64,000 nt of DNA from Sphingorhabdus sp. (GTDB taxonomy: Bacteria > Pseudomonadota > Alphaproteobacteria > Sphingomonadales > Sphingomonadaceae), in assembly GCF_023910635.1 (NCBI RefSeq), contig NZ_JAAVVZ010000007.1:1-64000 (forward strand), written 5' to 3'. The notes beneath the pieces are model-generated. The model ran no database searches. It was not told where the DNA came from and saw only the letters and a program-made list of their open reading frames with translations. Position 1 is the stretch's first letter; every line of letters starts with the position of its first letter. A program made the translations under genes and the position numbers. Positions 1 through 64,000 of this stretch are shown here, piece after piece.

Positions 1-1350
1 TTCGGGGTCAGCGCGTCTGCTGGCAGCTTTGGCTACCGAATGGCCACCTCTGCCGCCAGCGGCATAGCCAACGCCGCCACCCGAAGCGCGATCAATGGCG
101 AAAGCTTTGGCAAAAACCTCATCGCCGCGCTGCCCGATATCATCGGGCAAGCCGTGGGGGGTACGTTGGCAGGTGGCGGACAAAGGTTGATGGAAGGCGG
201 CGCGCAAGAACTTGCTGATGCCTTGTCCTCTGGCGTCATTCCAGCAGAAGATGCGGAACGACTAAGTAGACTTGCAAAAAGGCTTGGGGTAGAAAAAGTT
301 TTCACCGCGCTTTCGGCCGGTGGCGATGGAAATGATGGCAAGTTCTCCTTCGTGTTCACAACAGACCTACAAAGGGCCGGAGCGGAGAAAGCCAGAGCCG
401 ATTTTCGAGCCCGAGGGTTGGGTGAGGATGCTGCAACGGCGGCTTATTACGATGTTGGGCGTCTTATTTATCTAAAGGAACAGGTGCAAGGCCTGAGTGT
501 GGGCACGCAAAGTTCTAGTTTTAGAAGATTTGAAAGAGCCTTTAATCTCTCATTACTTGCAAAGGATGTCTACTTCTCTACATCGATTCCTGAACTTCGG
601 CCTACTGGCTATTCGGTTTATTCTTCCGGTAGCGTTTCCAATTTCTTTGCATCTAGCAACAATGGATATTTTGCTCGTCTATATCAGGGCGGAAACACAA
701 TTTATCTCGTCAATAGAGGAACTAACGATACTGACTGGGGGCCATTCGGTCGAACCCCGGACGGAATAGCCAACGCTAGCAACTTATCAGGGAGTTTGTC
801 CGATCAGCATCGTCTGGCCGCAGATAACGCCGACGCGCTTGTTAGGCATACTCGAGGGACTAGGTTGGGGGTCCATTTTGTAGGTCACTCGCTTGGAGGA
901 AGTTTGGCATCGCTCCAAGCTGTTGTGACTGGACAAAGGGCGACGACATTTAACGCAACAAATTTGGAGGTTACAGCGGTAGAGCAGTATATAAATACAG
1001 GAAAGTTAAAGTATAAAACAATTTACGGTCCGCATGGCACTTCTCGGCAAGAGTTGATTATAAGCAAAGAAGCAAAGCAAGTGTACGGTACATCGAGTAG
1101 CCTTATTGATTATTATTATGTTGATGGCGATATTGCACGAAAACAAGGATATGTTGGAGCAACTCAGGTTGGTAGTCCCGTAAGGCTTAACCACGTTAGT
1201 TTTCCAATGGGTCTTGCGAAAAAAGATATTCACAGAGGTGCAAATTTGGATACCATACGCTATTACCACCATTTACCGACACCCCACAGCATGAATTCTA
1301 TAATTTATTCGCTCTACTCGCAGGTTGATGCTAAAGTAGGCGGACGTTAA
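1..1350 (+). CDS. C-terminal part of a large exoprotein with class 3 lipase toxin domain (5' end outside window)
   Basis: The reading frame is open from base 1, so this is the 3' end of a longer gene; the first in-window ATG (40) is probably not the true start. Residues 1-60 after that ATG are Ala/Gly/Ile-rich and resemble the pretoxin region of haemagglutinin/CdiA-type exoproteins (seen: NGESFGKNLIAALPDIIG). The C-terminal half resembles a class 3 lipase: an RGT element (LVNRGTNDTDWG) precedes the nucleophile elbow GHSLGG, whose Ser is at 889-891. Inference: a lipase-type effector of a polymorphic or two-partner-secreted toxin that would attack membrane phospholipids of neighbouring cells. 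The next gene, four bases after an intact stop-start junction region, is an ankyrin lipoprotein suited to be its immunity protein. It could instead be a plain secreted lipase. Confidence 0.72.
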   Translation, partial: FGVSASAGSFGYRMATSAASGIANAATRSAINGESFGKNLIAALPDIIGQAVGGTLAGGGQRLMEGGAQELADALSSGVIPAEDAERLSRLAKRLGVEKVFTALSAGGDGNDGKFSFVFTTDLQRAGAEKARADFRARGLGEDAATAAYYDVGRLIYLKEQVQGLSVGTQSSSFRRFERAFNLSLLAKDVYFSTSIPELRPTGYSVYSSGSVSNFFASSNNGYFARLYQGGNTIYLVNRGTNDTDWGPFGRTPDGIANASNLSGSLSDQHRLAADNADALVRHTRGTRLGVHFVGHSLGGSLASLQAVVTGQRATTFNATNLEVTAVEQYINTGKLKYKTIYGPHGTSRQELIISKEAKQVYGTSSSLIDYYYVDGDIARKQGYVGATQVGSPVRLNHVSFPMGLAKKDIHRGANLDTIRYYHHLPTPHSMNSIIYSLYSQVDAKVGGR

Positions 1351-1379
1351 TGAACGGCTATCGTAATTTAGGCTCGACG

Positions 1380-2273
1380 ATGAAATATTTGAGAATAATC
1401 ATTCTAATTACAGCAATTTTAGGAAATACAGGCTGTATGGAAAGTCCCGCATACGGAAAATCGGTTGAGGACATATTCTCTAGCAAAGAGGCCCAGGATT
1501 TGGCGCGTGCCTCGTGTGAGGGCGATAGCGGAGAGTTAAGTCGACTGATCTCGATGGGAGTCGATGTGAATGCAGTTGGACTCCACAACGTCACACCATT
1601 GATTTGGGCACTTACGTGCAATGGCTTGGAGTTTCCGGATATCCAAGCAGCGCAATGGCAAAAATCACAATCTCGAACCATCAAGGCTGTCGATCCCGAC
1701 TTTTTGGCAGGTTTAAAGGTGTTGCTGGCTGCTGGTGCTGATTCTAATCAGATGATTGATGGTGATTTTGGACCGATTTACCCTGGCGGCGAAGGTTACT
1801 ATATTGATCATTATACGCCAGTTTTGATTGCCGCAGAATTCCATCAGGCCAGTGTACTCAAATTACTCCTCCAAAATGGCGGTAACCCCAACGCAGCTGA
1901 TGGCGACAATGAACACACCGCACTGGGCGTAGCATTTAACCGCGGATATTTTTTGGACCTCAGCCCGCAAATGGCACCATTTGACAGTCGGCAGTGGGAA
2001 AACTTCTATCTCTTGCTAGATGCCGGAGCAGACCCGAGCATAATGACAATCAACGGCGGTAATGTGGTTGTGACGGCTGCAATGAATAGAGTCGACGTGG
2101 CACATAATATACTCAAGAAATACAAATACTCCGGTGATTTGGAAGAAATAGCCCGTATCTTAATAAACCGCATTGAGGTTGGGTTTCCCGATCACGACCG
2201 CCGAAAACTATTAGAATTCTTAAAAATAAAGAAAAATGTGAATATTGATGCAATTTGGCGAGAATTACGGTGA
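1380..2273 (+). CDS. Ankyrin-repeat lipoprotein, probable immunity protein to the upstream lipase
   Basis: A start at 1380 (MKYLRIIILITAILGNTGC) gives a short signal peptide ending in a Cys that could be lipidated; an alternative ATG at 1350 overlaps the preceding stop and would put 10 polar residues in front of it. The mature part contains ankyrin-like units (for example NVTPLIWALTCNG and YTPVLIAAEFHQASVLKLLLQNGG). The protein is about 297 residues and has no catalytic motif. Ankyrin-repeat periplasmic lipoproteins are a known immunity class next to lipase/phospholipase effectors, so the pairing with the upstream lipase domain suggests protection of the producer. The lipobox is imperfect (N at -3), so lipidation is uncertain. 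The base composition is noticeably more AT-rich than the flagellar genes to the right, which fits a horizontally acquired cassette. Confidence 0.68.
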   Translation: MKYLRIIILITAILGNTGCMESPAYGKSVEDIFSSKEAQDLARASCEGDSGELSRLISMGVDVNAVGLHNVTPLIWALTCNGLEFPDIQAAQWQKSQSRTIKAVDPDFLAGLKVLLAAGADSNQMIDGDFGPIYPGGEGYYIDHYTPVLIAAEFHQASVLKLLLQNGGNPNAADGDNEHTALGVAFNRGYFLDLSPQMAPFDSRQWENFYLLLDAGADPSIMTINGGNVVVTAAMNRVDVAHNILKKYKYSGDLEEIARILINRIEVGFPDHDRRKLLEFLKIKKNVNIDAIWRELR

Positions 2274-2361
2274 TGTTGTGGACGGCGCACTGTTGAGTTG
2301 ATTCGGGCTTTCCGAACCTTCAGAGTGTGATTGTCAAAGATCCACCACCCGAGCCATCCAC

Positions 2362-2469
2362 ATGAGCAAGTTACCATCTGATCTATCGACTGTCACCACG
2401 GTTGCGGTTGATTTAGCAAAGCATGTTTTTCAGGTTCACGGCTGTGACGCTGCGGGTAAGGTTGTTTAA
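2362..2469 (+). pseudogene. IS110-family transposase N-terminal scar
   Basis: A 35-codon frame starting MSKLPSDLSTVTTVAVDLAK and continuing HVFQVHG matches the start of IS110-type DEDD transposases, where D of VDLAK is the first catalytic acidic residue. It stops at 2467-2469 and nothing further of the transposase follows. It is a dead remnant marking past transposition between the toxin cassette and the flagellar block. Confidence 0.75.
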
Positions 2470-2898
2470 TTACCGTGACAGTGCACTTAATTATTCTCGT
2501 CGAATTACCCCTTGCAATGTAGGATTTGCTTTGGGATTCTATGAATTGGTCCGGCATCTGTTGCACGACCGGCTCTTTGAACATGTTGATCTCCGCGCGC
2601 GCTTTCGGACCCGGTGAGCCAACTTCGCAGTGTTGACGTAAGTTTACACAAATACCGCGTTTGCCGTATAATTTTGTAAACTTAAGCGCCACAAAAGCAT
2701 CGAACAGGCGTAACTTGTGTCACCCACGCATTTTGTGGCGATGCCGTTTGAGGTGTCACCCGTTCGACAGGCTCAGGGCAGGCTTAGTGTAACTTTCCCA
2801 TGACCCGGCGTTTAATTGAACGTGCTTACCGCCCCACGCTTGCAAAGCTTTGTTGTTGGCCATATTATCGTTTCGTCGCCACCCGAGGAGTGTTTCCC
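2470..2898. other. Intergenic stretch without recognised gene
   Basis: About 430 bases with no convincing gene. It contains a stretch on 2740-2790 with CCCGTTCGACAGGCTCAGGG, which resembles the short palindromic 'TTCGACAGGCTCAG' repeat common between genes in sphingomonads; only one arm is visible. The rest is AT-rich around 2640-2690 and gives no reading frame that I recognise. Confidence 0.4.
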
Positions 2899-3375
2899 AT
2901 GCCCCCTGTCCGTATCCTGCTTTCCGGCGCGCTGCTCGTCATAATTGCTACCCTGCCTGCGTGCACGGCGATCGAAAACGATCTTGGGCGCGGTCTGGCT
3001 TATGGCATGGAGTCGCGAACGCTGACTCGCAAAGTCGACGAAAATCGCGCGCTGGACAAAGTGCCTTCGGGGATCAACGCCTATCTGTGGCGCGCCTCGC
3101 TCGATGCGGTGAAGGCCATTCCGCTGGTCGCCGCCGATCCCGGCAAAGGCCTGATCCTGACCGACTGGTATAGCGCGCCATCCGACCCCGATGACCGCAC
3201 CCAGATGAAGATCGAGATACTCGACCGCGACATGCGGCCCGATACGCTGCGGGTGTCATTGGTGCGGCAGCAGCGACAAGATGGTGTCTGGGTCGATGCC
3301 CCGGTGATGGCCAGCACCGCGCAAAATCTGGAGGAATCGATTTTCGTGCGCGCGCGCGATATTCGTGGCTGGTAG
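2899..3375 (+). CDS. DUF3576 family lipoprotein
   Basis: Starting at the ATG at 2899, preceded by GAGGAG at 2885-2890, the product is 158 residues. The N-terminus MPPVRILLSGALLVIIATLP followed by ACTA is a lipoprotein signal with lipidated Cys. The body matches the DUF3576 pattern of alphaproteobacteria (AYLWRASLDAVKAIPLVAAD, GLILTDWYSAP, ILDRDMRPDTLRVSLVRQ). Members are small envelope lipoproteins, often near outer-membrane biogenesis or leuS-type loci; the exact role is unknown. An upstream in-frame ATG at 2800 would add 33 residues and destroy the signal peptide, so it is rejected. It precedes the TPR/flagellar block and is probably a chromosomal housekeeping gene. Confidence 0.8.
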   Translation: MPPVRILLSGALLVIIATLPACTAIENDLGRGLAYGMESRTLTRKVDENRALDKVPSGINAYLWRASLDAVKAIPLVAADPGKGLILTDWYSAPSDPDDRTQMKIEILDRDMRPDTLRVSLVRQQRQDGVWVDAPVMASTAQNLEESIFVRARDIRGW

Positions 3376-3437
3376 CGCTTGCGCTTTGCCATTTGTCTCG
3401 GGCATATGTCTCGTTAATCGGGGAGGGGAATCGGGTC

Positions 3438-4592
3438 GTGACAGCGCAGCATGAATCGGCGGCAAACGCTTCGCGCCTGTCGCGATTGCTTGGGTTCCTC
3501 GAAAGCGATCCTGAAAATCTGAGCCTGATTGCCGACGCCGCCAATGCCGCGCTCGACGAATCAGCGCTCGATACCGTTGGCGAACTGGTCACACGCTATC
3601 GCGCACTCACAGACGTGCCGCCGCCCTTGCTGAATGTCGAAGGCATTGCGGCGATGCGGCAGGGGCGGCTTGATGAGGCGGTTGCCGCTTTTGGCGCGCT
3701 GCGCGCTGCGGGGCACGACGACCCTTCGGTCCGGTTCAATCTGGCATGGGCAGGCGCATTGCAACAAAGGCATGAAGATGTGCTGGAATTGCTCGACGAG
3801 GAAGTGGTCGCAACGGTTCCGCGCGCCGCTGGGCTAAAGGTGCAGACGCTCCACCATCTTGGGCGCATCGAGGATGCGATCGCGGCAGGGCAAGGGATGG
3901 CGGAGATTTATCCCAAGGACAATCATCTGCTCGGTGCATTGTCGGTGGCGGCGATGGATTCCGATGATTTCGAACTTGCACGGCATTATGCGACGCGCGC
4001 CGACGGCGGTTCGGATGCGCTAACCACGCAGGGGCTGATCAGCTTGCACGACGATGCGCCTGGCGCTGCGCTTAGCCTGTTCGATCGCGCGCTTGCAGAA
4101 CACCCCGACGCACCTCGCGCCTGGCTCGGTAAGGGATTGAGCCTGCTTTCGCAAGGCGATCTTGACGCTGCTGCGCCATGCCTCGACAAGGGTGCGGAAA
4201 TTTTCGGCGACCATCTGGGTTCGTGGATTGCGTCGGGCTGGACGCATTTCATCCGGAAGGATCTCGGCGCGGCGCGGCGCAGCTTTGAAACGGCATTGGC
4301 GCATGACGATAACTTTGCCGAAACCCACGGGGCATTGGCGGTGCTTGATATCGCCGAAGGCAATACCGATCGCGCACGCCGAAGGACCGATATCGCGTTG
4401 CGGCTCGACAAGGAATGTTTCGGCGGAATTCTTGCGCGCACATTGTTGCTGGAAATGGACGGCAAACCGGAGTTGGCGACGAAAATCCGCGAGCGTGCTA
4501 TGAACACGCCGATGGGAATCGACGGCAAGACCCTGGCACAGGCGCTGATTGGGCTGGGGATGCATTCGGGCAGCGGCAGAGGCAACGCATGA
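3438..4592 (+). CDS. Tetratricopeptide-repeat protein at the head of the flagellar operon
   Basis: The frame is open from a TTG at 3393, but the GTG at 3438 has a purine-rich GGGGAGGGGAA just upstream and gives MTAQHESAANASRLSRLLGF, so I choose it. The product (about 384 residues) is built of helical TPR-like pairs (for example GIAAMRQGRLDEAVAAFGAL, LALDHDDNFAETHGALAVLD-type units) without signal peptide or catalytic motif, so it is probably a cytoplasmic scaffold. Its stop is two bases before the fliQ ATG, so it is cotranscribed with the flagellar genes. A second TPR protein lies at the operon's far end (23047), which suggests both assist the export apparatus. No specific family name is justified. 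Confidence 0.75.
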   Translation: MTAQHESAANASRLSRLLGFLESDPENLSLIADAANAALDESALDTVGELVTRYRALTDVPPPLLNVEGIAAMRQGRLDEAVAAFGALRAAGHDDPSVRFNLAWAGALQQRHEDVLELLDEEVVATVPRAAGLKVQTLHHLGRIEDAIAAGQGMAEIYPKDNHLLGALSVAAMDSDDFELARHYATRADGGSDALTTQGLISLHDDAPGAALSLFDRALAEHPDAPRAWLGKGLSLLSQGDLDAAAPCLDKGAEIFGDHLGSWIASGWTHFIRKDLGAARRSFETALAHDDNFAETHGALAVLDIAEGNTDRARRRTDIALRLDKECFGGILARTLLLEMDGKPELATKIRERAMNTPMGIDGKTLAQALIGLGMHSGSGRGNA

Positions 4593-4593
4593 C

Positions 4594-4860
4594 ATGACTC
4601 AGGGCCAGGCGCTTGATTTCATGAACCAGCTGATGTGGCAGGCGATGATTATCGCAGGCCCCATATTGGCGGCGATCCTGCTCGTCGGCCTTGTCGTCAG
4701 TGTGTTGCAGGCAACGACGCAGCTGCAGGAAATGACGCTCAGCTATGTTCCCAAGATGCTGGTCGCCGGGCTGCTTCTGATCTTTCTCGGGCCCTGGATG
4801 GTCGGGCGCATGATGCAGTTTGCGATTTCGCTCATCCGCACGATTCCCAGTCTCGGATAG
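4594..4860 (+). CDS. fliQ: Flagellar export gate protein FliQ
   Basis: The 88-residue product has two hydrophobic helices (MIIAGPILAAILLVGLVVSV and MLVAGLLLIFLGPWMVG) separated by the conserved polar loop TQLQEMTLSYVPK. This is the signature of FliQ/SctS, one of the core subunits of the FliP5Q4R1 export gate in the inner membrane. The start MTQGQALDFMNQ lies two bases after the TPR gene stop; an upstream ATG (4549) would add an unrelated 15-residue extension. The order fliQ-fliR-flhB-flhA is contiguous here. Family membership is clear from length and loop sequence. Confidence 0.95.
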   Translation: MTQGQALDFMNQLMWQAMIIAGPILAAILLVGLVVSVLQATTQLQEMTLSYVPKMLVAGLLLIFLGPWMVGRMMQFAISLIRTIPSLG

Positions 4861-4868
4861 CGACATCT

Positions 4869-5630
4869 ATGGGGGGCAACAGTCTGGAAATCTGGGTGAC
4901 GTCCTGCGTGCTGCTTAGCCTCAGGATCACGCCCGTATTCCTGTTCGCGCCGCCGTTCACGCTCACCCGAGTGCCTAAATTGTTCACTGGGTTGATGGGC
5001 ATGGGGCTATCGGCCATCTTGGTAAGTGCTTATCCGGATGCTGCGCTCGTCGATAATGCTTCGGCCTCAACCTTACTGATTGGCGGCGTACGCGAATTAT
5101 TTATGGGGCTGGTGCCGGTTGTTGTCCTGCAATTGATGTTCGGCGGCCTCTATTTGACCGGGCGGACGATAGATATTCAGGCTGGGTTCGGGCTTGCACT
5201 CGTTATCGATCCCACAACGCGAGGGCAGACGCCTTTGATGGGAACGCTGTTCGCCTATCTTGCCGGTGCGACCTTTTTTGCGATGAACGGGCATCTCGAT
5301 TTGCTCCGCTTTTTTGCGGCCTCGCTGGAGGCTGTGCCGTTGGGCAGCGCCAATGAATATGCGCCGCTGTCGCGGATAACTTCTTATGTTTTTGTCGTGT
5401 CGCTGATTGCGCTTGGCGTCGGGGGTGCGGTGATCTTGGCGCTATTTCTGACAGATATCGTCATTGCCATGCTGTCGCGCACTGTGCCGCAAATGAATGC
5501 ACTTTTGCTCGGCATTCAGGTCAAGGCGATCGTCGTACTGGCAGTCATGCCGGTTGCGATTGGCGTTGCTGGCGCGCTGCTTGCGCGCCTGGTTGCCAAC
5601 GCGCTAAGCGCAATGCCCAGATTGCTCTGA
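4869..5630 (+). CDS. fliR: Flagellar export gate protein FliR
   Basis: A 253-residue polytopic membrane protein. Visible hallmarks are LRITPVFLFAPPFTLTRVP near the N-terminus, GRTIDIQAGFGLALVIDP in the middle and the C-terminal helices with QMNALLLGIQVKAIVVLAV. FliR/SctT is the single-copy subunit that closes the export gate and contacts FlhB. The ATG at 4869 is eight bases after the fliQ stop and gives MGGNSLEIWV, aligning well with other FliR starts. The gene ends four bases before flhB. Confidence 0.95.
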   Translation: MGGNSLEIWVTSCVLLSLRITPVFLFAPPFTLTRVPKLFTGLMGMGLSAILVSAYPDAALVDNASASTLLIGGVRELFMGLVPVVVLQLMFGGLYLTGRTIDIQAGFGLALVIDPTTRGQTPLMGTLFAYLAGATFFAMNGHLDLLRFFAASLEAVPLGSANEYAPLSRITSYVFVVSLIALGVGGAVILALFLTDIVIAMLSRTVPQMNALLLGIQVKAIVVLAVMPVAIGVAGALLARLVANALSAMPRLL

Positions 5631-5633
5631 CCG

Positions 5634-6698
5634 ATGGAAGAAGCCGAACTTGACAAGTCGGAAGAAGCAACTCCCTTCAAACTGAAGCGCGCGCGGGAAA
5701 AGGGCGCGGTCGCACGAAGTCTCGATCTTGGCTTTTTTGCGTCGGTCGCAGCGGCGCTTGGCTTCTTCTGGATCGGCGGCACCGAGCTGGCGTTTTCTAT
5801 CGCGCATTCGTCTGGTCAGGCCTTTGCTGCAGGCCCCTCTTTGGTCGACGGCCAAAGTGCATTGCTCTCGGTTATCGGCAGAGTATTTTCGCCAGTCGTT
5901 TTTCCGCTGATGGCATTTGCTGGCAGTCTGTTTGCAATCGCGCTCGTGCTGGATTTTTTGCAGGTAGGGCCGGTTTTTAGCGCAACACCGCTCAAACCCG
6001 ATTTCGGAAGAATTAATCCCGCCAAAGGCTTGAAGAGATTGTTTTCGTGGCGGTCGGTGATTGAGGCGTTTAAAGCACTTTTCAAACTGGCTGTCTATTC
6101 AACCATCGCATGGCTGGTCATTGGCGGGGCGATCAACGAGGGTGGCCAAGCGATCAGCGATGGTGCGCGGCTGGCCGGGGTCATCCTGTCTGCGACATTG
6201 CGGCTGATCATGTTTTGCGCGTTGGCAGCCCTCGGCTTTGCAGCCTTGGACCAGATTTTTGTGCGCCGGGAGTTTGCGAAGAAAATGCGAATGAGCAGGC
6301 GCGAGTTGAAGCGCGAACATCGCGACCGCGAGGGGGAACCGCGAATGAAACAGGCGCGCAAGCAACTCCACTCCGAATTTTCAAAGGTCGCCAAGAGCCT
6401 GCGTGATGTAAAGGGTGCCGATATCATCATCACGAACCCGGAGCATTTTGCCGTGGCTCTGCGCTATGATGCAAACAGGATGGCAGCACCCAAAATAGTT
6501 TCGCGCGGCGCGGGCGGCATGGCGCAAAGGATCAAGCGGATCGCGTTTACATTTGGCGTGATCACCGTTCGCGAACCGGCGCTTGCGCGGCAGCTTTTTT
6601 ACAAGGGTCGTCTCGCGCAGGAAATTCCGGATGATTTTTACCAACATGTTGCCGACCTATATCTTCGTCACAACATAAAAGCTAAGGTCCCAGCCTGA
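5634..6698 (+). CDS. flhB: Flagellar export switch protein FlhB with NPEH instead of NPTH
   Basis: The 354-residue protein begins with the typical DKSEEATPFKLKRAREKG amphipathic segment, then four membrane helices (about residues 32-56, 84-112, 150-168, 184-206) and a cytosolic domain. FlhB switches the exporter from rod/hook to later substrates after self-cleavage between N and P of an NPTH motif. Here the motif reads N268-P269-E270-H271 (codons 6435-6446), so the usual Thr is Glu. The Asn and Pro required for the chemistry are kept, but the effect on cleavage rate or switching is unknown. The stop overlaps the flhA start in TGATG (6696-6700), implying translational coupling. Confidence 0.95.
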   Translation: MEEAELDKSEEATPFKLKRAREKGAVARSLDLGFFASVAAALGFFWIGGTELAFSIAHSSGQAFAAGPSLVDGQSALLSVIGRVFSPVVFPLMAFAGSLFAIALVLDFLQVGPVFSATPLKPDFGRINPAKGLKRLFSWRSVIEAFKALFKLAVYSTIAWLVIGGAINEGGQAISDGARLAGVILSATLRLIMFCALAALGFAALDQIFVRREFAKKMRMSRRELKREHRDREGEPRMKQARKQLHSEFSKVAKSLRDVKGADIIITNPEHFAVALRYDANRMAAPKIVSRGAGGMAQRIKRIAFTFGVITVREPALARQLFYKGRLAQEIPDDFYQHVADLYLRHNIKAKVPA

Positions 6699-8734
6699 TG
6701 TTCAAGCGTCTTCTCGCCAATAACAACGATCTCTTCCTCGTCGGAGGGATGATTGGGATATTGATGATCCTGTTCGCGCCGATACCGACGTCGCTTCTCG
6801 ATTTTCTGATCATCCTCAATTTCTCTTTCGCGATGACCATTTTGATGCTGACATTCTATGTCAGCAAGCCGGTCGAGTTCTCGACATTTCCCTCTTTGCT
6901 GCTTGTAGCCACCTTATTCCGCCTCGCTCTGAATGTGGCGGCAACTCGCCTAATCCTTACCGACGGCGATGCAGGAGAGGTGATCGGCTCGGTCGGGACC
7001 TTTGCGATCCAGGGCAGCTTCGTCATCGGCCTTGTCGTTTTTTTAATTCTGATTATCGTGCAGTTTGTGGTTGTGACGTCAGGCGCGCAACGCGTGTCCG
7101 AAGTTGCCGCGCGGTTTACGCTGGACGCCGTACCCGGCCAGCAGATGAGCATCGATGCCGATCTCAATATGGGCCTAATCGATCAGGATGAAGCAAAGGC
7201 GCGGCGCAAAGCGCTGGAGAAGGAAACATCTTTCTACGGCGCCATGGATGGGGCAAGCAAATTTGTGAAGGGCGATGCCATCGCCAGCATCATTATCGTG
7301 CTGATCAACATGATCGCCGGCTGGATCATCGGCGTTTCGCAGCGTGGCCTAGAATGGGGTGAGGCGCTTCAGCAATATACGCTGCTGACCATCGGCGACG
7401 GTATTGTCACTCAGGTACCGGCACTTATTATCTCGGTCGCGACCGGTATTATTGTTACGCGCTCCGCCGCTGACCGGCAACTGAGTACCGAAATACTGGC
7501 GCAGCTGGGGTCGGTCCCGAAGATATCGCTCATCGTGATGACCGCTTTGTTCTTTTTGCTGCTGCTCCCTGGAATGCCCAAATGGCCAATCATTATCTTG
7601 CTACTGTTATTTGCGGCTGCCTGGTTCGCCGCGCGTGGCAAGGCGAAAGCGGCGCAGACTCCGGACGATGAAGCTTTTGATGCTGCGGCCGATGCTATCG
7701 TCGGAGCAGCCGCCATGAAACCTGCCGCTATTAGCGTTGGCTTGGGCAAGGATCTGGCCGAGGCATGGCTGCCAATGAAGCCGGTTATTGCCGAGCGCAT
7801 TACGGCACTGCGGAAGCAGCGGGCTGAGTCGACGGGGCTGACGATTCCAGCGGTAATCATCGAGGACGGCAATAATCTGGGTGGTAATGATTATGAGGTG
7901 AAGTTGTTCGGCACCGTATATGCCCGTGCTAATGTGCAGCCTGAAATGATTTTAGCCATTCGGTCGAATTCGTCGAGAGATGGTTTGACCGGCATTGAAG
8001 CGCGCGATCCGGCTTTCGGCCTGCCTGCGCTTTGGATCAATAATGAGCAGCGGGACAAGGCGCAGGGCCTTGGTTTCACGCTGGTCGATCCGATCACCGT
8101 GCTGATGACTCATCTTGGCGAAATCGTAAGGAGCGAGGCCGCATTGCTGCTGACGCGTAACGATGTGGTGGCGATGTTGGAGGGTGTGCGGAACCGGCAG
8201 GCGGGGCTCGTCGAAGAACTTGTTCCAAACATCATGTCGGTCTCCGACATTCAGCGCGTTTTGCAGAACTTGGCTAACGAAGAGGTTGCGATCCGCAACA
8301 TCGATCTGATTTGTGAAGCACTCGTGGATGTCGGGCGGCTGACGAAAGATCATGGCGAGCTCACCGAACTCGTTCGCCAGAAACTGAGCTACATCATTTG
8401 CAACGATCTGAAAGGTACGAACCAGCAATTGTCGGTGCTGAGTCTCGACCCCCGGATTGAGGCGCAAATTACCGACGCCATTAACCGCAGCGAAGGTGGC
8501 AGTTCGATGATCATTGAGCCGCGCCTTGCAGAATCGATTATGCGTAAAATAATTCCGCTTGTCGACGCGATGACACAGCAGGGTGTGGCGCCCGCACTGT
8601 TGTGCGGTCCATCAATACGGCGACAGCTCAAGTCATTCTTGCGCCGAACTGCGCCCCGACTTGCGGTGATTTCGGTGAATGAAGTACCGCAATCAATAGA
8701 TTTGCGTTCTTTCGACATATTAAAGAGTGAATAG
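6698..8734 (+). CDS. flhA: Flagellar export component FlhA
   Basis: The 678-residue product has about eight N-terminal membrane segments followed by a cytoplasmic domain. Conserved motifs are SFPSLLLVATLFRLALNVA-type sequence (here TFPSLLLVATLFRLALNVAA), VPGQQMSIDADLNMGLIDQD and the loop with KFVKGDAIASIII. FlhA forms the nonameric ring that docks chaperone-substrate complexes and couples proton flow to export. The length is normal for the family (about 690). The gene overlaps flhB by one base, and a 51-base AT-rich gap separates it from flgF, the longest break inside the operon. Confidence 0.96.
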   Translation: MFKRLLANNNDLFLVGGMIGILMILFAPIPTSLLDFLIILNFSFAMTILMLTFYVSKPVEFSTFPSLLLVATLFRLALNVAATRLILTDGDAGEVIGSVGTFAIQGSFVIGLVVFLILIIVQFVVVTSGAQRVSEVAARFTLDAVPGQQMSIDADLNMGLIDQDEAKARRKALEKETSFYGAMDGASKFVKGDAIASIIIVLINMIAGWIIGVSQRGLEWGEALQQYTLLTIGDGIVTQVPALIISVATGIIVTRSAADRQLSTEILAQLGSVPKISLIVMTALFFLLLLPGMPKWPIIILLLLFAAAWFAARGKAKAAQTPDDEAFDAAADAIVGAAAMKPAAISVGLGKDLAEAWLPMKPVIAERITALRKQRAESTGLTIPAVIIEDGNNLGGNDYEVKLFGTVYARANVQPEMILAIRSNSSRDGLTGIEARDPAFGLPALWINNEQRDKAQGLGFTLVDPITVLMTHLGEIVRSEAALLLTRNDVVAMLEGVRNRQAGLVEELVPNIMSVSDIQRVLQNLANEEVAIRNIDLICEALVDVGRLTKDHGELTELVRQKLSYIICNDLKGTNQQLSVLSLDPRIEAQITDAINRSEGGSSMIIEPRLAESIMRKIIPLVDAMTQQGVAPALLCGPSIRRQLKSFLRRTAPRLAVISVNEVPQSIDLRSFDILKSE

Positions 8735-8785
8735 AAAATTAGTTAAATAAAACATGTTGATAATAACCGGCATTGATGCTAGCCC

Positions 8786-9499
8786 GTGACTATGGGTAGA
8801 CTGATGGATATAGGAGTGTCTGTTCTTTCGCAAGCCGAGCGGCGGGTGGAAATTGCAGCGCAAAACCTCTCAAATTCGACAACTCCGGCATATAAACGCC
8901 GAGTCGCTTTTTCGGCATTGGTTGAATCGACTGACAGCCAGTCTACACCCCTGCCACGTGTTGCCGCTGCCATCGATTTTCGCAATGGTAAGCTTGTTGA
9001 AACTGGTAGTCCGTACGATCTGGCGTTAGCAGGCGCGGGATATTTCGCCGTCCGCTACGACGACCGGATCAGCTATACACGGCGCGGACAATTTTCGGCC
9101 GACGCTGACGGTCGGCTGGTCGATGACCGTGGCGGCGTCCTGCAATTCGCCAATGGAACCGATGCGATGGTCGAAAGTGATAAGTTCGCTGTTGCCAGCA
9201 ATGGTGCGGTTACCGAAGCCGGCTTGCTTCGGGGCAGGATCGGCGTTTTCGACGCGGATGACCAGGCCGCCTTGGAGGCATCGGAGGGCGGCTTTGCTGC
9301 GGGGAATGCCACCCTGACGTTGCTCGACGATGCTGCGGTACAGCAGGGTGCATATGAAGCGTCTAACGTAACCACCGGTGATGAAATGGTCTTGATGATG
9401 GAAGCACTACGCCGTGCCGAGGCCGGGCAGCGTGTGATCAATGTCTATGATGATCTGATGGGGCGGGCGGTTACCAGTTTTGGGGAGAATGTGCGATGA
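8786..9499 (+). CDS. flgF: Flagellar proximal rod protein FlgF
   Basis: The roughly 237-residue product has an N-terminal rod/hook signature (SQAERRVEIAAQNLSNSTTPAYKR) and the C-terminal partner helix (GAYEASNVTTGDEMVLMMEALRRAEAGQRVIN). These two helices form the coiled coil of axial proteins. Its place just before flgG and its shorter length indicate FlgF. The start is ambiguous: GTG 8786, ATG 8792 or ATG 8804 are all in frame and none has a strong ribosome site. It overlaps flgG by four bases. Confidence 0.88.
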   Translation: MTMGRLMDIGVSVLSQAERRVEIAAQNLSNSTTPAYKRRVAFSALVESTDSQSTPLPRVAAAIDFRNGKLVETGSPYDLALAGAGYFAVRYDDRISYTRRGQFSADADGRLVDDRGGVLQFANGTDAMVESDKFAVASNGAVTEAGLLRGRIGVFDADDQAALEASEGGFAAGNATLTLLDDAAVQQGAYEASNVTTGDEMVLMMEALRRAEAGQRVINVYDDLMGRAVTSFGENVR

Positions 9500-10269
9500 A
9501 CGGTGCCTTTTACATCGGCGCGACAGGCTTACAGGCCCAGCAACGCGGGTTGGACGTTATCGCCAACAATGTGGCCAATATCAACACGACCGCGTTCAAG
9601 CGATCGGAGATTCGCTTCTCCGAAATGGTCATGCGCTCTTCGGTCAGCGAGGATTCCGAGCAACTCAACATTGCCCTCCCAGATGCCTTGTCTGGGGTCG
9701 AGGCGCGGATATCTCCGCGCATTTACGAACAGGGCGATTTGCGTCGGACCGGCAAGCCCTTCGATCTTGCGATAAGCGGCGACGGCTTTGTCGAGGTGCT
9801 GGGTCCGGGCGGCCAGGTCTGGCTGTGGCGCGGCGGCGCATTTCAGGTGAACGCCGACGGCTTGCTCGAAACGGAGAATGGAATGACGTTGCGCGCATTG
9901 ATCGAGGTACCCGACGATGCCGGTGAAATCCGCATAGAACCCGATGGCCGCGTTCTGGCCCAAGTGGCGGGCGAAGAAGTTCCCGTTGTACTGGGCAATA
10001 TCAGCATCGCGATGCCCGAAGATGTGCACACATTGGAGCCGGTAGGGAGTGGCTATTTCCGCGCCGCCGATGACGAGCAATTGCGAATCTTCGAACCGGG
10101 TGAGCAGGGCAAGGGCGTGTTCGTCCAACGCGCGCTCGAAGCGTCAAACGTCGACCTGAGCTCTGAAATGGTAACACTGCTTTTGATGCAGCGCGCATAT
10201 GGCGCAAACGCACAAATCGTTCAAGCAGGTGATCAGCTGATGGCAATTGCCAACGGGCTGCGACGATAA
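9496..10269 (+). CDS. flgG: Flagellar distal rod protein FlgG
   Basis: The product is 257 residues with the typical N-terminus GLQAQQRGLDVIANNVANIN, a central domain containing RRTGKPFDLAISGDGFVEV, and the C-terminal heptad helix LEASNVDLSSEMVTLLLMQR. FlgG builds the distal rod that passes through the P and L rings. The start ATG overlaps the flgF stop (ATGA-type junction), suggesting coupled translation. The length agrees with FlgG of other species (about 260). Confidence 0.94.
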   Translation: MNGAFYIGATGLQAQQRGLDVIANNVANINTTAFKRSEIRFSEMVMRSSVSEDSEQLNIALPDALSGVEARISPRIYEQGDLRRTGKPFDLAISGDGFVEVLGPGGQVWLWRGGAFQVNADGLLETENGMTLRALIEVPDDAGEIRIEPDGRVLAQVAGEEVPVVLGNISIAMPEDVHTLEPVGSGYFRAADDEQLRIFEPGEQGKGVFVQRALEASNVDLSSEMVTLLLMQRAYGANAQIVQAGDQLMAIANGLRR

Positions 10270-10272
10270 TCG

Positions 10273-10782
10273 ATGATTTTGGGGTCGCTCTCGTTCGCAT
10301 CATCGATCATTGCACTGGCACTCGCCGGATCGGTATCGCTTGCGCCGACGGCAATTGTTCGCGGTGATGTGCTGCGTCTGGGGGACGTTGCTGATACCAG
10401 CAAATTGCCAATGCCGATGCGCGACCGGGCGACCAAGCTTGCCTTGATGAATTTGCCCGACAACAACGACCCTGTGCGCTTGCGTGGGGAAGATATTGCG
10501 GCGCGCGCCCGGTCGTTAGTGCCTGCGCTTGCACCTTGGTTGGCGCAGATGAAGGGCCATATTGTTGTCCGGCGGCGCAGCGCGAATCTGCTCTTGCCTG
10601 TGGCGCGTGCTACCCGAGCGGATGCTATACTAAAGGACGACCCTGTTCAGCTGACGGTCTCTGCCGGTATCTACATTATAGAACGCCGGGGCATCGCAAT
10701 GAGCGATGGTCAACCCGGCAGTAAGCTGTTCATACGGACCGAGGATGGCAAAGCCATTTCGGCGCTGTGTTGCGGGGAATGA
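10273..10782 (+). CDS. flgA: P-ring assembly chaperone FlgA
   Basis: A 169-residue secreted protein with an N-terminal hydrophobic signal (MILGSLSFASSIIALALAGS) and a FlgA-like C-terminal domain: LPVARATRADAILKDDPVQL, the pattern of VSAG-x-YIIERRGIAMSDGQPG, and a final strand. FlgA escorts FlgI to the growing rod in the periplasm. It lies four bases after flgG and overlaps flgH. It is shorter than the roughly 220-residue enterobacterial protein, which is common in Alphaproteobacteria. The sequence ends with a CC pair, unusual but seen plainly. Confidence 0.85.
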   Translation: MILGSLSFASSIIALALAGSVSLAPTAIVRGDVLRLGDVADTSKLPMPMRDRATKLALMNLPDNNDPVRLRGEDIAARARSLVPALAPWLAQMKGHIVVRRRSANLLLPVARATRADAILKDDPVQLTVSAGIYIIERRGIAMSDGQPGSKLFIRTEDGKAISALCCGE

Positions 10783-11360
10783 AAATGCATCGGCAATTTG
10801 CTTTGGTATTGATGGTGGTTCTTCTGGCAAGTCCTGCCGTAGCCGAAGATCTGTATAAAGGTGGCAACTGGCCCTCGCTTGCGTCGGATCGCAAAGCCGA
10901 TGCGGTCGGCGATATCATCACCGTGCTGGTTGCCGAAAACAACACCGCGTCCAACTCGGTCGGCAGGGGTTCGAAAAAGCAAAGTTCGATCAGCGGCCAG
11001 ATCGCCGCCAGTTCATCCTTTGGCGAATCGGCAGGACTGACGTTCGGCGGCGGATACAACGGCGAAGGCAGCAATAGCCGCGCTGATCGCATGGTTGCCC
11101 AGCTAAGCGCGACGGTTACTCAAATTTACCCGAATGGCGACTTGCAGATTACCGGTTGGCAACGCCTGAAAATTAACGGCGAGATGACGAACATAAAGGT
11201 CAGTGGCAGGGTTCGTCCGGATGACATCAACGGTCAGAATGCAGTGCTGTCGTCACGCATTGCCGACGCCAATATCGAATATGACGGCAGGGGCTTTGCG
11301 TCGCGTGGTGCCAAGCCGGGAATTGTGACTCAGATTTTCAGTTGGCTCGGCCTGCTATGA
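10779..11360 (+). CDS. flgH: L-ring protein FlgH lacking a lipobox cysteine
   Basis: The ATG at 10779 (or 10785) yields a signal peptide MKMHRQFALVLMVVLLASPA with a probable signal peptidase I site after AVA. Conserved FlgH features follow: GNWPSLASDRKADAVGDIIT, VTQIYPNGDLQITGWQRLKING and SGRVRPDDINGQNAVLSSRI. FlgH normally is an outer-membrane lipoprotein with an N-terminal Cys; this protein has no Cys at all, so it cannot be lipidated. The about 193-residue length is slightly short. It overlaps both flgA and flgI, so the start is decided by these couplings and the GGGGA at 10773-10778. Confidence 0.9.
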   Translation: MKMHRQFALVLMVVLLASPAVAEDLYKGGNWPSLASDRKADAVGDIITVLVAENNTASNSVGRGSKKQSSISGQIAASSSFGESAGLTFGGGYNGEGSNSRADRMVAQLSATVTQIYPNGDLQITGWQRLKINGEMTNIKVSGRVRPDDINGQNAVLSSRIADANIEYDGRGFASRGAKPGIVTQIFSWLGLL

Positions 11361-12472
11361 ACCGGCTTATTCTTGTTATTCTGAGTTTAGTGTGCGCGTT
11401 TGCGCCGATAGCGGAGGCGGCTGCTTCGCCGATACGTCTTAAAGACCTGGGGCGTTTCCAAGGGTGGCGTGATAACCCGCTGGTTGGCTACGGCATAGTG
11501 ACGGGGCTGTCGGGCACGGGTGACTCGCCGCGCAATGAAGTAACGCGTCAGGCGCTAAAAAACACGCTGGGCCGCTTGGGCATCAACGTAACTGCGGATC
11601 AAGTACAGAGCCGCAACGTGGCGGTTGTCATGGTAACTGCAACCTTGCCGCCTTCGGCAAATGTCGGAGACCGGATAGACATTGCGATCACATCAATCGG
11701 CGACGCGCGCAGCCTTGCCGGTGGCACCTTGCTCATGACGCCGTTGATGGGGCCCGACCAGCAATCCTATGCGCTCGCGCAAGGCGCGCTGGTAATAGGA
11801 GGTTATCGGTTTGAGGCCGAGCAGAATCTGCGGCAGAAAAATTATCCTACTGCTGGAATATTACCGGGCGGTGGCACTGTTGAAAGAGCGGTAGAGGCGA
11901 ATTTGCAAAGCGACCCACGCGGCATCACTTTTGTCTTGCGCGATCCGGACATCACAACCGCCGAAACAATTGCCAGCGGCATCAACCAGAATTTTGGCTA
12001 TGGTATCGCGTCGGTCAAGTCGGCTGATGCAGTCTATATATCGACCAGCGAGATGGCGGGGCCGCTCAACAGCTTTCTGGCTAGGATTGAAAATGTGGCG
12101 GTGACGCCGGACAGGATATCTCGCATTGTCATAAATGAACGATCGGGTACCGTGGTTGCTGGAGGCAGTGTTAAGATATCCGATGTGGTTATCGCGCAAG
12201 GCGACATCAAGGTGTCTGTGGCCATCGATAACAGCGCCAGCCAGTCAAACATCTACGGCGGCTATGTTCGCGATGCGCGCGGCCTTATTGTGACCAACAC
12301 GCGGCTTGATGTCGAAGAAGACAAGAACGCTGTGCTGCGGTTTCCGGGAACCTCGGTAGCCGACCTCGTGCAGGGTCTTTCGCGGGCCGAAGTTCCGACC
12401 CGGACGATGATCGCGATATTGCAGGCAATGAAGGCCGCTGGCGCGCTGCACGCCGATATCATTGTCCAATAA
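11357..12472 (+). CDS. flgI: P-ring protein FlgI
   Basis: A 371-residue periplasmic protein with signal peptide MNRLILVILSLVCAFAPIAEA. Diagnostic segments include RLKDLGRFQGWRDNPLVGYG, IVTGLSGTGDSP, DARSLAGGTLLMTPLMGPD and the C-terminal SVADLVQGL...VPTRTMIAILQAMKAAGALHA. FlgI forms the P ring bushing around the rod in the peptidoglycan layer. The ATG at 11357 overlaps the flgH stop (ATGA); an upstream frame start at 11342 only adds five residues. Length is typical. Confidence 0.95.
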   Translation: MNRLILVILSLVCAFAPIAEAAASPIRLKDLGRFQGWRDNPLVGYGIVTGLSGTGDSPRNEVTRQALKNTLGRLGINVTADQVQSRNVAVVMVTATLPPSANVGDRIDIAITSIGDARSLAGGTLLMTPLMGPDQQSYALAQGALVIGGYRFEAEQNLRQKNYPTAGILPGGGTVERAVEANLQSDPRGITFVLRDPDITTAETIASGINQNFGYGIASVKSADAVYISTSEMAGPLNSFLARIENVAVTPDRISRIVINERSGTVVAGGSVKISDVVIAQGDIKVSVAIDNSASQSNIYGGYVRDARGLIVTNTRLDVEEDKNAVLRFPGTSVADLVQGLSRAEVPTRTMIAILQAMKAAGALHADIIVQ

Positions 12473-12491
12473 CTAACACGGGAGGGTAAGT

Positions 12492-12839
12492 ATGGATTCG
12501 ATTTCTGCCACAATCTTGCTGAAGGCAATGGATGGCCTTTCTATGCGTGCCATGGTGACCTCCCAGAATATCGCTAACGCCAACTCGCCGGGATACCGTC
12601 CGCTCAGGGTAAATTTCGAAGATGCCCTAAGGGCCGCAGCAGCGTCGGGCGCGCCGGGCGATATCCGCCAGGTCCAGCCAACGGTCAGTCTGTCGATCGA
12701 TGAAACCGGCCGGTCGGAACTTCGCCTCGATCTGGAAATGGCTACGGCGGCATCGACTGCCGGGCGCTACGGTACTCTGGCCGAGCTTTTGAACCGCAGG
12801 CTTCAAATCGAGGCACTGGCCGCAGCAGGGAGCCGCTAA
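12492..12839 (+). CDS. flgB: Flagellar rod protein FlgB
   Basis: The 115-residue product shows the FlgB pattern: LLKAMDGLSMRAMVTSQNIA followed by NANSPGYRPLRVNFEDAL, and a C-terminal helix ending LLNRRLQIEALAAAGSR. FlgB is the most cell-proximal rod subunit. A strong ribosome site, GGGAGG at about 12480-12485, precedes the ATG. It starts a tight run flgB-flgC-fliE-fliF after a 19-base gap, so an internal promoter is possible but none is recognised. Confidence 0.92.
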   Translation: MDSISATILLKAMDGLSMRAMVTSQNIANANSPGYRPLRVNFEDALRAAAASGAPGDIRQVQPTVSLSIDETGRSELRLDLEMATAASTAGRYGTLAELLNRRLQIEALAAAGSR

Positions 12840-12841
12840 TC

Positions 12842-13270
12842 ATGAACGCAATGGAAATAAGCCGCACCGGGCTCGACGTCGAATGGCGGCGGCTTGAAGT
12901 AATTGCGCAAAACATCGCCAATGTGAATACAACAATCGACGCCAATGGTGAGCCCTATCGTCCGCTTCGTCTGCTATCGGGGCCAGCGGGGTCATTTAAC
13001 TCCGTCTTGGCAGAACGGGCAAACAAGACCGATTTGCGCGGCGTATCGGTTTACTCAATCGAAGCGCAGAATGTTGTGCCCCGGCAGGTTTATGAGCCGG
13101 CACATCCGCAAGCCGACACCGAAGGCTATGTCAGCTATCCCGGTTTCGACCATGCCGCCGAAATGGCGTTGATGGTCAAGACCTCGCGGGCTTACGAAGC
13201 CAATATCGTCGCAATGAATGCGGCTCGGCAGATGTACTCCAAAGCTCTTGATATCGGAAGGCGCTCGTAA
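12842..13270 (+). CDS. flgC: Flagellar rod protein FlgC
   Basis: The 142-residue protein begins MNAMEISRTGLDVEWRRLEV with IAQNIANVNTT, and ends with the helix HAAEMALMVKTSRAYEANIV, both typical of FlgC. It forms the proximal rod with FlgB. The stop TAA shares its last base with the fliE ATG (TAATG at 13268-13272), a coupling arrangement. The length matches the family (about 135-140). Confidence 0.94.
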   Translation: MNAMEISRTGLDVEWRRLEVIAQNIANVNTTIDANGEPYRPLRLLSGPAGSFNSVLAERANKTDLRGVSVYSIEAQNVVPRQVYEPAHPQADTEGYVSYPGFDHAAEMALMVKTSRAYEANIVAMNAARQMYSKALDIGRRS

Positions 13271-13572
13271 TGATTGAAGCTATTGCACCTGTGGGTCAGG
13301 CCGCCGAGCAGCTTTTGGGCGTTGCGCCCATTCAGACTCAGGTCACAGACCGGCTGTCCTTCCCGGAAATCTTGTCGAAGGGCATAGAGGCGACCAACAG
13401 CAAGCTCGTCGAGGCCGACCGTCTTGTCGCGCAATTTGCCATCGACGATTCGGTTCCGCTGCACCAGGTGACTTATGCCCTGGAACAGGCGCGGATGTCT
13501 TTCGAGCTTATGATTCAGGTGCGAAACCGCGCTCTTGAGGCGACCCAGCAACTCATGAATATGCAGATTTGA
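13270..13572 (+). CDS. fliE: MS ring-rod junction protein FliE
   Basis: A 100-residue protein with the C-terminal FliE signature: DDSVPLHQVTYALEQARMSF followed by ELMIQVRNRALEATQQLMNM. FliE is the first exported subunit and connects the MS ring with the rod. The gene is coupled to flgC and sits 10 bases before fliF. The family assignment is secure from both motif and context. Confidence 0.94.
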   Translation: MIEAIAPVGQAAEQLLGVAPIQTQVTDRLSFPEILSKGIEATNSKLVEADRLVAQFAIDDSVPLHQVTYALEQARMSFELMIQVRNRALEATQQLMNMQI

Positions 13573-13582
13573 TACGTTCTTT

Positions 13583-14848
13583 ATGGCAGACACCGGACTT
13601 AAATCGAGCGAAGCAAATAACCGGCAAATTATTCTGGTTGCAGGCGGCGCGTTGCTTGCCGCGCTGTTTTTGTTTGCGCTCTGGTATCTGGTCATCCGTA
13701 CACCCTATGGTCTCGCATTCACCGACCTTAAATCCGAAGATGCCTCGTTAATCATCGAGGAGCTTGATCGGCAAAAAACGCCCTATGAACTGGCTGACAA
13801 CGGAACTACGATCATGGTGCCGGAAGATAAGGTCGATACCTCGCGGGTCAACATATTGGGTGGCGACCTACCGCTTAGAGGAACAGTCGGCTTTGAACTG
13901 TTTAACCAGAGCGACATGGGTCTCACCGAATTTGCCCAGAAAATAAATTATCAGCGCGCGCTTCAAGGGGAGCTTGCACGTACGTTGATGTCGCTCGAAA
14001 ACATCGAAACCGCGCGGGTGCATTTGTCATTGCCCGATTCGGGTATCTTCGAGCGCGACCGGCGTGCGGCCAAGGCTTCGGTAACCATCGCTCCGAAACT
14101 TGGTAAGTCAGTAGATGGTTCGACCGTGACTGGTATTCAGCGTTTGATCGCTTCGGCGGTCCCTGATCTTGATACCTCGAATGTTGCGGTTCTTGACGCC
14201 GAAGGACAGCTGCTCAGCCAAGAGCTCCCAGCCACTGACATGAACGCTAGCGCCAGCGGCAGCCCGGTCGAGCAGGAATATGCGGCGCGCGTCCGGAATG
14301 CGATTGCGCCCATGATTTCTGATCCAAATGTGCGTGTGACGGTACGAATGGCGCAGGAGTTGGTAAAATCCCGCGAAATTGTTGTGCCAACCTCAACTGC
14401 CGATGCAGAAACAACGTCTCCTGCGATCACCGAAGACGATGTCGGGCGCGACCCGATCCGCATTTCCATTATCTTTTCAAAAACGCCCGATTTACAGACC
14501 TATGACAATTTGATCCCGTTGCTAGAGCAAAGTGTCGATTATGACCAGTCGCGCGGCGACAGTTTGATGATACTGACTTCGCCCGTGTCATTGCCCCCGC
14601 TTTCGACATCGGCGCGCAATGCCAAGCCAGTGGCAACAGATGAAGCCGCTTGGGATTCCCGCGACGGACTCTTTTGGAGCAACTGGTTGTGGCTGGTACT
14701 TGCCTTTATATTTATCCCATTACTGGTTCTCGCCCTTCGCAAAACCAGTCTGCAGCGCGAAATGACGCTGGCGCAGCGCAAAACTTTTTCCGAAAGATTG
14801 AAGTCTCTGGTCGATGAGCAAGGGGGGCGTGGCCGTGGAGCGCTCTGA
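13583..14848 (+). CDS. fliF: MS-ring protein FliF, short C-terminus
   Basis: The 421-residue product has a first membrane helix (about residues 16-36), ring-building domains (DLKSEDASLIIEELDRQKTP, VNILGGDLPLRG, GELARTLMSLENIETARVHL, the IQRLIASAVPDLDTSNVAVLD region) and a second helix (LWLVLAFIFIPLLVLAL, about 370-387). Only about 34 residues follow, ending LVDEQGGRGRGAL. Typical FliF is about 550 residues and ends with a conserved acidic/hydrophobic tail that binds FliG. That tail is absent, in keeping with the lack of a fliG gene downstream. The protein anchors the basal body in the inner membrane. Confidence 0.92.
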   Translation: MADTGLKSSEANNRQIILVAGGALLAALFLFALWYLVIRTPYGLAFTDLKSEDASLIIEELDRQKTPYELADNGTTIMVPEDKVDTSRVNILGGDLPLRGTVGFELFNQSDMGLTEFAQKINYQRALQGELARTLMSLENIETARVHLSLPDSGIFERDRRAAKASVTIAPKLGKSVDGSTVTGIQRLIASAVPDLDTSNVAVLDAEGQLLSQELPATDMNASASGSPVEQEYAARVRNAIAPMISDPNVRVTVRMAQELVKSREIVVPTSTADAETTSPAITEDDVGRDPIRISIIFSKTPDLQTYDNLIPLLEQSVDYDQSRGDSLMILTSPVSLPPLSTSARNAKPVATDEAAWDSRDGLFWSNWLWLVLAFIFIPLLVLALRKTSLQREMTLAQRKTFSERLKSLVDEQGGRGRGAL

Positions 14849-15251
14849 TCAGGCATTGCGGCGGATGGTCGCGCGGATGCCATCCATGGCAAAAGCCGAC
14901 TTCGACGCGATCATGGAGGATCTTTCTGACCAGCAGAGTGTCAAGGTGCTGGCGTTGCTGAAAGAACTCGAAGGCAGCCACGTCGAGGATATCGCCGCTA
15001 ATGAGCTACAGCCGCACCATACCCCGCTTATCGTACCGGACAATTTGTCGTCATGGCTGGTGGCACGGGTCAATGGTAATCCAGCGGCCGGCGATGAGGT
15101 GGTCGAACAATTTTCGATGACACAACATGCAATTTCGGAATTGCGGGTTTGTGCCGCCGAGTTGGTACCCCAGCCTGAAACCGGGACCAAACGACCCTCG
15201 CTTCTCGATCAGCTGTTCCGCCGCTTTATCGGCCACAGGGTTGCAGCATGA
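14835..15251 (+). CDS. Unrecognised 138-residue protein in the fliG position
   Basis: This gene sits exactly where fliG is normally found, between fliF and fliH, but encodes only about 138 residues. I choose GTG 14835 because AGGGGGG lies 8 bases upstream; an in-frame ATG at 14814 would overlap fliF by 35 bases and lacks a ribosome site. The first part is helical (DQALRRMVARMPSMAKADFD, then SDQQSVKVLALLKELEG), vaguely like one armadillo unit of FliG, while the rest (SWLVARVNGNPAAGDEVVEQ) is not FliG-like. The charged torque helix and EHPQ/GGPG motifs of FliG are absent. It may be an adaptor between FliF and the C-ring or export stator; no function is claimed. It overlaps fliH by four bases. 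Confidence 0.6.
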   Translation: MERSDQALRRMVARMPSMAKADFDAIMEDLSDQQSVKVLALLKELEGSHVEDIAANELQPHHTPLIVPDNLSSWLVARVNGNPAAGDEVVEQFSMTQHAISELRVCAAELVPQPETGTKRPSLLDQLFRRFIGHRVAA

Positions 15252-15952
15252 GCACATTGATAAAATCGACTGATTTGGCACATGGGTTCGTTATCCAAAA
15301 ACTGGGTGGTGAATCTCCAAAACGTGTTTCGACGGTTCGTGCCTCTGAGACGAAAGCCGAGAATCCGCTTGCCGCTGAAAACAGGCGTTTGGCAGCATTG
15401 GTTGAAGAGCACGAAGCAAAAATTGCAGCACATGAGGGCGCTTTGGCCACGGCCTATTCCAAGGGCGAGGAGGCCGGACGCTCGGCAATGGAATTTGAAA
15501 TCGAAGATGATCGTGCCGCTGCGCTGGAGTTGCTGGCTCGTGGCGTGGAATCTGCCAAAACAGCGCTCGATCAGACGCTCGGAAACTATGAGAGCATCGC
15601 GCTGGTCATTGCGCAAACTGCGCTCGACAAGATATTCGGCGATACCAAAGGACGCAAGGCGATGGCCGCCGATCTGATCCGGCACCAGTTCCGGAAGATT
15701 AATCAAGGCAGCTTTGTTTCGCTTGAAGTGTCGCGCGCAGATTTCCCCAACACGCAGGAAGTTGCCGAACTGGCGGCGTCGCTTTCCGTGGTCCCCGAGC
15801 GTGTGCGGGTATCGGACGATCTCGCAGCAGGCAGCTGCCAAATGCGCATGCAGCTCGGGACGCTTGAAATCGGGCTGGACCGACAATGGGGTTCGACTCG
15901 AGCGCTGCTGGACGAGATGATCACGATCGACGAGACGGAAGACGCCCGGTGA
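15248..15952 (+). CDS. fliH: Flagellar export stator/ATPase regulator FliH
   Basis: A 234-residue protein with an N-terminal variable part, an Ala/Glu-rich coiled coil (ENRRLAALVEEHEAKIAAHE and the YSKGEEAGRSAMEFEIEDDR stretch) and a C-terminal domain with ALVIAQTALDKIFGD and ELAASLSVVPERVRVSDD, typical of FliH/SctL. FliH dimers tether and restrain the ATPase FliI, the next gene. Start ATG overlaps the preceding stop; the stop overlaps the fliI GTG start. Sequence conservation is weak in this family, so context carries much of the call. Confidence 0.82.
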   Translation: MSTLIKSTDLAHGFVIQKLGGESPKRVSTVRASETKAENPLAAENRRLAALVEEHEAKIAAHEGALATAYSKGEEAGRSAMEFEIEDDRAAALELLARGVESAKTALDQTLGNYESIALVIAQTALDKIFGDTKGRKAMAADLIRHQFRKINQGSFVSLEVSRADFPNTQEVAELAASLSVVPERVRVSDDLAAGSCQMRMQLGTLEIGLDRQWGSTRALLDEMITIDETEDAR

Positions 15953-17298
15953 AACCGCATCGCTTCCTTTCCCGGCTTGAGGCGCTCGACCCGGTCGAGC
16001 GGTGTGGACGGTTGAACCGGATCATGCCGACTTGGTTGGAGGCCGACGGGCCGAATGTGCCGCTTGGTACATTGTGCGCGATTATCGCGACCGGCAACAG
16101 CGTGGATATCGCACCTCCTGTAATCGCCGAGGTCGTGAAGGTCGACAAGGATCACATCGCGCTGATTCCGTTTGGTGACACATCCCTGCTGTCGGCGGGT
16201 GCTTCGGTTACCGCGCTGTCGGGCGATGCGCGAGTGCCGGTCGGTGATGCTTTCATGGGCCGTGCCATTGACGCGCTGGGCAGACCGATTGACAATCAAG
16301 GCGCGATCAATACCAATGAATTTGCACCTTTGCTCGCGCCCTTGCCTGAGCCATTGCAGCGCACTTCGCCCAAGCAGGTGCTGAACACGGGCCTGCGCGC
16401 CATCGACGGGTTGCTGACACTGGGTGTTGGTCAGCGTGTTGGCATTTTCGCCGCGAGCGGTGTTGGCAAGACCAGCCTCATCTCGCAACTGTCACGCCAG
16501 ATCGATGCTGATCATATCGTTATCTGCCTCGTGGGCGAGCGGGGCCGTGAGGTTGAGCATCTCTGGTCCGAGGAACTGCCGGAAGATATTCGGGAGCGCG
16601 CGACCGTCGTTGCGGCGACTTCGGACAAGGCGGCTGCCCTGCGGGTACGCGCCGTGTATCAGGGGCTGGCGCTCGCCCAGCACTGGCGTGCGCAAGGCCG
16701 ACATGTCCTTTTCATTCTCGATTCGGTGACTCGACTTGCCATGGCCATGCGCGAAACCGGCTTGGCTGCCGGCGAGCCACCGACAGTACGTGCATATACG
16801 CCGAGTGTATTCGCAGCGATCCCGCGTGTCGTCGAACAATGCGGCGCTCTGAAATCGGGCGGAGCAATCACCGCTTTGATGACGGTGTTGAGCGAAACCA
16901 ACGAGGTCGACGATCCGATTTCGGAGATGATGAAGTCGTTGCTTGATGGTCATATCATATTGTCGCGAGACCTCGCCGAACGCGGCCATTTCCCGGCCAT
17001 CGACGTATCGCGCAGCATCAGCCGTAATATGTCGGCAATCATCGCCAAAAGTCATTTGGCCTCTGCGCGCCATGTTCTCGCGCATCTCGCCAATTACGAA
17101 GGGTCGCGCACATTGATCGAATCGGGGCTTTATTCCGCAGGTGCCAGCCCCGATCTCGATGCCGCCATTGTGTCAAAGCCCGTCATCGACGAATTTCTGA
17201 GGCAGGATCAGCACGAGGCCACAGCATTTGCTGCTGTTACCGACAAGCTATCTCAAATTGCGGGGAGCAGGCATGAGTCGGTCACGCAGAAGGGTTGA
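15949..17298 (+). CDS. fliI: Flagellar export ATPase FliI
   Basis: The GTG at 15949 overlaps the fliH stop (GTGA) and gives a 449-residue ATPase. Clear motifs: the Walker A segment GIFAASGVGKTSLISQLSRQ, VGERGREVEHLWSEELPED, Walker B HVLFILDSVTRLAMA, and the T3SS-ATPase segment GEPPTVRAYTPSVFAAIPRV. FliI hexamers at the base of the export gate help unfold and deliver substrates. The C-terminal SRSISRNMSAIIAKSHLASA resembles the family. The length is usual (about 440). Confidence 0.96.
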   Translation: MKPHRFLSRLEALDPVERCGRLNRIMPTWLEADGPNVPLGTLCAIIATGNSVDIAPPVIAEVVKVDKDHIALIPFGDTSLLSAGASVTALSGDARVPVGDAFMGRAIDALGRPIDNQGAINTNEFAPLLAPLPEPLQRTSPKQVLNTGLRAIDGLLTLGVGQRVGIFAASGVGKTSLISQLSRQIDADHIVICLVGERGREVEHLWSEELPEDIRERATVVAATSDKAAALRVRAVYQGLALAQHWRAQGRHVLFILDSVTRLAMAMRETGLAAGEPPTVRAYTPSVFAAIPRVVEQCGALKSGGAITALMTVLSETNEVDDPISEMMKSLLDGHIILSRDLAERGHFPAIDVSRSISRNMSAIIAKSHLASARHVLAHLANYEGSRTLIESGLYSAGASPDLDAAIVSKPVIDEFLRQDQHEATAFAAVTDKLSQIAGSRHESVTQKG

Positions 17299-17725
17299 GA
17301 CGCTCGCCTCGATTGCGGGGATTAGGGCGATTGCGGCAAGGCTGGCGGAGGCCAAATGCGTAGCGGCGGACCGTGATGTTGTTGCTGCCAAACGTAAGCA
17401 GAAGCAGCAGCAGGATCATCTTGAGCTTACGGTGAGTGGTTGGGAACGGGCCATCGGGGCATCGACGTTCGACCCGGCGAGCAACGGCTTTTGGGGTCAT
17501 GCCATTAACAACTCCGTTGCTGAGGTCGAAATAGCCGGGGACAATGTTGCGCAAAAAAACGGCGTTCTAAACAGGGCTCGGTCTCAGTTGTCAGTCATGA
17601 TCGCCAACGAGAGATGCGCTCATTCCTTGCTTTCAAAAGCCCGAAAAAAGCGGCTCAGCGAAATCGAAGACCGGCATTTGGCCGAACAGGCCGACCGGAT
17701 TACGCGACTGGAAATGCGGCGATGA
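17273..17725 (+). CDS. fliJ: FliJ-like coiled-coil export protein
   Basis: The 150-residue product from ATG 17273 (GGGGAG eleven bases upstream) is rich in charged helical sequence (RLAEAKCVAADRDVVAAKRK, and a C-terminal LSKARKKRLSEIEDRHLAEQ). FliJ is a small coiled coil that acts as stalk in the FliI ring and is poorly conserved. The position directly after fliI and overlapping its last 26 bases supports this identity. The internal Trp/Gly segment (WERAIGASTFDPASNGFWG) is unusual for FliJ, so it might have an extra binding surface. Confidence 0.72.
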   Translation: MSRSRRRVETLASIAGIRAIAARLAEAKCVAADRDVVAAKRKQKQQQDHLELTVSGWERAIGASTFDPASNGFWGHAINNSVAEVEIAGDNVAQKNGVLNRARSQLSVMIANERCAHSLLSKARKKRLSEIEDRHLAEQADRITRLEMRR

Positions 17726-18417
17726 CGATAATAGCCGAACGCCAGTTACATGCTGCGTCGCAGCAAGGACCAATTCGTTCGCGTGCTGGCGATCAATCTT
17801 TTGCCTGGCGAATCGAGGCGGGCGACCGCGCTAAAGATATCATAAAGGATAAGGCGCTGGGCTTTTCAGAGGTAGGTTTGCTCGGCCTTCATTATGCACA
17901 TGATTTATCAAACAATGTGGCAGACCAATCGGGCTCGATAAGTGGAACGGATTTTACGCCGGAGGCAATGGTCCCGACCAGCGCAAACCCGACCGGCGCA
18001 AAACTTTTTGAAAGTGCGTTGATAATATCTGACAATGAAACTGTATTGATCAACGTGCCCCGAAACCGCGGCGAGACTAGCGGTAGTGTAAATGCAACAG
18101 AGCCGAATCGATCCTTACAAAATCTCGCACCTTCATTACCTTCGTTAGAGATTAAGGTCGTTGGCCTCGATGAGACGGCAAATGAATTGCCGTCACCCGT
18201 TTCGAAAATATTCCAAAAGGTTATATCACAAAGCTGCCCCGGCAGTAAATTCGGTTTAACGGTCATCGAAACACCCCACGGAATTTCGATAATCTGCAAA
18301 GAATTGGCTGTTTCAGAAAATGAAATTCAAGAATTAAACGACCTTGCGGAACAAATTGCGAAGGATTTCGGCGTGACACTTCGGCGTCTCGTCGTTAATG
18401 GAAAAAACAACGTTTAG
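17722..18417 (+). CDS. Unrecognised protein in the hook-length (fliK) position
   Basis: The ATG at 17722 overlaps the fliJ stop (ATGA) and gives 231 residues. The sequence has a Ser/Asn-rich, probably disordered middle and a folded-looking end (GSKFGLTVIETPHGISIICK, then EIQELNDLAEQIAKDFGVTL). It lies between fliJ and flgD, where fliK usually is, and FliK proteins share this disordered-plus-C-terminal-domain layout. I cannot find the FliK C-terminal leucine pattern with certainty. The AT content is higher than in neighbours. Best reading: fast-evolving FliK-like hook-length regulator. Confidence 0.5.
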   Translation: MTIIAERQLHAASQQGPIRSRAGDQSFAWRIEAGDRAKDIIKDKALGFSEVGLLGLHYAHDLSNNVADQSGSISGTDFTPEAMVPTSANPTGAKLFESALIISDNETVLINVPRNRGETSGSVNATEPNRSLQNLAPSLPSLEIKVVGLDETANELPSPVSKIFQKVISQSCPGSKFGLTVIETPHGISIICKELAVSENEIQELNDLAEQIAKDFGVTLRRLVVNGKNNV

Positions 18418-18425
18418 GAGGGTTT

Positions 18426-18827
18426 ATGGCACTTGCACCGACATCATCAACGGGCGCTACGGCGCAAAATGCTTTTGGTTTGGAGTTTCAGTCGCTCCTT
18501 CGCATAATTCTGACTCAGCTCACCTATCAGGATCCGCTAAAGCCGCTGGAAAACAGCGAATTCGTTTCGCAACTCGCGCAATTCTCGCAGCTTCAGCAAA
18601 CGCAGTCGCTCAACGACCAGATTACAAGCCTGCTGTCGGCGCAGTCGGCGACGCAAGCGACGGCATTGCTGGGCAAAACGATCGATGTGAGTGCTGGCGC
18701 GTCAACTGTCTCGGGTGAAGTAAAGTCCGTTTCGTTTACGTCCGGGCAACCCACGGTGACCATACAGACGGCAACCGGGCAGACGATTTCCAACCTTTCA
18801 ATCGCAAATATTGCGCAAGTTCGCTGA
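18426..18827 (+). CDS. flgD: Hook cap scaffold FlgD, short form
   Basis: The perfect AGGAGG at 18417-18422 precedes ATG 18426. The N-terminal FlgD signature FGLEFQSLLRIILTQLTYQD-PLKPLENSEFVSQLAQFSQL is intact. After LLGKTIDVSAGASTVSGEVK the protein ends in one short beta domain at 133 residues, whereas typical FlgD has about 220 with an additional FnIII-like domain. FlgD caps the growing hook and is discarded when hook assembly ends. The missing domain suggests a minimal version, as found in some alphaproteobacterial systems. Confidence 0.9.
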   Translation: MALAPTSSTGATAQNAFGLEFQSLLRIILTQLTYQDPLKPLENSEFVSQLAQFSQLQQTQSLNDQITSLLSAQSATQATALLGKTIDVSAGASTVSGEVKSVSFTSGQPTVTIQTATGQTISNLSIANIAQVR

Positions 18828-18839
18828 GGAGCAGGGGCT

Positions 18840-20033
18840 ATGTTAGGAGCAATTTACACGGGGCTGAGCGGGCTGAATGCTTTCAGCAAGGGCCTGCAGA
18901 CGATTAGTAATAACGTGGCTAACTTGAATTCGCCCGGGTTCAAGGCGACCTCGACAAACTTCAGCGACATATTCAGCTATGGCGGCGGCGGGCTGACATT
19001 TTTCCGCGGGTCTGACAATGTTCAGGTCGGAAATGGGGTCCGCTTTGGCGACCCGCGAACTGATTTCAGCCAAGGCGATTTGCGCCAGTCGGAAGGCGAT
19101 CTTGATCTCGGCATTCGGGGCAGCGGTTTCCTTGTTTTGTTGAACAACGGCAAAACCTATTATGCCCGCACTGGCCAGTTCGTAGTCGATAAAGACGGCT
19201 TTATTTCGCAACAGGGCGACAGCGGTTACCGGCTCGGCGTGCTTGATAGTTCGGGCAGGGCAGTGGCGCTCAACATTGACACGCGGCGCACCAGCGCACC
19301 GGTGGCGACCACGACGATCAAATTTGCCGACAACCTTTCCTCGTCTGCGACGACGGCAACGGTCGCCGATTTGGCAGTTTACGACGCGCAAGGCGGCAAG
19401 CAGACCTGGCAGGTCAAGTTCGACAAGGCTCCCAATACGCAAGGCGAATGGACGGTAACCGTGACCGATCAGACCGGCACGAATCTGGGTACCTCTGCGC
19501 TGAAATTCACGGGCAGCGCGGTTGATCCGACCACCCAAAAACTGACTTTCACATCCACTTCGCCGGGCGGGACTCCGCTCTTGGTCGTGCTCGATTTCTC
19601 ATCAGGCGTAACGTCGTTTTCGGCGGGAACGACATCGACCCTGCGATCGGCTTCGATCGACGGTAACGGCGTTGGTGCGCTTTCGGGCGTTACCGTAGAT
19701 GCAGAGGGCCAGGTCAAGCTCACTTATTCAAACGAGAAAACCGATCTGTTGGGTGCCGTTGCAATCGCCGATTTCCGCGACCCTCAGCAGTTGCGCCGGG
19801 TCGGCGGCGGTCTATTCGAAAATAACGGTTCAGGCCCGACCCGAGTTATCGCCAGCAATACCGATGGCGTGGGCCGTCTTGTTTCCAAACAGATCGAGGC
19901 ATCGAACGTCGATCTGTCGCAGCAATTTGGCGATCTCATTCTGATTCAGCGCGGCTTTCAGGCATCCTCTCAGGTCGTCAGTGCGACCAATGACATGATC
20001 CAGCAATTATTTGGAATCCGAGGTCAGGGTTGA
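18840..20033 (+). CDS. flgE: Flagellar hook protein FlgE
   Basis: A 397-residue axial protein: N-terminus MLGAIYTGLSGLNAFSKGLQ with TISNNVANLNSPGFKAT; the D1 segment GDLRQSEGDLDLGIRGSGFL; central FlgE domain; and C-terminal helix IEASNVDLSQQFGDLILIQR. FlgE polymerises into the hook, the universal joint of the flagellum. Ribosome site GAGGAG at about 18826-18831. A real hook gene argues that this is a flagellum-type rather than an injectisome system even though no filament genes are present. The stop overlaps the next TTG start. Confidence 0.94.
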   Translation: MLGAIYTGLSGLNAFSKGLQTISNNVANLNSPGFKATSTNFSDIFSYGGGGLTFFRGSDNVQVGNGVRFGDPRTDFSQGDLRQSEGDLDLGIRGSGFLVLLNNGKTYYARTGQFVVDKDGFISQQGDSGYRLGVLDSSGRAVALNIDTRRTSAPVATTTIKFADNLSSSATTATVADLAVYDAQGGKQTWQVKFDKAPNTQGEWTVTVTDQTGTNLGTSALKFTGSAVDPTTQKLTFTSTSPGGTPLLVVLDFSSGVTSFSAGTTSTLRSASIDGNGVGALSGVTVDAEGQVKLTYSNEKTDLLGAVAIADFRDPQQLRRVGGGLFENNGSGPTRVIASNTDGVGRLVSKQIEASNVDLSQQFGDLILIQRGFQASSQVVSATNDMIQQLFGIRGQG

Positions 20034-20824
20034 CGCAAGAACATAGCGACTGGTTACCCTTTGACGCGCTGACCAGTCCCGCCGTTACATCTGCCTTCGA
20101 ACCGGTAGTCACCGCTTGGTCGCAGCGCTGGTTCGGTGCCCGCCCGTTCGAACTCGCACGCGTTCGCTCCCAACAAGGTGGCCGGTCTTTGAAATCCGCC
20201 AAAGCTGAATGGCGTGCCTTTGGGCATGGCATTTTCATCGATTGCGCAGAGAAAACGCAACTCGCGGTTGCCGGGCATGCGTTACATATGTCCAGCCGCG
20301 AGCATAAGTTGTCCAGCGATGACGAAGGCCTGATGTTGCTTTTTTCTGAGCGGATCACAGCTGATCTCGCTAGCGGTATGGCTGGAATAGTCGGTGATGA
20401 AAAAGGTCCGAGGCAAACTTCGACCTCAGGTCATCCGTTCGAACATAGCGGTGGCTTGGAGCTGCAGATTAGCGGAGGACCGGATTCGACGATAATGGTC
20501 GGCATTTCTTCGTCTGCTTTGACCAGATTACGCAAGTCGCAGTGCAGCCGCCATGTGCCTCAAAGAATACCGGATGTATCGATTGTAGACGTCCTGAGCC
20601 CAGTGAATGTGCGCTATTTAGCTGACATCGGCTGCGCCACTATGTCTGCGCTCGATCTGCATAACATGACGCACGGCGACGTCGTCATACTAGATCGGGT
20701 TTTGACGGATCCGATTGAAATAAAAGCAGAAAGTTCGGGCCGCCTACTTTTGACAGCAGTGCTTAGACAAAATGAAGGGCGCCTAGAACTCACTGCCCAC
20801 AAATTTGAAGGAAGTGAAACGTGA
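20030..20824 (+). CDS. fliM: FliM-like C-ring protein, shortened
   Basis: The 264-residue product starts with TTG at 20030, overlapping the flgE stop. The C-terminal part has an SpoA-like pattern (VLSPVNVRYLADIGCATMSA, MTHGDVVILDRVLTDPIEIK, then a final strand set) as in FliM/FliN. The N-terminal part lacks the canonical CheY-binding LSQxEIDALL motif; only LPFDALTSP is vaguely similar, and the GGXG motif used to bind FliG is not recognisable. Position before fliN-fliO-fliP supports FliM. It likely forms the cytoplasmic ring but may not interact with a FliG. Confidence 0.7.
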   Translation: MTQEHSDWLPFDALTSPAVTSAFEPVVTAWSQRWFGARPFELARVRSQQGGRSLKSAKAEWRAFGHGIFIDCAEKTQLAVAGHALHMSSREHKLSSDDEGLMLLFSERITADLASGMAGIVGDEKGPRQTSTSGHPFEHSGGLELQISGGPDSTIMVGISSSALTRLRKSQCSRHVPQRIPDVSIVDVLSPVNVRYLADIGCATMSALDLHNMTHGDVVILDRVLTDPIEIKAESSGRLLLTAVLRQNEGRLELTAHKFEGSET

Positions 20825-21165
20825 TAAAGTCCGAAGCCAAATCCGACACCGAAACTGTTGATCGAGTTGCCGAAAAAAAAATGATGGCTGGTGAGAAGTC
20901 AATTGCTGCCGAGAAAGCGATTGAACGGCTGGACCCCGAGATTTTTGGCGATGTCAAAGTCGAATTGATGGCAAGCCTCGGCAGGGGCAAACTGACAGTA
21001 AGCGAACTTGTCAATCTCGCAAGCGATATGGTGGTCCCACTCGATACCCCGCTGAACGGGCTTGTCGAACTTAAATTCAAGGAACATGTTGTCGCCAGAG
21101 GAGAAATTGTCTCGGTTGGCGATCAGTTTGGCGTTCGGATCTCGGAAATTGTTGCGCGCAAATAG
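20821..21165 (+). CDS. fliN: C-ring protein FliN
   Basis: A 114-residue protein whose C-terminal 65 residues match the SpoA domain of FliN: LMASLGRGKLTVSELVNLAS, then PLNGLVELKFKEHVVARGEI and VSVGDQFGVRISEI. The N-terminal 50 residues are charged and helical. FliN builds the bottom of the C-ring and binds FliH, helping dock export substrates. The GTG start overlaps the fliM stop. FliN alone can support an export platform without rotation. Confidence 0.92.
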   Translation: MIKSEAKSDTETVDRVAEKKMMAGEKSIAAEKAIERLDPEIFGDVKVELMASLGRGKLTVSELVNLASDMVVPLDTPLNGLVELKFKEHVVARGEIVSVGDQFGVRISEIVARK

Positions 21166-21167
21166 TC

Positions 21168-21542
21168 ATGCGAATCCGGGCCATCCATAGCGTAGCAATT
21201 CTGTCTGCCCTGTTGGCGCATGCCCCGATTCAGGCACAGCAGCTGGCGCAAGGTGGTGGGGTGGAAATTTCCGTATGGCGGGTGGTATTTTCATTCCTGT
21301 TTTGCATCACGCTTGCCGCCGGTGCAATATTCGCGCTCAGGCGCAAATTGCCGACGAGTACCCTGTTTAAGCGGGTTGGGGCTGACAGGCTGAAGCTGGT
21401 CGAGCAGATTTCGCTGGGACCGCAGCGGGGCATCTATCTGATCGAACTCGACGGAAAAGAATATCTGGCTTTATTCTCGCAGCAGGGGGCGAGTTTGACC
21501 CCGACAGGTGGCGCACCCGTCGTGACGGGTACCGACGAATGA
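21168..21542 (+). CDS. fliO: Flagellar export gate chaperone FliO
   Basis: The 124-residue product has a signal-like N-terminus ending APIQAQ, a membrane helix (VWRVVFSFLFCITLAAGAIF) and a cytosolic beta tail with RLKLVEQISLGPQRGIYLIE, the usual FliO/FliZ pattern. FliO assists assembly of FliP rings. It is placed directly before fliP and overlaps it by four bases. The short form is typical of Alphaproteobacteria. Confidence 0.88.
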   Translation: MRIRAIHSVAILSALLAHAPIQAQQLAQGGGVEISVWRVVFSFLFCITLAAGAIFALRRKLPTSTLFKRVGADRLKLVEQISLGPQRGIYLIELDGKEYLALFSQQGASLTPTGGAPVVTGTDE

Positions 21543-22273
21543 GCCGGTCCGTGGCGCGGTTCGGCGCAATTTTCCTTGCATGCATGTTGGCGATTGGATT
21601 GTCTGGCAATGCTTTTGCGCGACCGCTGGACAGCGCGCTTCCTGCTGATTCAACCGAACTGGTGCGTACGGCATTGCTCCTCGGGCTGATGGCATTCATC
21701 CCCTCGATAGTCATCTGCATGACGTCGTTCGTGCGTATCGTGATTGTCCTGTCTATGATCCGTCATGCGCTGGGCATGCCGGAGACGCCGCCGAACTCAG
21801 TGTTGGTTAGCCTTGCGCTGTTTCTGACGGCGCTGTCGATGGCGCCGACGATGCAGAATGTTGCCGACAACGGTGTTCAGCCTTTCCTCGCTGGCAAGAT
21901 ATCGATTGAAACGGGAATGGAAAGGGCTAGCGCGCCGTTGCGGGAGTTCATGTTAAGGCAGGTTCGGGACAAGGATCTGAAAACGGTGTACGCTATCGCT
22001 AAAGAGCCCTTGCCGCCTTCCGCCGCCGACGTCGGTTTGATGCAGCTGACACCGGCCTTCATGCTCAACGAACTGCGGACGGCATTTACCATTGGCTTTG
22101 TCATACTGCTGCCTTTCCTTTTAATTGATCTCGTGGTCTCCGCCATATTGCTGTCGCTGGGAATGCTAATGGTTCCGCCGGCGACGATATCACTGCCGCT
22201 CAAAATTCTGATGTTTGTATTGATTGATGGTTGGAGTCTAATATTGGAAGGGGTGCTGGGAAGCTTCCGATAG
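21539..22273 (+). CDS. fliP: Flagellar export gate protein FliP
   Basis: A 244-residue inner-membrane protein with cleavable signal peptide (ending NAFARPL) and characteristic segments: MTSFVRIVIVLSMIRHALGM, PETPPNSVLVSLALFLTALS, LMQLTPAFMLNELRTAFTIG, and the final LGMLMVPPATISLPLKILMF. FliP forms the pentameric heart of the export gate with FliQ and FliR. Unusually, fliP lies at the opposite end of the operon from fliQ-fliR, an order that differs from fliPQR clusters. Its stop is two bases from the sigma factor start. Confidence 0.96.
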   Translation: MSRSVARFGAIFLACMLAIGLSGNAFARPLDSALPADSTELVRTALLLGLMAFIPSIVICMTSFVRIVIVLSMIRHALGMPETPPNSVLVSLALFLTALSMAPTMQNVADNGVQPFLAGKISIETGMERASAPLREFMLRQVRDKDLKTVYAIAKEPLPPSAADVGLMQLTPAFMLNELRTAFTIGFVILLPFLLIDLVVSAILLSLGMLMVPPATISLPLKILMFVLIDGWSLILEGVLGSFR

Positions 22274-22275
22274 CG

Positions 22276-23040
22276 ATGGCAGCGCGCTCGCCTTTACCCG
22301 TGGGTCCATCGCCCCAAATACCGGAGGAAGAAGCCGCGCTGTGGGATGCTTGCAAGCTGCAAAATTCTGCAAAAGCGCGCGAGCGGCTTTTTTTGCGGTA
22401 TCTGCCGTTGGCAAAACGAATTTCTGCTCGATTTGTCCGTGACAATCATTCGACCCCGGTCGAATTTCAGGAGCTGTCGCAAATGGCAAGCACCGGCCTA
22501 CTTGAGGCCATCGACAATTTCAACCCGGCGCTTGGCGTCCCTTTCCGGTTTTACTGCCCTAGGCGAATTTCTGGTTCGATCCTCAACGGTCTTGCCAAAT
22601 TGAGCGAAGTGAATCACCAGATAAGCCTTCGTAAGCGTTTGGCGCGCGAACGCCTGCGGTCGATTTCTCATGACAATGCCAAGCCGAAAAAGATCGACGA
22701 TGCGCTCGATATTCTCGGCGATATTGCGGCTGAATTGGCATTGGGCATGATGCTCGACAGCAGCGCGATATATCAGGAAAGCGAGCGCGATCCTGCGAAA
22801 GATGCCTATGACACGTTGGTCTGGAAGCAGGCGATAGGACAGATGCGCCGCGAGCTGGAGGCGCTGCCGGAGCGTGATCGCGACGTACTGCGATATCATT
22901 ATCTTGAGTCAATGGGCTTTGACGAAATCGGCAATTTGTTGGGCGTAACTAAAGGGCGAATATCGCAAATTCACAAGGCGGCGATTGCATTGTTGCGAAA
23001 GCGGGTGTCTAATAATGGTAGGTTCAGGCTAGAAGGATAG
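22276..23040 (+). CDS. fliA: Flagellar sigma factor FliA (sigma-28 type)
   Basis: The 254-residue protein from ATG 22276 carries sigma region 2 (RERLFLRYLPLAKRISARFV, VEFQELSQMASTGLLEAIDN) and region 4 with a helix-turn-helix (LPERDRDVLRYHYLESMGFD, EIGNLLGVTKGRISQIHKAA). It is a sigma-70 family member of the FliA group. FliA normally transcribes late genes such as flagellin and motor genes, none of which is in the window, so it must act on distant promoters or on this cluster. It sits two bases after fliP and is part of the operon. Confidence 0.88.
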   Translation: MAARSPLPVGPSPQIPEEEAALWDACKLQNSAKARERLFLRYLPLAKRISARFVRDNHSTPVEFQELSQMASTGLLEAIDNFNPALGVPFRFYCPRRISGSILNGLAKLSEVNHQISLRKRLARERLRSISHDNAKPKKIDDALDILGDIAAELALGMMLDSSAIYQESERDPAKDAYDTLVWKQAIGQMRRELEALPERDRDVLRYHYLESMGFDEIGNLLGVTKGRISQIHKAAIALLRKRVSNNGRFRLEG

Positions 23041-23046
23041 GCGGGA

Positions 23047-23649
23047 ATGAGTGAGGGCTACGAAGCAGGCATATTGTGCCCCGACGATACGATGGCGTCG
23101 ATCGTCCGTCAGTTGCAAACCGATGACGCGGGCGGGCTTGCTACCATCGCAAGTATGCAGATCAGTTATCCGCTCGACCCGCGCCTGCATTTTGTTCGCG
23201 GCTCGGTTCTGGCCGGACTGCAACGATATGACGAGGGCCGCAGCGCGATGGCACGGGCAATCGAGATTGCACCGGATTATGCGCTTGCCCGTTTCCAGCT
23301 CGGGTTTCTCGACCTGACATCGGGCAGGGCGGTCGATGCTATCGGCGTATGGCAACCGTTGTTTAACCTTCCCGAAGACGAACCGCTCCGGATTTTTGCC
23401 GAAGGGCTCACCAATCTAGCGGGCGATAACTTTTCCGAGGCCCGACGGTTGCTGAATAAAGGCATCGAACTCAACACCGAAAACCCGCTTATCAGTACCG
23501 ACATGCAATTGATACTCGATGAAATCAAAGACAGCCCTCGGGCACCGTCAACCGAGATTTCACCAGACCAGTCAGTTCCGTCGTCCGCAGCGCATATGCT
23601 CTTGCAGCAATTTGAGCTGAAAGACAGCGTGAACGCCAAGAAGCACTGA
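23047..23649 (+). CDS. Small TPR protein after fliA
   Basis: A 200-residue protein with three TPR-like pairs: DPRLHFVRGSVLAGLQRYDE with GRSAMARAIEIAPDYALARF, then LGFLDLTSGRAVDAIGVWQP, and FAEGLTNLAGDNFSEARRLL. It has no signal peptide, so it is cytoplasmic. It shares its last base with the next gene start (ATGG after TGA overlap), so the two are translated together. Resembles export chaperone-type TPR proteins of type III systems; a role in holding a substrate or regulator is inference only. Confidence 0.72.
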   Translation: MSEGYEAGILCPDDTMASIVRQLQTDDAGGLATIASMQISYPLDPRLHFVRGSVLAGLQRYDEGRSAMARAIEIAPDYALARFQLGFLDLTSGRAVDAIGVWQPLFNLPEDEPLRIFAEGLTNLAGDNFSEARRLLNKGIELNTENPLISTDMQLILDEIKDSPRAPSTEISPDQSVPSSAAHMLLQQFELKDSVNAKKH

Positions 23650-24002
23650 TGGACCCGATTTCGAACACTGACCGCTTTGTTATTCTGTTGCGGCAGAAGC
23701 TGGCGGAGCGGGCACAGACGAAGAAGACTTCGCCTACTGCAGCAACGGATGCTAAACCAACGGTCAGTCATTACGCGGTGCGCGCGGTCGCTGGACGGAC
23801 CGCAAGGGCTGGTGTGGAAGACCGCAAATTGCGGCGGACCATTGTGGAACAATTATTGGTCGACCGCTTTGGCGCCGCGCTGGTCAACGAGGCCCGTTTT
23901 CAGCAGATTTTAGATCAAGTATCGGAGCTGATGGCGTCCGATCCGAATTTGGGCGACTTGTTCGCCGAAGTTATGGCCCACGTGCGAGCCAACGCTGCAT
24001 GA
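23649..24002 (+). CDS. Unrecognised 117-residue protein closing the flagellar operon
   Basis: The product begins MDPISNTDRFVILLRQKLAE, has a basic Thr/Ala-rich middle and a helical C-terminus (RKLRRTIVEQLLVDRFGAAL, ARFQQILDQVSELMASDPNL). I do not recognise a family. It is coupled to the TPR gene (overlap of one base). Because it ends the operon right after fliA and no flgM is seen, an anti-sigma or export-substrate role is conceivable, but nothing in the sequence proves this. It stops 16 bases before the guaA fragment, the left edge of the island. Confidence 0.6.
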   Translation: MDPISNTDRFVILLRQKLAERAQTKKTSPTAATDAKPTVSHYAVRAVAGRTARAGVEDRKLRRTIVEQLLVDRFGAALVNEARFQQILDQVSELMASDPNLGDLFAEVMAHVRANAA

Positions 24003-24018
24003 GCTGTATCGCCCATGC

Positions 24019-24087
24019 TCACTCCCACTCAATAGTACCGGGCGGCTTGCTGGTGTATTCATAAACTACCCTGTTAATCCCCTTCAC
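24019..24087 (-). other. guaA: guaA 3'-end fragment: probable attachment site of the island
   Basis: Read on the minus strand this gives VKGINRVVYEYTSKPPGTIE-WE and a stop, the exact C-terminus of GMP synthase (glutamine-hydrolysing), with a stop codon immediately upstream and no rest of the gene. The 3' end of guaA is a well-known integration site for genomic islands. A lone 22-codon copy is what remains on the chromosome side when an element integrates and rebuilds guaA with its own copy. Orientation predicts the complete guaA beyond the right edge of the window, so the island begins at about 24.09 kb. Confidence 0.8.
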
Positions 24088-24220
24088 CTAGTTGATGTTT
24101 CGATTGCTCACGCGACTCAAAAAGGCGCTTTCGAAGGGGTAGATGCAATCTCGCCGACTGTTTTGCCATACCCTCCTTCGGTCCGCCTACATCCCGACGA
24201 CCTCGAACGTGGTTACGGGC

Positions 24221-24482
24221 TTAGCCCGCCGCCACGACCGGTGCCCGACATTCTTCTCCCCTGCTCATCACCGCCCAGACGATGCGTGCAGTCTTGTTCG
24301 CAAGAGCGACAGTAACAGCATACGCGGCTTTCGTGCGAGCATCTGTTCAAGCCATAAGCCCGCAGGCGCCCCGCGTTTGCTGGCATGGAGCACGACGGCG
24401 CTGCTGCCCAGGATTAGCAGTCGTCGCAACGTTCGTTCGCCCATCTTCGAGATCGCACCGAGCCGCAGTTGGCAGCCGTGCG
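24221..24482 (-). pseudogene. IS110-family transposase C-terminal remnant
   Basis: Minus-strand frames show KMGERTLRRLLILGSSAVVL and, after a frameshift, AAYAVTVALANKTARIVWAV with MSRGEEC, the standard end of IS110/IS1111 transposases. The frame change and missing N-terminus show it is dead. It directly abuts an IS3 orfA fragment, so two elements recombined or one inserted into the other and was then deleted. Confidence 0.7.
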
Positions 24483-24611
24483 CCAGTTCCAGTTATAAAG
24501 CGTCGCCTCCGATACGCCGTGCCGACGGGCAAGGTCAGCCGTCTTCGCGCCTGCCTCTGCCTCCTTCAGCACACCGATAATCTGCTCTTCTGTAAACCGT
24601 AATCGCTTCAT
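24483..24611 (-). pseudogene. IS3-family orfA remnant
   Basis: The minus-strand frame MKRLRFTEEQIIGVLKEAEA continues GAKTADLARRHGVSEATLYN-W, the helix-turn-helix half of an IS3-family (IS407-like) OrfA. It breaks after YNW, where the IS110 remnant starts. A similar start sequence, also broken, is seen at about 41790-41812 on the minus strand. Confidence 0.78.
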
Positions 24612-24661
24612 CGTTCCGTCCTTCTCTCAAGGGCCGGACTCTAATTATAAATGGAGGGAAT

Positions 24662-24850
24662 TTAAGGGGTCACGTCAATGCTGATATTGCCGGGCACATT
24701 TAACTTTCCAGTCATATGCCAACCGGCCTGCTCCAACAGCACGACAGCGTGAGCGCCAGAGGCGACGGCGAGCCCTATTTCTGCCAGATGGAGCGTCATG
24801 GTTTCGGTGTTGCACAAGGGCAGTACCAGCCCTGCACCCTTGCCGTGCTC
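24662..24850 (-). pseudogene. IS630-family transposase remnant
   Basis: The minus-strand frame contains LVLPLCNTETMTLHLAEIGL and VASGAHAVVLLEQAGWHMTG-KLNVPGNISI, the DDE region of IS630-type transposases (DQAGWH motif, here EQAGWH). It lacks start and end and its first catalytic Asp block. It joins a parE-like fragment on the other strand near 24850. Confidence 0.7.
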
Positions 24851-25000
24851 TGGAATGCTGGGCCACCGGGCATGGTCGCTGGTACACGCGAACTCACCAC
24901 GCACCGGAGCTATCGCATCATCTATGAGGTCGGGGGCGATATGATCTGGATTTTGGTTGTGATCCATACAGCGCGACAATGGCCTCCTCTAAAGAGTTGA
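24851..25000 (+). pseudogene. ParE/RelE-type toxin C-terminal fragment
   Basis: The + strand frame PGMVAGTRELTTHRSYRIIY followed by EVGGDMIWILVVIHTARQWP and a stop matches the C-terminal half of ParE-like toxins (RELTTHRSYRIVYEV...VHTARQWPP). The N-terminal half has been replaced by the IS630 remnant, so no active toxin is expected. No antitoxin gene is adjacent. Confidence 0.68.
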
Positions 25001-25133
25001 TGGGACGCCCCCCGTGAATGTCCTCGGCGTGTGTGCCAAATTCGCCTTAACGCACGATTCCACACTCAACCGGAACTGACCCCTATTTAACGTCGCGCAG
25101 ATCAAGTTCCCGTTTGATCTTGCAAATGTGACG

Positions 25134-26135
25134 TTACCAATTAGGACCTTCATTCGACTTGTTCTCGCTCCGCCATTCCTCAAAATACGGCAACAATTCA
25201 GGCGGCAGCGCGGCTTTGAACGCAGCGTCCAACGGATAATGCGGCATCGCCTGTGCAATTGCACCCAACAAAGCCAGGCCTTGCTTCCGATCCTTTGGCC
25301 GCTTCAGCGGATTACGCTTGGCTTGGTCCGCCATCCACAGCTTGTGCACTGCAAACCAGCGCGGGTCGGGGGCGACAATGCGGGCAGGTGAGCCGTCGCG
25401 GCAACCGATGACCTGATCGACCGGGCGGCCAAACAATAGCCATTCCTGCTCGGGCAGGGGAACGGGACGCGGCTGATCCTTTGCGCCGAGTGTCGATGCG
25501 CGGGACGGCGCAACGAGCAACTCGACTTCATACGCTTTGGCGTTGCGCGCTTGGAAATCTCGTTCGCTGTTGACCGTGAACGTCGGATCAACCGCCTTCA
25601 ACATATCCCAGACGCGGCGCTCTGCATCCTCCGGTATCTCGCTGACCCAGGCGAGATCAAAATCCTCGGTTTCATCGGGAAGGTCGATAATACCATTGGC
25701 TTCGATCATATAAGCGACAATCGCGTTTGTGCCGACCACTAACAGATGCGAGCCGAGAAGCTGTCTGCGGTCACATTCACGCAGAATTGGCCCGGCATCA
25801 GATGATAGCAAGGGAAGCCGCAAGGCACGATACATGGCGGCAGCTTCGGCCAATGCAGGCCGCAACCGCATGATCCGTTCCTGCACCTCATCTTTGGCTT
25901 GATGATATGCGGCAAACTCCGCTTCGCGCTCAGGCGTCATCGGCCCCAGGCTTTTGCCATTGCCGCCGCGATCAAAGATGCGATACAGATAGTCGCGGCC
26001 ATTCACATGCTTGCGCCGCAGATCATAAGGCAACAACGCAGAAATGCGCTCAACGTCCATCCAACCTTCATAGCGTTGACGCAAGTTAACGAGCAGGCGA
26101 GATTGTTCGTCAGTAAAACGGCGGACGCTGGACAT
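25134..26135 (-). CDS. GSU2403-like nucleotidyltransferase-fold protein
   Basis: The 333-residue protein begins MSSVRRFTDEQSRLLVNLRQ and has a centre with LLVVGTNAIVAYMIEANGII and DLPDETEDFDLAWVSEIPED, a GT(N)A...TEDxDL pattern of minimal nucleotidyltransferase folds in the GSU2403 family. The C-terminus is rich in helices (LPEQEWLLFGRPVDQVIGCR, HKLWMADQAKRNPLKRPKDR). Members are often found in mobile islands, some as possible toxin or defence NTases; the substrate is unknown. It stands alone between IS scars and a 570-base gap; its direction is the same as the defence operon beyond. Confidence 0.65.
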   Translation of the reverse strand: MSSVRRFTDEQSRLLVNLRQRYEGWMDVERISALLPYDLRRKHVNGRDYLYRIFDRGGNGKSLGPMTPEREAEFAAYHQAKDEVQERIMRLRPALAEAAAMYRALRLPLLSSDAGPILRECDRRQLLGSHLLVVGTNAIVAYMIEANGIIDLPDETEDFDLAWVSEIPEDAERRVWDMLKAVDPTFTVNSERDFQARNAKAYEVELLVAPSRASTLGAKDQPRPVPLPEQEWLLFGRPVDQVIGCRDGSPARIVAPDPRWFAVHKLWMADQAKRNPLKRPKDRKQGLALLGAIAQAMPHYPLDAAFKAALPPELLPYFEEWRSENKSNEGPNW

Positions 26136-26702
26136 AACGCACTTATCCCGCGCATCATGGTGTTTGTCAATATGTGGGATAAAGATTGATAATATATCTT
26201 ATGTTAAATTAGAGCCTTGTGCCGTTCATTTGGCAACGAGGCCTCAGTGCATTATTTGGACACAAATATACGACTACACCATACTGGGTTATTCAAGCAG
26301 AACTGGCAGTCCCAGACCAACAAAACCTATTGAAGTACGACAAAATTGGCTGTTTCCCGCCTGCCCACTTTTGGCATCCTAATTGGCCGAAGCGGACATT
26401 GCATCAGCAAAGTTGATATGGCAGCTTCGTTGGACGGTTCTGACTGTCTCCTTTTGTCGGCGAGATACCGGTAAGCTGTCATTCGTTAATCTGATGCCGT
26501 GATGGCAGAGTCGTTAAACTGTGCGGCCCCATATAAGGCATCCAACATGCACAATACCCTTCAGGGACTGTGCTGATGTGAGGCATCATCTAGATTGGCC
26601 GGCTCCGGTAAGCCCGCCTCACTGTGGGTAGGAGCCTGCTTGAGCGGATCGCTTCGGGAGGCACGTTAGCTTCAATCCGAATTGCCCGCACTTGAAGCCA
26701 GT
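26136..26702. other. Intergenic stretch without recognised gene
   Basis: About 570 bases. No frame gives a recognisable protein. The part 26440-26700 has several imperfect inverted stretches (for example around GGCCGGCTCCGGTAAGCCC at 26597-26615) and could be the non-coding end of an IS110-type element, which carries a structured RNA region, but no transposase is attached, so this is not claimed. Confidence 0.3.
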
Positions 26703-26912
26703 TCACACTCGCGAGTATCTATAAGTACCCTTCACGTTTTGGTTCAGATATTGCCCAACAGAGCTTGCGCCCAAAAGGTCGTCAAAAATTGCCTGAGGCA
26801 CATCAAAATACTGATAGGTGCTGCCATTATTAAACTCCACTTGTAAGGTTTGAGAATCTTCCTCGTAGCCAACGGCTGCGACGTTCGATGAATCAACATT
26901 GTGCATTTCCAT
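26703..26912 (-). CDS. KTSC-domain small protein, last gene of the SIR2-HerA operon
   Basis: The 69-residue product shows the KTSC pattern: NVDSSNVAAVGYEEDSQTLQ, VEFNNGSTYQYFDVPQAIFD and ASSVGQYLNQNVKGTYRYSR. KTSC domains are short (about 60 residues) and of unknown function, sometimes near RNA or defence genes. The ATG is nine bases after the HerA stop in the same direction, so it belongs to the same transcript. Whether it takes part in defence is inference. Confidence 0.8.
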   Translation of the reverse strand: MEMHNVDSSNVAAVGYEEDSQTLQVEFNNGSTYQYFDVPQAIFDDLLGASSVGQYLNQNVKGTYRYSRV

Positions 26913-26921
26913 GGCTCAACT

Positions 26922-28814
26922 CTATCCCTTTACTCTTGAAATTTTTGGATCTTGAGCGCGCCATGCTTCGACCAGCTCATCAAAGCGCGGATCAACCTCT
27001 TTAGCTATACCCCATCCGCCAGGATGCACCGTCTCATCTAAGGGCACTTCATCATAAACGATAGGATCTTGGCTGTCTGGTCGTTTATCCTTTGGAGGTG
27101 CCTCGATGGTCGTTCGCATAGGCAATTTTACCGCTTCACCCAGTATGATCGCTTCGCCCGTTCGCAAGATCGGCAACATACCGGTCAAGCCATCCAGATT
27201 GTCAGACATGGCAGATGAGATATGTGAACGATCCGATGAGTTGACCAGACGCAGGGCAAAGAAGGTGCCGCATTGTGAGAGAATGGTGGCATCAATTTCT
27301 GACGGCCGCTGGCTCACAATCATTGCGCCCATGCCGTATTTGCGGCCTTCTTTTACAATTCTCTTTACAATCGACGAGGCCATATTGTCGGCACCATCAT
27401 TCAGGTAAATGTGCGCTTCTTCCATGACAAACAATAGCGGCCTATGACGCCCACCTTGAGATAGATCTCGGCCCCAGAAGATAGCATCGTAAAGTAGGCG
27501 AAGAAGCACTCCAATTGTGGTCTGCAATATATCTGCCGGAACACCAGAAAGATCTAGAATTGAAATCGGATGCTGGCTTCCAATCCAATCTTTCAGCAAC
27601 TCGTCAATGTCGTTTGCTATTTTCCCATCCGCTTCCGGCAAAAATTGTTCTGGACGGAAGATAAAATTGTAGCGGGGAATACGTAGCTTAGTGCCGAGCA
27701 AGAGCACTTGTTTTCCGAGTCCTAAAGCCCCGGGCAAGTAGTTTATTTTGTCTGCTCCAGCATCAGTGAGAACAGTTTTGAAGGTAGGCGGTATTCCGAG
27801 GTATGGATAGCCCTTCAGCTCCTTGCCTTTTGCGTCAGTCTCGTAAGCCAGATTATCTCTGGGGTCTCCGACTCTGCCTTTCGGATTATGATAAGTTCCG
27901 AATGTGTCGATGAAGAGCTCATGCCAAAGCTCGTGCAAACTGAAGGGTATAGGAGAATCTACGCTCAGAGTATCTTTGGTAACGCCATTTCGCGGATATT
28001 TGGTTAGTGAGTCCAGCTTGTATTTGTAGACCCGCTCCATCACGATGTTCTTGTCTTTTTCGTTACCGAATTCACCAAATGCTACCCGACAAAGCTCTTC
28101 AAAGTTAAGCGTCCAAAAAGGTATCAGGAGTTTTTGTTGTGATTGTGAGCTATGTGATGTTGTAGCAATCTTGAAGATGCTGGCTTTCTCTTTGAGAGCC
28201 TGTTCATATTCACCGTGAAGATCAAGCATGACGATACGAGCAGAAGGGTAATCGGTGCCGTTTGATATCGCATTCATTAGGCTTGCAACCGTTGTGGATT
28301 TTCCGGAACCAGTGGTTCCTACAATGGCAGAATGTCGCGTAATCAGCTTATTTATGTCCACTAGCGCGGGAATAGATTCAGCATTGGAGATATGTCCTAA
28401 ACGGACAAAATAAGGTTCGTCTGGCTGGCCATAGATGTCTTTCAGCTCTCGTTCTGAAACTAGGTGAACTTTATCGCCAATCGTAGGATATTGCGATAAT
28501 CCGCGTTGAAATGTGCCGTTGCGCGGCCCCTCTCCAATCAGCTGGATCGTCATCCATCGTGAGCCATCAGATATATCTTTGCGAGTCTCAGGCACTGCAC
28601 TTGCGCCGACCTGAGCGATAATCCCGAAGAGGTTATCAAAGCCAATTGGGATTCTAACGAAACTTCCTATTTGGCCCACTCGGTATCCTTGGCCATCGAT
28701 GTATACAAAACCTGACAGCGACTTTGCAGACATAACGATTTTGACAGTGGTGCCGCTGACATCCTGAACGTCGCCTAGATAGCTTTCGTCACTTATCAAC
28801 GGAATTACCTGCAT
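26922..28814 (-). CDS. HerA-family ATPase of a SIR2-HerA defence system
   Basis: The 630-residue protein has an N-terminal HerA beta-barrel-like region (residues 1-110), Walker A GTTGSGKST at 166-174, and Walker B in RPLLFVMEEAHIYLNDG; the following segment (RKYGMGAMIVSQRPSEIDAT) holds the conserved Gln sensor. HerA/FtsK-type ATPases form hexamers. Paired with a SIR2-like NADase they form a known anti-phage system in which infection triggers NAD+ depletion or DNA attack. The gene overlaps the SIR2-like gene by 26 bases, showing tight coupling. Length is as expected for this partner type. Confidence 0.88.
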   Translation of the reverse strand: MQVIPLISDESYLGDVQDVSGTTVKIVMSAKSLSGFVYIDGQGYRVGQIGSFVRIPIGFDNLFGIIAQVGASAVPETRKDISDGSRWMTIQLIGEGPRNGTFQRGLSQYPTIGDKVHLVSERELKDIYGQPDEPYFVRLGHISNAESIPALVDINKLITRHSAIVGTTGSGKSTTVASLMNAISNGTDYPSARIVMLDLHGEYEQALKEKASIFKIATTSHSSQSQQKLLIPFWTLNFEELCRVAFGEFGNEKDKNIVMERVYKYKLDSLTKYPRNGVTKDTLSVDSPIPFSLHELWHELFIDTFGTYHNPKGRVGDPRDNLAYETDAKGKELKGYPYLGIPPTFKTVLTDAGADKINYLPGALGLGKQVLLLGTKLRIPRYNFIFRPEQFLPEADGKIANDIDELLKDWIGSQHPISILDLSGVPADILQTTIGVLLRLLYDAIFWGRDLSQGGRHRPLLFVMEEAHIYLNDGADNMASSIVKRIVKEGRKYGMGAMIVSQRPSEIDATILSQCGTFFALRLVNSSDRSHISSAMSDNLDGLTGMLPILRTGEAIILGEAVKLPMRTTIEAPPKDKRPDSQDPIVYDEVPLDETVHPGGWGIAKEVDPRFDELVEAWRAQDPKISRVKG

Positions 28815-30015
28815 CTAAACCAATGAATTTTTTTAGAAAATTTGTGAACTCTGCAAAGTCGCCGAGCTTGACGTTTGGTGCTATGTGACCAGCCTCATTT
28901 TTCACATCCCCTGAATGAACAAAATTCAATAGATCCTTATCATCGTCCTGTCCTGCTGGTGCCTTTCGCCAATCACCGATATTGGTTCCGATTATCGCTT
29001 TGTCATCAGTCCAAACATTCAGATTATGCTGCCTTTTAGCGAGCCTGTATGCGTTCGGATATCTCTCTCCGCCTCCTTCGTCGGCAGTTTTTTCGAAACT
29101 GCCGTATTGTAGCGCCAAGACCATTCCGGTGGGGTTGGATTTCAATGCGTTGATAATCGCATCGTTTAGATGACCATCATTGAAAGAGTAGCCATTAAGA
29201 ATGAGAAATGATGATTTTCTTCGTATAAACCGGTTCAATTGATCGATCAGAGCGAGGTATGGCATCTTGCGACTTTCCTCATATTTGAGATGTGACGGGT
29301 AGATGAGGTGCGAAACCCCGTCGTCTGGTGAGGATGATCGGCATACGGCTCGTTCCCCGGCCTTTAACTCTTGATGCCAGTTTATTGAGCCGTGTATTTT
29401 CCAAAGTCTCGACCAATGGATCGGGATCAAGTTATCCTCAACCGCTCGCAAATCAAAAAAGGATTTTCGAGATCCTACAAAACCGTCGAAATAAGGCACT
29501 TCCAAATCTTCAAGGGCCTGTTCGAGCAGTAGGTCATAATTGGTTGTAAAAAATTCAATCGCCGTCTTACGGTCAATGGACCGCACCCAATTACACAGGC
29601 GATGATAAGGCGTTTCTTCATCGGGCAGCTTCACATTCAGTTTTTTTCCAATTTCGCCGCAGATATCTTTTTCGAGTTGGTTCAGGTCAGCTTCTGTCAG
29701 ACCTCGGACTTCACCACCGACCGAAACGGCCAACAAACTTCGCAAAAAGCTAAGGACATCCTCAATATTTTCGGTATTTTTACCAGCTTTCTGCAGTTCA
29801 CAAAGGAGCATTTTGTATTTTGCATTCGCTCCCAAAACTGCGTTGATTGCGAGTGTTAGATTTTTCACATCAGGAATAAGCGGCCATTCACCATCTGGCA
29901 TCGGTACAGATAGAGGACATCCTGCTGAGATGAAAAAGCCTATGGGCTCGTTATCCTGCGAGAGAGACTGCCTAAGATATCTCAAATGCCGAATGGGATC
30001 ATGTGAAGTAGTCAC
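28789..30015 (-). CDS. SIR2-like NADase of the SIR2-HerA system
   Basis: The 408-residue product contains SIR2-like landmarks: PIGFFISAGCPLSVPM near the N-terminus (nucleotide-binding loop), AIEFFTTNYDLLLEQALEDL (TxNYD) and RLWKIHGSINWH (catalytic His). The C-terminal part has SFLILNGYSFNDGHLNDAII as in prokaryotic SIR2_2-type defence proteins. It probably hydrolyses NAD+ upon activation. It is coupled to HerA by a 26-base overlap and follows the DUF2130 gene by 13 bases. The GAGxS loop is modified to SAGCPLS, but the fold signature remains. Confidence 0.85.
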   Translation of the reverse strand: MTTSHDPIRHLRYLRQSLSQDNEPIGFFISAGCPLSVPMPDGEWPLIPDVKNLTLAINAVLGANAKYKMLLCELQKAGKNTENIEDVLSFLRSLLAVSVGGEVRGLTEADLNQLEKDICGEIGKKLNVKLPDEETPYHRLCNWVRSIDRKTAIEFFTTNYDLLLEQALEDLEVPYFDGFVGSRKSFFDLRAVEDNLIPIHWSRLWKIHGSINWHQELKAGERAVCRSSSPDDGVSHLIYPSHLKYEESRKMPYLALIDQLNRFIRRKSSFLILNGYSFNDGHLNDAIINALKSNPTGMVLALQYGSFEKTADEGGGERYPNAYRLAKRQHNLNVWTDDKAIIGTNIGDWRKAPAGQDDDKDLLNFVHSGDVKNEAGHIAPNVKLGDFAEFTNFLKKFIGLDAGNSVDK

Positions 30016-30028
30016 TTATTGTAATTCC

Positions 30029-31312
30029 TTATTCGACCGTCGGAGCTGTAGACAATTCCGAGAACTTGGCCTCCATGGTCGGATTTCCCCGGGTCAGTTT
30101 TTTAATCGTGACATCCTGTGCCTTGTCGTTCGCAAGACGCAGATTACGATCGCAACCGAGTAGCGCTTCTTTGGTCTTTTGGAGATGGCTAATCGACTTA
30201 TCGATCTCCTCGATTGCAGTATGAAATCTCCGCGAAGCGAGATCAAAATTCTTGCCAAATCCGGCCTTGAACTGCTCAAGCTCATCCTCGAAATTGGTAA
30301 TATCGATATTTTGAGCCCGGACTAAAGCAAGCTCGGATTTATATTCAAGCGTATTCAAAGCTGCGTTTCTAAGCAGCGTTATCATCGGGATGAAAAACTG
30401 CGGCCGGACGACATACATTTTCGGAAAACGATGGGACACGTCGACAATACCCGAATTGTAAAGTTCGCTGTCTGGCTCGAGGAGGGAAACTAGCACCGCA
30501 TATTCGCAGTCCTTTTCGTTCCGATCTTTGTCCAGTTTTGCGAAAAAATCCTCATTTCTGGACTTGGTCGCACTGGTGTCGGTCTCGTTTTTCATTTCGA
30601 ACATGACTGAAACGAATTCGGTGCCGCTATCGTCGAAATCCCGAAAAACAAAGTCTCCCTTGCTTCCTTCGCGCGCGTTGTTGTCCTTTTCAAAATATGC
30701 TCTCGGAAACGCTGACGCTCTGATGCGGTTAAATTCAGTGTCACAATGCTGCTCAAGCGTCTCGCCAACCATTTTCGTGGAAAGGCGAGCCTTCATGTCC
30801 TTCAAGCGCTCAATGGCTTCGTCTCGGTCCTTGATTTGAATTTCAAAAACATCCTTCAGGGCCTTTTCGGATATTTGCTTTTCCAGAGCCGCCTTCTCTA
30901 AACCATTTTTGAGTTCATCACGCTCCTTCCGTACAACGTCTACCGCTTCCGAAATCGCAAGTTTCTGAACGATCTCAATGTTCGCCAGCTTCGCCTTTAG
31001 CTGGTCTATCTCGGCATCTTTGGGAGAAACTGCTTCGATCACAGCGAGCTTCTGAGCTACTTCGCCGGATTTCAGCCTCTCTTGCAGTTCCTTGATCTCT
31101 GTGTCTTTTCCAGCAGAAGCATGCTGAAGTTCTGCGCTTAGTTTAGTTTTGGCCAATTCAACAGCTGCCGCCTTTTCCCGTTCTGCAAGTTCGAGCCGAT
31201 CGTGCAACTGCTGCTCAAAATCGGCGTCTCTCACCTGTTTCAGAATGTCAGCGTAGCCCGCTTCATCGATCTTGAATGCCTTGTGACAGTGAGGACAAAT
31301 GATCTCATTCAT
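30029..31312 (-). CDS. DUF2130 coiled-coil protein heading the defence operon
   Basis: Starting at ATG 31312 the product (427 residues) begins [20 protein letters not shown], a short CPHC zinc-knuckle, followed by a long coiled coil (about residues 25-190) and the DUF2130 domain ([60 protein letters not shown]). The E..D..K-type pattern in GDFVF...FEMKNE looks like a restriction-endonuclease-like core; DUF2130 proteins are indeed frequent in defence islands. A longer start at 31354 adds 14 residues without Zn motif function. It is the first gene of a four-gene minus-strand operon. Confidence 0.8.
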
Positions 31313-31595
31313 GACGCGAGTTCCTGCAAAACCGAGAGTAAGTTCACTCAGCACAATATCTAGAAATCAGCGTCAATAAAGAGATTTTTCAAGAAATCGA
31401 ATGGGTTCGCCAGTCAGATAGGGGATAAAGCGTCCTGAACATGTCGTATATCAATCTTCGGCAATACTAACGTCAATTCGACGAAAGAACTCGCGGGATC
31501 ACGCAGCTCATATGCAGATGGGCTGCTTCGGCTCGATTTCCATCATGGACGAGTTGCTGGATGAATGGCTGCTATTAATGAACAGGATTGACGCG
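31313..31595. other. Upstream region of the defence operon
   Basis: About 280 bases with no gene. It must carry the promoter of the minus-strand DUF2130-SIR2-HerA-KTSC operon; AT-rich sequence at 31355-31400 is a likely place but no clear -35/-10 pair can be assigned. Confidence 0.35.
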
Positions 31596-31626
31596 GGGAA
31601 TGTCCGCAATGTTAGCGGAAATTCCC
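31596..31626. repeat. Stem-loop copy of the AATGTTAGCG dispersed motif
   Basis: Arms GGGAATGTCCGC and GCGGAAATTCCC pair over 12 positions with one mismatch, enclosing loop AATGTTA. The loop plus arm gives AATGTTAGCG, a motif that returns at 32478, 34279 and 37783 and, altered, at 40671. Possibly the remnant of a small palindromic mobile repeat. Confidence 0.55.
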
Positions 31627-31627
31627 A

Positions 31628-32395
31628 TTGCCCATTTCCATCCGCCGTGCGCTGCGCGATAAGCGACGGATGATTTCGCTCCATCCAATCACCGATCCTG
31701 CGGGCGCTGTGCGCAGTTCGCCGATGCTGCGCGCGGTTTGCCTGACCCTCAACTACATCGCGGAGCACGGACCGATCGGTCTGACGGCAACGGGCGCGCT
31801 GAAGCGCTATTTCGTCGAGTGGGCGGTGGATGCATTTGACTGGCCATTTTAAACTGCCGAAGATCTCTATGCCGTAAACAAGGTTCTCAACGAGGGTGAT
31901 TTCCCGCCGCTGACGATGATGCATGACTTGTTGCTGAATGCGAAACTGGCACGGCACAGGAAGGGGGCGCTGCACATTACTCGGCTTGCGGGAAAGCTGA
32001 GGGGTGACCCTTCTGCTTTGTGGGCACTGCTTGCCCAGCAATTCCTCTTCGCCACCGATCACACCGACTATACCCGCTTCGGCGACCGACCAATAGGAAA
32101 CTGGGACATTTTTCTCAACGTCATCAACGTCGAAGCCCAACAGGCTGTTAGCGAGGAACGGCTGTGCCATGTGCTTTACGCCCCCAGAAAAGCAGACGGT
32201 CGGCATGACGATATCCGAATGAAGGCCGCTCTATTCATTCACGTTTTGCGTCCCCTGTGCTGGATGGGCTTGCTCGAGGAAGTCCGCTCAGGCGCTGGGT
32301 TCAAGCGCGAAGAGCATTACTTCAAAACCGAAATTTGGCGCGAGGTCTTCAAGCTAGATACCGACATTCATCTCGTCCCAAATACGCGGCATTGA
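31628..32395 (+). pseudogene. Mobile-element hypothetical gene broken by an in-frame stop
   Basis: Two open stretches in the same frame (31628-31852 and from 31853 to 32395) are separated only by TAA at 31850-31852, where the sequence reads DAFDWPF-stop-TAEDLYAVNKVLNEGDF. The combined product (RALRDKRRMISLHPITDPAG, PMLRAVCLTLNYIAEHGPIG, LFIHVLRPLCWMGLLEEVRS) resembles a conserved hypothetical protein of alphaproteobacterial plasmids and islands. One nonsense change therefore inactivated it, unless the downstream part restarts at ATG 31916. No known function. Confidence 0.62.
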
Positions 32396-32512
32396 GGAAG
32401 GTCAATTTCGTGAGCCCCCGATCCAGCTGAACGGATGGAAAGTTTGGGCCGACGTCCTTCATGGCGACAATGACGGCAATGTTAGCGTAATGAGAAGTCC
32501 GCCGGAATGCGG

Positions 32513-32665
32513 CTAAGGAAAGCTGCAACTCGGGCGCCTTAGCAAGCGCAGAACCGCGTTGGTTAAACCTCGCAAAGGCCGCAGATAATCGTTATGCTCG
32601 GCACTATCCTGATCTTTGGCGACGCGTGAGAAGCGCCTTTCCAGCGGGACGATGATTTTGCTCAT
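32513..32665 (-). CDS. Small 50-residue ORF coupled to the first fic gene
   Basis: The ATG at 32665 overlaps the fic stop codon (ATGA), implying translational coupling. The product starts MSKIIVPLERRFSRVAKDQD and is basic (RPLRGLTNAVLRLLRRP). I recognise no family. It ends about 25 bases after an AATGTTAGCG motif region, so it may be the start of a longer gene truncated by rearrangement rather than an intact small protein. Confidence 0.35.
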   Translation of the reverse strand: MSKIIVPLERRFSRVAKDQDSAEHNDYLRPLRGLTNAVLRLLRRPSCSFP

Positions 32666-33852
32666 TCCCCATCTCCACTTGCGTCAGCCGGGTATAGCAG
32701 CGGAAACCAGCGTTCGGCAGCACTTGCCGGAAAAGCGAGCCTTAATGGCGCACGGTGGCTTTTGGCGATAAGCATGCCCCTCTCACTCAACGCAGACGTC
32801 ACCATGCGCGCTGCGCGCTCGCCTTGCCCTGTCAGCACAGGCACCACGCCGCGTTCAACCTCGCCTGCAATTACCGCCTCTCGCAACACCGCAAAGCTTC
32901 CTCTGGGAAGGCGTTTGGCGCGCACCTCTTCTTCGATGTGGATTTCCATGCGCCTTAACATTTCCGTCGGATCGAGCAGGCCGCGCATAAAACGCACCTG
33001 ATCGATCGCACTTTCCAGAAAGAAGCTGGAAAATTCCACTAGCGCACGCTGGCTCAAATTGCCCCGGCCATCGCGGTCGCCTTCCCGCGGACCGTCTGCG
33101 GCCATCAACAGAGCCTTGTAACGCTCTTGCTGGCGGGCAAGCCCGCGCGCCACTGACCAAAGGCTGGTGCCAATTCCAAGCCGTTTGAGGAGAGCATGTG
33201 ACATCAACCGGGCTACGCGGCCATTCCCGTCCAAAAAGGGGTGTATCCACAGAAAGCGGTGATGGGCGGCACCCACTGCTTGCAACTGCCGAAGTGCATT
33301 CAGCGGCGGCGCAGCATAGGCCTTGTCAAACCGCACAAGGAACTTGGGCAGGTCGATAGGATTCGGGGCAATGTGCCTACCTACTATAACATCGTTTCTG
33401 CGCAATTCGCCGGGAATGATGGGCAACCGCTCTCCGCTATCCAGATTGTCAACCCACAGCATGTCTTCGGGTAAGCGTTCGCAGAATTCACGATGGAGCC
33501 AACGGGCATAAGCCGTTGTCGTCGGCCAGACAGCCGGATCACTTCCTTCGTCTATCATACGTTGCACAGATATGTGCGCCACCGCCTCGCGCTGCAGATT
33601 GCGCTTCTCCCTGTCCTCGGAAAACTCCTCTGCCAGCGCGCGATCAATATCGCGCGGTTGGGTGTTATGACCTTCGATCAGATTGGAGTAATAGCAGTTC
33701 ATCGAGCGGACGAGATTGCCAACGGACTGCTGCATTATCGGATGCACACGCCCGGCGAGCTGGTTTGCCTCGGCAATCAAGGTGAAGGCGGGCTCTTCGA
33801 GCACCTGCACCGCCTCTTCCGGCAACATGGGTTCCATATATGTGATGTTCAT
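32662..33852 (-). CDS. Fic family protein (class II-like)
   Basis: The 396-residue protein contains the Fic active motif HPFLDGNGRVAR at 204-215, with catalytic His204, and an N-terminal inhibitory helix motif SNLIEG (S56...E60-G61; (S/T)xxxE(G/N)). Fic enzymes transfer AMP from ATP to Ser/Thr/Tyr of target proteins; the inhibitory Glu keeps the enzyme off until released. The C-terminal part looks like a winged helix (VVPVLTGQGERAARMVTSAL). The usual length for this class is about 370-400. It lies in the island between a broken gene and an IS1182 element. Targets are unknown. Confidence 0.88.
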   Translation of the reverse strand: MNITYMEPMLPEEAVQVLEEPAFTLIAEANQLAGRVHPIMQQSVGNLVRSMNCYYSNLIEGHNTQPRDIDRALAEEFSEDREKRNLQREAVAHISVQRMIDEGSDPAVWPTTTAYARWLHREFCERLPEDMLWVDNLDSGERLPIIPGELRRNDVIVGRHIAPNPIDLPKFLVRFDKAYAAPPLNALRQLQAVGAAHHRFLWIHPFLDGNGRVARLMSHALLKRLGIGTSLWSVARGLARQQERYKALLMAADGPREGDRDGRGNLSQRALVEFSSFFLESAIDQVRFMRGLLDPTEMLRRMEIHIEEEVRAKRLPRGSFAVLREAVIAGEVERGVVPVLTGQGERAARMVTSALSERGMLIAKSHRAPLRLAFPASAAERWFPLLYPADASGDGE

Positions 33853-34278
33853 CCCGGTTATTATGCCGGATAGAATGCCAGTTGTATATGATGATTATCG
33901 GTGGCTTATTCAGCAATTCCTTATTGTTTTATGCCGGTTACAAAGACAGAAATTTTCGGGCAGTATTTTGGTGGTTGAGATGGTCACCAGCCTTCCACCC
34001 ATTATATAAATCTTTATCCACCTCACACCATAACAGTGGACCCCGTTGTCGTTCACCGGTGCTAGGTCGCCGCGACCGTCTCTTAGCAGGTCTGTCAGCG
34101 GCATTTTTGGTTCCTAAATAAAACCAAGTAATATGCCACGTTATCAAATTTCGCTACCCGCAGGGCGGCCCTGAGAAGCTAACTGACTATAGTCCATAGC
34201 CAGTCATTTCGGCTTGTCAGAGGTTCAGTGAACGTACGGCAGCTATTGAAGTCTTAAATCAGCCCCGTGAACGACCGA
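33853..34278. other. Intergenic stretch, possible small minus-strand ORF
   Basis: About 430 bases. The only frame with a plausible ribosome site (GGAACC before ATG at 34104, minus, ending 33910) encodes 64 residues starting MPLTDLLRDGRGDLAPVNDN; no family is recognised and it may be chance. Otherwise nothing is seen. Confidence 0.3.
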
Positions 34279-34371
34279 AATGTTAGCGGGAACCGCCGGT
34301 GCAGGGGCCGACATCTTCAACGTCGGCTTTTTAAGTTTTTCCCCTGAAATCGGACTGTCAGGACACCACAA
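34279..34371 (+). repeat. Dispersed repeat, copy A (split by IS1182 element)
   Basis: This stretch begins AATGTTAGCGG and ends CTGTCAGGACACCACAA. A diverged copy is at 40671-40775 with the same blocks in the same order: GTTAGCGG, TCGGCTTT, TGAAA, CTGTCAGGACAC. Homology resumes to the right of the IS (from 36920), so the IS inserted into this repeat. Nature unknown; it looks like a non-coding intergenic repeat. Confidence 0.5.
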
Positions 34372-35275
34372 AATTCTGTTGAAAAAGTCGCTTGCACCGA
34401 TGGTGTTGTTCTGATTCATTCACTTAGCAGGTAGCGGAGGTTCGAGGCCATGATGGGTGAGCAAACGGGGGCGCAGGAGGCATTATTCTACGGCTTCAGC
34501 ATTGAAGGGCATGTTCCATCCGATCACATGCTGCGTTCCATCGACCGCTTCGTTGATCTGGGCGATATCCGCGAGCGATTGAAGCCTTTCTACAGCGACA
34601 CAGGTCGACCCTCGGTCGATCCCGAGCTTATGCTGCGGATGCTGATCGTAGGCTACGTGATGGGCATCCGGTCGGAACGGCGGCTGTGCGACGAGGTGCA
34701 CTTGAACCTGGCCTATCGCTGGTTCTGTCGCCTCGGCCTTGACGGGGCCGTACCCGATCACTCGACCTTCTCGAAGAACCGCCACGGTCGCTTCCGCGAC
34801 AGCGACGTTCTTCGCCAGCTGTTTGAGGCAACCGTCGCAGCTTGCATCGCACAAGGTCTTGTCGGCGGGGAGGCGTTCGCGGTCGATGCGAGCATGATAA
34901 GAGCCGATGCCAACCGCAAAAATGGTCATGACAATGGCGGCCGGACACCGACCGCAAACACGCCTGCGGTGCGCGAATATCTGGCAACGCTCGATGATGC
35001 TGCCTTCGGTGCGGCGACGCCGACGGTACCCAAGGTCATCTCACCGGTCGATCCGGCAGCGCGCTGGACATCGGCACATGGCGACCGCCCGCATTTTGCT
35101 TATTGCACCAACTATCTGATCGACCTCGACCATGCGGTGATCGTTGATGTTGAGGCGACAACTGCGATCCGCCAAGCCGAAGTAACAGCGCAGCGGCGCA
35201 TGCTTGATCGCGCGCATGAGCGCTTCGGCCTGCAACCAGAGCGGCTGGTTGGCGACGGCGGCTATGGTGATGGGC

Positions 35276-36241
35276 CTAACTGTTTAGTCCCGGCATTTGA
35301 TGGGTTGGGTTTAGGCTAAATCTTTCTGGTTCGCTTGTCCATATTTTGCAGATGTATTCGAAGGGTGTTAGGCCCTTGAGTGTTTTCAGTCGCCGCCCGT
35401 AATTGTAGGCATCAATGAAGTCTTGGAGGTGGGTAGTCAGCTGGGCATGGCTGTCATAGTGATAGCGTTTGACGGTGGCCTCCTTGATTGTCCGGTTCAT
35501 CCGTTCGACCTGGCCATTGGTCCAGGGATGCTTGATTTTGGTAAGCCGGTGCTCGATCCCGTTCTCATCGCAGCGCAGATCGAACATGTGCGACATACAG
35601 GTCGCAGTCGGGCCCTTGGCGTATCGCGGCGGGAAGGTGAACTGGATGCCATTGTCGGTCAGCACGGTGTGGATTTTGTAGGGCACGGCTTTGATCAGGG
35701 CGACCAGGAAGGCTGAGGCTGTCATCCTATTTGCCTTGGCGACGAGTTGGACGAAGACGAACTTGCTGGTGCGGTCGATTCCCACATACAAGTACAGCTT
35801 GCCTTCGGCAGTCCGCACTTCGGCGATGTCGATGTGGAAGTAGCCAATGGGGTATGTCTTGAACTTCTTCTTCGGTTCCTTGTCTCCCGTCACTTCGGGC
35901 AATCGGCTGATCCCGTGGCGCTGCAAACAGCGGTGCAGAGATGAGCGCGTCAGGTTCGGGATCGTTGCCTGCAAGGCGTAGAGGCAATCATCCAGCGGCA
36001 GCAGCGTGTGCCGACGAAAGGCGACGACGATGGCTTCTTCCTCGATAGTCAGGACGGTGGACTTGGCATCCTTGGGGCCAGTAGGATGATCGGTGACAGA
36101 CGTGCGCCGCTTCCATTTGGCTACCGTCTTGGGGTTAATGCTGTAACGCTTCGAAAGCACAATCAGGCTCTCTTGACTATGTTGTATTGCTCGACGGACC
36201 GCCGCTGTCGTGCGGGCGCTCCCGTGTAGAATTTGTCCCAT
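35276..36241 (-). CDS. IS481-family transposase
   Basis: A 321-residue DDE enzyme from ATG 36241 (MGQILHGSARTTAAVRRAIQ), preferred over the ATG five codons upstream because IS481 transposases begin this way. The N-terminal helix-turn-helix is SKRYSINPKTVAKWKRR. The catalytic core shows YFHIDIAEVRTAEGKLYLYV (first Asp), TVLTDNGIQF (second Asp) and HPWTNGQVERMNRTIKEATV (Glu). The stop codon TAG lies in the flanking target duplication, so the gene uses host sequence for its end. It is intact and could be active. Confidence 0.93.
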   Translation of the reverse strand: MGQILHGSARTTAAVRRAIQHSQESLIVLSKRYSINPKTVAKWKRRTSVTDHPTGPKDAKSTVLTIEEEAIVVAFRRHTLLPLDDCLYALQATIPNLTRSSLHRCLQRHGISRLPEVTGDKEPKKKFKTYPIGYFHIDIAEVRTAEGKLYLYVGIDRTSKFVFVQLVAKANRMTASAFLVALIKAVPYKIHTVLTDNGIQFTFPPRYAKGPTATCMSHMFDLRCDENGIEHRLTKIKHPWTNGQVERMNRTIKEATVKRYHYDSHAQLTTHLQDFIDAYNYGRRLKTLKGLTPFEYICKIWTSEPERFSLNPTHQMPGLNS

Positions 36242-36297
36242 AGCGAGTCCTTCCATTGATGGCTGAATAATACACCATCAAATGCCGGGACTAAACA
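35281..36297. mobile_element. Intact IS481-family element inside the IS1182 transposase
   Basis: The ends are perfect inverted repeats of 23 bases starting TGTTTAGTCCCGGCATTTGA (35281) and ending in the complement at 36297. The target duplication is CCTAAC (35275-35280 and 36298-36303). The element is 1017 bases with a single complete transposase on the minus strand. Perfect ends and duplication show a recent insertion. Confidence 0.93.
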
Positions 36298-36936
36298 CCT
36301 AACCTTGCTTGGCTGGTCGAGGAGAAGGGTATCGATCCGCACATACCCGTGATCGATCACTCCGCCCGACGTGACGGCACTTTCGAACGCGCTGACTTTA
36401 CGTTCGACAAAGAAAGTGATCGCTATATCTGCCCGGGCGGCAAGATACTCAAGACCAAGAACCGCAACTTCGCGACCCCGCGCCCCGATGTCGATGCCGA
36501 CGGCTTCATCCGCTACCGCGCGAGCAAACTCGACTGCGACAAGTGCGCGCTCAAGCCCAAATGCTGTCCTGTCACGCCGATGCGTAAGATCATGCGCTCG
36601 ATCCATGAAGGTGCTCGCGATCTTGCCCGTTCCATTGCCATGACCGATGCCTACCTCGTGTCACATCGCCAGTGAAAGAAGGTCGAGATGCTGTTCGCGC
36701 ACCTCAAACGCATCCTGAAGCTCGACCGCTTGCGTCTTCGAGGTCCCTACGGCGCAAAAGACGAGTTCCACCTTGCAGCAGCAGCCCAAAACCTTCGCAA
36801 ACTCGCCAAGCTGCTCCCAATCCCGGTCGCAGCCGCAGCCTGAAAAGGCCGCCATCGTCGGTCGCCTTCTTCCGGTCGCCACCATCAACGCCGCCAACGC
36901 CGACTTTTTCAACAGAATTCACAACGTTGCGGACAT

Positions 36937-37599
36937 TCAAGACTCGTCATGAGAGCATATCGCAGGCCGCTCCTCCAAAAGCTGCCAGTCGCCATGCTGC
37001 TCGGCCAGCCAGAAGGTTTGTTCAGGGCGCGACTCCACATTGTAGCCCCTAGCGCCAGTGAACTCGACGCATTTATCGCCTCTCCAGCTTACAAAACTGT
37101 AGAACGCGACCAGATCGGTATCGACGATGCGAAGCCGACGCGGGCGGGGCTCCCATTCCCAGACTGATGCACCCTGATACGGCGACCATTCGCGGTCGTC
37201 GTGGTGGCCCGTGAAGAAGCGCTTACCGGAGGGTGACGGTATCGGCTTGGAGCCTATCGGTAAGACATCTTTGCGATCAACGAGATAGTAATCGCTTTCC
37301 TCATAATAGCTGACCTGAATGCCGACATACTCCCCCTTCCAGACGCTGTCGGCGCGGTAGCGCGTGCAATCTTCTACCTCACAGTCGCCTTGATCGCTGA
37401 ATGACTGCCCTTGCACCTTCAGCACAACGCCTCTGCGGCTCATGAGGTTCGGATGTGACGCGATCAATTCGGCATCCGAATGTTGTCTAATACCCTCGTG
37501 CATGGCTGTCGCCGCAGAAAGTCGCGGGTGCTCTTGGGTAGCGGCAATACCCCCAAGCAACGTCACAATTACCGCAATCCTAACGGCCAGCTTCCCCAT
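36937..37599 (-). CDS. Unrecognised secreted protein next to the IS1182 element
   Basis: The ATG at 37599 follows GGAGGAGG with eight bases spacing; a GTG three codons upstream is less likely. The product (220 residues) has a signal-like N-terminus MGKLAVRIAVIVTLLGGIAA, then a Trp/Tyr-rich beta-type domain (SVWEWEPRPRRLRIVDTDLV, AFYSFVSWRGDKCVEFTGAR). Two Cys in EVEDCTRY and GDCEVEDC could form a disulphide. I recognise no family. The IS1182 element inserted just 13 bases after its stop, so it is not disrupted. Confidence 0.55.
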   Translation of the reverse strand: MGKLAVRIAVIVTLLGGIAATQEHPRLSAATAMHEGIRQHSDAELIASHPNLMSRRGVVLKVQGQSFSDQGDCEVEDCTRYRADSVWKGEYVGIQVSYYEESDYYLVDRKDVLPIGSKPIPSPSGKRFFTGHHDDREWSPYQGASVWEWEPRPRRLRIVDTDLVAFYSFVSWRGDKCVEFTGARGYNVESRPEQTFWLAEQHGDWQLLEERPAICSHDES

Positions 37600-37783
37600 G
37601 GGCAGCACCTCCTCCCAGATCCCTCAGTCCCGCTCATACCTGAGCGAATGTCAGCTTTCCACAACATTCTAGCCGAACATGCTGGTGGTGGACCGCCCTG
37701 AAACCGGCCATTTATCCGTTCCGTGAACCTGCTGAACGAAAGGCCGCTTTTGAAGACTAAGTTCGGAGCAATGAAAGTCTGAA

Positions 37784-37936
37784 ATGTTAGCGCGAGCGGT
37801 TGTAAAAGACATTCGCCATGCCACGCGCAAGCAATATGGCGCGGAGGAGAAGATTAAGATCGTGCTGGAAGGCCTGCGCGGGGAAGATAGCATTGCTGAG
37901 CTATGCCGCCGTGCAGGCCTTGCTCGTTTAGGCTGA
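37784..37936 (+). pseudogene. IS3-family orfA remnant
   Basis: A 50-codon frame reading MLARAVVKDIRHATRKQYGA then EEKIKIVLEGLRGEDSIAEL-CRRAGLA and a stop; this is the start of an IS3-family OrfA. The AATGTTAGCG motif forms its start region (ATG at 37784). The rest of the element is gone, replaced by an integrase fragment. Confidence 0.75.
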
Positions 37937-37943
37937 CTTGCGC

Positions 37944-38252
37944 ATGGGGCCGAACGGCATCCCGCGTTCGACCTATTGCTTCCGCCACACCTACGCCACC
38001 TGCCGGCTTAGTGAGGGTGTGGACGTCTACATCCTGTCCGAACGGATGGGCACCTCGGTCAAGATGATCGAGAACCACTACGGCCATGTGAATACCATCA
38101 AGCACGCCGACCGCGTGTTGATGGGCATTGGCGGATGGGAAGCCATGCACGCCGACATGGATGCCGAAGGCGACGTTGAAGAAGCCACCGCCAAGGCGCG
38201 ACAGGCGGCAAAATCGAAGCAGTCGGTTCGCCCTGCCCACTTCAAACGCTGA
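37944..38252 (+). pseudogene. Tyrosine recombinase C-terminal fragment
   Basis: The 103-residue frame (MGPNGIPRSTYCFRHTYATC, RLSEGVDVYILSERMGTSVK, MIENHYGHVNTIKHADRVLM) is the C-terminal catalytic part of a phage-type integrase, with the R-H-T box and the HYGH element. The N-terminal core-binding domain and first catalytic Arg region are missing. It may be the remains of an integrase from an earlier element in the island. Confidence 0.72.
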
Positions 38253-38483
38253 CTTCGCATCGCTGATGCCCTATCAAGCCACGCGTTTGCGCCAGTTTTC
38301 CGATGTGCCGCTGGCGCTCATGATCGGGGCATCGGCCAAGCGGGTGAAGGAAATAGGCGCGCCGAACCTCAAGCACCCCTTTACCCGCGTCTTCATCGCA
38401 CTTGTCGCCCCATCGCCGCTTGCTAACTTAAAGGGGTGCAATGCGGTGTCTTTCCATCGGCAACCGAAAATCTGGGCCGTTTA
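38253..38483. other. Short non-coding stretch after the integrase fragment
   Basis: No recognisable gene. One frame remains open but has no start signal and no familiar sequence. Confidence 0.3.
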
Positions 38484-38537
38484 TGATTGATTGGCTATCG
38501 CTTTATCAATCATAATCATGCTATATCGTGATTGATA
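38484..38537 (+). promoter_or_regulatory. Inverted-repeat operator candidate upstream of the second fic gene
   Basis: Three half-sites occur in 54 bases: TGATTGAT (38484-38491), TATCAATCA (38504-38512) and TGATTGATA (38529-38537). The last two form a perfect 9-base inverted repeat around 16 bases. The position, 20 bases before the fic start codon, suits an autorepressor; the C-terminal winged-helix part of Fic #2 could bind it. Inference only. Confidence 0.5.
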
Positions 38538-38556
38538 GAAAGGCATCTTATCCATC

Positions 38557-39705
38557 ATGCGCTGGAATTGGCAGCTTCCCGATTGGCCAGATTTCCGCTT
38601 CGACGCGGATCGCATCCGCGCGTCCGAAGAACAATTCCTGAAAGGCTCCGGCGTCGTTATCGGTGCGCTGCACCACCTTGACGCTGATGCCCGCGATGGC
38701 CTGACCATCGAGCTGATTTCACAAGAAGTGGTCGATAGTTCGGCCATCGAGGGAGAAATCCTCGATCGCGCCAGCGTCCAGTCGTCGCTTGCGCGGCATC
38801 TGGGCTTTGCCACCGACCAGCGCCGCGCCAGTGCGGCAGAGGCCGGGGCCGCTGAATTGATGGCCGATGTTTACCGTAACCATGCTGCGCCGCTTGACGA
38901 CCAGACCCTGTTCGCGTGGCACGCGATGTTGATGAACGGGCGGCGCGATATTGCCGATGTTTGGCGCTACCGTAGCCATGAAGATGCGATGCAGATCGTG
39001 TCGGGCGCGCTGCACGCGCCGCGTGTGCATTTCGAGGCACCGCCGTCCAATACCGTTCCTGCGGAAATGTCCCACTTCATCGCTTGGTTCAATGACAGCG
39101 CACCGGCATCAGTGAACCCGCTTCCGGCAATCACCCGTGCAGCCATCTCTCACCTGTGGTTCGAGAGCATTCACCCCTTCGAGGACGGCAATGGCCGCAT
39201 CGGGCGCGCCATTGCTGAAAAGGCTTTGGCGCAGAACCTTGCGGCACCGACGCTGACGGCGCTTGCGGAAACGATCCATCGCCACCGCAAAGCCTATTAT
39301 GCCGCGCTTCAGCTCGGCAGCCAGAGCAACGACATCGACGCCTGGCTGACATGGTTTGCCGATATTGTAATCGAGGCGCAGGCGCGGACGATCACCCGCA
39401 TCCGCTTCCTGATCGACAAGACGCGGCTGCTTGATCGCTTGCGCGGGCAAATCAACGAACGGCAGGAGAAGGCGCTGCTTCGCTTGTTCCGCGAAGGACC
39501 GGACGACTTTGCGGGTGGGTTGAGTGCAGGCAATTACCGGACGATCACCGGGGCCAGCCTAGCCACTGCGACCCGTGATTTGAACGACTTGATCGAAAAG
39601 GGAGCGCTGATCCGCACTGGTGAGCGGCGCTATGCGCGCTATCATCTCGCTTCTACAATCCAGCCGCTGCTGTTAGGCAGAGAATCAACGCTAAATCCTG
39701 AGTAA
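38557..39705 (+). CDS. Fic family protein with N-terminal DUF4172
   Basis: The 382-residue product begins MRWNWQLPDWPDFRFDADRI, typical of the DUF4172 cap on Fic proteins, carries the inhibitory motif SSAIEG (S61...E65-G66), and the active motif HPFEDGNGRIGR at 206-217. The C-terminal part (KALLRLFREGPDDFAGGLSA, DLNDLIEKGALIRTGERRYA) looks like a winged helix that might bind DNA. Predicted AMP-transferase held off by the inhibitory Glu. Separate from the first Fic protein (low similarity outside motif). Confidence 0.9.
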   Translation: MRWNWQLPDWPDFRFDADRIRASEEQFLKGSGVVIGALHHLDADARDGLTIELISQEVVDSSAIEGEILDRASVQSSLARHLGFATDQRRASAAEAGAAELMADVYRNHAAPLDDQTLFAWHAMLMNGRRDIADVWRYRSHEDAMQIVSGALHAPRVHFEAPPSNTVPAEMSHFIAWFNDSAPASVNPLPAITRAAISHLWFESIHPFEDGNGRIGRAIAEKALAQNLAAPTLTALAETIHRHRKAYYAALQLGSQSNDIDAWLTWFADIVIEAQARTITRIRFLIDKTRLLDRLRGQINERQEKALLRLFREGPDDFAGGLSAGNYRTITGASLATATRDLNDLIEKGALIRTGERRYARYHLASTIQPLLLGRESTLNPE

Positions 39706-39871
39706 GCAATCTATGCCGAGAATTTTTGACAACATCGACAATGCTTTATTGCCTGAATTGAGCAATATATCGAAGGTTGGTCTGGTCAGGATGGTAATGC
39801 TTGTCGCCTTCTAGTTGGGATGTATAAGTCTCCTGAAAAGGGGTTGCGGGAAAAACGAGCAACTGCGGTCC

Positions 39872-40579
39872 ATGACGACGATGCGGGATAATCTGCACCG
39901 TTGTTCTAATGAGGCGATACTTTTGTCCAAAATCGTAAATGGGTCGAGCCTGCAACCATTGTCAGGTGGCAGCCCCAAACAGATTGTGCTGCTACTACAC
40001 GGATTTGGTTCCAGCGGTGCCGACTTAATTGCGCTGGCGCCGCATTGGCAACGCGCACTGCCGGATGCTCTTTTTCTGGCACCTAATGCGCCGCAGCGAT
40101 TGAGCTATCTGTCGTCTGGATATCAGTGGTGGCCATTGTCGGCCTTTACACCGCAGGCCTTGGCAACAGGTGCGGCAAGCGCAGCACCAGCGATAGAAGC
40201 ATTTATCGAGCGAAAACTCCATCAATACGAACTGACCGAAGCAAACCTCGCCATCGTCGGGTTCAGCCAGGGAACGATGATGGCCCTTCATGTTGGACTA
40301 CGTAGGCCGCGCCAGGTCGCCGCGATCATCGGCTACTCCGGGATGCTGACCGGCGGGCACGAGCTTGCGCACTTGCCGATCACCAAACCGCCCGTGCTTC
40401 TAGTCCACGGTTCGGCGGATCCGATCGTACCCGTTACCGCGCTCCATGCGGCTAAAACGGAACTCGAACATCTCGGCATTAATGTGACAACTCACATATC
40501 ATCAGGGGTCGGGCACAGCGTCGATCCCGTCGGCTTGCGTATGGGCGGGGAATTTGTGGCCAACGCCCTGACCGAATAA
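39872..40579 (+). CDS. Carboxylesterase/phospholipase-type alpha/beta hydrolase
   Basis: The ATG at 39872 (MTTMRDNLHR) is chosen; a longer start at 39815 adds 19 residues of odd composition. The product (235 residues) shows IVLLLHGFGSSGADLIALAP, the nucleophile elbow VGFSQGTMMALHVGLRRP, LVHGSADPIVPVTALHAAKT (Asp) and GVGHSVDP (His), the catalytic triad of the phospholipase/carboxylesterase family. Short esters are probable substrates. Located in the island; no partner genes adjacent. Confidence 0.85.
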   Translation: MTTMRDNLHRCSNEAILLSKIVNGSSLQPLSGGSPKQIVLLLHGFGSSGADLIALAPHWQRALPDALFLAPNAPQRLSYLSSGYQWWPLSAFTPQALATGAASAAPAIEAFIERKLHQYELTEANLAIVGFSQGTMMALHVGLRRPRQVAAIIGYSGMLTGGHELAHLPITKPPVLLVHGSADPIVPVTALHAAKTELEHLGINVTTHISSGVGHSVDPVGLRMGGEFVANALTE

Positions 40580-40670
40580 CGCCAGATTTGCGCAGTTTTA
40601 CGAATTCTGTGAGCTTTGATGAACGAATGGCACGTATTGTTTACCGAGATCCAGAGGTGCAATGTCCTCA

Positions 40671-40775
40671 AAGTTAGCGGCAGCGGCCATTATCCTAGCT
40701 AAACACCTAGCCTTCGGCTTTCAGCATTTTTGCAGTGAAAACTGCCTGTCAGGACACGACAAGTTTCGGTCGTTT
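40671..40775 (+). repeat. Dispersed repeat, copy B
   Basis: Diverged match to 34279-34371 plus 36920-36945: blocks GTTAGCGG, TTCGGCTTT, TGAAAACTG, CTGTCAGGACAC then ACAAGTTTCGG. Copy B is uninterrupted and shows what copy A looked like before the IS insertion. The rest of 40580-40800 holds no gene. Confidence 0.5.
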
Positions 40776-40800
40776 TTGAGTATTGTGCTTCGGCCTTTGA

Positions 40801-41007
40801 CTAGCCGCGGTCATCGTAAACCGGATGCGGCTTTGCTGGTAGCTGGTCCATGAGCGTTATGTTGATGATGCCGCGCTCCTTTGGGTAGGTCCAGCCGCCA
40901 AGCCCTCGCCACACAATCCATGCAAATGAATTGCCTTCACCCTGCCAGCTTAGCTTTTCCACAATGTCGGGGTCATAGGTGATAACTGCGAATCGCTTTC
41001 TAGCCAT
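40801..41007 (-). CDS. Small hypothetical protein
   Basis: A 68-residue frame: MARKRFAVITYDPDIVEKLS with WQGEGNSFAWIVWRGLGGWT. The start has AAGGG immediately upstream. The regular mix of aromatic and charged residues looks like a real small protein, but no family is recognised. Convergent with no neighbour; in the island. Confidence 0.4.
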   Translation of the reverse strand: MARKRFAVITYDPDIVEKLSWQGEGNSFAWIVWRGLGGWTYPKERGIINITLMDQLPAKPHPVYDDRG

Positions 41008-41321
41008 CCCTTACTTATAGGAACATAAGGCGAACAAGTGCAACTGACGTGAATGGATAAGATCGGATTTCCACCTACTTTATCCAATGCTATAGCGTGT
41101 TAGTGGGCGCGCAGGTCGAAACGAGAGATGTCAGCCGCTTGTTTTACAAAGCGTTCCTGATAAACATTAACCGTGCGAATAGATTGGAACCATGCCGAGG
41201 CTATCTTTATAGGCGCGCTGTTGCTTTACGGCGTATCAAGCGCGATTATGCACGTGATAGCTAGTTTTGTTTGACGATGTTATTTCCTTCCCAACTTAAA
41301 AACATTAAATCGGAATCGTAA
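41008..41321. other. Intergenic stretch with a possible 33-residue hydrophobic ORF
   Basis: About 310 bases. A GTG-started frame at 41173-41274 would give MRIDWNHAEAIFIGALLLYG and a further hydrophobic run, a possible single-helix membrane peptide, but no strong ribosome site exists. Otherwise nothing is recognised. Confidence 0.25.
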
Positions 41322-41753
41322 GTGATTGCTGCCTTGTTGCTCGCCGCTGCCGTAATTCCGGCTGGTCAGTCGTTCCAATGTACGCCTACCCGCGTGTGGG
41401 ATGGTGACGGGCCTATTTGGTGCGCAGAAGGGCCACCCATTCGATTGTCGGGCATAGCCGCCAAGGAATTGGATGGAACATGCAGTGTGGGGCATCCTTG
41501 CCCAAACGCCGACCCGATTGTATCCCGAGACGCGCTTGTTCTGCTTGTCGGAAAACCAACCGGGCAAGCGCGCGAGGGCCATGTCCTAGTGCGCGGTCCA
41601 ACAATGTCATGTCGATCAGACGGTGGCGCCGGGGGTAACAGAACGGCTGCGTTCTGCATTTCGCCACAGTCCGGCGATATATCGTGCAAAATGGTGGCTG
41701 GAGGATGGGCTGCCAAATGGCAGAAATATTGGCGCGGACATCGTTGTAAATAG
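41322..41753 (+). CDS. Thermonuclease-family (SNase-like) protein
   Basis: From the GTG at 41322 a 143-residue product with signal peptide MIAALLLAAAVIPAGQSFQC follows the pattern of sphingomonad secreted thermonuclease-like proteins: CTPTRVWDGDGPIWCAEGPP, IRLSGIAAKELDGTCSVGHP. The WDGDGPIWC loop parallels the Ca2+-binding Asp region of SNase. Six or more Cys suggest an extracytoplasmic protein. The catalytic Arg/Glu set cannot be proven by eye. Common on plasmids and islands of this group. Confidence 0.7.
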   Translation: MIAALLLAAAVIPAGQSFQCTPTRVWDGDGPIWCAEGPPIRLSGIAAKELDGTCSVGHPCPNADPIVSRDALVLLVGKPTGQAREGHVLVRGPTMSCRSDGGAGGNRTAAFCISPQSGDISCKMVAGGWAAKWQKYWRGHRCK

Positions 41754-41913
41754 CGCGCACCTATCGCAGCACCCTCATAATCCGCTCTTATGTAAACCGT
41801 AATTGCTTCATCGTTTCGCCCTGCTCTTAATGACCTGATCCCTTCAAATTGGTCCATTTTTTGTGAGAAAAATCTCGGTTACGTTTGGCATTTGTCAGCT
41901 TGGAGATTTTGGC

Positions 41914-42057
41914 ATGAAGAAGAGTAGGTTCAGCGAGCAGCAGATGGCGTTCATATTGAAGCAGGCAGAGGATGGAACGACGGTTGAGGAAGTTTGTCGG
42001 AAGGCTGGCATATCTATCCAGACCTATTATCGATGGCGAAGCAAATATGGTGGGTTC
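41914..42057 (+). pseudogene. IS3-family orfA remnant next to the CRISPR locus
   Basis: The frame MKKSRFSEQQMAFILKQAED continues GTTVEEVCRKAGISIQTYYR-WRSKYGG, the start of an IS3 (IS407-type) OrfA; the sequence after GG is unrelated. A minus-strand fragment MKQLRFT at 41790-41812 just upstream is another such scar. No orfB. Marks the left border of the CRISPR module. Confidence 0.75.
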
Positions 42058-42220
42058 GGTCGAGCTCCTTCTCCCCGACACCCCATGACCAAAAGGGCTC
42101 ACTGCCCTTCTTTGGAACATATCGACCAACCGTCATCGGGTTGGATGTCATCTGGGATTTCGCGCACCGACAGCAGACTCTTTTGCAAAAGTGAGCAGCG
42201 TAATAACGTTCGATGTAGAA

Positions 42221-42245
42221 ATAAAAACAGGGGCCGCAGCCCCTG
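42221..42245 (-). terminator. Rho-independent terminator of the tracrRNA
   Basis: CAGGGGC and GCCCCTG pair over 7 bases around loop TGCG (minus strand), followed by TTTTT (42227-42223). It is one of the strongest terminator hairpins in the window and also fixes the transcription direction of the tracrRNA. Confidence 0.88.
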
Positions 42246-42300
42246 CCTTATTTGGTGCAATTCAGATTGCTTGTTAACAACCAGACCTGCGATTTCTGAA
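42221..42300 (-). ncRNA. Predicted tracrRNA of the type II-C CRISPR system
   Basis: On the minus strand upstream of cas9, TTCAGAAATCGC (about 42299-42285) is identical to part of the + strand form of the CRISPR repeat, and after one extra A continues GGTC, so it can pair with crRNA read from the minus strand. The sequence goes on with GGTTGTTAACAAGC, ATCTGAATTGC and ends in a strong terminator hairpin. A -35 TTGACA lies upstream. Total about 80 nt. Location, anti-repeat and terminator together identify the tracrRNA; the exact 5' end is inferred. Confidence 0.85.
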
Positions 42301-42305
42301 ATTTA

Positions 42306-42334
42306 AATATTGTATGTATTTAATGGGTTGTCAA
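42306..42334 (-). promoter_or_regulatory. Candidate tracrRNA promoter
   Basis: On the minus strand TTGACA (42334-42329) is followed after 17 bases by AATATT (42311-42306), giving a start at about 42299, the beginning of the anti-repeat. An alternative -10, TACAAT, has too short a spacer. The -35 is perfect; the -10 is weak. Confidence 0.55.
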
Positions 42335-42347
42335 CAGAAACAATTTT

Positions 42348-42369
42348 TATAGTCTGCGACTATAAGGAG
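42348..42369 (+). promoter_or_regulatory. Hairpin and ribosome binding site before cas9
   Basis: TATAGTC-TGC-GACTATA (42348-42364) is a perfect 7-base inverted repeat directly touching the ribosome site AGGAG (42365-42369), which is 10 bases before the cas9 ATG. It could be an operator or an RNA hairpin that limits translation. Confidence 0.55.
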
Positions 42370-42379
42370 AACAACAGTT

Positions 42380-45300
42380 ATGACAACCCGTTTAGGCCTC
42401 GACATAGGGACCAACTCTATTGGGTGGTGCTTGTATGAAGGCGATGCCATCAAGGACATTGGGGTGCGTATCTTCTCTGACGGCCGTGATCCTAAGTCCG
42501 GCGCTTCGCTCGCAGTTGACCGGCGCGATGCGCGGAGTGCGAGACGGCGGCGTGATCGGTTTATCGGGCGGCGTTCTGCTTTGTTGCGCGAATTGATCGC
42601 GCATGGCTTGTTACCGGCTGATAAGACTGCGGCCAAGGCTTTAGAAGTAGCCGACCCTTATGCTTTGCGCGTAAAGGCACTAGACGAGCCCCTTGACCTG
42701 CATGAAATTGGCCGCGCGCTGTTTCACCTGAACCAGCGGCGCGGTTTCAAATCCAACCGCAAGGCGGATCGTGTGGCTAAGCCAGGTGAAGAGGGTAAGA
42801 TTGCGAGTGGGACCAAGGCGCTGGATGCCGCAATGCAGATTGTCGGCGCGCGCACTTTGGGCGAATTTCTAAACGGGCGCGATGTGAAGCGGGTTCGTCC
42901 GGATTCGGGCGAAGAGGACGGCAGTTATGCCTTTTACCCAGACCGGAAACACTATTTGGCCGAGTTTGAAGCGATCTGGACAAAGCAGGCAGAATTTAAC
43001 CCCACGTTGATATCCGACGCCGCCAAAACCGCGATCCACCGAGTCATCTTCCACCAACGCGATTTGAAACCGCAGGTCGTTGGTAAATGCACCTTTGTCG
43101 GATGGGGCGGCGTGCCCGATGACGAAACCCGCCTGCCCAAGGCGCATCCCTTGTTTCAGCAACGGCGGTTGTATGAGGAAGTGAACCAGCTGGAAATCGT
43201 CACCGCTGGCGCGTCATCGCGCAAGCTGACGATGGATGAACGCGATACACTGATCCTGAAACTGCGCGATAAGGCCAAGGTCAGCTTCTCCAGCCTAGGC
43301 AAGGCAATCAAGCTGCCTGAGGGGGCGCGGTTCAACAAGGAAAGCGAAAATCGTAAGGAAATGATTGGCGATGAAGTGCGTGCGTCATTAGGTCATAAAG
43401 ATCGCTTCGCTGGCTGCTGGGGCGGGTTTTCCACCGAGGCACAATGCACGATCATCGACAAACTGTTGAACGAGGAAAGCACCGAGAAGTTGCTCGATTG
43501 GCTTAAAGTAAGCTACACACTTGATGCCGAAACCGCAGAGGCTGTCGCCAATGTGCGTTTGCCAGATGGCCATGGTCGTTTTGGCCTAACCGCGACAACG
43601 AAGCTGTTGGAGCAATTGAAGGATGGGCAAGATGCAGATGGCCATCCGCTAACCTATGCCGCCGCCGCCGACAAAGCAGGGTTCCACCACAGCGATTTTC
43701 GTACCGGCGAATGTCATGATGTGCTGCCTTATTATGGCGAAATCCTAGCCCGCGAAATTGCACCGGGCAAGGATGACTATGGCGATGCGCTGGAGAGGAA
43801 GTGGGGAAAGATCACCAACCCCACGGTGCATATCGGGCTAAACCAGCTGCGCAAATTGGTGAACGCTATCATCCGGCAATATGGGCGGCCTGATTATATT
43901 TTCGTCGAGCTGGCGCGTGAGTTAAAGCTCAACGAGAAACAAAAGGCGGAGCATAACCGCAAGATTAAACAGAATACTGATGCGGCCAAACAACGCGGCG
44001 AGAAGCTGGAAGCCTTGGGTGAACACGACAGCGGCGGTAACCGGATGCGGTTGCGTATCTGGGAAGAGCTAAACCCTGGAAACCCGCTCGACCGGCGCTG
44101 CCCTTATTCGGGTGAGATCATCAGCATCGAAATGTTGATGAATGGGACCGCAGAGGTCGAGCATATCATCCCCTATTCGCGCTGCTTGGATGATAGCACA
44201 GCGAACAAGGTGATGGCGCTGACCACATGGAACCGCGACAAAGGTAATAAAACCCCGTGGGAAAAATGGGGAGGTACGCCGCAATGGGACGTCATACAGG
44301 ATCAAGTGACCCGCCTGCACAAATCCAAACAATGGCGCTTTGCTCCTGACGCGATGGAGCGGATCGAACGTGACGGCGGCTTTATCGCGCGGCAACTGAC
44401 CGACACTCAGTATCTGTCACGGATCGCGGCAAAGTATTTTGGTGCGCTTTATCCCGAAAAGGGAGAGCGTCATGTCTATGCAGTCACAGGCCGAATGACC
44501 GCAATGCTGCGCCGTATCTGGGGGCTGAACGAGTTACTGCCTGACCATAATTATGTCGAAAACCCGCACAGCAATGCGCCGAAAAACCGGCTTGATCACC
44601 GCCACCACGCGATTGATGCAGCGGTAGTCGGGGCGACAACGCCCGCGATGATCGCCGAAATTGCCAAGGCCGCCGGACGGGCGGAGGCGCAGGCATTGGA
44701 CAAGCTGTTCGTCGATCTGCCTGAGCCTTGGAATGGGTTCCGCGATGAACTGCGCAACCGATTGTCCGCCACCATCATCAGCCACAAGGCCGACCATGGT
44801 CGCAAAGGGGTCGCAAATGCGGGCAAAGACGTCACCGCTGCTCGCCTGCATAATGACACCGCTTATGGTCTGACCGGACGGACCAATGCCAAGGGCGTGC
44901 CAATTGTAACTGTGCGCAAGCCCTTGCAAAGCCTACAACCCAAGGACCTGACCGACCCCGAACGCATGTCTGACAAGGAACTGCAATCGCGACTTTACAG
45001 CGCAACCCAAGGCGCGACGGGAAAGGATTTTGAAACTGCGCTGCGCGCCTTTGCCAAACGCGATGGCGACTACAAAGGCATCCGCCGCGTCCGACTTTCC
45101 GAGGCACTGAACGTCATTCCGATCTATGACAAAGAAGGTAGTGCATATAAGGGCGTCAAGGGAGATGCCAACGCGCGCTTTGATGTCTGGCGGTTGCCGG
45201 ACGGCAAATGGGTCTCCAAATGGACCGACCGCGACGGTGTGGAGCGATCGGGCGTGGTGTCGATGTTTAACGCGCATCAAAAGGGCAAGGCGGAACTGAA

Positions 45301-45589
45301 ACCACATCCTGCGGCAAAGCGCGTGCTGAGCTTGAGGCAGAATGATCTTGTTGCGGTCGAACGCGACGGCGGAGCGCGTGAGATTTTGCGCGTGGTGAAG
45401 TTTGCGTCAAAAGGCGAAATTACTTTTGCTCTGCATAATGAAGCTGGGCCACTGAAAGCGCGAAATGAATTACCAGATGATCCATTCCGATATTTTACAT
45501 CATCCGCCAGTGGGTTAAAAAAATCTAACGCCCGCCAAATACGCATTGATGAATTGGGCCATGTTTTTGATCCCGGACCGCGCGATTAA
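42380..45589 (+). CDS. cas9: CRISPR-associated nuclease Cas9, type II-C
   Basis: The 1069-residue protein is of type II-C size. RuvC-I: LGLDIGTNSIGW with Asp8; bridge helix rich in Arg (RRDARSARRRRDRFIGRR, about 49-66); RuvC-II: DYIFVELARE with Glu510; HNH: AEVEHIIPYSRCLDDSTANK with His595; RuvC-III: HRHHAIDAAVVG with His743 and Asp746. All catalytic residues of both nuclease domains are in place, so interference is expected to be functional. The C-terminal PAM-interacting part (from about 950) is variable. It precedes cas1-cas2 on the same strand with a divergent tracrRNA upstream. PAM cannot be read from the sequence. Confidence 0.97.
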   Translation: MTTRLGLDIGTNSIGWCLYEGDAIKDIGVRIFSDGRDPKSGASLAVDRRDARSARRRRDRFIGRRSALLRELIAHGLLPADKTAAKALEVADPYALRVKALDEPLDLHEIGRALFHLNQRRGFKSNRKADRVAKPGEEGKIASGTKALDAAMQIVGARTLGEFLNGRDVKRVRPDSGEEDGSYAFYPDRKHYLAEFEAIWTKQAEFNPTLISDAAKTAIHRVIFHQRDLKPQVVGKCTFVGWGGVPDDETRLPKAHPLFQQRRLYEEVNQLEIVTAGASSRKLTMDERDTLILKLRDKAKVSFSSLGKAIKLPEGARFNKESENRKEMIGDEVRASLGHKDRFAGCWGGFSTEAQCTIIDKLLNEESTEKLLDWLKVSYTLDAETAEAVANVRLPDGHGRFGLTATTKLLEQLKDGQDADGHPLTYAAAADKAGFHHSDFRTGECHDVLPYYGEILAREIAPGKDDYGDALERKWGKITNPTVHIGLNQLRKLVNAIIRQYGRPDYIFVELARELKLNEKQKAEHNRKIKQNTDAAKQRGEKLEALGEHDSGGNRMRLRIWEELNPGNPLDRRCPYSGEIISIEMLMNGTAEVEHIIPYSRCLDDSTANKVMALTTWNRDKGNKTPWEKWGGTPQWDVIQDQVTRLHKSKQWRFAPDAMERIERDGGFIARQLTDTQYLSRIAAKYFGALYPEKGERHVYAVTGRMTAMLRRIWGLNELLPDHNYVENPHSNAPKNRLDHRHHAIDAAVVGATTPAMIAEIAKAAGRAEAQALDKLFVDLPEPWNGFRDELRNRLSATIISHKADHGRKGVANAGKDVTAARLHNDTAYGLTGRTNAKGVPIVTVRKPLQSLQPKDLTDPERMSDKELQSRLYSATQGATGKDFETALRAFAKRDGDYKGIRRVRLSEALNVIPIYDKEGSAYKGVKGDANARFDVWRLPDGKWVSKWTDRDGVERSGVVSMFNAHQKGKAELKPHPAAKRVLSLRQNDLVAVERDGGAREILRVVKFASKGEITFALHNEAGPLKARNELPDDPFRYFTSSASGLKKSNARQIRIDELGHVFDPGPRD

Positions 45590-46013
45590 ACGACGTTAAC
45601 CCTATAACTCTGTTTGATTATTTTGTTGCTAAAGGATGCTTGGCGATAGGGGATTTTGGTGGACCGGATTGTAGACATATCTACAGATAATGTTCACTTG
45701 GCGGCGCATCGCGGTTTTTTGATCGTTGCTCTGGAGGGTGAGGAGCTCGGACGGATACCGCTGGATGATGTCGCTGCACTGATCGTGCACGCCCATGGGG
45801 TAACATGGACCACCAACCTAGTTGTTAAGCTTGCCGAGCGCGGTGCCATGATGGTGTTATGTAGCGCAAATCATGCGCCTGTGGCCATGACTATTCCGGT
45901 TGATGGCCATCACGCGCAGAACGCTCGATTTCGCGCACAATGGGATACGCCGAAACCCTTTATGAAACAGGCATGGAAAGCTATTGTCACCGCAAAGGTG
46001 CGCAATCAGGCTA

Positions 46014-46855
46014 GGTCACATACTCATAAATTGGATTCCCAAAGTGATTGATATCTGATTCAATGCTTTTTCTGGAAGGGAGAAGCTGATGGCACGGTTT
46101 GATTTGACAGATTTCGAGTGGTTGGTGATCCAGCCTTTGTTGCCGACCAAGGTGCGTGGCGTGAAGCGGGTTGATGATCGGCGGGTTTTGAACGGGATAT
46201 TCTGGCGGTTACGCACTGGCGCGCCTTGGGCGGATATTCCGGCGCGATACGGTCCGTATACGACCTGTGTGAACCGGTTCAACCGCTGGCGCAGAGCCGG
46301 TGTGTGGAAGCATATATTGGATGCAGTTTCCGTGGCTTACGAAGGCAATATCCAGATGATCGACTCGTCTTCGATCCGGGTTCATCAACATGGAGCCAAT
46401 GGTAAAAAAAAGACCAGCGATCCCGTTGCATGGGTCACTCGCGTGGCGGCCTGACCACCAAGATACATGCACTGGTCGATGCGATGGGCATGCCGATCAT
46501 GCTCAAGCTGACCGAAGGGCAAGCCGCCGATGGTCGCAGTGCAGCAGACATGTTCGATACCGTCGGCAAAGGGGATATCCTGCTCGCCGACCGGGCTTAT
46601 GACTCCGATGCGTTGCGCGCCGAAATGGAGGCGCGCGGTGCCAGGGCCAATATCCGCGCCATGCCGCAACGCGTGATCAAACCGGCATTTAGTCACTTCC
46701 TCTATAAGCAACGCAACCTCGTCGAGCGCTTCTTTAATAAACTCAAGCATTTCAGAGCAGTTGCCACGCGATACGATCAAAGAGACGATAATTATCTCGC
46801 CTCTGTCCAACTCGCATCAATCCGGATCTGGTTGAGACATAATGAGTCTGTGGCC
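46014..46855. mobile_element. IS5-family (IS427-type) element in cas1
   Basis: Imperfect inverted repeats GGTCACATACTCAT (46014) and the complement of ATGAGTCTGTGGCC (to 46855) match at 12 of 14 positions. The target is CTAG with a 2-base TA duplication (46012-46013, 46856-46857), the usual IS427 preference. The element is 842 bases and carries a two-frame transposase. Confidence 0.9.
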
Positions 46856-46858
46856 TAG
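46089..46858 (+). CDS. IS427-type transposase in two overlapping frames
   Basis: The first frame (46089-46454) starts MARFDLTDFEWLVIQPLLPT and holds WRLRTGAPWADIPARYGPYT and QMIDSSSIRVHQHGA (first Asp). The second (46430-46858) carries LTTKIHALVDAMGMPIMLKL, DILLADRAYDSDALRAEMEA (second Asp) and KQRNLVERFFNKLKHFRAVA (Glu). A run of eight A at about 46404-46411 is a typical slippage site joining the frames, as in other IS427 elements. The stop codon TAG lies partly in the target CTAG. Probably active. Confidence 0.88.
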
Positions 46859-47437
46859 TCTGCTATTGGCGCTGGGCCGCCATGAGGGGGACGCACTATT
46901 GTTCATGGCCGATCGCATCCGTTCGGGCGATCCCGACAATATCGAGGCGCAAGCGGCGCGCAGGTATTGGCCGGCGCTGATGGGGGCCGAGTTTCGCCGG
47001 GATCGCGAGGTAGAGGGTGCCAATGCGCTGCTGAACTATGGCTACACCATCATGCGGTCGGTAGTTGCACGCGCCGTTATTGCTGCCGGATTGCATCCGA
47101 CTATTGGTTTGCACCATGCAAACCGCCTAAACGCCTTTGCCCTCGCAGATGATTTGGTCGAACCGTTCCGTCCGCTGGTTGACGCCGTAGTGCGCCAAAT
47201 GCTCGACGAGGGCGTGTTGGGTGTTGATCGAGAGGCAAAGGCGCGCCTGGCCGCGTTGATCTCTGCCGATGTCGAATTGGCAGGCGCAACATCACCTGTG
47301 TCGATCGCCGCGCAGCGCCTTGCCCAATCATTGGCGGCAAGTTTTGAATCGGGAGCGCTTTCACTTGCCTTGTTCAACACGCCGCAACCGCTCGCATGGA
47401 GCGCCATCGCCCGCCATGTGCCCGGTGGTGCAACAGA

Positions 47438-47785
47438 GTGAGGCACGAACCCAAACAGCATTTTAGCGGATATCAGCTTATGTGGATTCTCGTCATGTTT
47501 GACTTGCCTGTGGGAACGAAACAACAAATGCGGGCAGCCACGAAATTCCGTGAATATCTTCTGGACGAAGGTTTCGAAATGAGCCAGTTTTCAATCTACG
47601 CTCGCTTCTGTTCGGGTAAAGAGCAATATGAGTCGTATGTTCGCAGGATCGAATCACATTTGCCTGACAAAGGCGATGTTCACATATTGGGGTTCACCGA
47701 CCGCCAGTATGAAAATATCATCCGGTTCTCCGGTCAACGTCGGTCAAGGGCACGAAAAAATCCGGGGCAACTCGCATTATTCTGA
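47438..47785 (+). CDS. cas2: CRISPR adaptation protein Cas2
   Basis: The GTG at 47438 overlaps the cas1 stop (GTGA) and yields a 115-residue protein beginning MRHEPKQHFSGYQLMWILVM and FDLPVGTK, the ferredoxin-like Cas2 pattern; the C-terminus includes GDVHILGFTDRQYENIIRFS. Another possible start is ATG 47480, but type II-C Cas2 usually has the upstream ...YxLMW residues. Cas2 is intact although its partner Cas1 is broken. The array starts 73 bases after its stop. Confidence 0.93.
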   Translation: MRHEPKQHFSGYQLMWILVMFDLPVGTKQQMRAATKFREYLLDEGFEMSQFSIYARFCSGKEQYESYVRRIESHLPDKGDVHILGFTDRQYENIIRFSGQRRSRARKNPGQLALF

Positions 47786-47857
47786 TAGATTGACTAGCAA
47801 TTTTGCCAACGGATGTGATGATTTGTCGTTCAAGCTGAACAACTTACCAACACATCC
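47786..47857. other. Short cas2-array spacer (possible leader side)
   Basis: Seventy-two AT-rich bases between cas2 and the first intact repeat. The far end of the array carries a degenerate repeat, so this cas2-proximal side is the likely site of new spacer insertion, even though crRNA is read from the other end. Confidence 0.45.
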
Positions 47858-49401
47858 GTTATAGCAGTTCAGAAATCGCGGTCCAGCTGCAACTTTTGGG
47901 AGGATGGTATGTTGTGGTGCCTTGTTATAGCAGTTCAGAAATCGCGGTCCAGCTGCAACACAATGTTCGCAGAACTGAAATTAGATATAGTTATAGCAGT
48001 TCAGAAATCGCGGTCCAGCTGCAACCAAAATGCCAGAATTGAAAAGAGCGATGCAGTTATAGCAGTTCAGAAATCGCGGTCCAGCTGCAACTCAAAACGC
48101 AAGACAGCGCTCGCGTCGCTTGTTATAGCAGTTCAGAAATCGCGGTCCAGCTGCAACCAAAAGGCGGCACGCTTAAGGCAGCGGCGAGTTATAGCAGTTC
48201 AGAAATCGCGGTCCAGCTGCAACGCAAGGCTTCAACGTATTTTTGATCGTCATGTTATAGCAGTTCAGAAATCGCGGTCCAGCTGCAACATGGAATTGCC
48301 GTTGACGTTATCTGCGGCGGTTATAGCAGTTCAGAAATCGCGGTCCAGCTGCAACGGTATGCGTTGCCAGCTTTGAAACGGACGTGTTATAGCAGTTCAG
48401 AAATCGCGGTCCAGCTGCAACCTATAACAGAACTGGTTAAGTTGGGTTTACGTTATAGCAGTTCAGAAATCGCGGTCCAGCTGCAACAGATACGCGCCGA
48501 ACTACTCTCCGCAATCGGTTATAGCAGTTCAGAAATCGCGGTCCAGCTGCAACTGCAAAAGGGGACGCAAACCACCCTCGTTTAGTTATAGCAGTTCAGA
48601 AATCGCGGTCCAGCTGCAACTAATCGCCGCCGTAACCACCGGCTTCAGTGGTTATAGCAGTTCAGAAATCGCGGTCCAGCTGCAACTGAAGCCGGTATAG
48701 ATTCATGGATATGGCTGTTATAGCAGTTCAGAAATCGCGGTCCAGCTGCAACCGTGTGACGCCCGGCGTCAATGTCTTTGGAGTTATAGCAGTTCAGAAA
48801 TCGCGGTCCAGCTGCAACCCATTTACGCAAGGTGCGCGGGCACACCGCGTTATAGCAGTTCAGAAATCGCGGTCCAGCTGCAACATTCCGCACGATTGAG
48901 AAGGTCTTGCTTTAGTTATAGCAGTTCAGAAATCGCGGTCCAGCTGCAACATAATTCGACGGTAAGACCAACTTGCACGGTTATAGCAGTTCAGAAATCG
49001 CGGTCCAGCTGCAACTTGCACGGTTGCGCTGTTCGCGTTCGTGCAAGTTATAGCAGTTCAGAAATCGCGGTCCAGCTGCAACCCTTCGGGCGGGGGGATT
49101 TATTCGGCAGCGGTTATAGCAGTTCAGAAATCGCGGTCCAGCTGCAACACGCTGGCGACGGTTAGTGTTGGGAACCTTGTTATAGCAGTTCAGAAATCGC
49201 GGTCCAGCTGCAACAGCGTCATGCGATGCACCTTGCGCGCCGTGTTATAGCAGTTCAGAAATCGCGGTCCAGCTGCAACCAAGGCAGGTCGTCATCGTTC
49301 CGCCCTTGCGTTATAGCAGTTCAGAAATCGCGGTCCAGCTGCAACGCACATAGATCGACAGGTTATCAAGCCGCGGCTATAGCAGCGGTCTGAGGCGCAA
49401 C
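47858..49401 (-). CRISPR. CRISPR array: 23 identical 36-base repeats plus one degenerate repeat, 23 spacers
   Basis: The repeat on the + strand starts GTTATAGCAGTTCAGAAATC and ends CGGTCCAGCTGCAAC. Repeat starts: 47858, 47924, 47990, 48056, 48122, 48188, 48254, 48320, 48386, 48452, 48518, 48585, 48651, 48717, 48783, 48849, 48915, 48980, 49047, 49113, 49179, 49244, 49310. Spacers are 30 bases with a few of 29 or 31. The last repeat, 49376-49401, lost about 10 internal bases and has changes, marking the old end. The tracrRNA shows that crRNA is read from the minus strand, where the repeat begins GTTGCAGCTGGACCGCGATT as in other type II-C systems. On that strand the repeat ends TGCTATAAC, an extended -10-like element that could start crRNA inside each repeat. 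Confidence 0.97.
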
Positions 49402-49445
49402 GGAACAAAAAACCTACATAAGGAATTCCAAAAGCGCCAAATCTC

Positions 49446-49763
49446 CTATCCTCGCGACCCTGACGCGCGCGCCTGAAGCATTTCGCGACGGAGAATGGCG
49501 TTCATGCGCGTTTGATACCCCCGCCCGCCTGCTTTCAACCAGGCCAGCACATCCTTGTCGAGGCTGGCGGTGATCTGCGCCTTGACGGGGCGATAGTGCT
49601 TGCCCCGGACAGCATTTTTCCAATCCTCCTCGGTCAACGCTGGAATGTCGCTGAGATCGATTTCATTGTCGGGTCGCGCCGCGAGGGCGGCAAGCCGGTC
49701 GTGATCCGCTTGCGTGAGAGGCGGCAAATCCTTCAGCTTCATGCTAACCATTTTCTCGCTCAT
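49446..49763 (-). CDS. brnA: BrnA antitoxin
   Basis: A 105-residue protein from ATG 49763 (MSEKMVSMKLKDLPPLTQAD). The C-terminus (KAQITASLDKDVLAWLKAGG with GYQTRMNAILRREM) is the ribbon-helix-helix domain typical of BrnA. It neutralises BrnT and represses the operon. The start lies inside the end of brnT (20-base overlap), the usual toxin-first order brnT-brnA. Located just downstream of the CRISPR array, it may stabilise the island. Confidence 0.9.
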   Translation of the reverse strand: MSEKMVSMKLKDLPPLTQADHDRLAALAARPDNEIDLSDIPALTEEDWKNAVRGKHYRPVKAQITASLDKDVLAWLKAGGRGYQTRMNAILRREMLQARASGSRG

Positions 49764-50040
49764 AATCCTGTCTTTCATACCGTGTGGCCATTCGAGCCGA
49801 AATGATGCGGATTTTCTCCTGTCCGTCATTATTTCGATATGTGTGCGCAACCATAAAAACGGCGTGGCCACCAACTTGTCCGTAAGCCCGCCACCGCTCC
49901 TCATCATCCACATGCCCGTCAGAGAACAGCAGCATGAGCGGGACCCCAAAAACCCTGATTGCATATTCAAAGCTGACGCCATGCTTTTTCTGATTAGAGA
50001 GATTCTTGGCCTCGTCCCATTCAAAGTCTGCGTCATCCAT
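49744..50040 (-). CDS. brnT: BrnT toxin (RelE-like RNase)
   Basis: The 98-residue product shows FEWDEAKNLSNQKKHGVSFE (the FEWDxxKxxxNxxKHG signature), AIRVFGVPLMLLFSDGHVDD-EERW and IRIISARMATRYERQDYE (RIISAR). BrnT is a ribonuclease toxin inhibited by BrnA. An AT-rich promoter-like stretch precedes the gene (50041-50080). Length normal (about 90-100). Complete pair, so probably functional in plasmid or island maintenance and stress response. Confidence 0.92.
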   Translation of the reverse strand: MDDADFEWDEAKNLSNQKKHGVSFEYAIRVFGVPLMLLFSDGHVDDEERWRAYGQVGGHAVFMVAHTYRNNDGQEKIRIISARMATRYERQDYERENG

Positions 50041-50234
50041 GAGTCGTTATAAGTATTATTTTATAATTATACAAGCGCGTTGTGAGTTTCCAACAAACCG
50101 TCGTTTGATGAAAAATACGCGGGCGCGTTCAACACACTCCCAGTGCGGCCCATATTTCACATAAAGCCATCTAAAAACCTTTAGCCGACAAACCCCTCAT
50201 TTGATAGATTGATGTGAAAGGGGCAGGAAAGCCA

Positions 50235-50369
50235 ATGTTGATCGGGTATTTGCGGGTGTCAACTGGTGAGCAGAGCCTCGATCTCCAGCGTGACGCGCTC
50301 GACAAGATTGGCTGCGAGCGGATCTATGAGGATGTCTGTTCGGGTCGCGTGACCGATATCACTGGTTAA
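50235..50369 (+). pseudogene. Serine resolvase N-terminal remnant
   Basis: The frame MLIGYLRVSTGEQSLDLQRD, then ALDKIGCERIYEDVCSGRV, matches the start of Tn3-type resolvases (Ser of YLRVS is catalytic). It stops after 44 codons. A Tn3 transposase remnant follows directly, so this is a decayed Tn3-family transposon. Confidence 0.78.
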
Positions 50370-50960
50370 ACTGACACCATCTTTGGGGCGTTCTATCTTC
50401 TCGGCACCCAATTTAGCACACGGATCGCCGACATTGGTGGCGCACGGTTTTGGTGCGTCGATGCTAAGGCAGACTATGGCATCCTCGACGAACTCGCCGC
50501 CCACAAGCTCAACATGAAAACTATCACTGAACATTGGGATGATTTTCTGCGCCTAGCGGGGTCACTCAAACTGGGCGTTGTACAGGCCGGGGGACTTACC
50601 CGAACCTTACAAACCAACGACCGCCCCACTCGGCTTGCCCGCGCGCTTCAGGAATTTGGGCGGCTGATCAAGACGCTCTACATGTTGCGGTTCATTGACG
50701 ACGAAAGCTATCGCCGCCGTATCCTCGTCCAGCTCAATCGCGGCGAAGGTCGGCACCAACTTGCACGGGTCATTTTCACGGTCGTCGCGGCGAATTGCGG
50801 CAGCGGTATCGCGAGGGTCAGGAAGATCAACTTGGCGCGCTAGGTTTGGTCGTCAATCTCGTCGTGTTGCGGAACACGATCTATATAGACGCCGCGCTCG
50901 ATCAACTACGCGCCGAGAAATTTGATGTGCGGGCCACGCACGACGCTTGCCCGCACCTGT
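50370..50960 (+). pseudogene. Tn3-family transposase C-terminal remnant
   Basis: The frame contains LLGTQFSTRIADIGGARFWC, TEHWDDFLRLAGSLKLGVVQ and RPTRLARALQEFGRLIKTLY, then a frameshift near 50785, followed by YREGQEDQLGALGLVVNLVV and IYIDAALDQLRAE; this is the C-terminal third of a Tn3-type TnpA. It has no N-terminus and ends prematurely. With the resolvase fragment it marks a former Tn3 insertion between brnTA and the tra block. Confidence 0.8.
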
Positions 50961-51316
50961 AAACACCTCGAAACGCTGCGCACCCTTACTTACAGGATCA
51001 TCACCCGAGATTATCATATGTGTAGCGTGCTCCATGCCGATCAAGTTAATAGGAATCGGTGATACCGTTCAAACGCGCAAGGTGGCGGCGGAACAGTGCT
51101 TACCGCTAAGCAAGAACGACGGTCGAACAATCAAGCTGCGCGGACGTCCTTTGGCTTCAACCTTTATTTTTGCAAGCGAACATCAACCTTCGTCAAATAT
51201 CGGGGACGAGAAGAAATAATCTTGCCGTTTTGTGCGCATAGACATTTTTTCGCGCCACCGCCACAGTTGACGGCTCAGGCTGTATTTATTATGTTCTAAA
51301 TGAAATGGGAATTGTT
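50961..51316. other. Intergenic stretch without recognised gene
   Basis: About 350 bases between the Tn3 scar and a small ORF. Open frames exist but none resembles a protein I know or has a ribosome site. Confidence 0.3.
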
Positions 51317-51556
51317 ATGAATAAACATGATGACGATAATGATGCATTGTGCATCCATTACGGTGCCCCTATGGGCACGGCTAACCCTCAAGGCCATTAT
51401 CTTGAGCAGGATAGGTTCGATTATGGATATATACATAAGTCAGGCCCGACTCTCACTGAGCTGGGCTATACTAAGTTCGAGATCATCCGCAACTCGGCCT
51501 CCGCGATCTCCATTGGGCTCACCGCTGCAGCGTTAGTGATTGCACTCATACGCTGA
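51317..51556 (+). CDS. Small hypothetical protein with C-terminal membrane helix
   Basis: A 79-residue frame from ATG 51317 (MNKHDDDNDALCIHYGAPMG) ends with ISIGLTAAALVIALIR, a single membrane helix. GGGA precedes the ATG by 8 bases. An upstream ATG (51305) adds 4 residues. No family recognised. It converges on the tra operon with a shared terminator. Confidence 0.45.
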   Translation: MNKHDDDNDALCIHYGAPMGTANPQGHYLEQDRFDYGYIHKSGPTLTELGYTKFEIIRNSASAISIGLTAAALVIALIR

Positions 51557-51581
51557 CGCGAAGTGCGGTTACGACGTGGAT

Positions 51582-51612
51582 AAAAAAAGGCAACTGAATA
51601 GCCGCCTTTTTT
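51582..51612. terminator. Bidirectional terminator between the small ORF and traG
   Basis: AAAAAAAGGC (51582-51591) and GCCTTTTTT (51604-51612) form a short GC-capped stem with T-runs on both strands. It lies between convergent genes and would end the tra operon transcript from the right. Confidence 0.72.
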
Positions 51613-51621
51613 ATAACGTCT

Positions 51622-54600
51622 TCACTTTCGGGCCCGCCTTGGGCCGCCGCCACCTGATTTTGGATCATATTCAACATGGAGATGATTGTTTTTTCCATCC
51701 TTCGACCGCTCAAATACCACGTCATAATCATCGCCAAGCTGCGCTTTAACCAATCTCGACAGCTGTTCGCCCTGCTTTGACGTGATATTATTGGCCCTAA
51801 AATCGAGCGCTTTTCCACTTGGGTGAAGTGTTGAACCCGTTAGCATGCCATGATTACCGTCCGATCCAGACGTTACCGTCGCTTGTGGTAAATTCAACCG
51901 ACCTGCCGCCTTTACCAATGCGCCAAAAACAGGATACATATCAGTTGTCGTCTGGGTCAGGTTCACTCCGGGTTTCAGGGCCGCGCCGGCTTGCCGGGCG
52001 ACCCTCGATCCGTTTCCCGGCGAGTACTCCGCTTTTGGTAAGGAGGGTGGAGCAAGTGAATATTTGCGGCCCCCTTGCGTAATCCGATCATCTTCTCGGT
52101 TGGTATTGAAATTAGATCCCAACGAAACGTTATCCAGCAATGAGCCTGTAGCCCTGTCAGAAACAGCTTCCCGCATGAAAGAACCTTCAATACCGGCTTC
52201 AGCATTGGTGTTGAGCATTGCGCCCCTTGTTCCATCAATTTGAGTTTCGGCCGCACTGATATTGCCACGAACTTCGGCTTCAAGCTTTGCGTCACGTCCC
52301 AGGCCACCCACTGAAATGGCAGGAGCTGATGCAACCACATCACTGATTGCCGCATTACCGAAGCTTTCTACCTCCTGCGATGTAGAAAATGAAGGGCCGC
52401 CAAGCTGCTGAGGCAGCGTATCTGGAATGGCACCAAATGCCCCAAGCACTTCCTGTTCTTTTTGATCAAGAAATTTGTCTTCCATGAACGCTTGGACGCC
52501 GCGCTGGTTCTCGGTCATACTAATCAAACCGGGATTCCAACCCGTTTTCTGTATCCAGGCATTCTCCGGTTTCATAGTCTCGGAAGTTGACCAGTTGACA
52601 AATTCCTGACTTAGATTTCGGCTTGTCGCAAGGCTGTTTGAAGCGTTGTTAGACACATCACTGCTCAACCTTGTGAACGTGTCTTCAGTCTTTGATGCTT
52701 CTTCGGAGAGGCTTCTGCTCTGCGCAATGCTGGCCGCCGTATCCTGCGACAAACCACTAATCTCACTATTGGTGGAACTGCTGGTTTGCCTGAAAAAGCT
52801 CTCACGTGCAGATCGCGCCTCTTCGCTATTTGAGGTACTCTCCAAATAGCCCTTCATTTGGTCATAATTCTGGTTTGCTGAAATGCCTTCGGAGGTATCG
52901 CGGCTTTGCCTTGCATACGCTGATGTTTTTACCCCTCCACTGCCAGATAGACCAACGCTACCGCCTCCCGGCGCACCCCCTGACAAACCAGCTGATGCAT
53001 TCAAAGCCAAATTGGTATCAAACGAGCCAGTTTGAGTGCTTTGAGCTGCCAGCGTATCGGCCGCGGATTTGGACACGCCAAATTTGCTCTGAAGATCCTC
53101 CGACACGCGCTCCTGAATGCTGCTAACATTTGCAATTGAACTTTGCAGTGACCTGCCCTCGGACGTCTCATCACTGACAGTACTTTGAGCCGTATCAAAC
53201 AACCGCGCAGATTGTGTAGCAGATGCAGTAACCGCCTCATTGGCGACCTCCCTCTTTTGTTCGACAACCCCCTGACCTTCCGACAGGGTTTTAGACAACC
53301 TAGACTGCCACTCCTGACCCATGCTCATGCTTACAGGCAAGCTCGAGAGCCCAGGGCTCGTATTATACGTCGTCGTGCCGTCCGCATTAGATTGGGTTAT
53401 CCCACTGTCGGTCTGGCGAGCGGTGAAAGCAGAAGCTCCAGTGCTGATATTCGGTGCTGCACTGATTTGATCCTGCTGGAGGGTATTCATCTGCCTACTT
53501 GCGAGCGACACATTTCCATAAGCATAATTGCCCGTGGTTTGCTCTTGCGCGGCATCTTCGGCCGCACGCTGGCTTGGCGATAAGAAACTTGCCGAATGCG
53601 AAGCAATCGACATAGCGCCCTTAGCCATACCAGCTGCGATAAATGGGACCGACATAATCATGTAACCGGCAAGCGCACCTGCATCCTGATTAATTGCTGA
53701 CACAGCAGTAAAATTAGAAGCTGTAAGCCCCCCTGCTTGCCACCCTGTCATCGATGACGCCCAGCGATTCATAAAAATCATGTTGAGCACCGCAAACAAC
53801 GGCCCCCAAGCTGCAAGATAGAAGAACCCGGTGAAGTAGCCCTTGGCAACGCCCGGCCCCGAACTAGGCAACAACATCAACAAAAATATGATCGGGAACA
53901 TGGCATAAAAAACAACGGTCAAAACGATATTGAGCAAAGGCACCCACTTCATCGCACCAGCGGCAATAGTTGAATAGGTATTGCGGGTCTGGATATCAGC
54001 CCGTGTCTGCGCAAAAGCGTCCGTTGCGCCTTGTGCGCCGCTATTCCCAAAACTATCGCGCGCCTGCATCAATGCATTTATAAAAATTGCCTGACGGACC
54101 AGCTGCTGCGAATTGGTCCCTGCCCCGCCGAGTCCGGATGACCCTACACCCGTTAAATCACTTTGCAATTTTGCTTGTGCAGAACTGGCGCTGACCCCTG
54201 GAAAAAATTGTGCTGCGATTTTTGGCAGAGCCGCGTTCCATTCGCTGTTCCAACCAGCGACGATGCTGACATAAGATTCTTTACAGGATCGGATAGTTGA
54301 ACTGCCGTCACTATCGAGCCATTGTTGCGATAAGGCTACAGAGCCGGGTGCCATCGCAGTGATTATATCGGCAGAACCTGTAATTTGTGCCATCGTTTTA
54401 CTGCCGAGCAAAATGTCATAAAAAACACACTGCTTAAAATGTTCGTTCAGATTAGTCGCATAAATAGGATCAGTAATTCGCAGCCCCTGCGTTGCATCAA
54501 GCAACTTGGCTCCATAGATCATCCCGCCACTCGAATAATTCAGCGACTCTGGCATAACAAATACAGTTTCTGCCGACCGTGTTAGATAATCGCCTATCTG

Positions 54601-54924
54601 GCTCGAAAAGCCCGCAATCAACGCTATGCCAATCGGCACATTGGCAACGGTTGCAGGTGCCAACCCTGGATTAGTCCGATCGGTAACCTTCACCGATATC
54701 GTCGGAACCATCATAACCATATACATTAAAGTCGCCTGCATAAACCATTTCAGGCCCGATTTTGCATCCATATTCCAAGCAACAATAAGTAAAGACCAGC
54801 TAAATCCCATCACCATGACAACGCGCAGGAGGCTCTTATAGCCGCCGCTTCCAGACCAGGCTGCAAGTGCGTTAAAAGTGTTGACGATATATTCGCCACC
54901 GCCAACGGTGAAGACTTCAATCAT
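51622..54924 (-). CDS. traG: F-type conjugation protein TraG with C-terminal M15-like peptidase domain
   Basis: The ATG at 54924 follows GGGGAG; product 1100 residues. Residues 1-450 form the TraG N-terminal domain with five or more membrane helices (for example LLNIVLTVVFYAMFPIIFLL, GYMIMSVPFIAAGMAKGAMS). A long Ser/Thr/Gln-rich, probably coiled or disordered region follows (470-960). The last 90 residues contain TLHPSGKALDF (His1034, Asp1041) and NHLHVEYD (His1083), the zinc ligand layout of M15-type DD-peptidases. TraG stabilises mating pairs and takes part in entry exclusion. It is the last gene of the tra operon, 20 bases after traH. Confidence 0.9.
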   Translation of the reverse strand: MIEVFTVGGGEYIVNTFNALAAWSGSGGYKSLLRVVMVMGFSWSLLIVAWNMDAKSGLKWFMQATLMYMVMMVPTISVKVTDRTNPGLAPATVANVPIGIALIAGFSSQIGDYLTRSAETVFVMPESLNYSSGGMIYGAKLLDATQGLRITDPIYATNLNEHFKQCVFYDILLGSKTMAQITGSADIITAMAPGSVALSQQWLDSDGSSTIRSCKESYVSIVAGWNSEWNAALPKIAAQFFPGVSASSAQAKLQSDLTGVGSSGLGGAGTNSQQLVRQAIFINALMQARDSFGNSGAQGATDAFAQTRADIQTRNTYSTIAAGAMKWVPLLNIVLTVVFYAMFPIIFLLMLLPSSGPGVAKGYFTGFFYLAAWGPLFAVLNMIFMNRWASSMTGWQAGGLTASNFTAVSAINQDAGALAGYMIMSVPFIAAGMAKGAMSIASHSASFLSPSQRAAEDAAQEQTTGNYAYGNVSLASRQMNTLQQDQISAAPNISTGASAFTARQTDSGITQSNADGTTTYNTSPGLSSLPVSMSMGQEWQSRLSKTLSEGQGVVEQKREVANEAVTASATQSARLFDTAQSTVSDETSEGRSLQSSIANVSSIQERVSEDLQSKFGVSKSAADTLAAQSTQTGSFDTNLALNASAGLSGGAPGGGSVGLSGSGGVKTSAYARQSRDTSEGISANQNYDQMKGYLESTSNSEEARSARESFFRQTSSSTNSEISGLSQDTAASIAQSRSLSEEASKTEDTFTRLSSDVSNNASNSLATSRNLSQEFVNWSTSETMKPENAWIQKTGWNPGLISMTENQRGVQAFMEDKFLDQKEQEVLGAFGAIPDTLPQQLGGPSFSTSQEVESFGNAAISDVVASAPAISVGGLGRDAKLEAEVRGNISAAETQIDGTRGAMLNTNAEAGIEGSFMREAVSDRATGSLLDNVSLGSNFNTNREDDRITQGGRKYSLAPPSLPKAEYSPGNGSRVARQAGAALKPGVNLTQTTTDMYPVFGALVKAAGRLNLPQATVTSGSDGNHGMLTGSTLHPSGKALDFRANNITSKQGEQLSRLVKAQLGDDYDVVFERSKDGKNNHLHVEYDPKSGGGGPRRARK

Positions 54925-54947
54925 CAAGCGAGCTCCCCAATATCATC

Positions 54948-56396
54948 CTATGGCCGCAAGCCTTGCGCCGATAGCGCGCGGGAAAAATTCAAAGAAGCCG
55001 CCATTCCCGGTGCCATGCGTGACTGCAATGTGCTTTCAATGCGTATTGCATTGTTTATAATATCAAATGTCTGATTGACTTTGTTGCTCACGGAAATTTC
55101 GTGTTGCACGAGACGGGCGCGAACCTGCGCCACTTGGGCATTAAATTGCTCGAGATTTTTCATATCGCTGGCGTTCAAATTGTTTGATTGCCCAGCAGCA
55201 ATCTGATCCATCAGGCGTTGCACGATGCTATTCAGCACATCAATTGCAGTGATTTCGGCAAGCACATTGATCTCTGAATTGTTGACGATGAAACCCGAAG
55301 CGGCCTGCACTGCTAAAATTTTGTAAATAGGCACGCTTGAAACACCCAAAAGATTGCGTTCCTCAGCTGTCAGCGCCTGATCTGTCTTTATTTTGTCAGC
55401 CATCGACTTTATCATCGACCCAATTTTTGGCATAAGCGCTTGATCGCCCAATGCGGTAATGGTCTGATCCGAACTGGCAAGTGTCAGACAATCTGTAGTA
55501 TTTTCACATTTCTTAATCTTCACAGACTTATCACCGTACAACAGTGCGTCGAGTATCGTCAGATCGCCATGCCCTACATAATCGATACGCAACTCCTCAT
55601 CGTCCGATGCACGCGTGCCGACAATGATAGTGCCGGTCAGGGTCATCACGAATTCCTTCATTTGGGTATCAGCGCCAGCAAGTGATGATCCTTTTATCAT
55701 GTCCCATGCATAGTTTTTTGGACCCGGCAGCTGTGCCTTCAAAGCACCGTCAGCTTGCGCAAGTGTTGAGCTTTCTTGTCCATCATTTCCGCATTTTTGT
55801 GCGGCACGCGCCCAATCTGAAAATAACCCCTTGGAGGTGCCCACCGCATCGCAAACCATGCCGCGCTTGATGCCAATCTCACCGGCAACCCCGCCCACAA
55901 GTGCCTGAGCGGTCTCACAGCTACTGATATTCTGAGAATTAATCTTGTTAGCAATGTCTTGAAGTTCGTTCATGACGCCGCCAATTTGCGGGCTGATTGA
56001 ATCAATCGCCAATTTGAATGCAAAGCCAACGGCATTATTGGCGACCGCCTTCAACATTGCCACAAATTCTGACGCATTGATAAATGAAAAGGATCCTGTG
56101 AAGATATCAATACCCCCACAGCCTGCGCGAACGCTCGGCAATTGCAGATTAGCAGGATACACTGTTTTCTGAGGAAAACGCGTCCAGGCCGACCCAAGGG
56201 TATAATAGCCAGCTGACTGGCCCTCAAAAGATGAAGCGCCAGTCACATTGGCAGCGGCGCCCATATCGGTAAAATAGTCCTCCATTTCATCGCCAACGCC
56301 TGCGTGACCGGGCGCCATGACCAACGACAACATCAACATCGCGGTCGAAAGTTTAAGAACGGCGCGACCGCACCTTTTTGGCGTAGAATGTGTCAT
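54948..56396 (-). CDS. traH: F-type conjugation protein TraH
   Basis: A 482-residue exported protein with signal peptide (LSTAMLMLSLVMAPGHAGVG) and the TraH pattern: YYTLGSAWTRFPQKTVYPAN, LQLPSVRAGCGGIDIFTGSF, SFINASEFVAMLKAVANNA. A coiled-coil C-terminus (NLNASDMKNLEQFNAQVAQV) follows. TraH acts in pilus extension and retraction at the outer membrane with TraF and TraW. Shares one base with traF. Length and motif are typical (about 460). Confidence 0.93.
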   Translation of the reverse strand: MTHSTPKRCGRAVLKLSTAMLMLSLVMAPGHAGVGDEMEDYFTDMGAAANVTGASSFEGQSAGYYTLGSAWTRFPQKTVYPANLQLPSVRAGCGGIDIFTGSFSFINASEFVAMLKAVANNAVGFAFKLAIDSISPQIGGVMNELQDIANKINSQNISSCETAQALVGGVAGEIGIKRGMVCDAVGTSKGLFSDWARAAQKCGNDGQESSTLAQADGALKAQLPGPKNYAWDMIKGSSLAGADTQMKEFVMTLTGTIIVGTRASDDEELRIDYVGHGDLTILDALLYGDKSVKIKKCENTTDCLTLASSDQTITALGDQALMPKIGSMIKSMADKIKTDQALTAEERNLLGVSSVPIYKILAVQAASGFIVNNSEINVLAEITAIDVLNSIVQRLMDQIAAGQSNNLNASDMKNLEQFNAQVAQVRARLVQHEISVSNKVNQTFDIINNAIRIESTLQSRMAPGMAASLNFSRALSAQGLRP

Positions 56397-57229
56397 TAAA
56401 AGTCACTCCCAACCTTTGTCTGCGTTAGAACAAAAATTCTCTCAGTGATCTCATCGGCGGTTAATACACCTGTACCAATTGGCACTGGACGGCGGGTTGC
56501 AGTGTCATATAAAACAAGTGCAGGCGTAGCCTTTGATGCTAGCCCCATGCGAGCGTGTTGGCCTGCATCAACAACGTAATTGGGAAATACCCGATTAGGC
56601 CCACCATCCATCGACACAGCAACGACGTTGAAGCCGCTGCGATCAGCAAGAGACTTCAAAATCGGAGCAAATGTCTCACAAGCAGCGCAGCTTTGAGCGT
56701 AAAAATAAAAAATCCCATAACGCTGCGACAAACCGCGCAGCGCCATATCATGCTCAATCTTGCGATTATCGGTCCAAGCCCGCTTTGCCAGTGTCGTGAC
56801 CGGACGCTGCAAAGTATAATCGAGATCAGGGTTTTGCCAAACGGAGCGCTGCCAAACATCGGAAAACATCGATGCGCGATCGAGTTGCTCACGCTGAAAC
56901 CTGATATATGCAGTTACATTCTGCTCGGAAGGCTCCAATATGGCCTTTGCTTTCAATTCATCCAGCTGTTTAGAAATTGCAGCCATCCGCGTTGCTGCAG
57001 ACATTGCCAGAGGCTGAGTTTGCGATTTTTCTTGTGACTGCTTCTTTGGGCGTTCACAATAAAACCAAGTTCCAAGCTTGCGTTGCTTGCAATAAAACTC
57101 GTCCCCTTGAACGTCCTGACTGCCGACAGTTTCAGCGGCTTGTTCTTGTGCGCGACCCTGCGCAACTGCGGACTGGTTGCATATTGCCGCCAACAACAAA
57201 GCAATTTTCAAGACTAAACGTTGCCCCAT
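56396..57229 (-). CDS. traF: F-type conjugation protein TraF (thioredoxin-like)
   Basis: The 277-residue periplasmic protein has a signal peptide (LKIALLLAAICNQSAVAQ), the family segment FYCKQRKLGTWFYCERPK, and a thioredoxin-like domain with YGIFYFYAQSCAACETFAPI (CAAC active site), AVSMDGGPNRVFPNYVVDAG and SKATPALVLYD. The active CxxC means it can act as a disulphide catalyst, useful for the Cys-rich TraN, TraU and TraH. Many F-plasmid TraF proteins lack CxxC; here it is kept. Confidence 0.92.
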   Translation of the reverse strand: MGQRLVLKIALLLAAICNQSAVAQGRAQEQAAETVGSQDVQGDEFYCKQRKLGTWFYCERPKKQSQEKSQTQPLAMSAATRMAAISKQLDELKAKAILEPSEQNVTAYIRFQREQLDRASMFSDVWQRSVWQNPDLDYTLQRPVTTLAKRAWTDNRKIEHDMALRGLSQRYGIFYFYAQSCAACETFAPILKSLADRSGFNVVAVSMDGGPNRVFPNYVVDAGQHARMGLASKATPALVLYDTATRRPVPIGTGVLTADEITERIFVLTQTKVGSDF

Positions 57230-57231
57230 AT

Positions 57232-57711
57232 TCAGTTCCTTATGCTTGGTAAAATGGGAACGATGATTTCGGGAGCGTCGACAGGCGGCAACACCAACGA
57301 GCCTGCTTGCGGAGCTAGCGCTGCCCCAACCCCCATATCCGTCCCTGTAAATCTATAAATTCCGGCCATCATCAGCGGGCGCTCAACGGTTGCTAAAACT
57401 TCGCTTCCAAGCAGCGTTGTCCAACTATACTTCATGCCGTCATCGTCTTCGCTCAGCTGTATCCAGCTTTTGCTTTCTGTTGCAAAAATCAAATTAAGAA
57501 GTTCGTCCGTTGAAATCCCCGGCGTGAACCATGCGTAAAACGAGGGCAGAAGCTCTTCAAAAGCGACGGGTTGGTCAGCTTGGCTCCGAACGAGCAAGGC
57601 CCATTCAAATATCGTGACTTGCGGCCGACCAGAATGAACACAAAGCACCGCGTCGATCCGTGCATCGAGCTGCGCCGCTGTTTCCGGGCCAACAGGTTTG
57701 TCCTTTGGCAT
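57232..57711 (-). CDS. Unrecognised tra-operon protein, paralogue of its upstream neighbour
   Basis: From ATG 57711 the product (159 residues, MPKDKPVGPETAAQLDARID) contains VTIFEWALLVRSQADQPVAF, PSFYAWFTPGISTDELLNLI and EVLATVERPLMMAGIYRFTG. The neighbouring gene (57714-58175) has ITVKQWAILLRCKSCNPVSV, ASDWFAPPLSLAEVMRTMDC and GVIASLERPVSRADGWN; the same order of features shows a duplication. The fold could be winged helix. No signal peptide, so it is cytoplasmic, odd between secreted tra proteins. Function unknown. Confidence 0.65.
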   Translation of the reverse strand: MPKDKPVGPETAAQLDARIDAVLCVHSGRPQVTIFEWALLVRSQADQPVAFEELLPSFYAWFTPGISTDELLNLIFATESKSWIQLSEDDDGMKYSWTTLLGSEVLATVERPLMMAGIYRFTGTDMGVGAALAPQAGSLVLPPVDAPEIIVPILPSIRN

Positions 57712-57713
57712 GC

Positions 57714-58175
57714 TTATTTTGGTCCAACTGGTAGAAAGCCAGCTGAGCCAGAAGACCCGGCTTCGTCGGCGCGCCAAGCGCCATAGGCATTCCAACCGTC
57801 GGCGCGGCTTACTGGCCGTTCCAGACTGGCAATCACGCCACGTCCTTGTGCTGTTGCCAATGCAGCCTGCGATGTCGGATCAAATTCAAGCCAGTTGCGC
57901 GCGATCAAACAATCCATCGTCCTCATCACTTCTGCTAGTGACAATGGCGGCGCAAACCAGTCCGATGCCGCTTGCATTACGGCTTGAACCGACACCGGAT
58001 TACAAGACTTACAGCGCAGCAATATAGCCCACTGCTTAACTGTGATTTCAGGTGTTCCCGATTGTTCGTTCATCGGCGAATTTACCCTCAGATCATGGCC
58101 GCCCATATCGTTAATCTGACTGCCGCCGATGTCATGACTGCCAAGTGCACTACTGCAAACATCGTCCTTCATCAT
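57714..58175 (-). CDS. Unrecognised tra-operon protein, paralogue of its downstream neighbour
   Basis: The 153-residue product (MMKDDVCSSALGSHDIGGSQ, then ITVKQWAILLRCKSCNPVSV) shares the W-A-x-L, WF-x-P and ERP landmarks with the next gene, two bases away. Its start overlaps the traN stop. Not known from the F plasmid; a sphingomonad-specific insertion between traN and traF. May be regulators or recognition partners. Confidence 0.62.
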   Translation of the reverse strand: MMKDDVCSSALGSHDIGGSQINDMGGHDLRVNSPMNEQSGTPEITVKQWAILLRCKSCNPVSVQAVMQAASDWFAPPLSLAEVMRTMDCLIARNWLEFDPTSQAALATAQGRGVIASLERPVSRADGWNAYGAWRADEAGSSGSAGFLPVGPK

Positions 58176-61100
58176 GAACCTCCCGGCGCATTTGTCTGAT
58201 AATATTGTTGGATTTTAGTCTGAATATCCGAAGCCATTTGCGCTTCATTCGGCAATTTTGCGGCTTCGAGGAATTCCGAATAAATTTCGGAAAAATCCAT
58301 CGTGCTAAGGTCAAGTCTCGAAAACTCGTCCACCGTAAAACCTTTGCACTGCTCTGTCTTTGGCTTGTCCCACGGCTTGTTGATTTGAGGCCGTCCTTGC
58401 TCCTGCAAAATTCGAGTGAGCTTCGATTCAAAGCAGCAATAGGCTTTGCGCTTTGTCTTGCACACGCCAAGTAAGCTCGACGAGCAGTAGCTCCCGATAT
58501 TGACACACAGACCAAGCCTGTCCTTCACATCAAGTTGCTTTTCTGCGCTAGAGCACGCAAAAATCGTCAGAAACTGGGTTGCTATTCCCGCAAGAGCCGC
58601 CCCTCCAGTGCCAAGAAATGCGCCTGCGGCGATTGCAGAACTACCCGAAAAAAGCCCTGAAACCCTGCCAGCGCAGCAATTGATCACACCAAACAGGGGC
58701 TTATGGCATGTCTCTCGCGTCCCCTTGAACAAGCCCATAGCGTCGGGATCGAATTCCTTCTGCACCTGATCAATTGCACCCATTGCGACAAGCGCATCTT
58801 TGAACTCATTCGATGCTTCGCGTTCAATCGTTTCACAGCTTCCATTTGTGCAATACAAATCACCCGAACACACATATTCCTTATTTTGCTGTGCAGCCTC
58901 ACCGGGTATCGGACAATTAAAGGTCTTTTCGGTGACCTTACATGCACCGCTCGGCTGTTCATCTAGGCACGTGTCCTTCACCCATTGGCATTGTGCATTC
59001 TGTTCCAAATCAGCGCATTCTGAAGAGCCTAAGGTTTCGCCGTAACATTTACCATCCTGTAAGGTCGTTCCGTCAGGACATACCATCGTCACGGTTGCAG
59101 CTTGCACCAAAACCTTGCGGCAGGTGGTGCCATCTAATTCGAAGCCTTGCGGGCAACTGTACACAGCAGATGCTTGGACCGACATTGAGCAAACTGTGCC
59201 AGATAATGAAAAACCCAAAGGACATGCGTAGCTTGGCGTTGCGGGCTGCGCCTCAATGGCCGAGCAACTATTGCCGGAAAGAGAAAAACCGGCAGGGCAT
59301 GAATACACAGGCACTGCGGCCGACGACTGCGTTTGCGAACACGTCGAACCGCTCAGCGTGTAATTTGCAGGGCAGCTATACGCTAAATTGGCCGAAATCA
59401 CATTTTCGCGCGAACAGCTAGATCCTGACAGCACAAATCCAGTTGGGCATGAAAAACTAACAGCGGCATTTTGCGTCTGTTGCTGGGTGCAGGTTGTTCC
59501 AGACAAGGCAAAACCTGAAGGACAATTATAACTTACCGATGCTGGATTGCTGTTTGAAACTTCGCAAGTGGTGCCAGACAATGTGCCCCCACTTGGACAC
59601 GAGTAAGAAACATCCGCATCTTGCTTTTTTACAACGGAGCAAAGCTCCCCGTTCAATAAATACCCGTTAGGACAGCTATAATTGACGTCAGCATCCGTCA
59701 CACTTGTTACATTACAAATTAGACCTGCCAGAACCTCACCCGCATTGCAGGAATATGTAACGATTGCCGTTTGCGTTGCCGTGCTTTGACACGTGACACC
59801 CGTCAGAGCATATCCGGTTGCACAAGAATATGTTCTTGCGGGTACATAAAAACATTGCAATCTGCCTCGCGCATTAGCCGATCTATCAAAGACCATTCCA
59901 TTAACATTTGCTGGGCAAAACGCTGTTGACGAAATCATTGAACAATAGCCTGAGATCAGGGTCAAACCATTGCAGGATTGAGTTGAATTTGCCGCTTGAG
60001 TTTCAGTTGAACCACATTCCACGCCGTTAAAGATATAGCCTAGATTGCAGGAATAATTTGCCGTGGCAGTTCGCGAAATGACCTCTTGGCATCTAGAACC
60101 CACATTGGTCTTATTCGGAGGACAACTATAATTAACACTGGCCAATTGCGACATGGAAACCTCGCAGCTGCTACCTGATTGCGTCCAGCCAGAAGGGCAG
60201 GAATAGCTTGGCGTCGCTGCATAGCCGGTATTTTGAACGCAATTCGTTCCCGAAAGTACGAAGCCTGAAGCACAGGAATAACTGGGTGTAGCAGCTTGGC
60301 TCACAGTATTTATGCAAGTGGTTCCGCTTAGCGACGTACCGGAAGGGCAGGAGTAAATAGGTGTCGCAGACGTTGTTGTTGTTTGTGAGCAACTGCTGCC
60401 GGACAAGGTATATCCCGAAGAGCAGCTATAATTTGGCGTGGCCGATTGGGTAATGGTCTGCTGACAATTCGTGCCAACCAGAATGAATCCTGTAGCGCAG
60501 CTGTAGCTCGCAACGGTAGCCGATTCTGTAATCGCCCGGCTGCAAGTCGTCTGCGCCAAAGTAAAACCTGAAGGGCAACTATAACTCGAAATCGAAGCTG
60601 CCTGCGACGACCGGCAATTGGTGCCATCAAGCATCGAACCTGACGGACAAGAATAACTCACATCGGCCGATTGGGTCCCGACCCTTCGGCAAGACGTACC
60701 ATCCAGATCCCAACCCGCAGGACAAGAATATGATTCAACCTGTGCCTCTTCCGAAACGGTCACACCCACATCACAGGTAGCTTCATAGCGCGCCTGCGTT
60801 TGTGAAACGGTTACCTCTTCGCACGTTCCAGAAGTGCTCGTTACGCCACTACCCAACTGGTCTACAACGGCATTTTCGTTAATAAGATCGGCTCTTGCCC
60901 GAATGTCATCCAAACTCGCTGGATCAATACGTGCCCGGTTGGCATCACCAGCCATCATTGTCTGCCACGTATCGTTGCCTACCGCACTGCCGGCGGCCGC
61001 ATTCAGATCGCTATCATTCTTGTCAAACAAATCGGACAATTCTGACGGGGCATTTTGATACCCTGGTATAGTTTCAGCCGTCACCTGCTGTTCTGCAATG

Positions 61101-61264
61101 TTACTCGCTTGCTCTTTAGCTTGCGTCGCAAAATTTTTGCCATCTTGCTTTGCTGCTTGAGCATCAGCAGTCGCAGTTTGCGCCATACTTGGAGGCGCTA
61201 CAAAACACAGGAGAATGAATGTCAGCGGCGCAAGCGCTGACATCCAAGAGGAGCGCGCCGTCAT
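58172..61264 (-). CDS. traN: Mating-pair stabilisation protein TraN with about 21 Cys-rich tandem repeats
   Basis: A 1030-residue secreted protein with signal peptide (MTARSSWMSALAPLTFILLC to PPSMAQ). Residues about 165-715 consist of roughly 21 units of 24-26 residues with the pattern YSCPSGFxLSGTxC, separated by T/S/A-rich linkers, interrupted once by a CPANVNGMVFDR segment. The C-terminal 270 residues show the classic TraN part (ECADLEQNAQCQWVKDTCLD, LFGVINCCAGRVSGLFSGSS, GSYCSSSLLGVCKTKRKAYC, CCFESKLTRILQEQGRP). TraN contacts receptors on the recipient outer membrane; the repeats are probably the surface-exposed part. It overlaps trbC and the next gene by four bases each. Confidence 0.93.
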   Translation of the reverse strand: MTARSSWMSALAPLTFILLCFVAPPSMAQTATADAQAAKQDGKNFATQAKEQASNIAEQQVTAETIPGYQNAPSELSDLFDKNDSDLNAAAGSAVGNDTWQTMMAGDANRARIDPASLDDIRARADLINENAVVDQLGSGVTSTSGTCEEVTVSQTQARYEATCDVGVTVSEEAQVESYSCPAGWDLDGTSCRRVGTQSADVSYSCPSGSMLDGTNCRSSQAASISSYSCPSGFTLAQTTCSRAITESATVASYSCATGFILVGTNCQQTITQSATPNYSCSSGYTLSGSSCSQTTTTSATPIYSCPSGTSLSGTTCINTVSQAATPSYSCASGFVLSGTNCVQNTGYAATPSYSCPSGWTQSGSSCEVSMSQLASVNYSCPPNKTNVGSRCQEVISRTATANYSCNLGYIFNGVECGSTETQAANSTQSCNGLTLISGYCSMISSTAFCPANVNGMVFDRSANARGRLQCFYVPARTYSCATGYALTGVTCQSTATQTAIVTYSCNAGEVLAGLICNVTSVTDADVNYSCPNGYLLNGELCSVVKKQDADVSYSCPSGGTLSGTTCEVSNSNPASVSYNCPSGFALSGTTCTQQQTQNAAVSFSCPTGFVLSGSSCSRENVISANLAYSCPANYTLSGSTCSQTQSSAAVPVYSCPAGFSLSGNSCSAIEAQPATPSYACPLGFSLSGTVCSMSVQASAVYSCPQGFELDGTTCRKVLVQAATVTMVCPDGTTLQDGKCYGETLGSSECADLEQNAQCQWVKDTCLDEQPSGACKVTEKTFNCPIPGEAAQQNKEYVCSGDLYCTNGSCETIEREASNEFKDALVAMGAIDQVQKEFDPDAMGLFKGTRETCHKPLFGVINCCAGRVSGLFSGSSAIAAGAFLGTGGAALAGIATQFLTIFACSSAEKQLDVKDRLGLCVNIGSYCSSSLLGVCKTKRKAYCCFESKLTRILQEQGRPQINKPWDKPKTEQCKGFTVDEFSRLDLSTMDFSEIYSEFLEAAKLPNEAQMASDIQTKIQQYYQTNAPGGS

Positions 61265-62007
61265 AGCCGACGTCTCTTTGCTTTTAACGAAGAAAGCGCC
61301 TGCCCTGCTATCGCAGCGCCTGGGCCATTGCCTTGCGCAATCGTCTCCAAGGCGAAGCCCAGCGTAACATTGCCGGTCATGACATCAAAAGGAGGCACTT
61401 CGGTCGTGCAATTAAAGCCGTCGCAAAGATCGAAACTCGATGTCACTACGACAATCGCGGGAACCGATTTTATGTCAAAAGCTCTGAACAATCGGGGGTC
61501 AATTCCGATGTTCCCATAGTCATCTTTATTATCGACGACCTTCATAATTCCTTGTTGGAACGCCTTCATCGAATTACCGGGAAAGCCTCTGAATACCACG
61601 GTGCCGCCCGCCGCAGCAGTATCTCGAATTAAAGCCTTCAAACTTTGTTCTGGCATCGACAGCGAGGCAAAAACAACCAATTGCGGCGCTTCTTGTAGAT
61701 ATGCACTTCCAGAGGTCGCGGTTTTGACAATCTCGTCAAAGTTGATCGCCCCGCCCGACTGTCCTTGCATCAGTTCGGCAGCATTTTCCAAATTGGATTG
61801 TCCACCAAGAACGGTAGCTTGCGCCTCTTTGCGCATCATCTCACCGCGCTTTGCTACTTCGTTTGCCAGCGCCTGGGCATCGGCGGCCTGTTCATCTCCA
61901 AGCTTCAAGACAGCCTGGATATCAAGGCCGTCAACAGTTTGTGCGTAAGCTATGCCTGCCCCTGCGAGCAGGAGCGCAATCGAGCCAAGAACAAGTTGCT
62001 TCTTCAT
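61261..62007 (-). CDS. trbC: Type-F pilin assembly protein TrbC
   Basis: From ATG 62007 (GGGCAGGGGG upstream) the product is 248 residues with signal peptide MKKQLVLGSIALLLAGAGIA. The C-terminal domain has EAPQLVVFASLSMPEQSLKA, GGTVVFRGFPGNSMKAFQQG and IDPRLFRAFDIKSVPAIVVV, typical of F-type TrbC. It helps pilus assembly in the periplasm together with TraW; in some plasmids the two are fused. The stop overlaps the traN start (ATGA). Confidence 0.92.
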   Translation of the reverse strand: MKKQLVLGSIALLLAGAGIAYAQTVDGLDIQAVLKLGDEQAADAQALANEVAKRGEMMRKEAQATVLGGQSNLENAAELMQGQSGGAINFDEIVKTATSGSAYLQEAPQLVVFASLSMPEQSLKALIRDTAAAGGTVVFRGFPGNSMKAFQQGIMKVVDNKDDYGNIGIDPRLFRAFDIKSVPAIVVVTSSFDLCDGFNCTTEVPPFDVMTGNVTLGFALETIAQGNGPGAAIAGQALSSLKAKRRRL

Positions 62008-62020
62008 CCCCCTGCCCTTC

Positions 62021-63085
62021 CTACAACACACAGCAATTGCGTTTGCGCCAAACCAAATAGCCCATGTCCTCTCCGATAATCGGATAAGTTCGACCTGAAC
62101 CCGGCTTCATGTCGGAAGATCCAATAGGCGGACACGCCCATCGGCCTTTGACCATCGGCGATGGAACAGTCGCCTGAAAGCGATATTGCTGCTTACGCAA
62201 TATCGGCATTAGATATTTGCCACAGAGCCCCTTGCTCCCCATCGTTCCCCACGCAATTCCTTGTCTGTGGAGCTTGTAGGTGAAACGCGACAGTGCAAGC
62301 CGCGACGACTGGACCGGACCCACATGTTCAGCAATATTGCCGTTCATCGGGTACATTGAACCAAGACAACCAGCGCACCAAAATAATGGATCAAGCGGCA
62401 ATTTAGTGGTCGCAGCACCGCAATCAGCAGCACAAGCAACCTGTGCAATCGGATTAGCAAAAAGAGCCACCTCGGGATTGATAAGCGCAGTAAGAACATC
62501 ATCCTGCCAAAGGGGATCAATCTCGGTGACATACGCGATATCGAATGATGACTGCTCAAGGCAGGCCATGTCAGTGAGAAGCTCCATCCAATATAAAAGA
62601 GGATAGACATACCAATGGACGTGCCATTTAGCTCCCTGCCCCGTCCCATCGACACTTCGGGCGGCCTTTCCGTAACCAATATTGAACCCGGGAGAAATTT
62701 TCTTGCCGCCAAGGCTTGAAAAGCACCAAGGCTTGGTGGTCACATCTGCCAAGCGAACCGGCTCCCAAAAGCCCATCGCGACACCGATACGAGGGACCGG
62801 CGACCCGCATGCACAAATTGGTGAATCAGGGTTTTTCGGATCTGGCCGATCACTAGGAATGATTTTGAGCCCACCGACCGACAATGGGAAAAGGCAAGAC
62901 CAGCAGACATCGGTAATCGGATTAACAAACCGGCCAGTGCATTTGCCGGGCACATTGCCCGCACCGCTTGTTTGCGCAGAAGCACTTGGCGTAACCATAA
63001 AAGCAAACAGCAACAGGAATAGACAGCCTATCAAAAACCTTGTGCGCTGTTGAGCTAATTGCGATCTTGAAAAAATATAGGCCAT
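62021..63085 (-). CDS. traU: F-type conjugation protein TraU
   Basis: ATG 63085 follows GGGAGG with suitable spacing. The 354-residue exported protein (signal MAYIFSRSQLAQQRTRFLIG... to SASAQT) has the TraU pattern: CTGRFVNPITDVCWSCLFPL, CSPIPRIGVAMGFWEPVRL-like sequence (CGSPVPRIGVAMGFWEPVRL), DPLWQDDVLTALINPEVALF, PLFWCAGCLGSMYPMNG. Cys-rich; probably needs TraF. TraU is essential for DNA transfer in F-type systems. It overlaps the traW end by a few bases. Confidence 0.94.
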   Translation of the reverse strand: MAYIFSRSQLAQQRTRFLIGCLFLLLFAFMVTPSASAQTSGAGNVPGKCTGRFVNPITDVCWSCLFPLSVGGLKIIPSDRPDPKNPDSPICACGSPVPRIGVAMGFWEPVRLADVTTKPWCFSSLGGKKISPGFNIGYGKAARSVDGTGQGAKWHVHWYVYPLLYWMELLTDMACLEQSSFDIAYVTEIDPLWQDDVLTALINPEVALFANPIAQVACAADCGAATTKLPLDPLFWCAGCLGSMYPMNGNIAEHVGPVQSSRLALSRFTYKLHRQGIAWGTMGSKGLCGKYLMPILRKQQYRFQATVPSPMVKGRWACPPIGSSDMKPGSGRTYPIIGEDMGYLVWRKRNCCVL

Positions 63086-63087
63086 GT

Positions 63088-63717
63088 TCACTGCCTCCCG
63101 ATTGCAACGGGAAATTCAGAAACGCGCATCACCTCACCAGCTTGCTCGACAACGGCAGGAACAGCCCTAATGCCGAATCGATCAGTCAAATAACCGCCCT
63201 GATCAAAATACACGCGTCGTTGATATTTGGTCATCGCATCAAGCGGAGCGCCCTTCACAAAAATCAATTTTGAATTGCTGTCTTTGTATTTTGCAATTGC
63301 CCAATCAATTTGGTCACGGTCATCGCCGTCGATGAATACAAGGGCTTGACGAACGCGCACAAAGCTAAGCGGATTAACCCTCTGGCCTTTGCGGGCTATG
63401 ACATTGCCCTTGGTGTCCAAAATATCATGTTGGACAGCAACAGTCGGATCATATACCCAACTTCTGCGCTTCACGGCCAGACCAACGCCCCATACCGGCT
63501 CAGGACGGCGCACCTTAGCTTCGGTCCGGCGCGCCAATTCAGCGTTCATCTTTTCGATGCCACCATTCGATTCTAGCGTCTTAAGTTTTTGCTCGATCGA
63601 ACGAAGCAAATCGGTTTCTGCGATCGGAAATACCGCGCCCCGTTGCCCATAGTCCTTTGCCATCGAAGGCACCGCACACAAGATGAGTGAGACGATCATG
63701 ACACGCAGGATATTCAT
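63088..63717 (-). CDS. traW: F-type conjugation protein TraW
   Basis: The 209-residue exported protein (signal MNILRVMIVSLILCAVPSMA) matches TraW: KDYGQRGAVFPIAETDLLRS, AVQHDILDTKGNVIARKGQR, VNPLSFVRVRQALVFIDGDD, LIFVKGAPLDAMTKYQRRVY and VYFDQGGYLTDRFGIRAVPA. TraW acts with TrbC in pilus assembly. The ATG at 63717 overlaps the preceding stop (TGATG), so the operon is coupled. Confidence 0.94.
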   Translation of the reverse strand: MNILRVMIVSLILCAVPSMAKDYGQRGAVFPIAETDLLRSIEQKLKTLESNGGIEKMNAELARRTEAKVRRPEPVWGVGLAVKRRSWVYDPTVAVQHDILDTKGNVIARKGQRVNPLSFVRVRQALVFIDGDDRDQIDWAIAKYKDSNSKLIFVKGAPLDAMTKYQRRVYFDQGGYLTDRFGIRAVPAVVEQAGEVMRVSEFPVAIGRQ

Positions 63718-64000
63718 CACAGTATCAACTTATCGGCGACACCAACGAGCTGGCGCTTACACACAAAACCGATGTCGCCATAGCGACTGTCAAATCCATC
63801 AGGATGACGCGAGCCCATGTAAAAACAATCATTGGGAATGACGCCTGTAGGCCCGGGCCGCAAAACCTCGCCGACGGATGAACGCGGTTTGATGAATGCT
63901 ACTTGCACTTCACCTCGCGCTACCGAACGAGGGTTCGTCCTCTTGTTATCGCTCGGCCCAAAGCGCACAAACACGCGCGCGCCGCGATGAACAATTTCGT
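63717..64000 (-). CDS. S26 family signal peptidase of the tra operon (5' end outside window)
   Basis: The frame is open to base 64000 on the minus strand and encodes at least 94 residues. Seen: GARVFVRFGPSDNKR, RPGPTGVIPNDCFYMGSRHP-DGFDSRYGDIGFV, the C-terminal box of S26/TraF-TrhF-type peptidases (PNDxFxMG...DSRYxG). The catalytic Ser and Lys lie outside the window. Such a peptidase processes pilin or cyclises it in F/H-type systems and normally precedes traW. Confidence 0.85.
   Translation of the reverse strand, partial: EIVHRGARVFVRFGPSDNKRTNPRSVARGEVQVAFIKPRSSVGEVLRPGPTGVIPNDCFYMGSRHPDGFDSRYGDIGFVCKRQLVGVADKLIL

Follow-up and report, generated by a model that had tools for sequence, protein, structure and literature searches.

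A proteobacterial flagellar operon with probable FliG reduction, and its linkage to giant YD-repeat, toxin-like proteins

Related systems and the content of the operon

The injectisome is a flagellum-derived secretion machine that does not rotate, and the T6SS-/Tc-type Rhs/YD polymorphic toxins combine YD repeats with a C-terminal toxin and an immunity protein. Abby and Rocha, in the relevant excerpts (PMC3459982), present the non-flagellar T3SS as a flagellum-derived secretion machine and list the Myxo systems as being without FlgBCDEK, FliEG, FlgH and MotAB. The needle-less T3SS* of Myxococcus, related to the flagellum and the T3SS, is described in part of PMC10433427 as needed for prey lysis and as thought to be functional, not decayed. 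Zhang et al. (2012; PMC3482391) list no flagellar toxin route in their abstract; elsewhere in the excerpted text they name the T3SS among the routes for toxins and wonder about an RNase encoded in flagellar operons of Firmicutes. The secondary Flag-2 flagella carry Rhs/toxin genes in variable regions, a cargo that, in the excerpts of PMC6993521, is described for single strains and includes VgrG. No description of a system such as the one reported here was found in the literature searched.

The window (the whole stretch of 64,000 nucleotides analyzed, from Sphingorhabdus sp. contig NZ_JAAVVZ010000007.1) holds at 3393-24002 genes for a flagellar export gate, ATPase, rod, P/L rings, hook and a FliA-type sigma factor. 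Profile searches identified fliQ, fliR, flhB, flhA, flgF, flgG, flgA, flgH, flgI, flgB, flgC, fliE, fliF, fliI, flgD, flgE, fliN, fliO, fliP and the FliA/WhiG-type sigma factor gene, several of them with scores below equivalog cut-offs, and fliH, fliJ and fliK were assigned by position and by likeness to related operons. TPR1, TPR2 and orfZ are extra genes beside the flagellar set.

3393..4592, +, TPR1, system-associated TPR protein (Pfam TPR; adjoins the operon in related loci)
4594..4860, +, fliQ (TIGR01402 90 bits, over cut-off; start inferred)
4869..5630, +, fliR (TIGR01400 E 8e-33, below equivalog cut-off; start inferred)
5634..6698, +, flhB (TIGR00328 279.6 bits, below equivalog cut-off)
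6698..8734, +, flhA (TIGR01398 724.7 bits, below equivalog cut-off)
8786..9499, +, flgF (TIGR02490 best, below cut-off; TIGR03506 over cut-off)
9496..10269, +, flgG (TIGR02488 best, below cut-off; TIGR03506 over cut-off)
10273..10782, +, flgA (TIGR03170 weak, 22.5 bits)
10767..11360, +, flgH, L ring (NF001301 E 5e-38, below cut-off)
11342..12472, +, flgI, P ring (NF003676 358.6 bits, over cut-off)
12492..12839, +, flgB (TIGR01396 42.8 bits, below cut-off)
12842..13270, +, flgC (TIGR01395 over cut-off)
13270..13572, +, fliE (TIGR00205 over cut-off)
13583..14848, +, short fliF, 421 aa (TIGR00206 over cut-off, aligned residues 12-256 only)
14829..15251, +, orfX, putative reduced FliG-like scaffold, no FliG_C (fliG position; family membership)
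15248..15952, +, fliH-like (position; 25-44% identity to the counterpart in related operons; no Pfam/NCBIfam match)
15886..17298, +, fliI ATPase (TIGR01026 over cut-off)
17228..17725, +, fliJ-like (position; related operons; no NCBIfam match)
17614..18417, +, fliK-like (position; related operons; no Pfam/NCBIfam match)
18426..18827, +, flgD (NF007197 89 bits, below cut-off)
18840..20033, +, flgE, hook (TIGR03506 248.8 bits, over cut-off)
20030..20824, +, fliM-like, only FliMN_C recognizable (PF01052 21.3 bits, below cut-off; no PF02154)
20821..21165, +, fliN (PF01052 63.6 bits, over cut-off)
21168..21542, +, fliO (TIGR03500 38.6 bits, below cut-off)
21539..22273, +, fliP (TIGR01103 over cut-off)
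22231..23040, +, FliA/WhiG-type sigma factor (TIGR02479 E 8e-28, below cut-off; Sigma70_r2 and r4 over cut-off)
23047..23649, +, TPR2, candidate chaperone (TPR; weak SctY chaperone likeness, E 0.003; present in related loci)
23649..24002, +, orfZ, conserved small protein, fold unknown (14 members in alphaproteobacterial-type loci; matches also in beta locus L132 and in L227, L230 and L237)

By gene content, the hook-basal body set (rod, P/L rings, hook, export gate) is present. The operon shares with the flagellum the export gate, ATPase, MS ring, rod, P/L rings, hook cap, hook, FliN and a FliA-type factor, but is without the FliG torque domain, stator, junction proteins, cap and flagellin; it has a short FliF tail and the three extra genes, and a giant toxin-like protein is linked to it instead of a filament gene. 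With the injectisome it would share flagellar descent and, judging from the genes, non-rotary secretion. Unlike the injectisome, it keeps the rod, P/L rings and hook; for the window fliQ, fliR, flhB, flhA, fliF and fliP, flagellar models outscore those of the injectisome, and the short FliFs stand apart in the tree from ordinary FliFs and from a single SctJ-like row. No secretin or needle model was among the matches of the operon genes scanned at this locus. The presence of FlgB, C, D, E, H and FliE separates the window operon from the Myxococcus T3SS*. Flag-2 is likewise a secondary flagellar locus with toxin genes, whereas here a single family of giants keeps appearing together with an operon lacking a torque-domain FliG. 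The lack of that domain, of stator and of filament, taken with the linkage to the giant toxin-like family, suggests that a flagellum has been converted to export toxins; we consider it probable that the operon encodes a secretion system derived from the flagellum that does not rotate and has a polymorphic toxin, not flagellin, as its late substrate.

Giant YD-repeat/LysM proteins

The giants are proteins of 3,300-5,300 aa with YD repeats, LysM, Gly/Ala-rich segments, a conserved N-terminus and variable, mostly nuclease-type C-termini. They resemble Rhs/YD toxins in pairing YD repeats with a C-terminal toxin-type domain and an immunity-like gene, but differ in their LysM and Gly/Ala-rich segments and in the linked flagellar operon, and none of the listed places of the Rhs core model TIGR03696 coincides with a giant. 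Ten of the 15 giants at hand had their C-termini scanned, and eight of these gave toxin-type Pfam matches (seven over cut-off, L215 weak), including Col-Pyo_DNase, GH-E and Tox-REase-7. A same-strand ORF of at least 77 aa directly follows 13 of the 15; the exceptions are L219, where the ORF is only 51 aa, and L218, with none. Among six downstream neighbours scanned, two SUFU and one ankyrin match were over cut-off, Imm33 and HEAT were weak, and one neighbour had no match. A conserved body with variable toxin-type C-termini and a downstream gene is the layout of polymorphic toxins, and the giants with their neighbours fit toxin-immunity pairs that might serve in killing.

Two genes stand at the 5' end of the window:

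1..1350, +, C-terminal piece of a giant YD/LysM-family polymorphic toxin, lipase-like C-terminal domain (cut by the contig start)
1350..2273, +, ankyrin-repeat protein, candidate immunity protein (Ank_2 32.9 bits, over cut-off; directly 3' of the toxin piece)

The product of 1..1350 has weak DUF637, Lipase_3 and Abhydrolase_6 matches, all below cut-offs. In its first 58 aa it shares 98% identity with a cassette of its own genome (L206:11034-12872), and the same stretch is 61% identical, across 54 aa, to residues 3521-3574 of the genome's own giant; toxin pieces exist as exchangeable cassettes. The product of 1350..2273 has, by eye, a lipoprotein-like N-terminus, and the giant of L221 also has an ankyrin protein after it.

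Surface proteins often have LysM and YD repeats. The presence of these in the giants, together with the retained hook genes and a 38.8-kb tandem-95 repeat gene near the operon of an Undibacterium plasmid, would suit an attachment or surface-fibre device, in which the hook or a displayed giant would bind to surfaces or cells, with at most a secondary toxicity. We regard this as unlikely in view of the toxin-type domains in most C-termini scanned and of the SUFU and ankyrin neighbours.

A giant was found in 27 of 28 operon genomes (22 of 23 when the five profile-source genomes are excluded), the exception being G120 (Paracidovorax konjaci). It lies on the same contig as the operon, 12-31 kb from FliF, in 18 of the 28; in eight of the 27 carriers the giant match is on another contig or its contig was not determined, and in the window genome the long giant is on the same contig, ~111 kb from the operon. 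Among 99 relatives, a giant match above 200 bits occurs in 3/3 operon carriers versus 0/96 others, and in a 397-genome sample the operon lies near the giant in three of four other giant carriers. In G467 the frame of the giant is broken and the operon is missing from about 40 kb around, and no YD giant was present in the 40.6 kb read of the Undibacterium plasmid. A sigma-28-spaced motif stands at 11 of 13 giant genes in the discovery set (shuffle mean 0.07), at 5 of 12 later ones (shuffle mean 0.06; missing in the other seven) and then at 2 of 2; the FliA-type factor of the operon is its putative reader. Several of these observations count against the export reading, namely the ~111-kb distance, the eight carriers with the giant on another or undetermined contig, G120, G467, the Undibacterium plasmid and the 7/12 motif gaps, as does the great length, for a narrow T3S channel, of a 4,000-5,000 aa chain.

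Toxin arrays and operon might also share mobile or variable islands with no functional tie, the giants leaving by another route; in the window genome both are on a contig with F-type conjugation genes, and the cassettes are exchangeable. This is very unlikely given the co-occurrence in the relatives and in the phylum sample, the motif at many giant genes, and linkage on contigs of 1.9-6.2 Mb (G123, G112, G362) and not just on plasmids.

FliF, a probable reduced FliG and a separate flagellar set

The sequence-only reading had FliF ending about 34 residues after its second membrane helix and without the FliG-binding tail. The protein is indeed short, with about 31 residues past the last hydrophobic segment, but the tail retains one predicted helix (read by eye). 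The 68 short FliFs group together in the tree, on one side of a branch with SH-aLRT 99 against 28 ordinary FliFs, and 93 with 44 ordinary FliFs and the SctJ-like row. That reading also found no recognizable FliG or CheY motif in FliM, and this held: FliMN_C is matched below cut-off and PF02154 is not, a model that matches the FliM of contig C45 in the same genome at 24.1 bits, itself below cut-off.

The orfX family (n = 67, one per source) lies directly 3' of fliF in 63 of 64 cases. The profile of its beta/gamma members matches the FliG N and M domains (hhalign 94.9%, with 17 control profiles at 3.4% or less; PDB FliG E 5.1e-7), which by profile comparison shows these members to be FliG-like without the torque domain. 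The best alignments stop near FliG column 193 and chain residue 181, short of FliG_C, and 2 of 10 members scanned have weak sub-cut-off FliG_C matches. The alphaproteobacterial-type members alone give no FliG signal (profile 2%). From family membership and position, the window orfX is putatively a reduced FliG-like protein lacking the torque domain; as judged from the genes, fliG is reduced and diverged in the operon, not simply missing. The absence of fliG, fliC, fliD, flgK, flgL, flgJ and motAB asserted earlier thus stands for the filament and stator genes (flgK, flgL, fliD, fliC, motA and motB were not found in the operon) and fails for the fliG slot. A search of the operon and of the related loci (plus strand) likewise gave no flagellin filament, junction or cap protein. 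In a blastp search of 3,836 ORFs (window, G030 and G055 on both strands; 67 named loci, plus strand only), the C45 FliG, FliD, FlgK, FlgL, MotA, MotB, FliL, FliS, FlgJ and FliK proteins gave 10 matches, all to the FlgK query, and the eight listed were FlgE or FlgG.

Contig C45 carries fliG, flagellin, flgK/L, fliD and motAB in a separate, complete flagellar set. Genes elsewhere had been anticipated as able to complete the machine; they exist, but this fliG, the sole FliG_C of the genome, adjoins its own 551-aa FliF within that set; the refuting case named earlier, a separate fliG paired with the FliF of the window plus flagellin read by its FliA, was not encountered. Since the C45 set has its own FliF and FliG, the window operon is a second machine.

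Dozens of Alpha-, Beta- and Gammaproteobacteria have related operons; those without torque-domain FliG comprise 17 alphaproteobacterial-type sources plus beta/gamma loci. A pattern recurring in three classes is therefore not due to chance. In 7 of the 17 sources the operon has no export-gate genes upstream; for G123, G103 and L107 among them, some or all of these genes lie past the 3' end. This arrangement, and the silence of the alphaproteobacterial-type orfX alone, count against the export reading. A second rotary flagellum, with FliG, MotAB and flagellin supplied by C45, which carries all these genes, is extremely unlikely: the C45 set is full in itself and its best matches to window proteins are only about 26-45% identical, FliG_C and ordinary-FliF counts are equal in 17/17 operon genomes, and in 3/17 (Sphingorhabdus sp. 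Alg239-R122, Caenimonas koreensis and Ramlibacter pallidus) the whole genome gives no match to FliG_C, Flagellin_N or MotA_N. To a decaying relic, as the diverged or shortened FliF, FliM-like and FliG-like proteins might suggest, we give almost no credence, as the frames are open, gene order is largely kept across alpha, beta and gamma lineages, the short FliFs are grouped and specific partners recur.

A proposed toxin-export machine

The non-rotating basal-body/hook machine, perhaps for secretion, that had been proposed from the window is thus favoured by its recurrence in three classes, the three genomes without motor or flagellin matches and the linked giant family, with the amendment that fliG is not absent. 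Gene content points to non-rotation and secretion. In the toxin-export machine we propose, a non-rotary hook-basal body would be built first; the FliA-type factor would then turn on the giant toxin gene, in the regulatory slot held by flagellin in the flagellum. TPR2/orfZ may be a chaperone or gatekeeper aiding the export apparatus, by which the unfolded toxin would pass through rod and hook. Outside the cell the YD cage and LysM domain would fold, and the C-terminal domain would act on competing cells, presumably killing them, the producer being guarded by the neighbour protein. More broadly, and with less assurance, we favour a Proteobacteria-wide secretion class: an independent flagellum conversion apart from the injectisome, in which FliG would have dwindled to a scaffold without torque function, while giant single-chain YD/LysM toxins, used between bacteria, would have taken the place of the filament both in regulation and in the order of export.

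If so, flagella have yielded a non-motile secretion machine more than once, the retained rod, rings and hook offer an intermediate open to study alive, and polymorphic toxins have an added delivery route. On that view, flagellar genes in a genome or plasmid should not be equated with motility, and the Caenimonas, Ramlibacter and Sphingorhabdus carriers that have no FliG_C, flagellin or MotA match make the question directly testable.

The window operon and the complete flagellar set on contig C45

The flagellar export-hook genes of the window form a single operon on the + strand, in the following order.

3393-24002, + strand, first part: TPR1, fliQ, fliR, flhB, flhA, flgF, flgG, flgA, flgH, flgI, flgB, flgC, fliE, fliF, orfX, fliH
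3393-24002, + strand, second part: fliI, fliJ, fliK, flgD, flgE, fliM-like, fliN, fliO, fliP, FliA/WhiG-type sigma factor, TPR2, orfZ

The best matches of fliR, flhB, flhA, flgF, flgG, flgA, flgH, flgB, flgD, fliO and the sigma factor scored below the NCBIfam equivalog cut-offs, so these names denote family membership of diverged proteins; fliH, fliJ and fliK were named by position and by counterpart genes in related operons. PADLOC returned a weak ankyrin match only. The parts are consistent with a device that assembles rod, rings and hook and lacks both motor and propeller.

A genome-wide search for fliG, flagellin and motAB had been proposed in the sequence-only reading, which found none of them in the operon. 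That part stands, and the genes are present elsewhere in the genome, in a separate full set. The genome totals are one FliG_C, two Flagellin_N and one MotA_N match, every one on contig C45, together with fliE, a 551-aa FliF, fliG, fliH, I, K, L, M, N, O, P, Q and R, flhB, fliD, fliS, flgB to flgL, motA and motB (names partly by eye; flhA lay outside this check). Window and C45 proteins share ~26-45% identity in their best matches. Given this low identity and the full set on C45, the window operon is a second machine and not half of one flagellum; a single flagellum split over two loci was rejected because C45 carries its own FliF and FliG. Sphingomonas sp. A1 is a strain with two flagellar sets.

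The same accounting was extended to 17 genomes behind named loci, and in each of them the FliG_C count equalled the count of ordinary FliF. Open-frame length told the short FliF of such operons from the ordinary kind, with one exception, G110, whose short FliF stands in a 558-aa frame (502 aa in the locus reading). Three of the 17, with assembly completeness not reported, had short FliF alone and no FliG_C, Flagellin_N or MotA_N match.

G102, Sphingorhabdus sp. Alg239-R122
G108, Caenimonas koreensis
G109, Ramlibacter pallidus

An additional FliF-like match of 262-268 aa in G108 may be an injectisome ring protein.

The fliG position of the operon is occupied by orfX, a small gene between fliF and fliH that is annotated as 'hypothetical protein' in the annotated Undibacterium and Burkholderia records. 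Profile iteration seeded with the window copy gathered 67 members, one apiece from 67 of 70 sources (L059, L069 and L104 had none). The gene lies directly 3' of fliF in 63 of the 64 cases checked and begins 67 bases further in the last. Aligned to a profile built from 17 FliGs, the 48 beta/gamma members matched FliG columns 15-193, which span the N and M domains, at 94.9% probability; 17 other flagellar profiles, run as a control, reached at most 3.4%. Against solved-structure sequences, the nine best hits of a 31-row beta/gamma profile were all FliG (top E 5.1e-7, chain 3-181). The 19 other members, of alphaproteobacterial type, gave no signal of FliG likeness as a separate profile, and the window's orfX would thus be FliG-like through family and position only. 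Pfam matches on ten members were weak and below cut-off (FliG_N in three, FliG_M in two, FliG_C in two), with further weak matches, e.g. to MgtE_N. A phmmer search of 3,836 ORFs with the C45 FliG as query gave no match. The slot contains a gene whose beta/gamma kin resemble the FliG N and M domains, so that the fliG called absent in the sequence-only reading would instead be reduced and diverged. The FliF tail after the last hydrophobic segment measures 25-73 residues in 65 of 67 rows (in L051 and L099 no such segment was called), and a helix of the type LS.AER.AAL..V..WL, seen by eye, is common in the tails of beta/gamma rows.

Distribution, descent and mobility of the operon

Among 99 genomes of the genus, family and order, the window's own counted in, a FliF query matched 61, and short FliF at a score of at least 235 bits occurred only in the window's genome, G030 and G055; other frames below 500 aa scored low (G051 98, G002 76.5 and G083 30 bits). 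Named genomes, when scanned, yielded 67 loci. The 17 sources of alphaproteobacterial type (among them Novosphingobium, Caulobacter, Asticcacaulis and Sphingorhabdus; some end at contig edges) largely have in common the genes from flgF or flgB through fliP, the sigma factor, TPR2 and orfZ, and their FliF has 400-432 aa. The fliQ-fliR-flhB-flhA gate block lies upstream in ten of the 17 and not upstream in seven. Gate genes stand beyond the 3' end in the genomes behind L053 (G123, all four), L055 (G103, fliQ plus a portion of fliR) and L107 (the start of flhA), and none was present in the stretches covered of L048, L052, L054 and L065, or of L083. In G123 (L215:2-4112) they are divergent and lie between orfZ and one of the giant toxin-like genes described below, so that the gate directly adjoins the toxin. 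Gene order is for the most part unchanged in the beta/gamma loci (from Collimonas, Ramlibacter, Variovorax, Burkholderia, Chromobacterium, Hahella and further genera), where FliF has 464-530 aa (L109 is cut).

A first tree of 96 FliFs, computed by a quick method with 28 ordinary FliFs from the window's order only, separated the 68 short FliFs from the rest by a single branch (SH-aLRT 99). This separation recurred, with support 93 (down from 99), once the tree also held a SctJ-like row and 16 ordinary FliFs (548-681 aa) of alpha, beta and gamma genomes that carry the operon. Within the short group, the alpha, beta and gamma rows largely cluster by class. The tree speaks for an old system that has been kept, and flagellar decay was rejected, as the operon order is largely common to the alpha, beta and gamma loci and the short FliFs group together.

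The window's contig (C56; 155,458 bases) resembles a conjugative plasmid or an integrative element. Inspection by eye recognized a relaxase-like gene paired with a coupling-protein-like one at C56:120967-126868, and the window itself contains the following genes.

51622-63091, - strand: TraG, TraH, TraN and TraU, F-type conjugation genes
42380-45589, + strand: type II Cas9 gene (TIGR01865, 591 bits), sharing its contig with the operon
26922-28814, - strand: HerA-like helicase, similar to anti-phage-associated HerA (223.6 bits, below cut-off)
38557-39705, + strand: Fic-domain protein (53.7 bits, below the equivalog cut-off)

The conjugation genes fit the patchy spread of the operon in relatives, and the Burkholderia ubonensis operon plasmid was typed as conjugative (MOBF/MOBP, MPF_F).

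Giant toxin-like genes linked to the operon

The operon flanks hold very long frames with YD repeats, and both of the giants scanned contain RHS_repeat and LysM. Canonical Rhs-core neighbours were considered and rejected; among the matches listed, the Rhs core never coincides with the giants. Profile A1, five rows covering LysM and the following segment of the giants, matched in 27 of 28 operon genomes (22 of 23 without the five that supplied rows), the sole miss being G120, Paracidovorax konjaci. In 18 of the 28 (G055, G100 to G114, G116, G123) the match and FliF share a contig and lie 12-31 kb apart; for G116 and G123 the shared contig was recognized by its matching length. In eight (G030, G099, G115, G117, G118, G119, G121, G122) the match is on another or an unassigned contig. 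In the window's genome, full-length matches lie ~119-123 kb from FliF on the same contig, and the long giant ends ~111 kb beyond the operon. Across the 99 relatives, a giant match above 200 bits occurred in exactly the three operon carriers, and seven other genomes had weak, partial matches (at most 71 bits); the chance of picking exactly those three is 1 in 156,849 by a hand count that ignores kinship. Up to four candidates were scored in each of 397 Pseudomonadota genomes, and five genomes had a giant match at E <=1e-30: the window's genome, G389, G362, G425 and G467. The operon is close to the giant in G389, G362 and G425. The giant frame of G467 is interrupted by a stop, and the stretches read within ~40 kb of it contain no operon. 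On the Undibacterium plasmid pUYM01 (L254, NZ_AP018442.1 129783-168629) the operon lies near a 38.8-kb tandem-95 repeat gene, which may encode a giant substrate of a different class; the 40.6 kb read showed no YD giant.

Giants with both ends in the fetched stretch have 3,329 to 5,282 aa and share an N-terminus of the type MVAIVTGNGLGL...GE..YVNAATGNLVLQ, with no Sec signal visible by eye. Toxin-type domains were found in eight of ten scanned C-termini and none in two: Tox-REase-7 (window's genome), Tox-URI2, GH-E (three times), Tox-HNH-HHH, Col-Pyo_DNase and ATLF (zincin-type, weak). Directly 3' of 13 of 15 giants stands a same-strand ORF of at least 77 aa, although such ORFs can arise by chance; the six scanned included two SUFU proteins and one ankyrin protein. 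In L209 (Ramlibacter pallidus) and L211 (Paraburkholderia acidicola) a GH-E nuclease C-terminus is followed by a SUFU-domain protein, which is likely a toxin-immunity pairing. The window's first frame is a giant-type C-terminal piece cut by the contig start and adjoined 3' by an ankyrin protein; over the first 58 residues it shares 98% identity with a further cassette of the genome, and after that it diverges. One long giant and shorter same-family cassettes, one with an internal stop, occupy C56:126951-137421 (- strand), an arrangement that would fit polymorphic toxin arrays.

A scan of the regions upstream of the giants for the FliA consensus produced no clear excess over shuffles. A CTAAAC-N17-GA motif was spotted by eye in five of these regions and then run on all 13. 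In 11 of 13 cases, discovery set included, the 250 bases ahead of the giant start contain the pattern [CT]TAAAC-N17-GA(T/C/A) (dinucleotide-shuffle mean 0.07), and at nine alternative spacings from 12 to 21 the count was 0, save 1 at spacing 21. Its TAAA-N18-GAT has the sigma-28 spacing. As the motif was first noticed in these 13, the later counts matter. It is present at five of 12 further giants and missing in seven (letter-shuffle mean 0.06, top round 2 of 12 in 300 rounds); these 12 came from 16 fetched loci, four without a usable giant start, and three are from genomes of the first set, two of them among the positives. On the Burkholderia ubonensis and Variovorax plasmids it precedes both giants beside operons, as the sole pattern match per 40-kb stretch, and the Undibacterium stretch has one match, elsewhere. 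In Chromobacterium, CTAAAC-N17-GAT lies 41-121 bases ahead of a flgH copy behind the sigma factor gene (L071:15047, L099:19557, L108:19581).

Proposed toxin export and known systems

What the sequences show is the recurring operon, its linkage to the giants and the motif. We infer that the giants are exported through the operon's machine, fold outside the cell and kill, with immunity provided for; the giant toxin would be the last export substrate, in flagellin's place. Against toxin export weigh the length of the substrate, the cases in which giant and operon are unlinked, G120 and G467, the later giants lacking the motif, and the tandem-95 gene that the Undibacterium plasmid carries instead. 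The sequence-only reading had proposed secretion or attachment, and attachment, through either the hook or the giant protein, is possible.

Under toxin export, the machine would operate as a flagellum-derived type III secretion system does. The operon departs from a rotary flagellum in three defining features, and from the injectisome by its genes. The literature searched, a scope that excludes most subscription journals and bioRxiv, holds no description of such a system, nor do the portions consulted of PMC9380563, PMC3459982, PMC12199754, PMC13063649, PMC3482391, PMC6993521 and PMC10433427. The abstract of Zhang et al. 2012 gives type II, V, VI, VII, PVC, PrsW-dependent and MuF routes for polymorphic toxins, and the portion consulted mentions T3SS as a toxin route and wonders about an RNase in Firmicutes flagellar operons (PMC3482391). 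The nearest idea is the Myxococcus T3SS*; in the portion consulted of PMC3459982, the Myxo systems are without FlgBCDEK, FliEG and FlgH.
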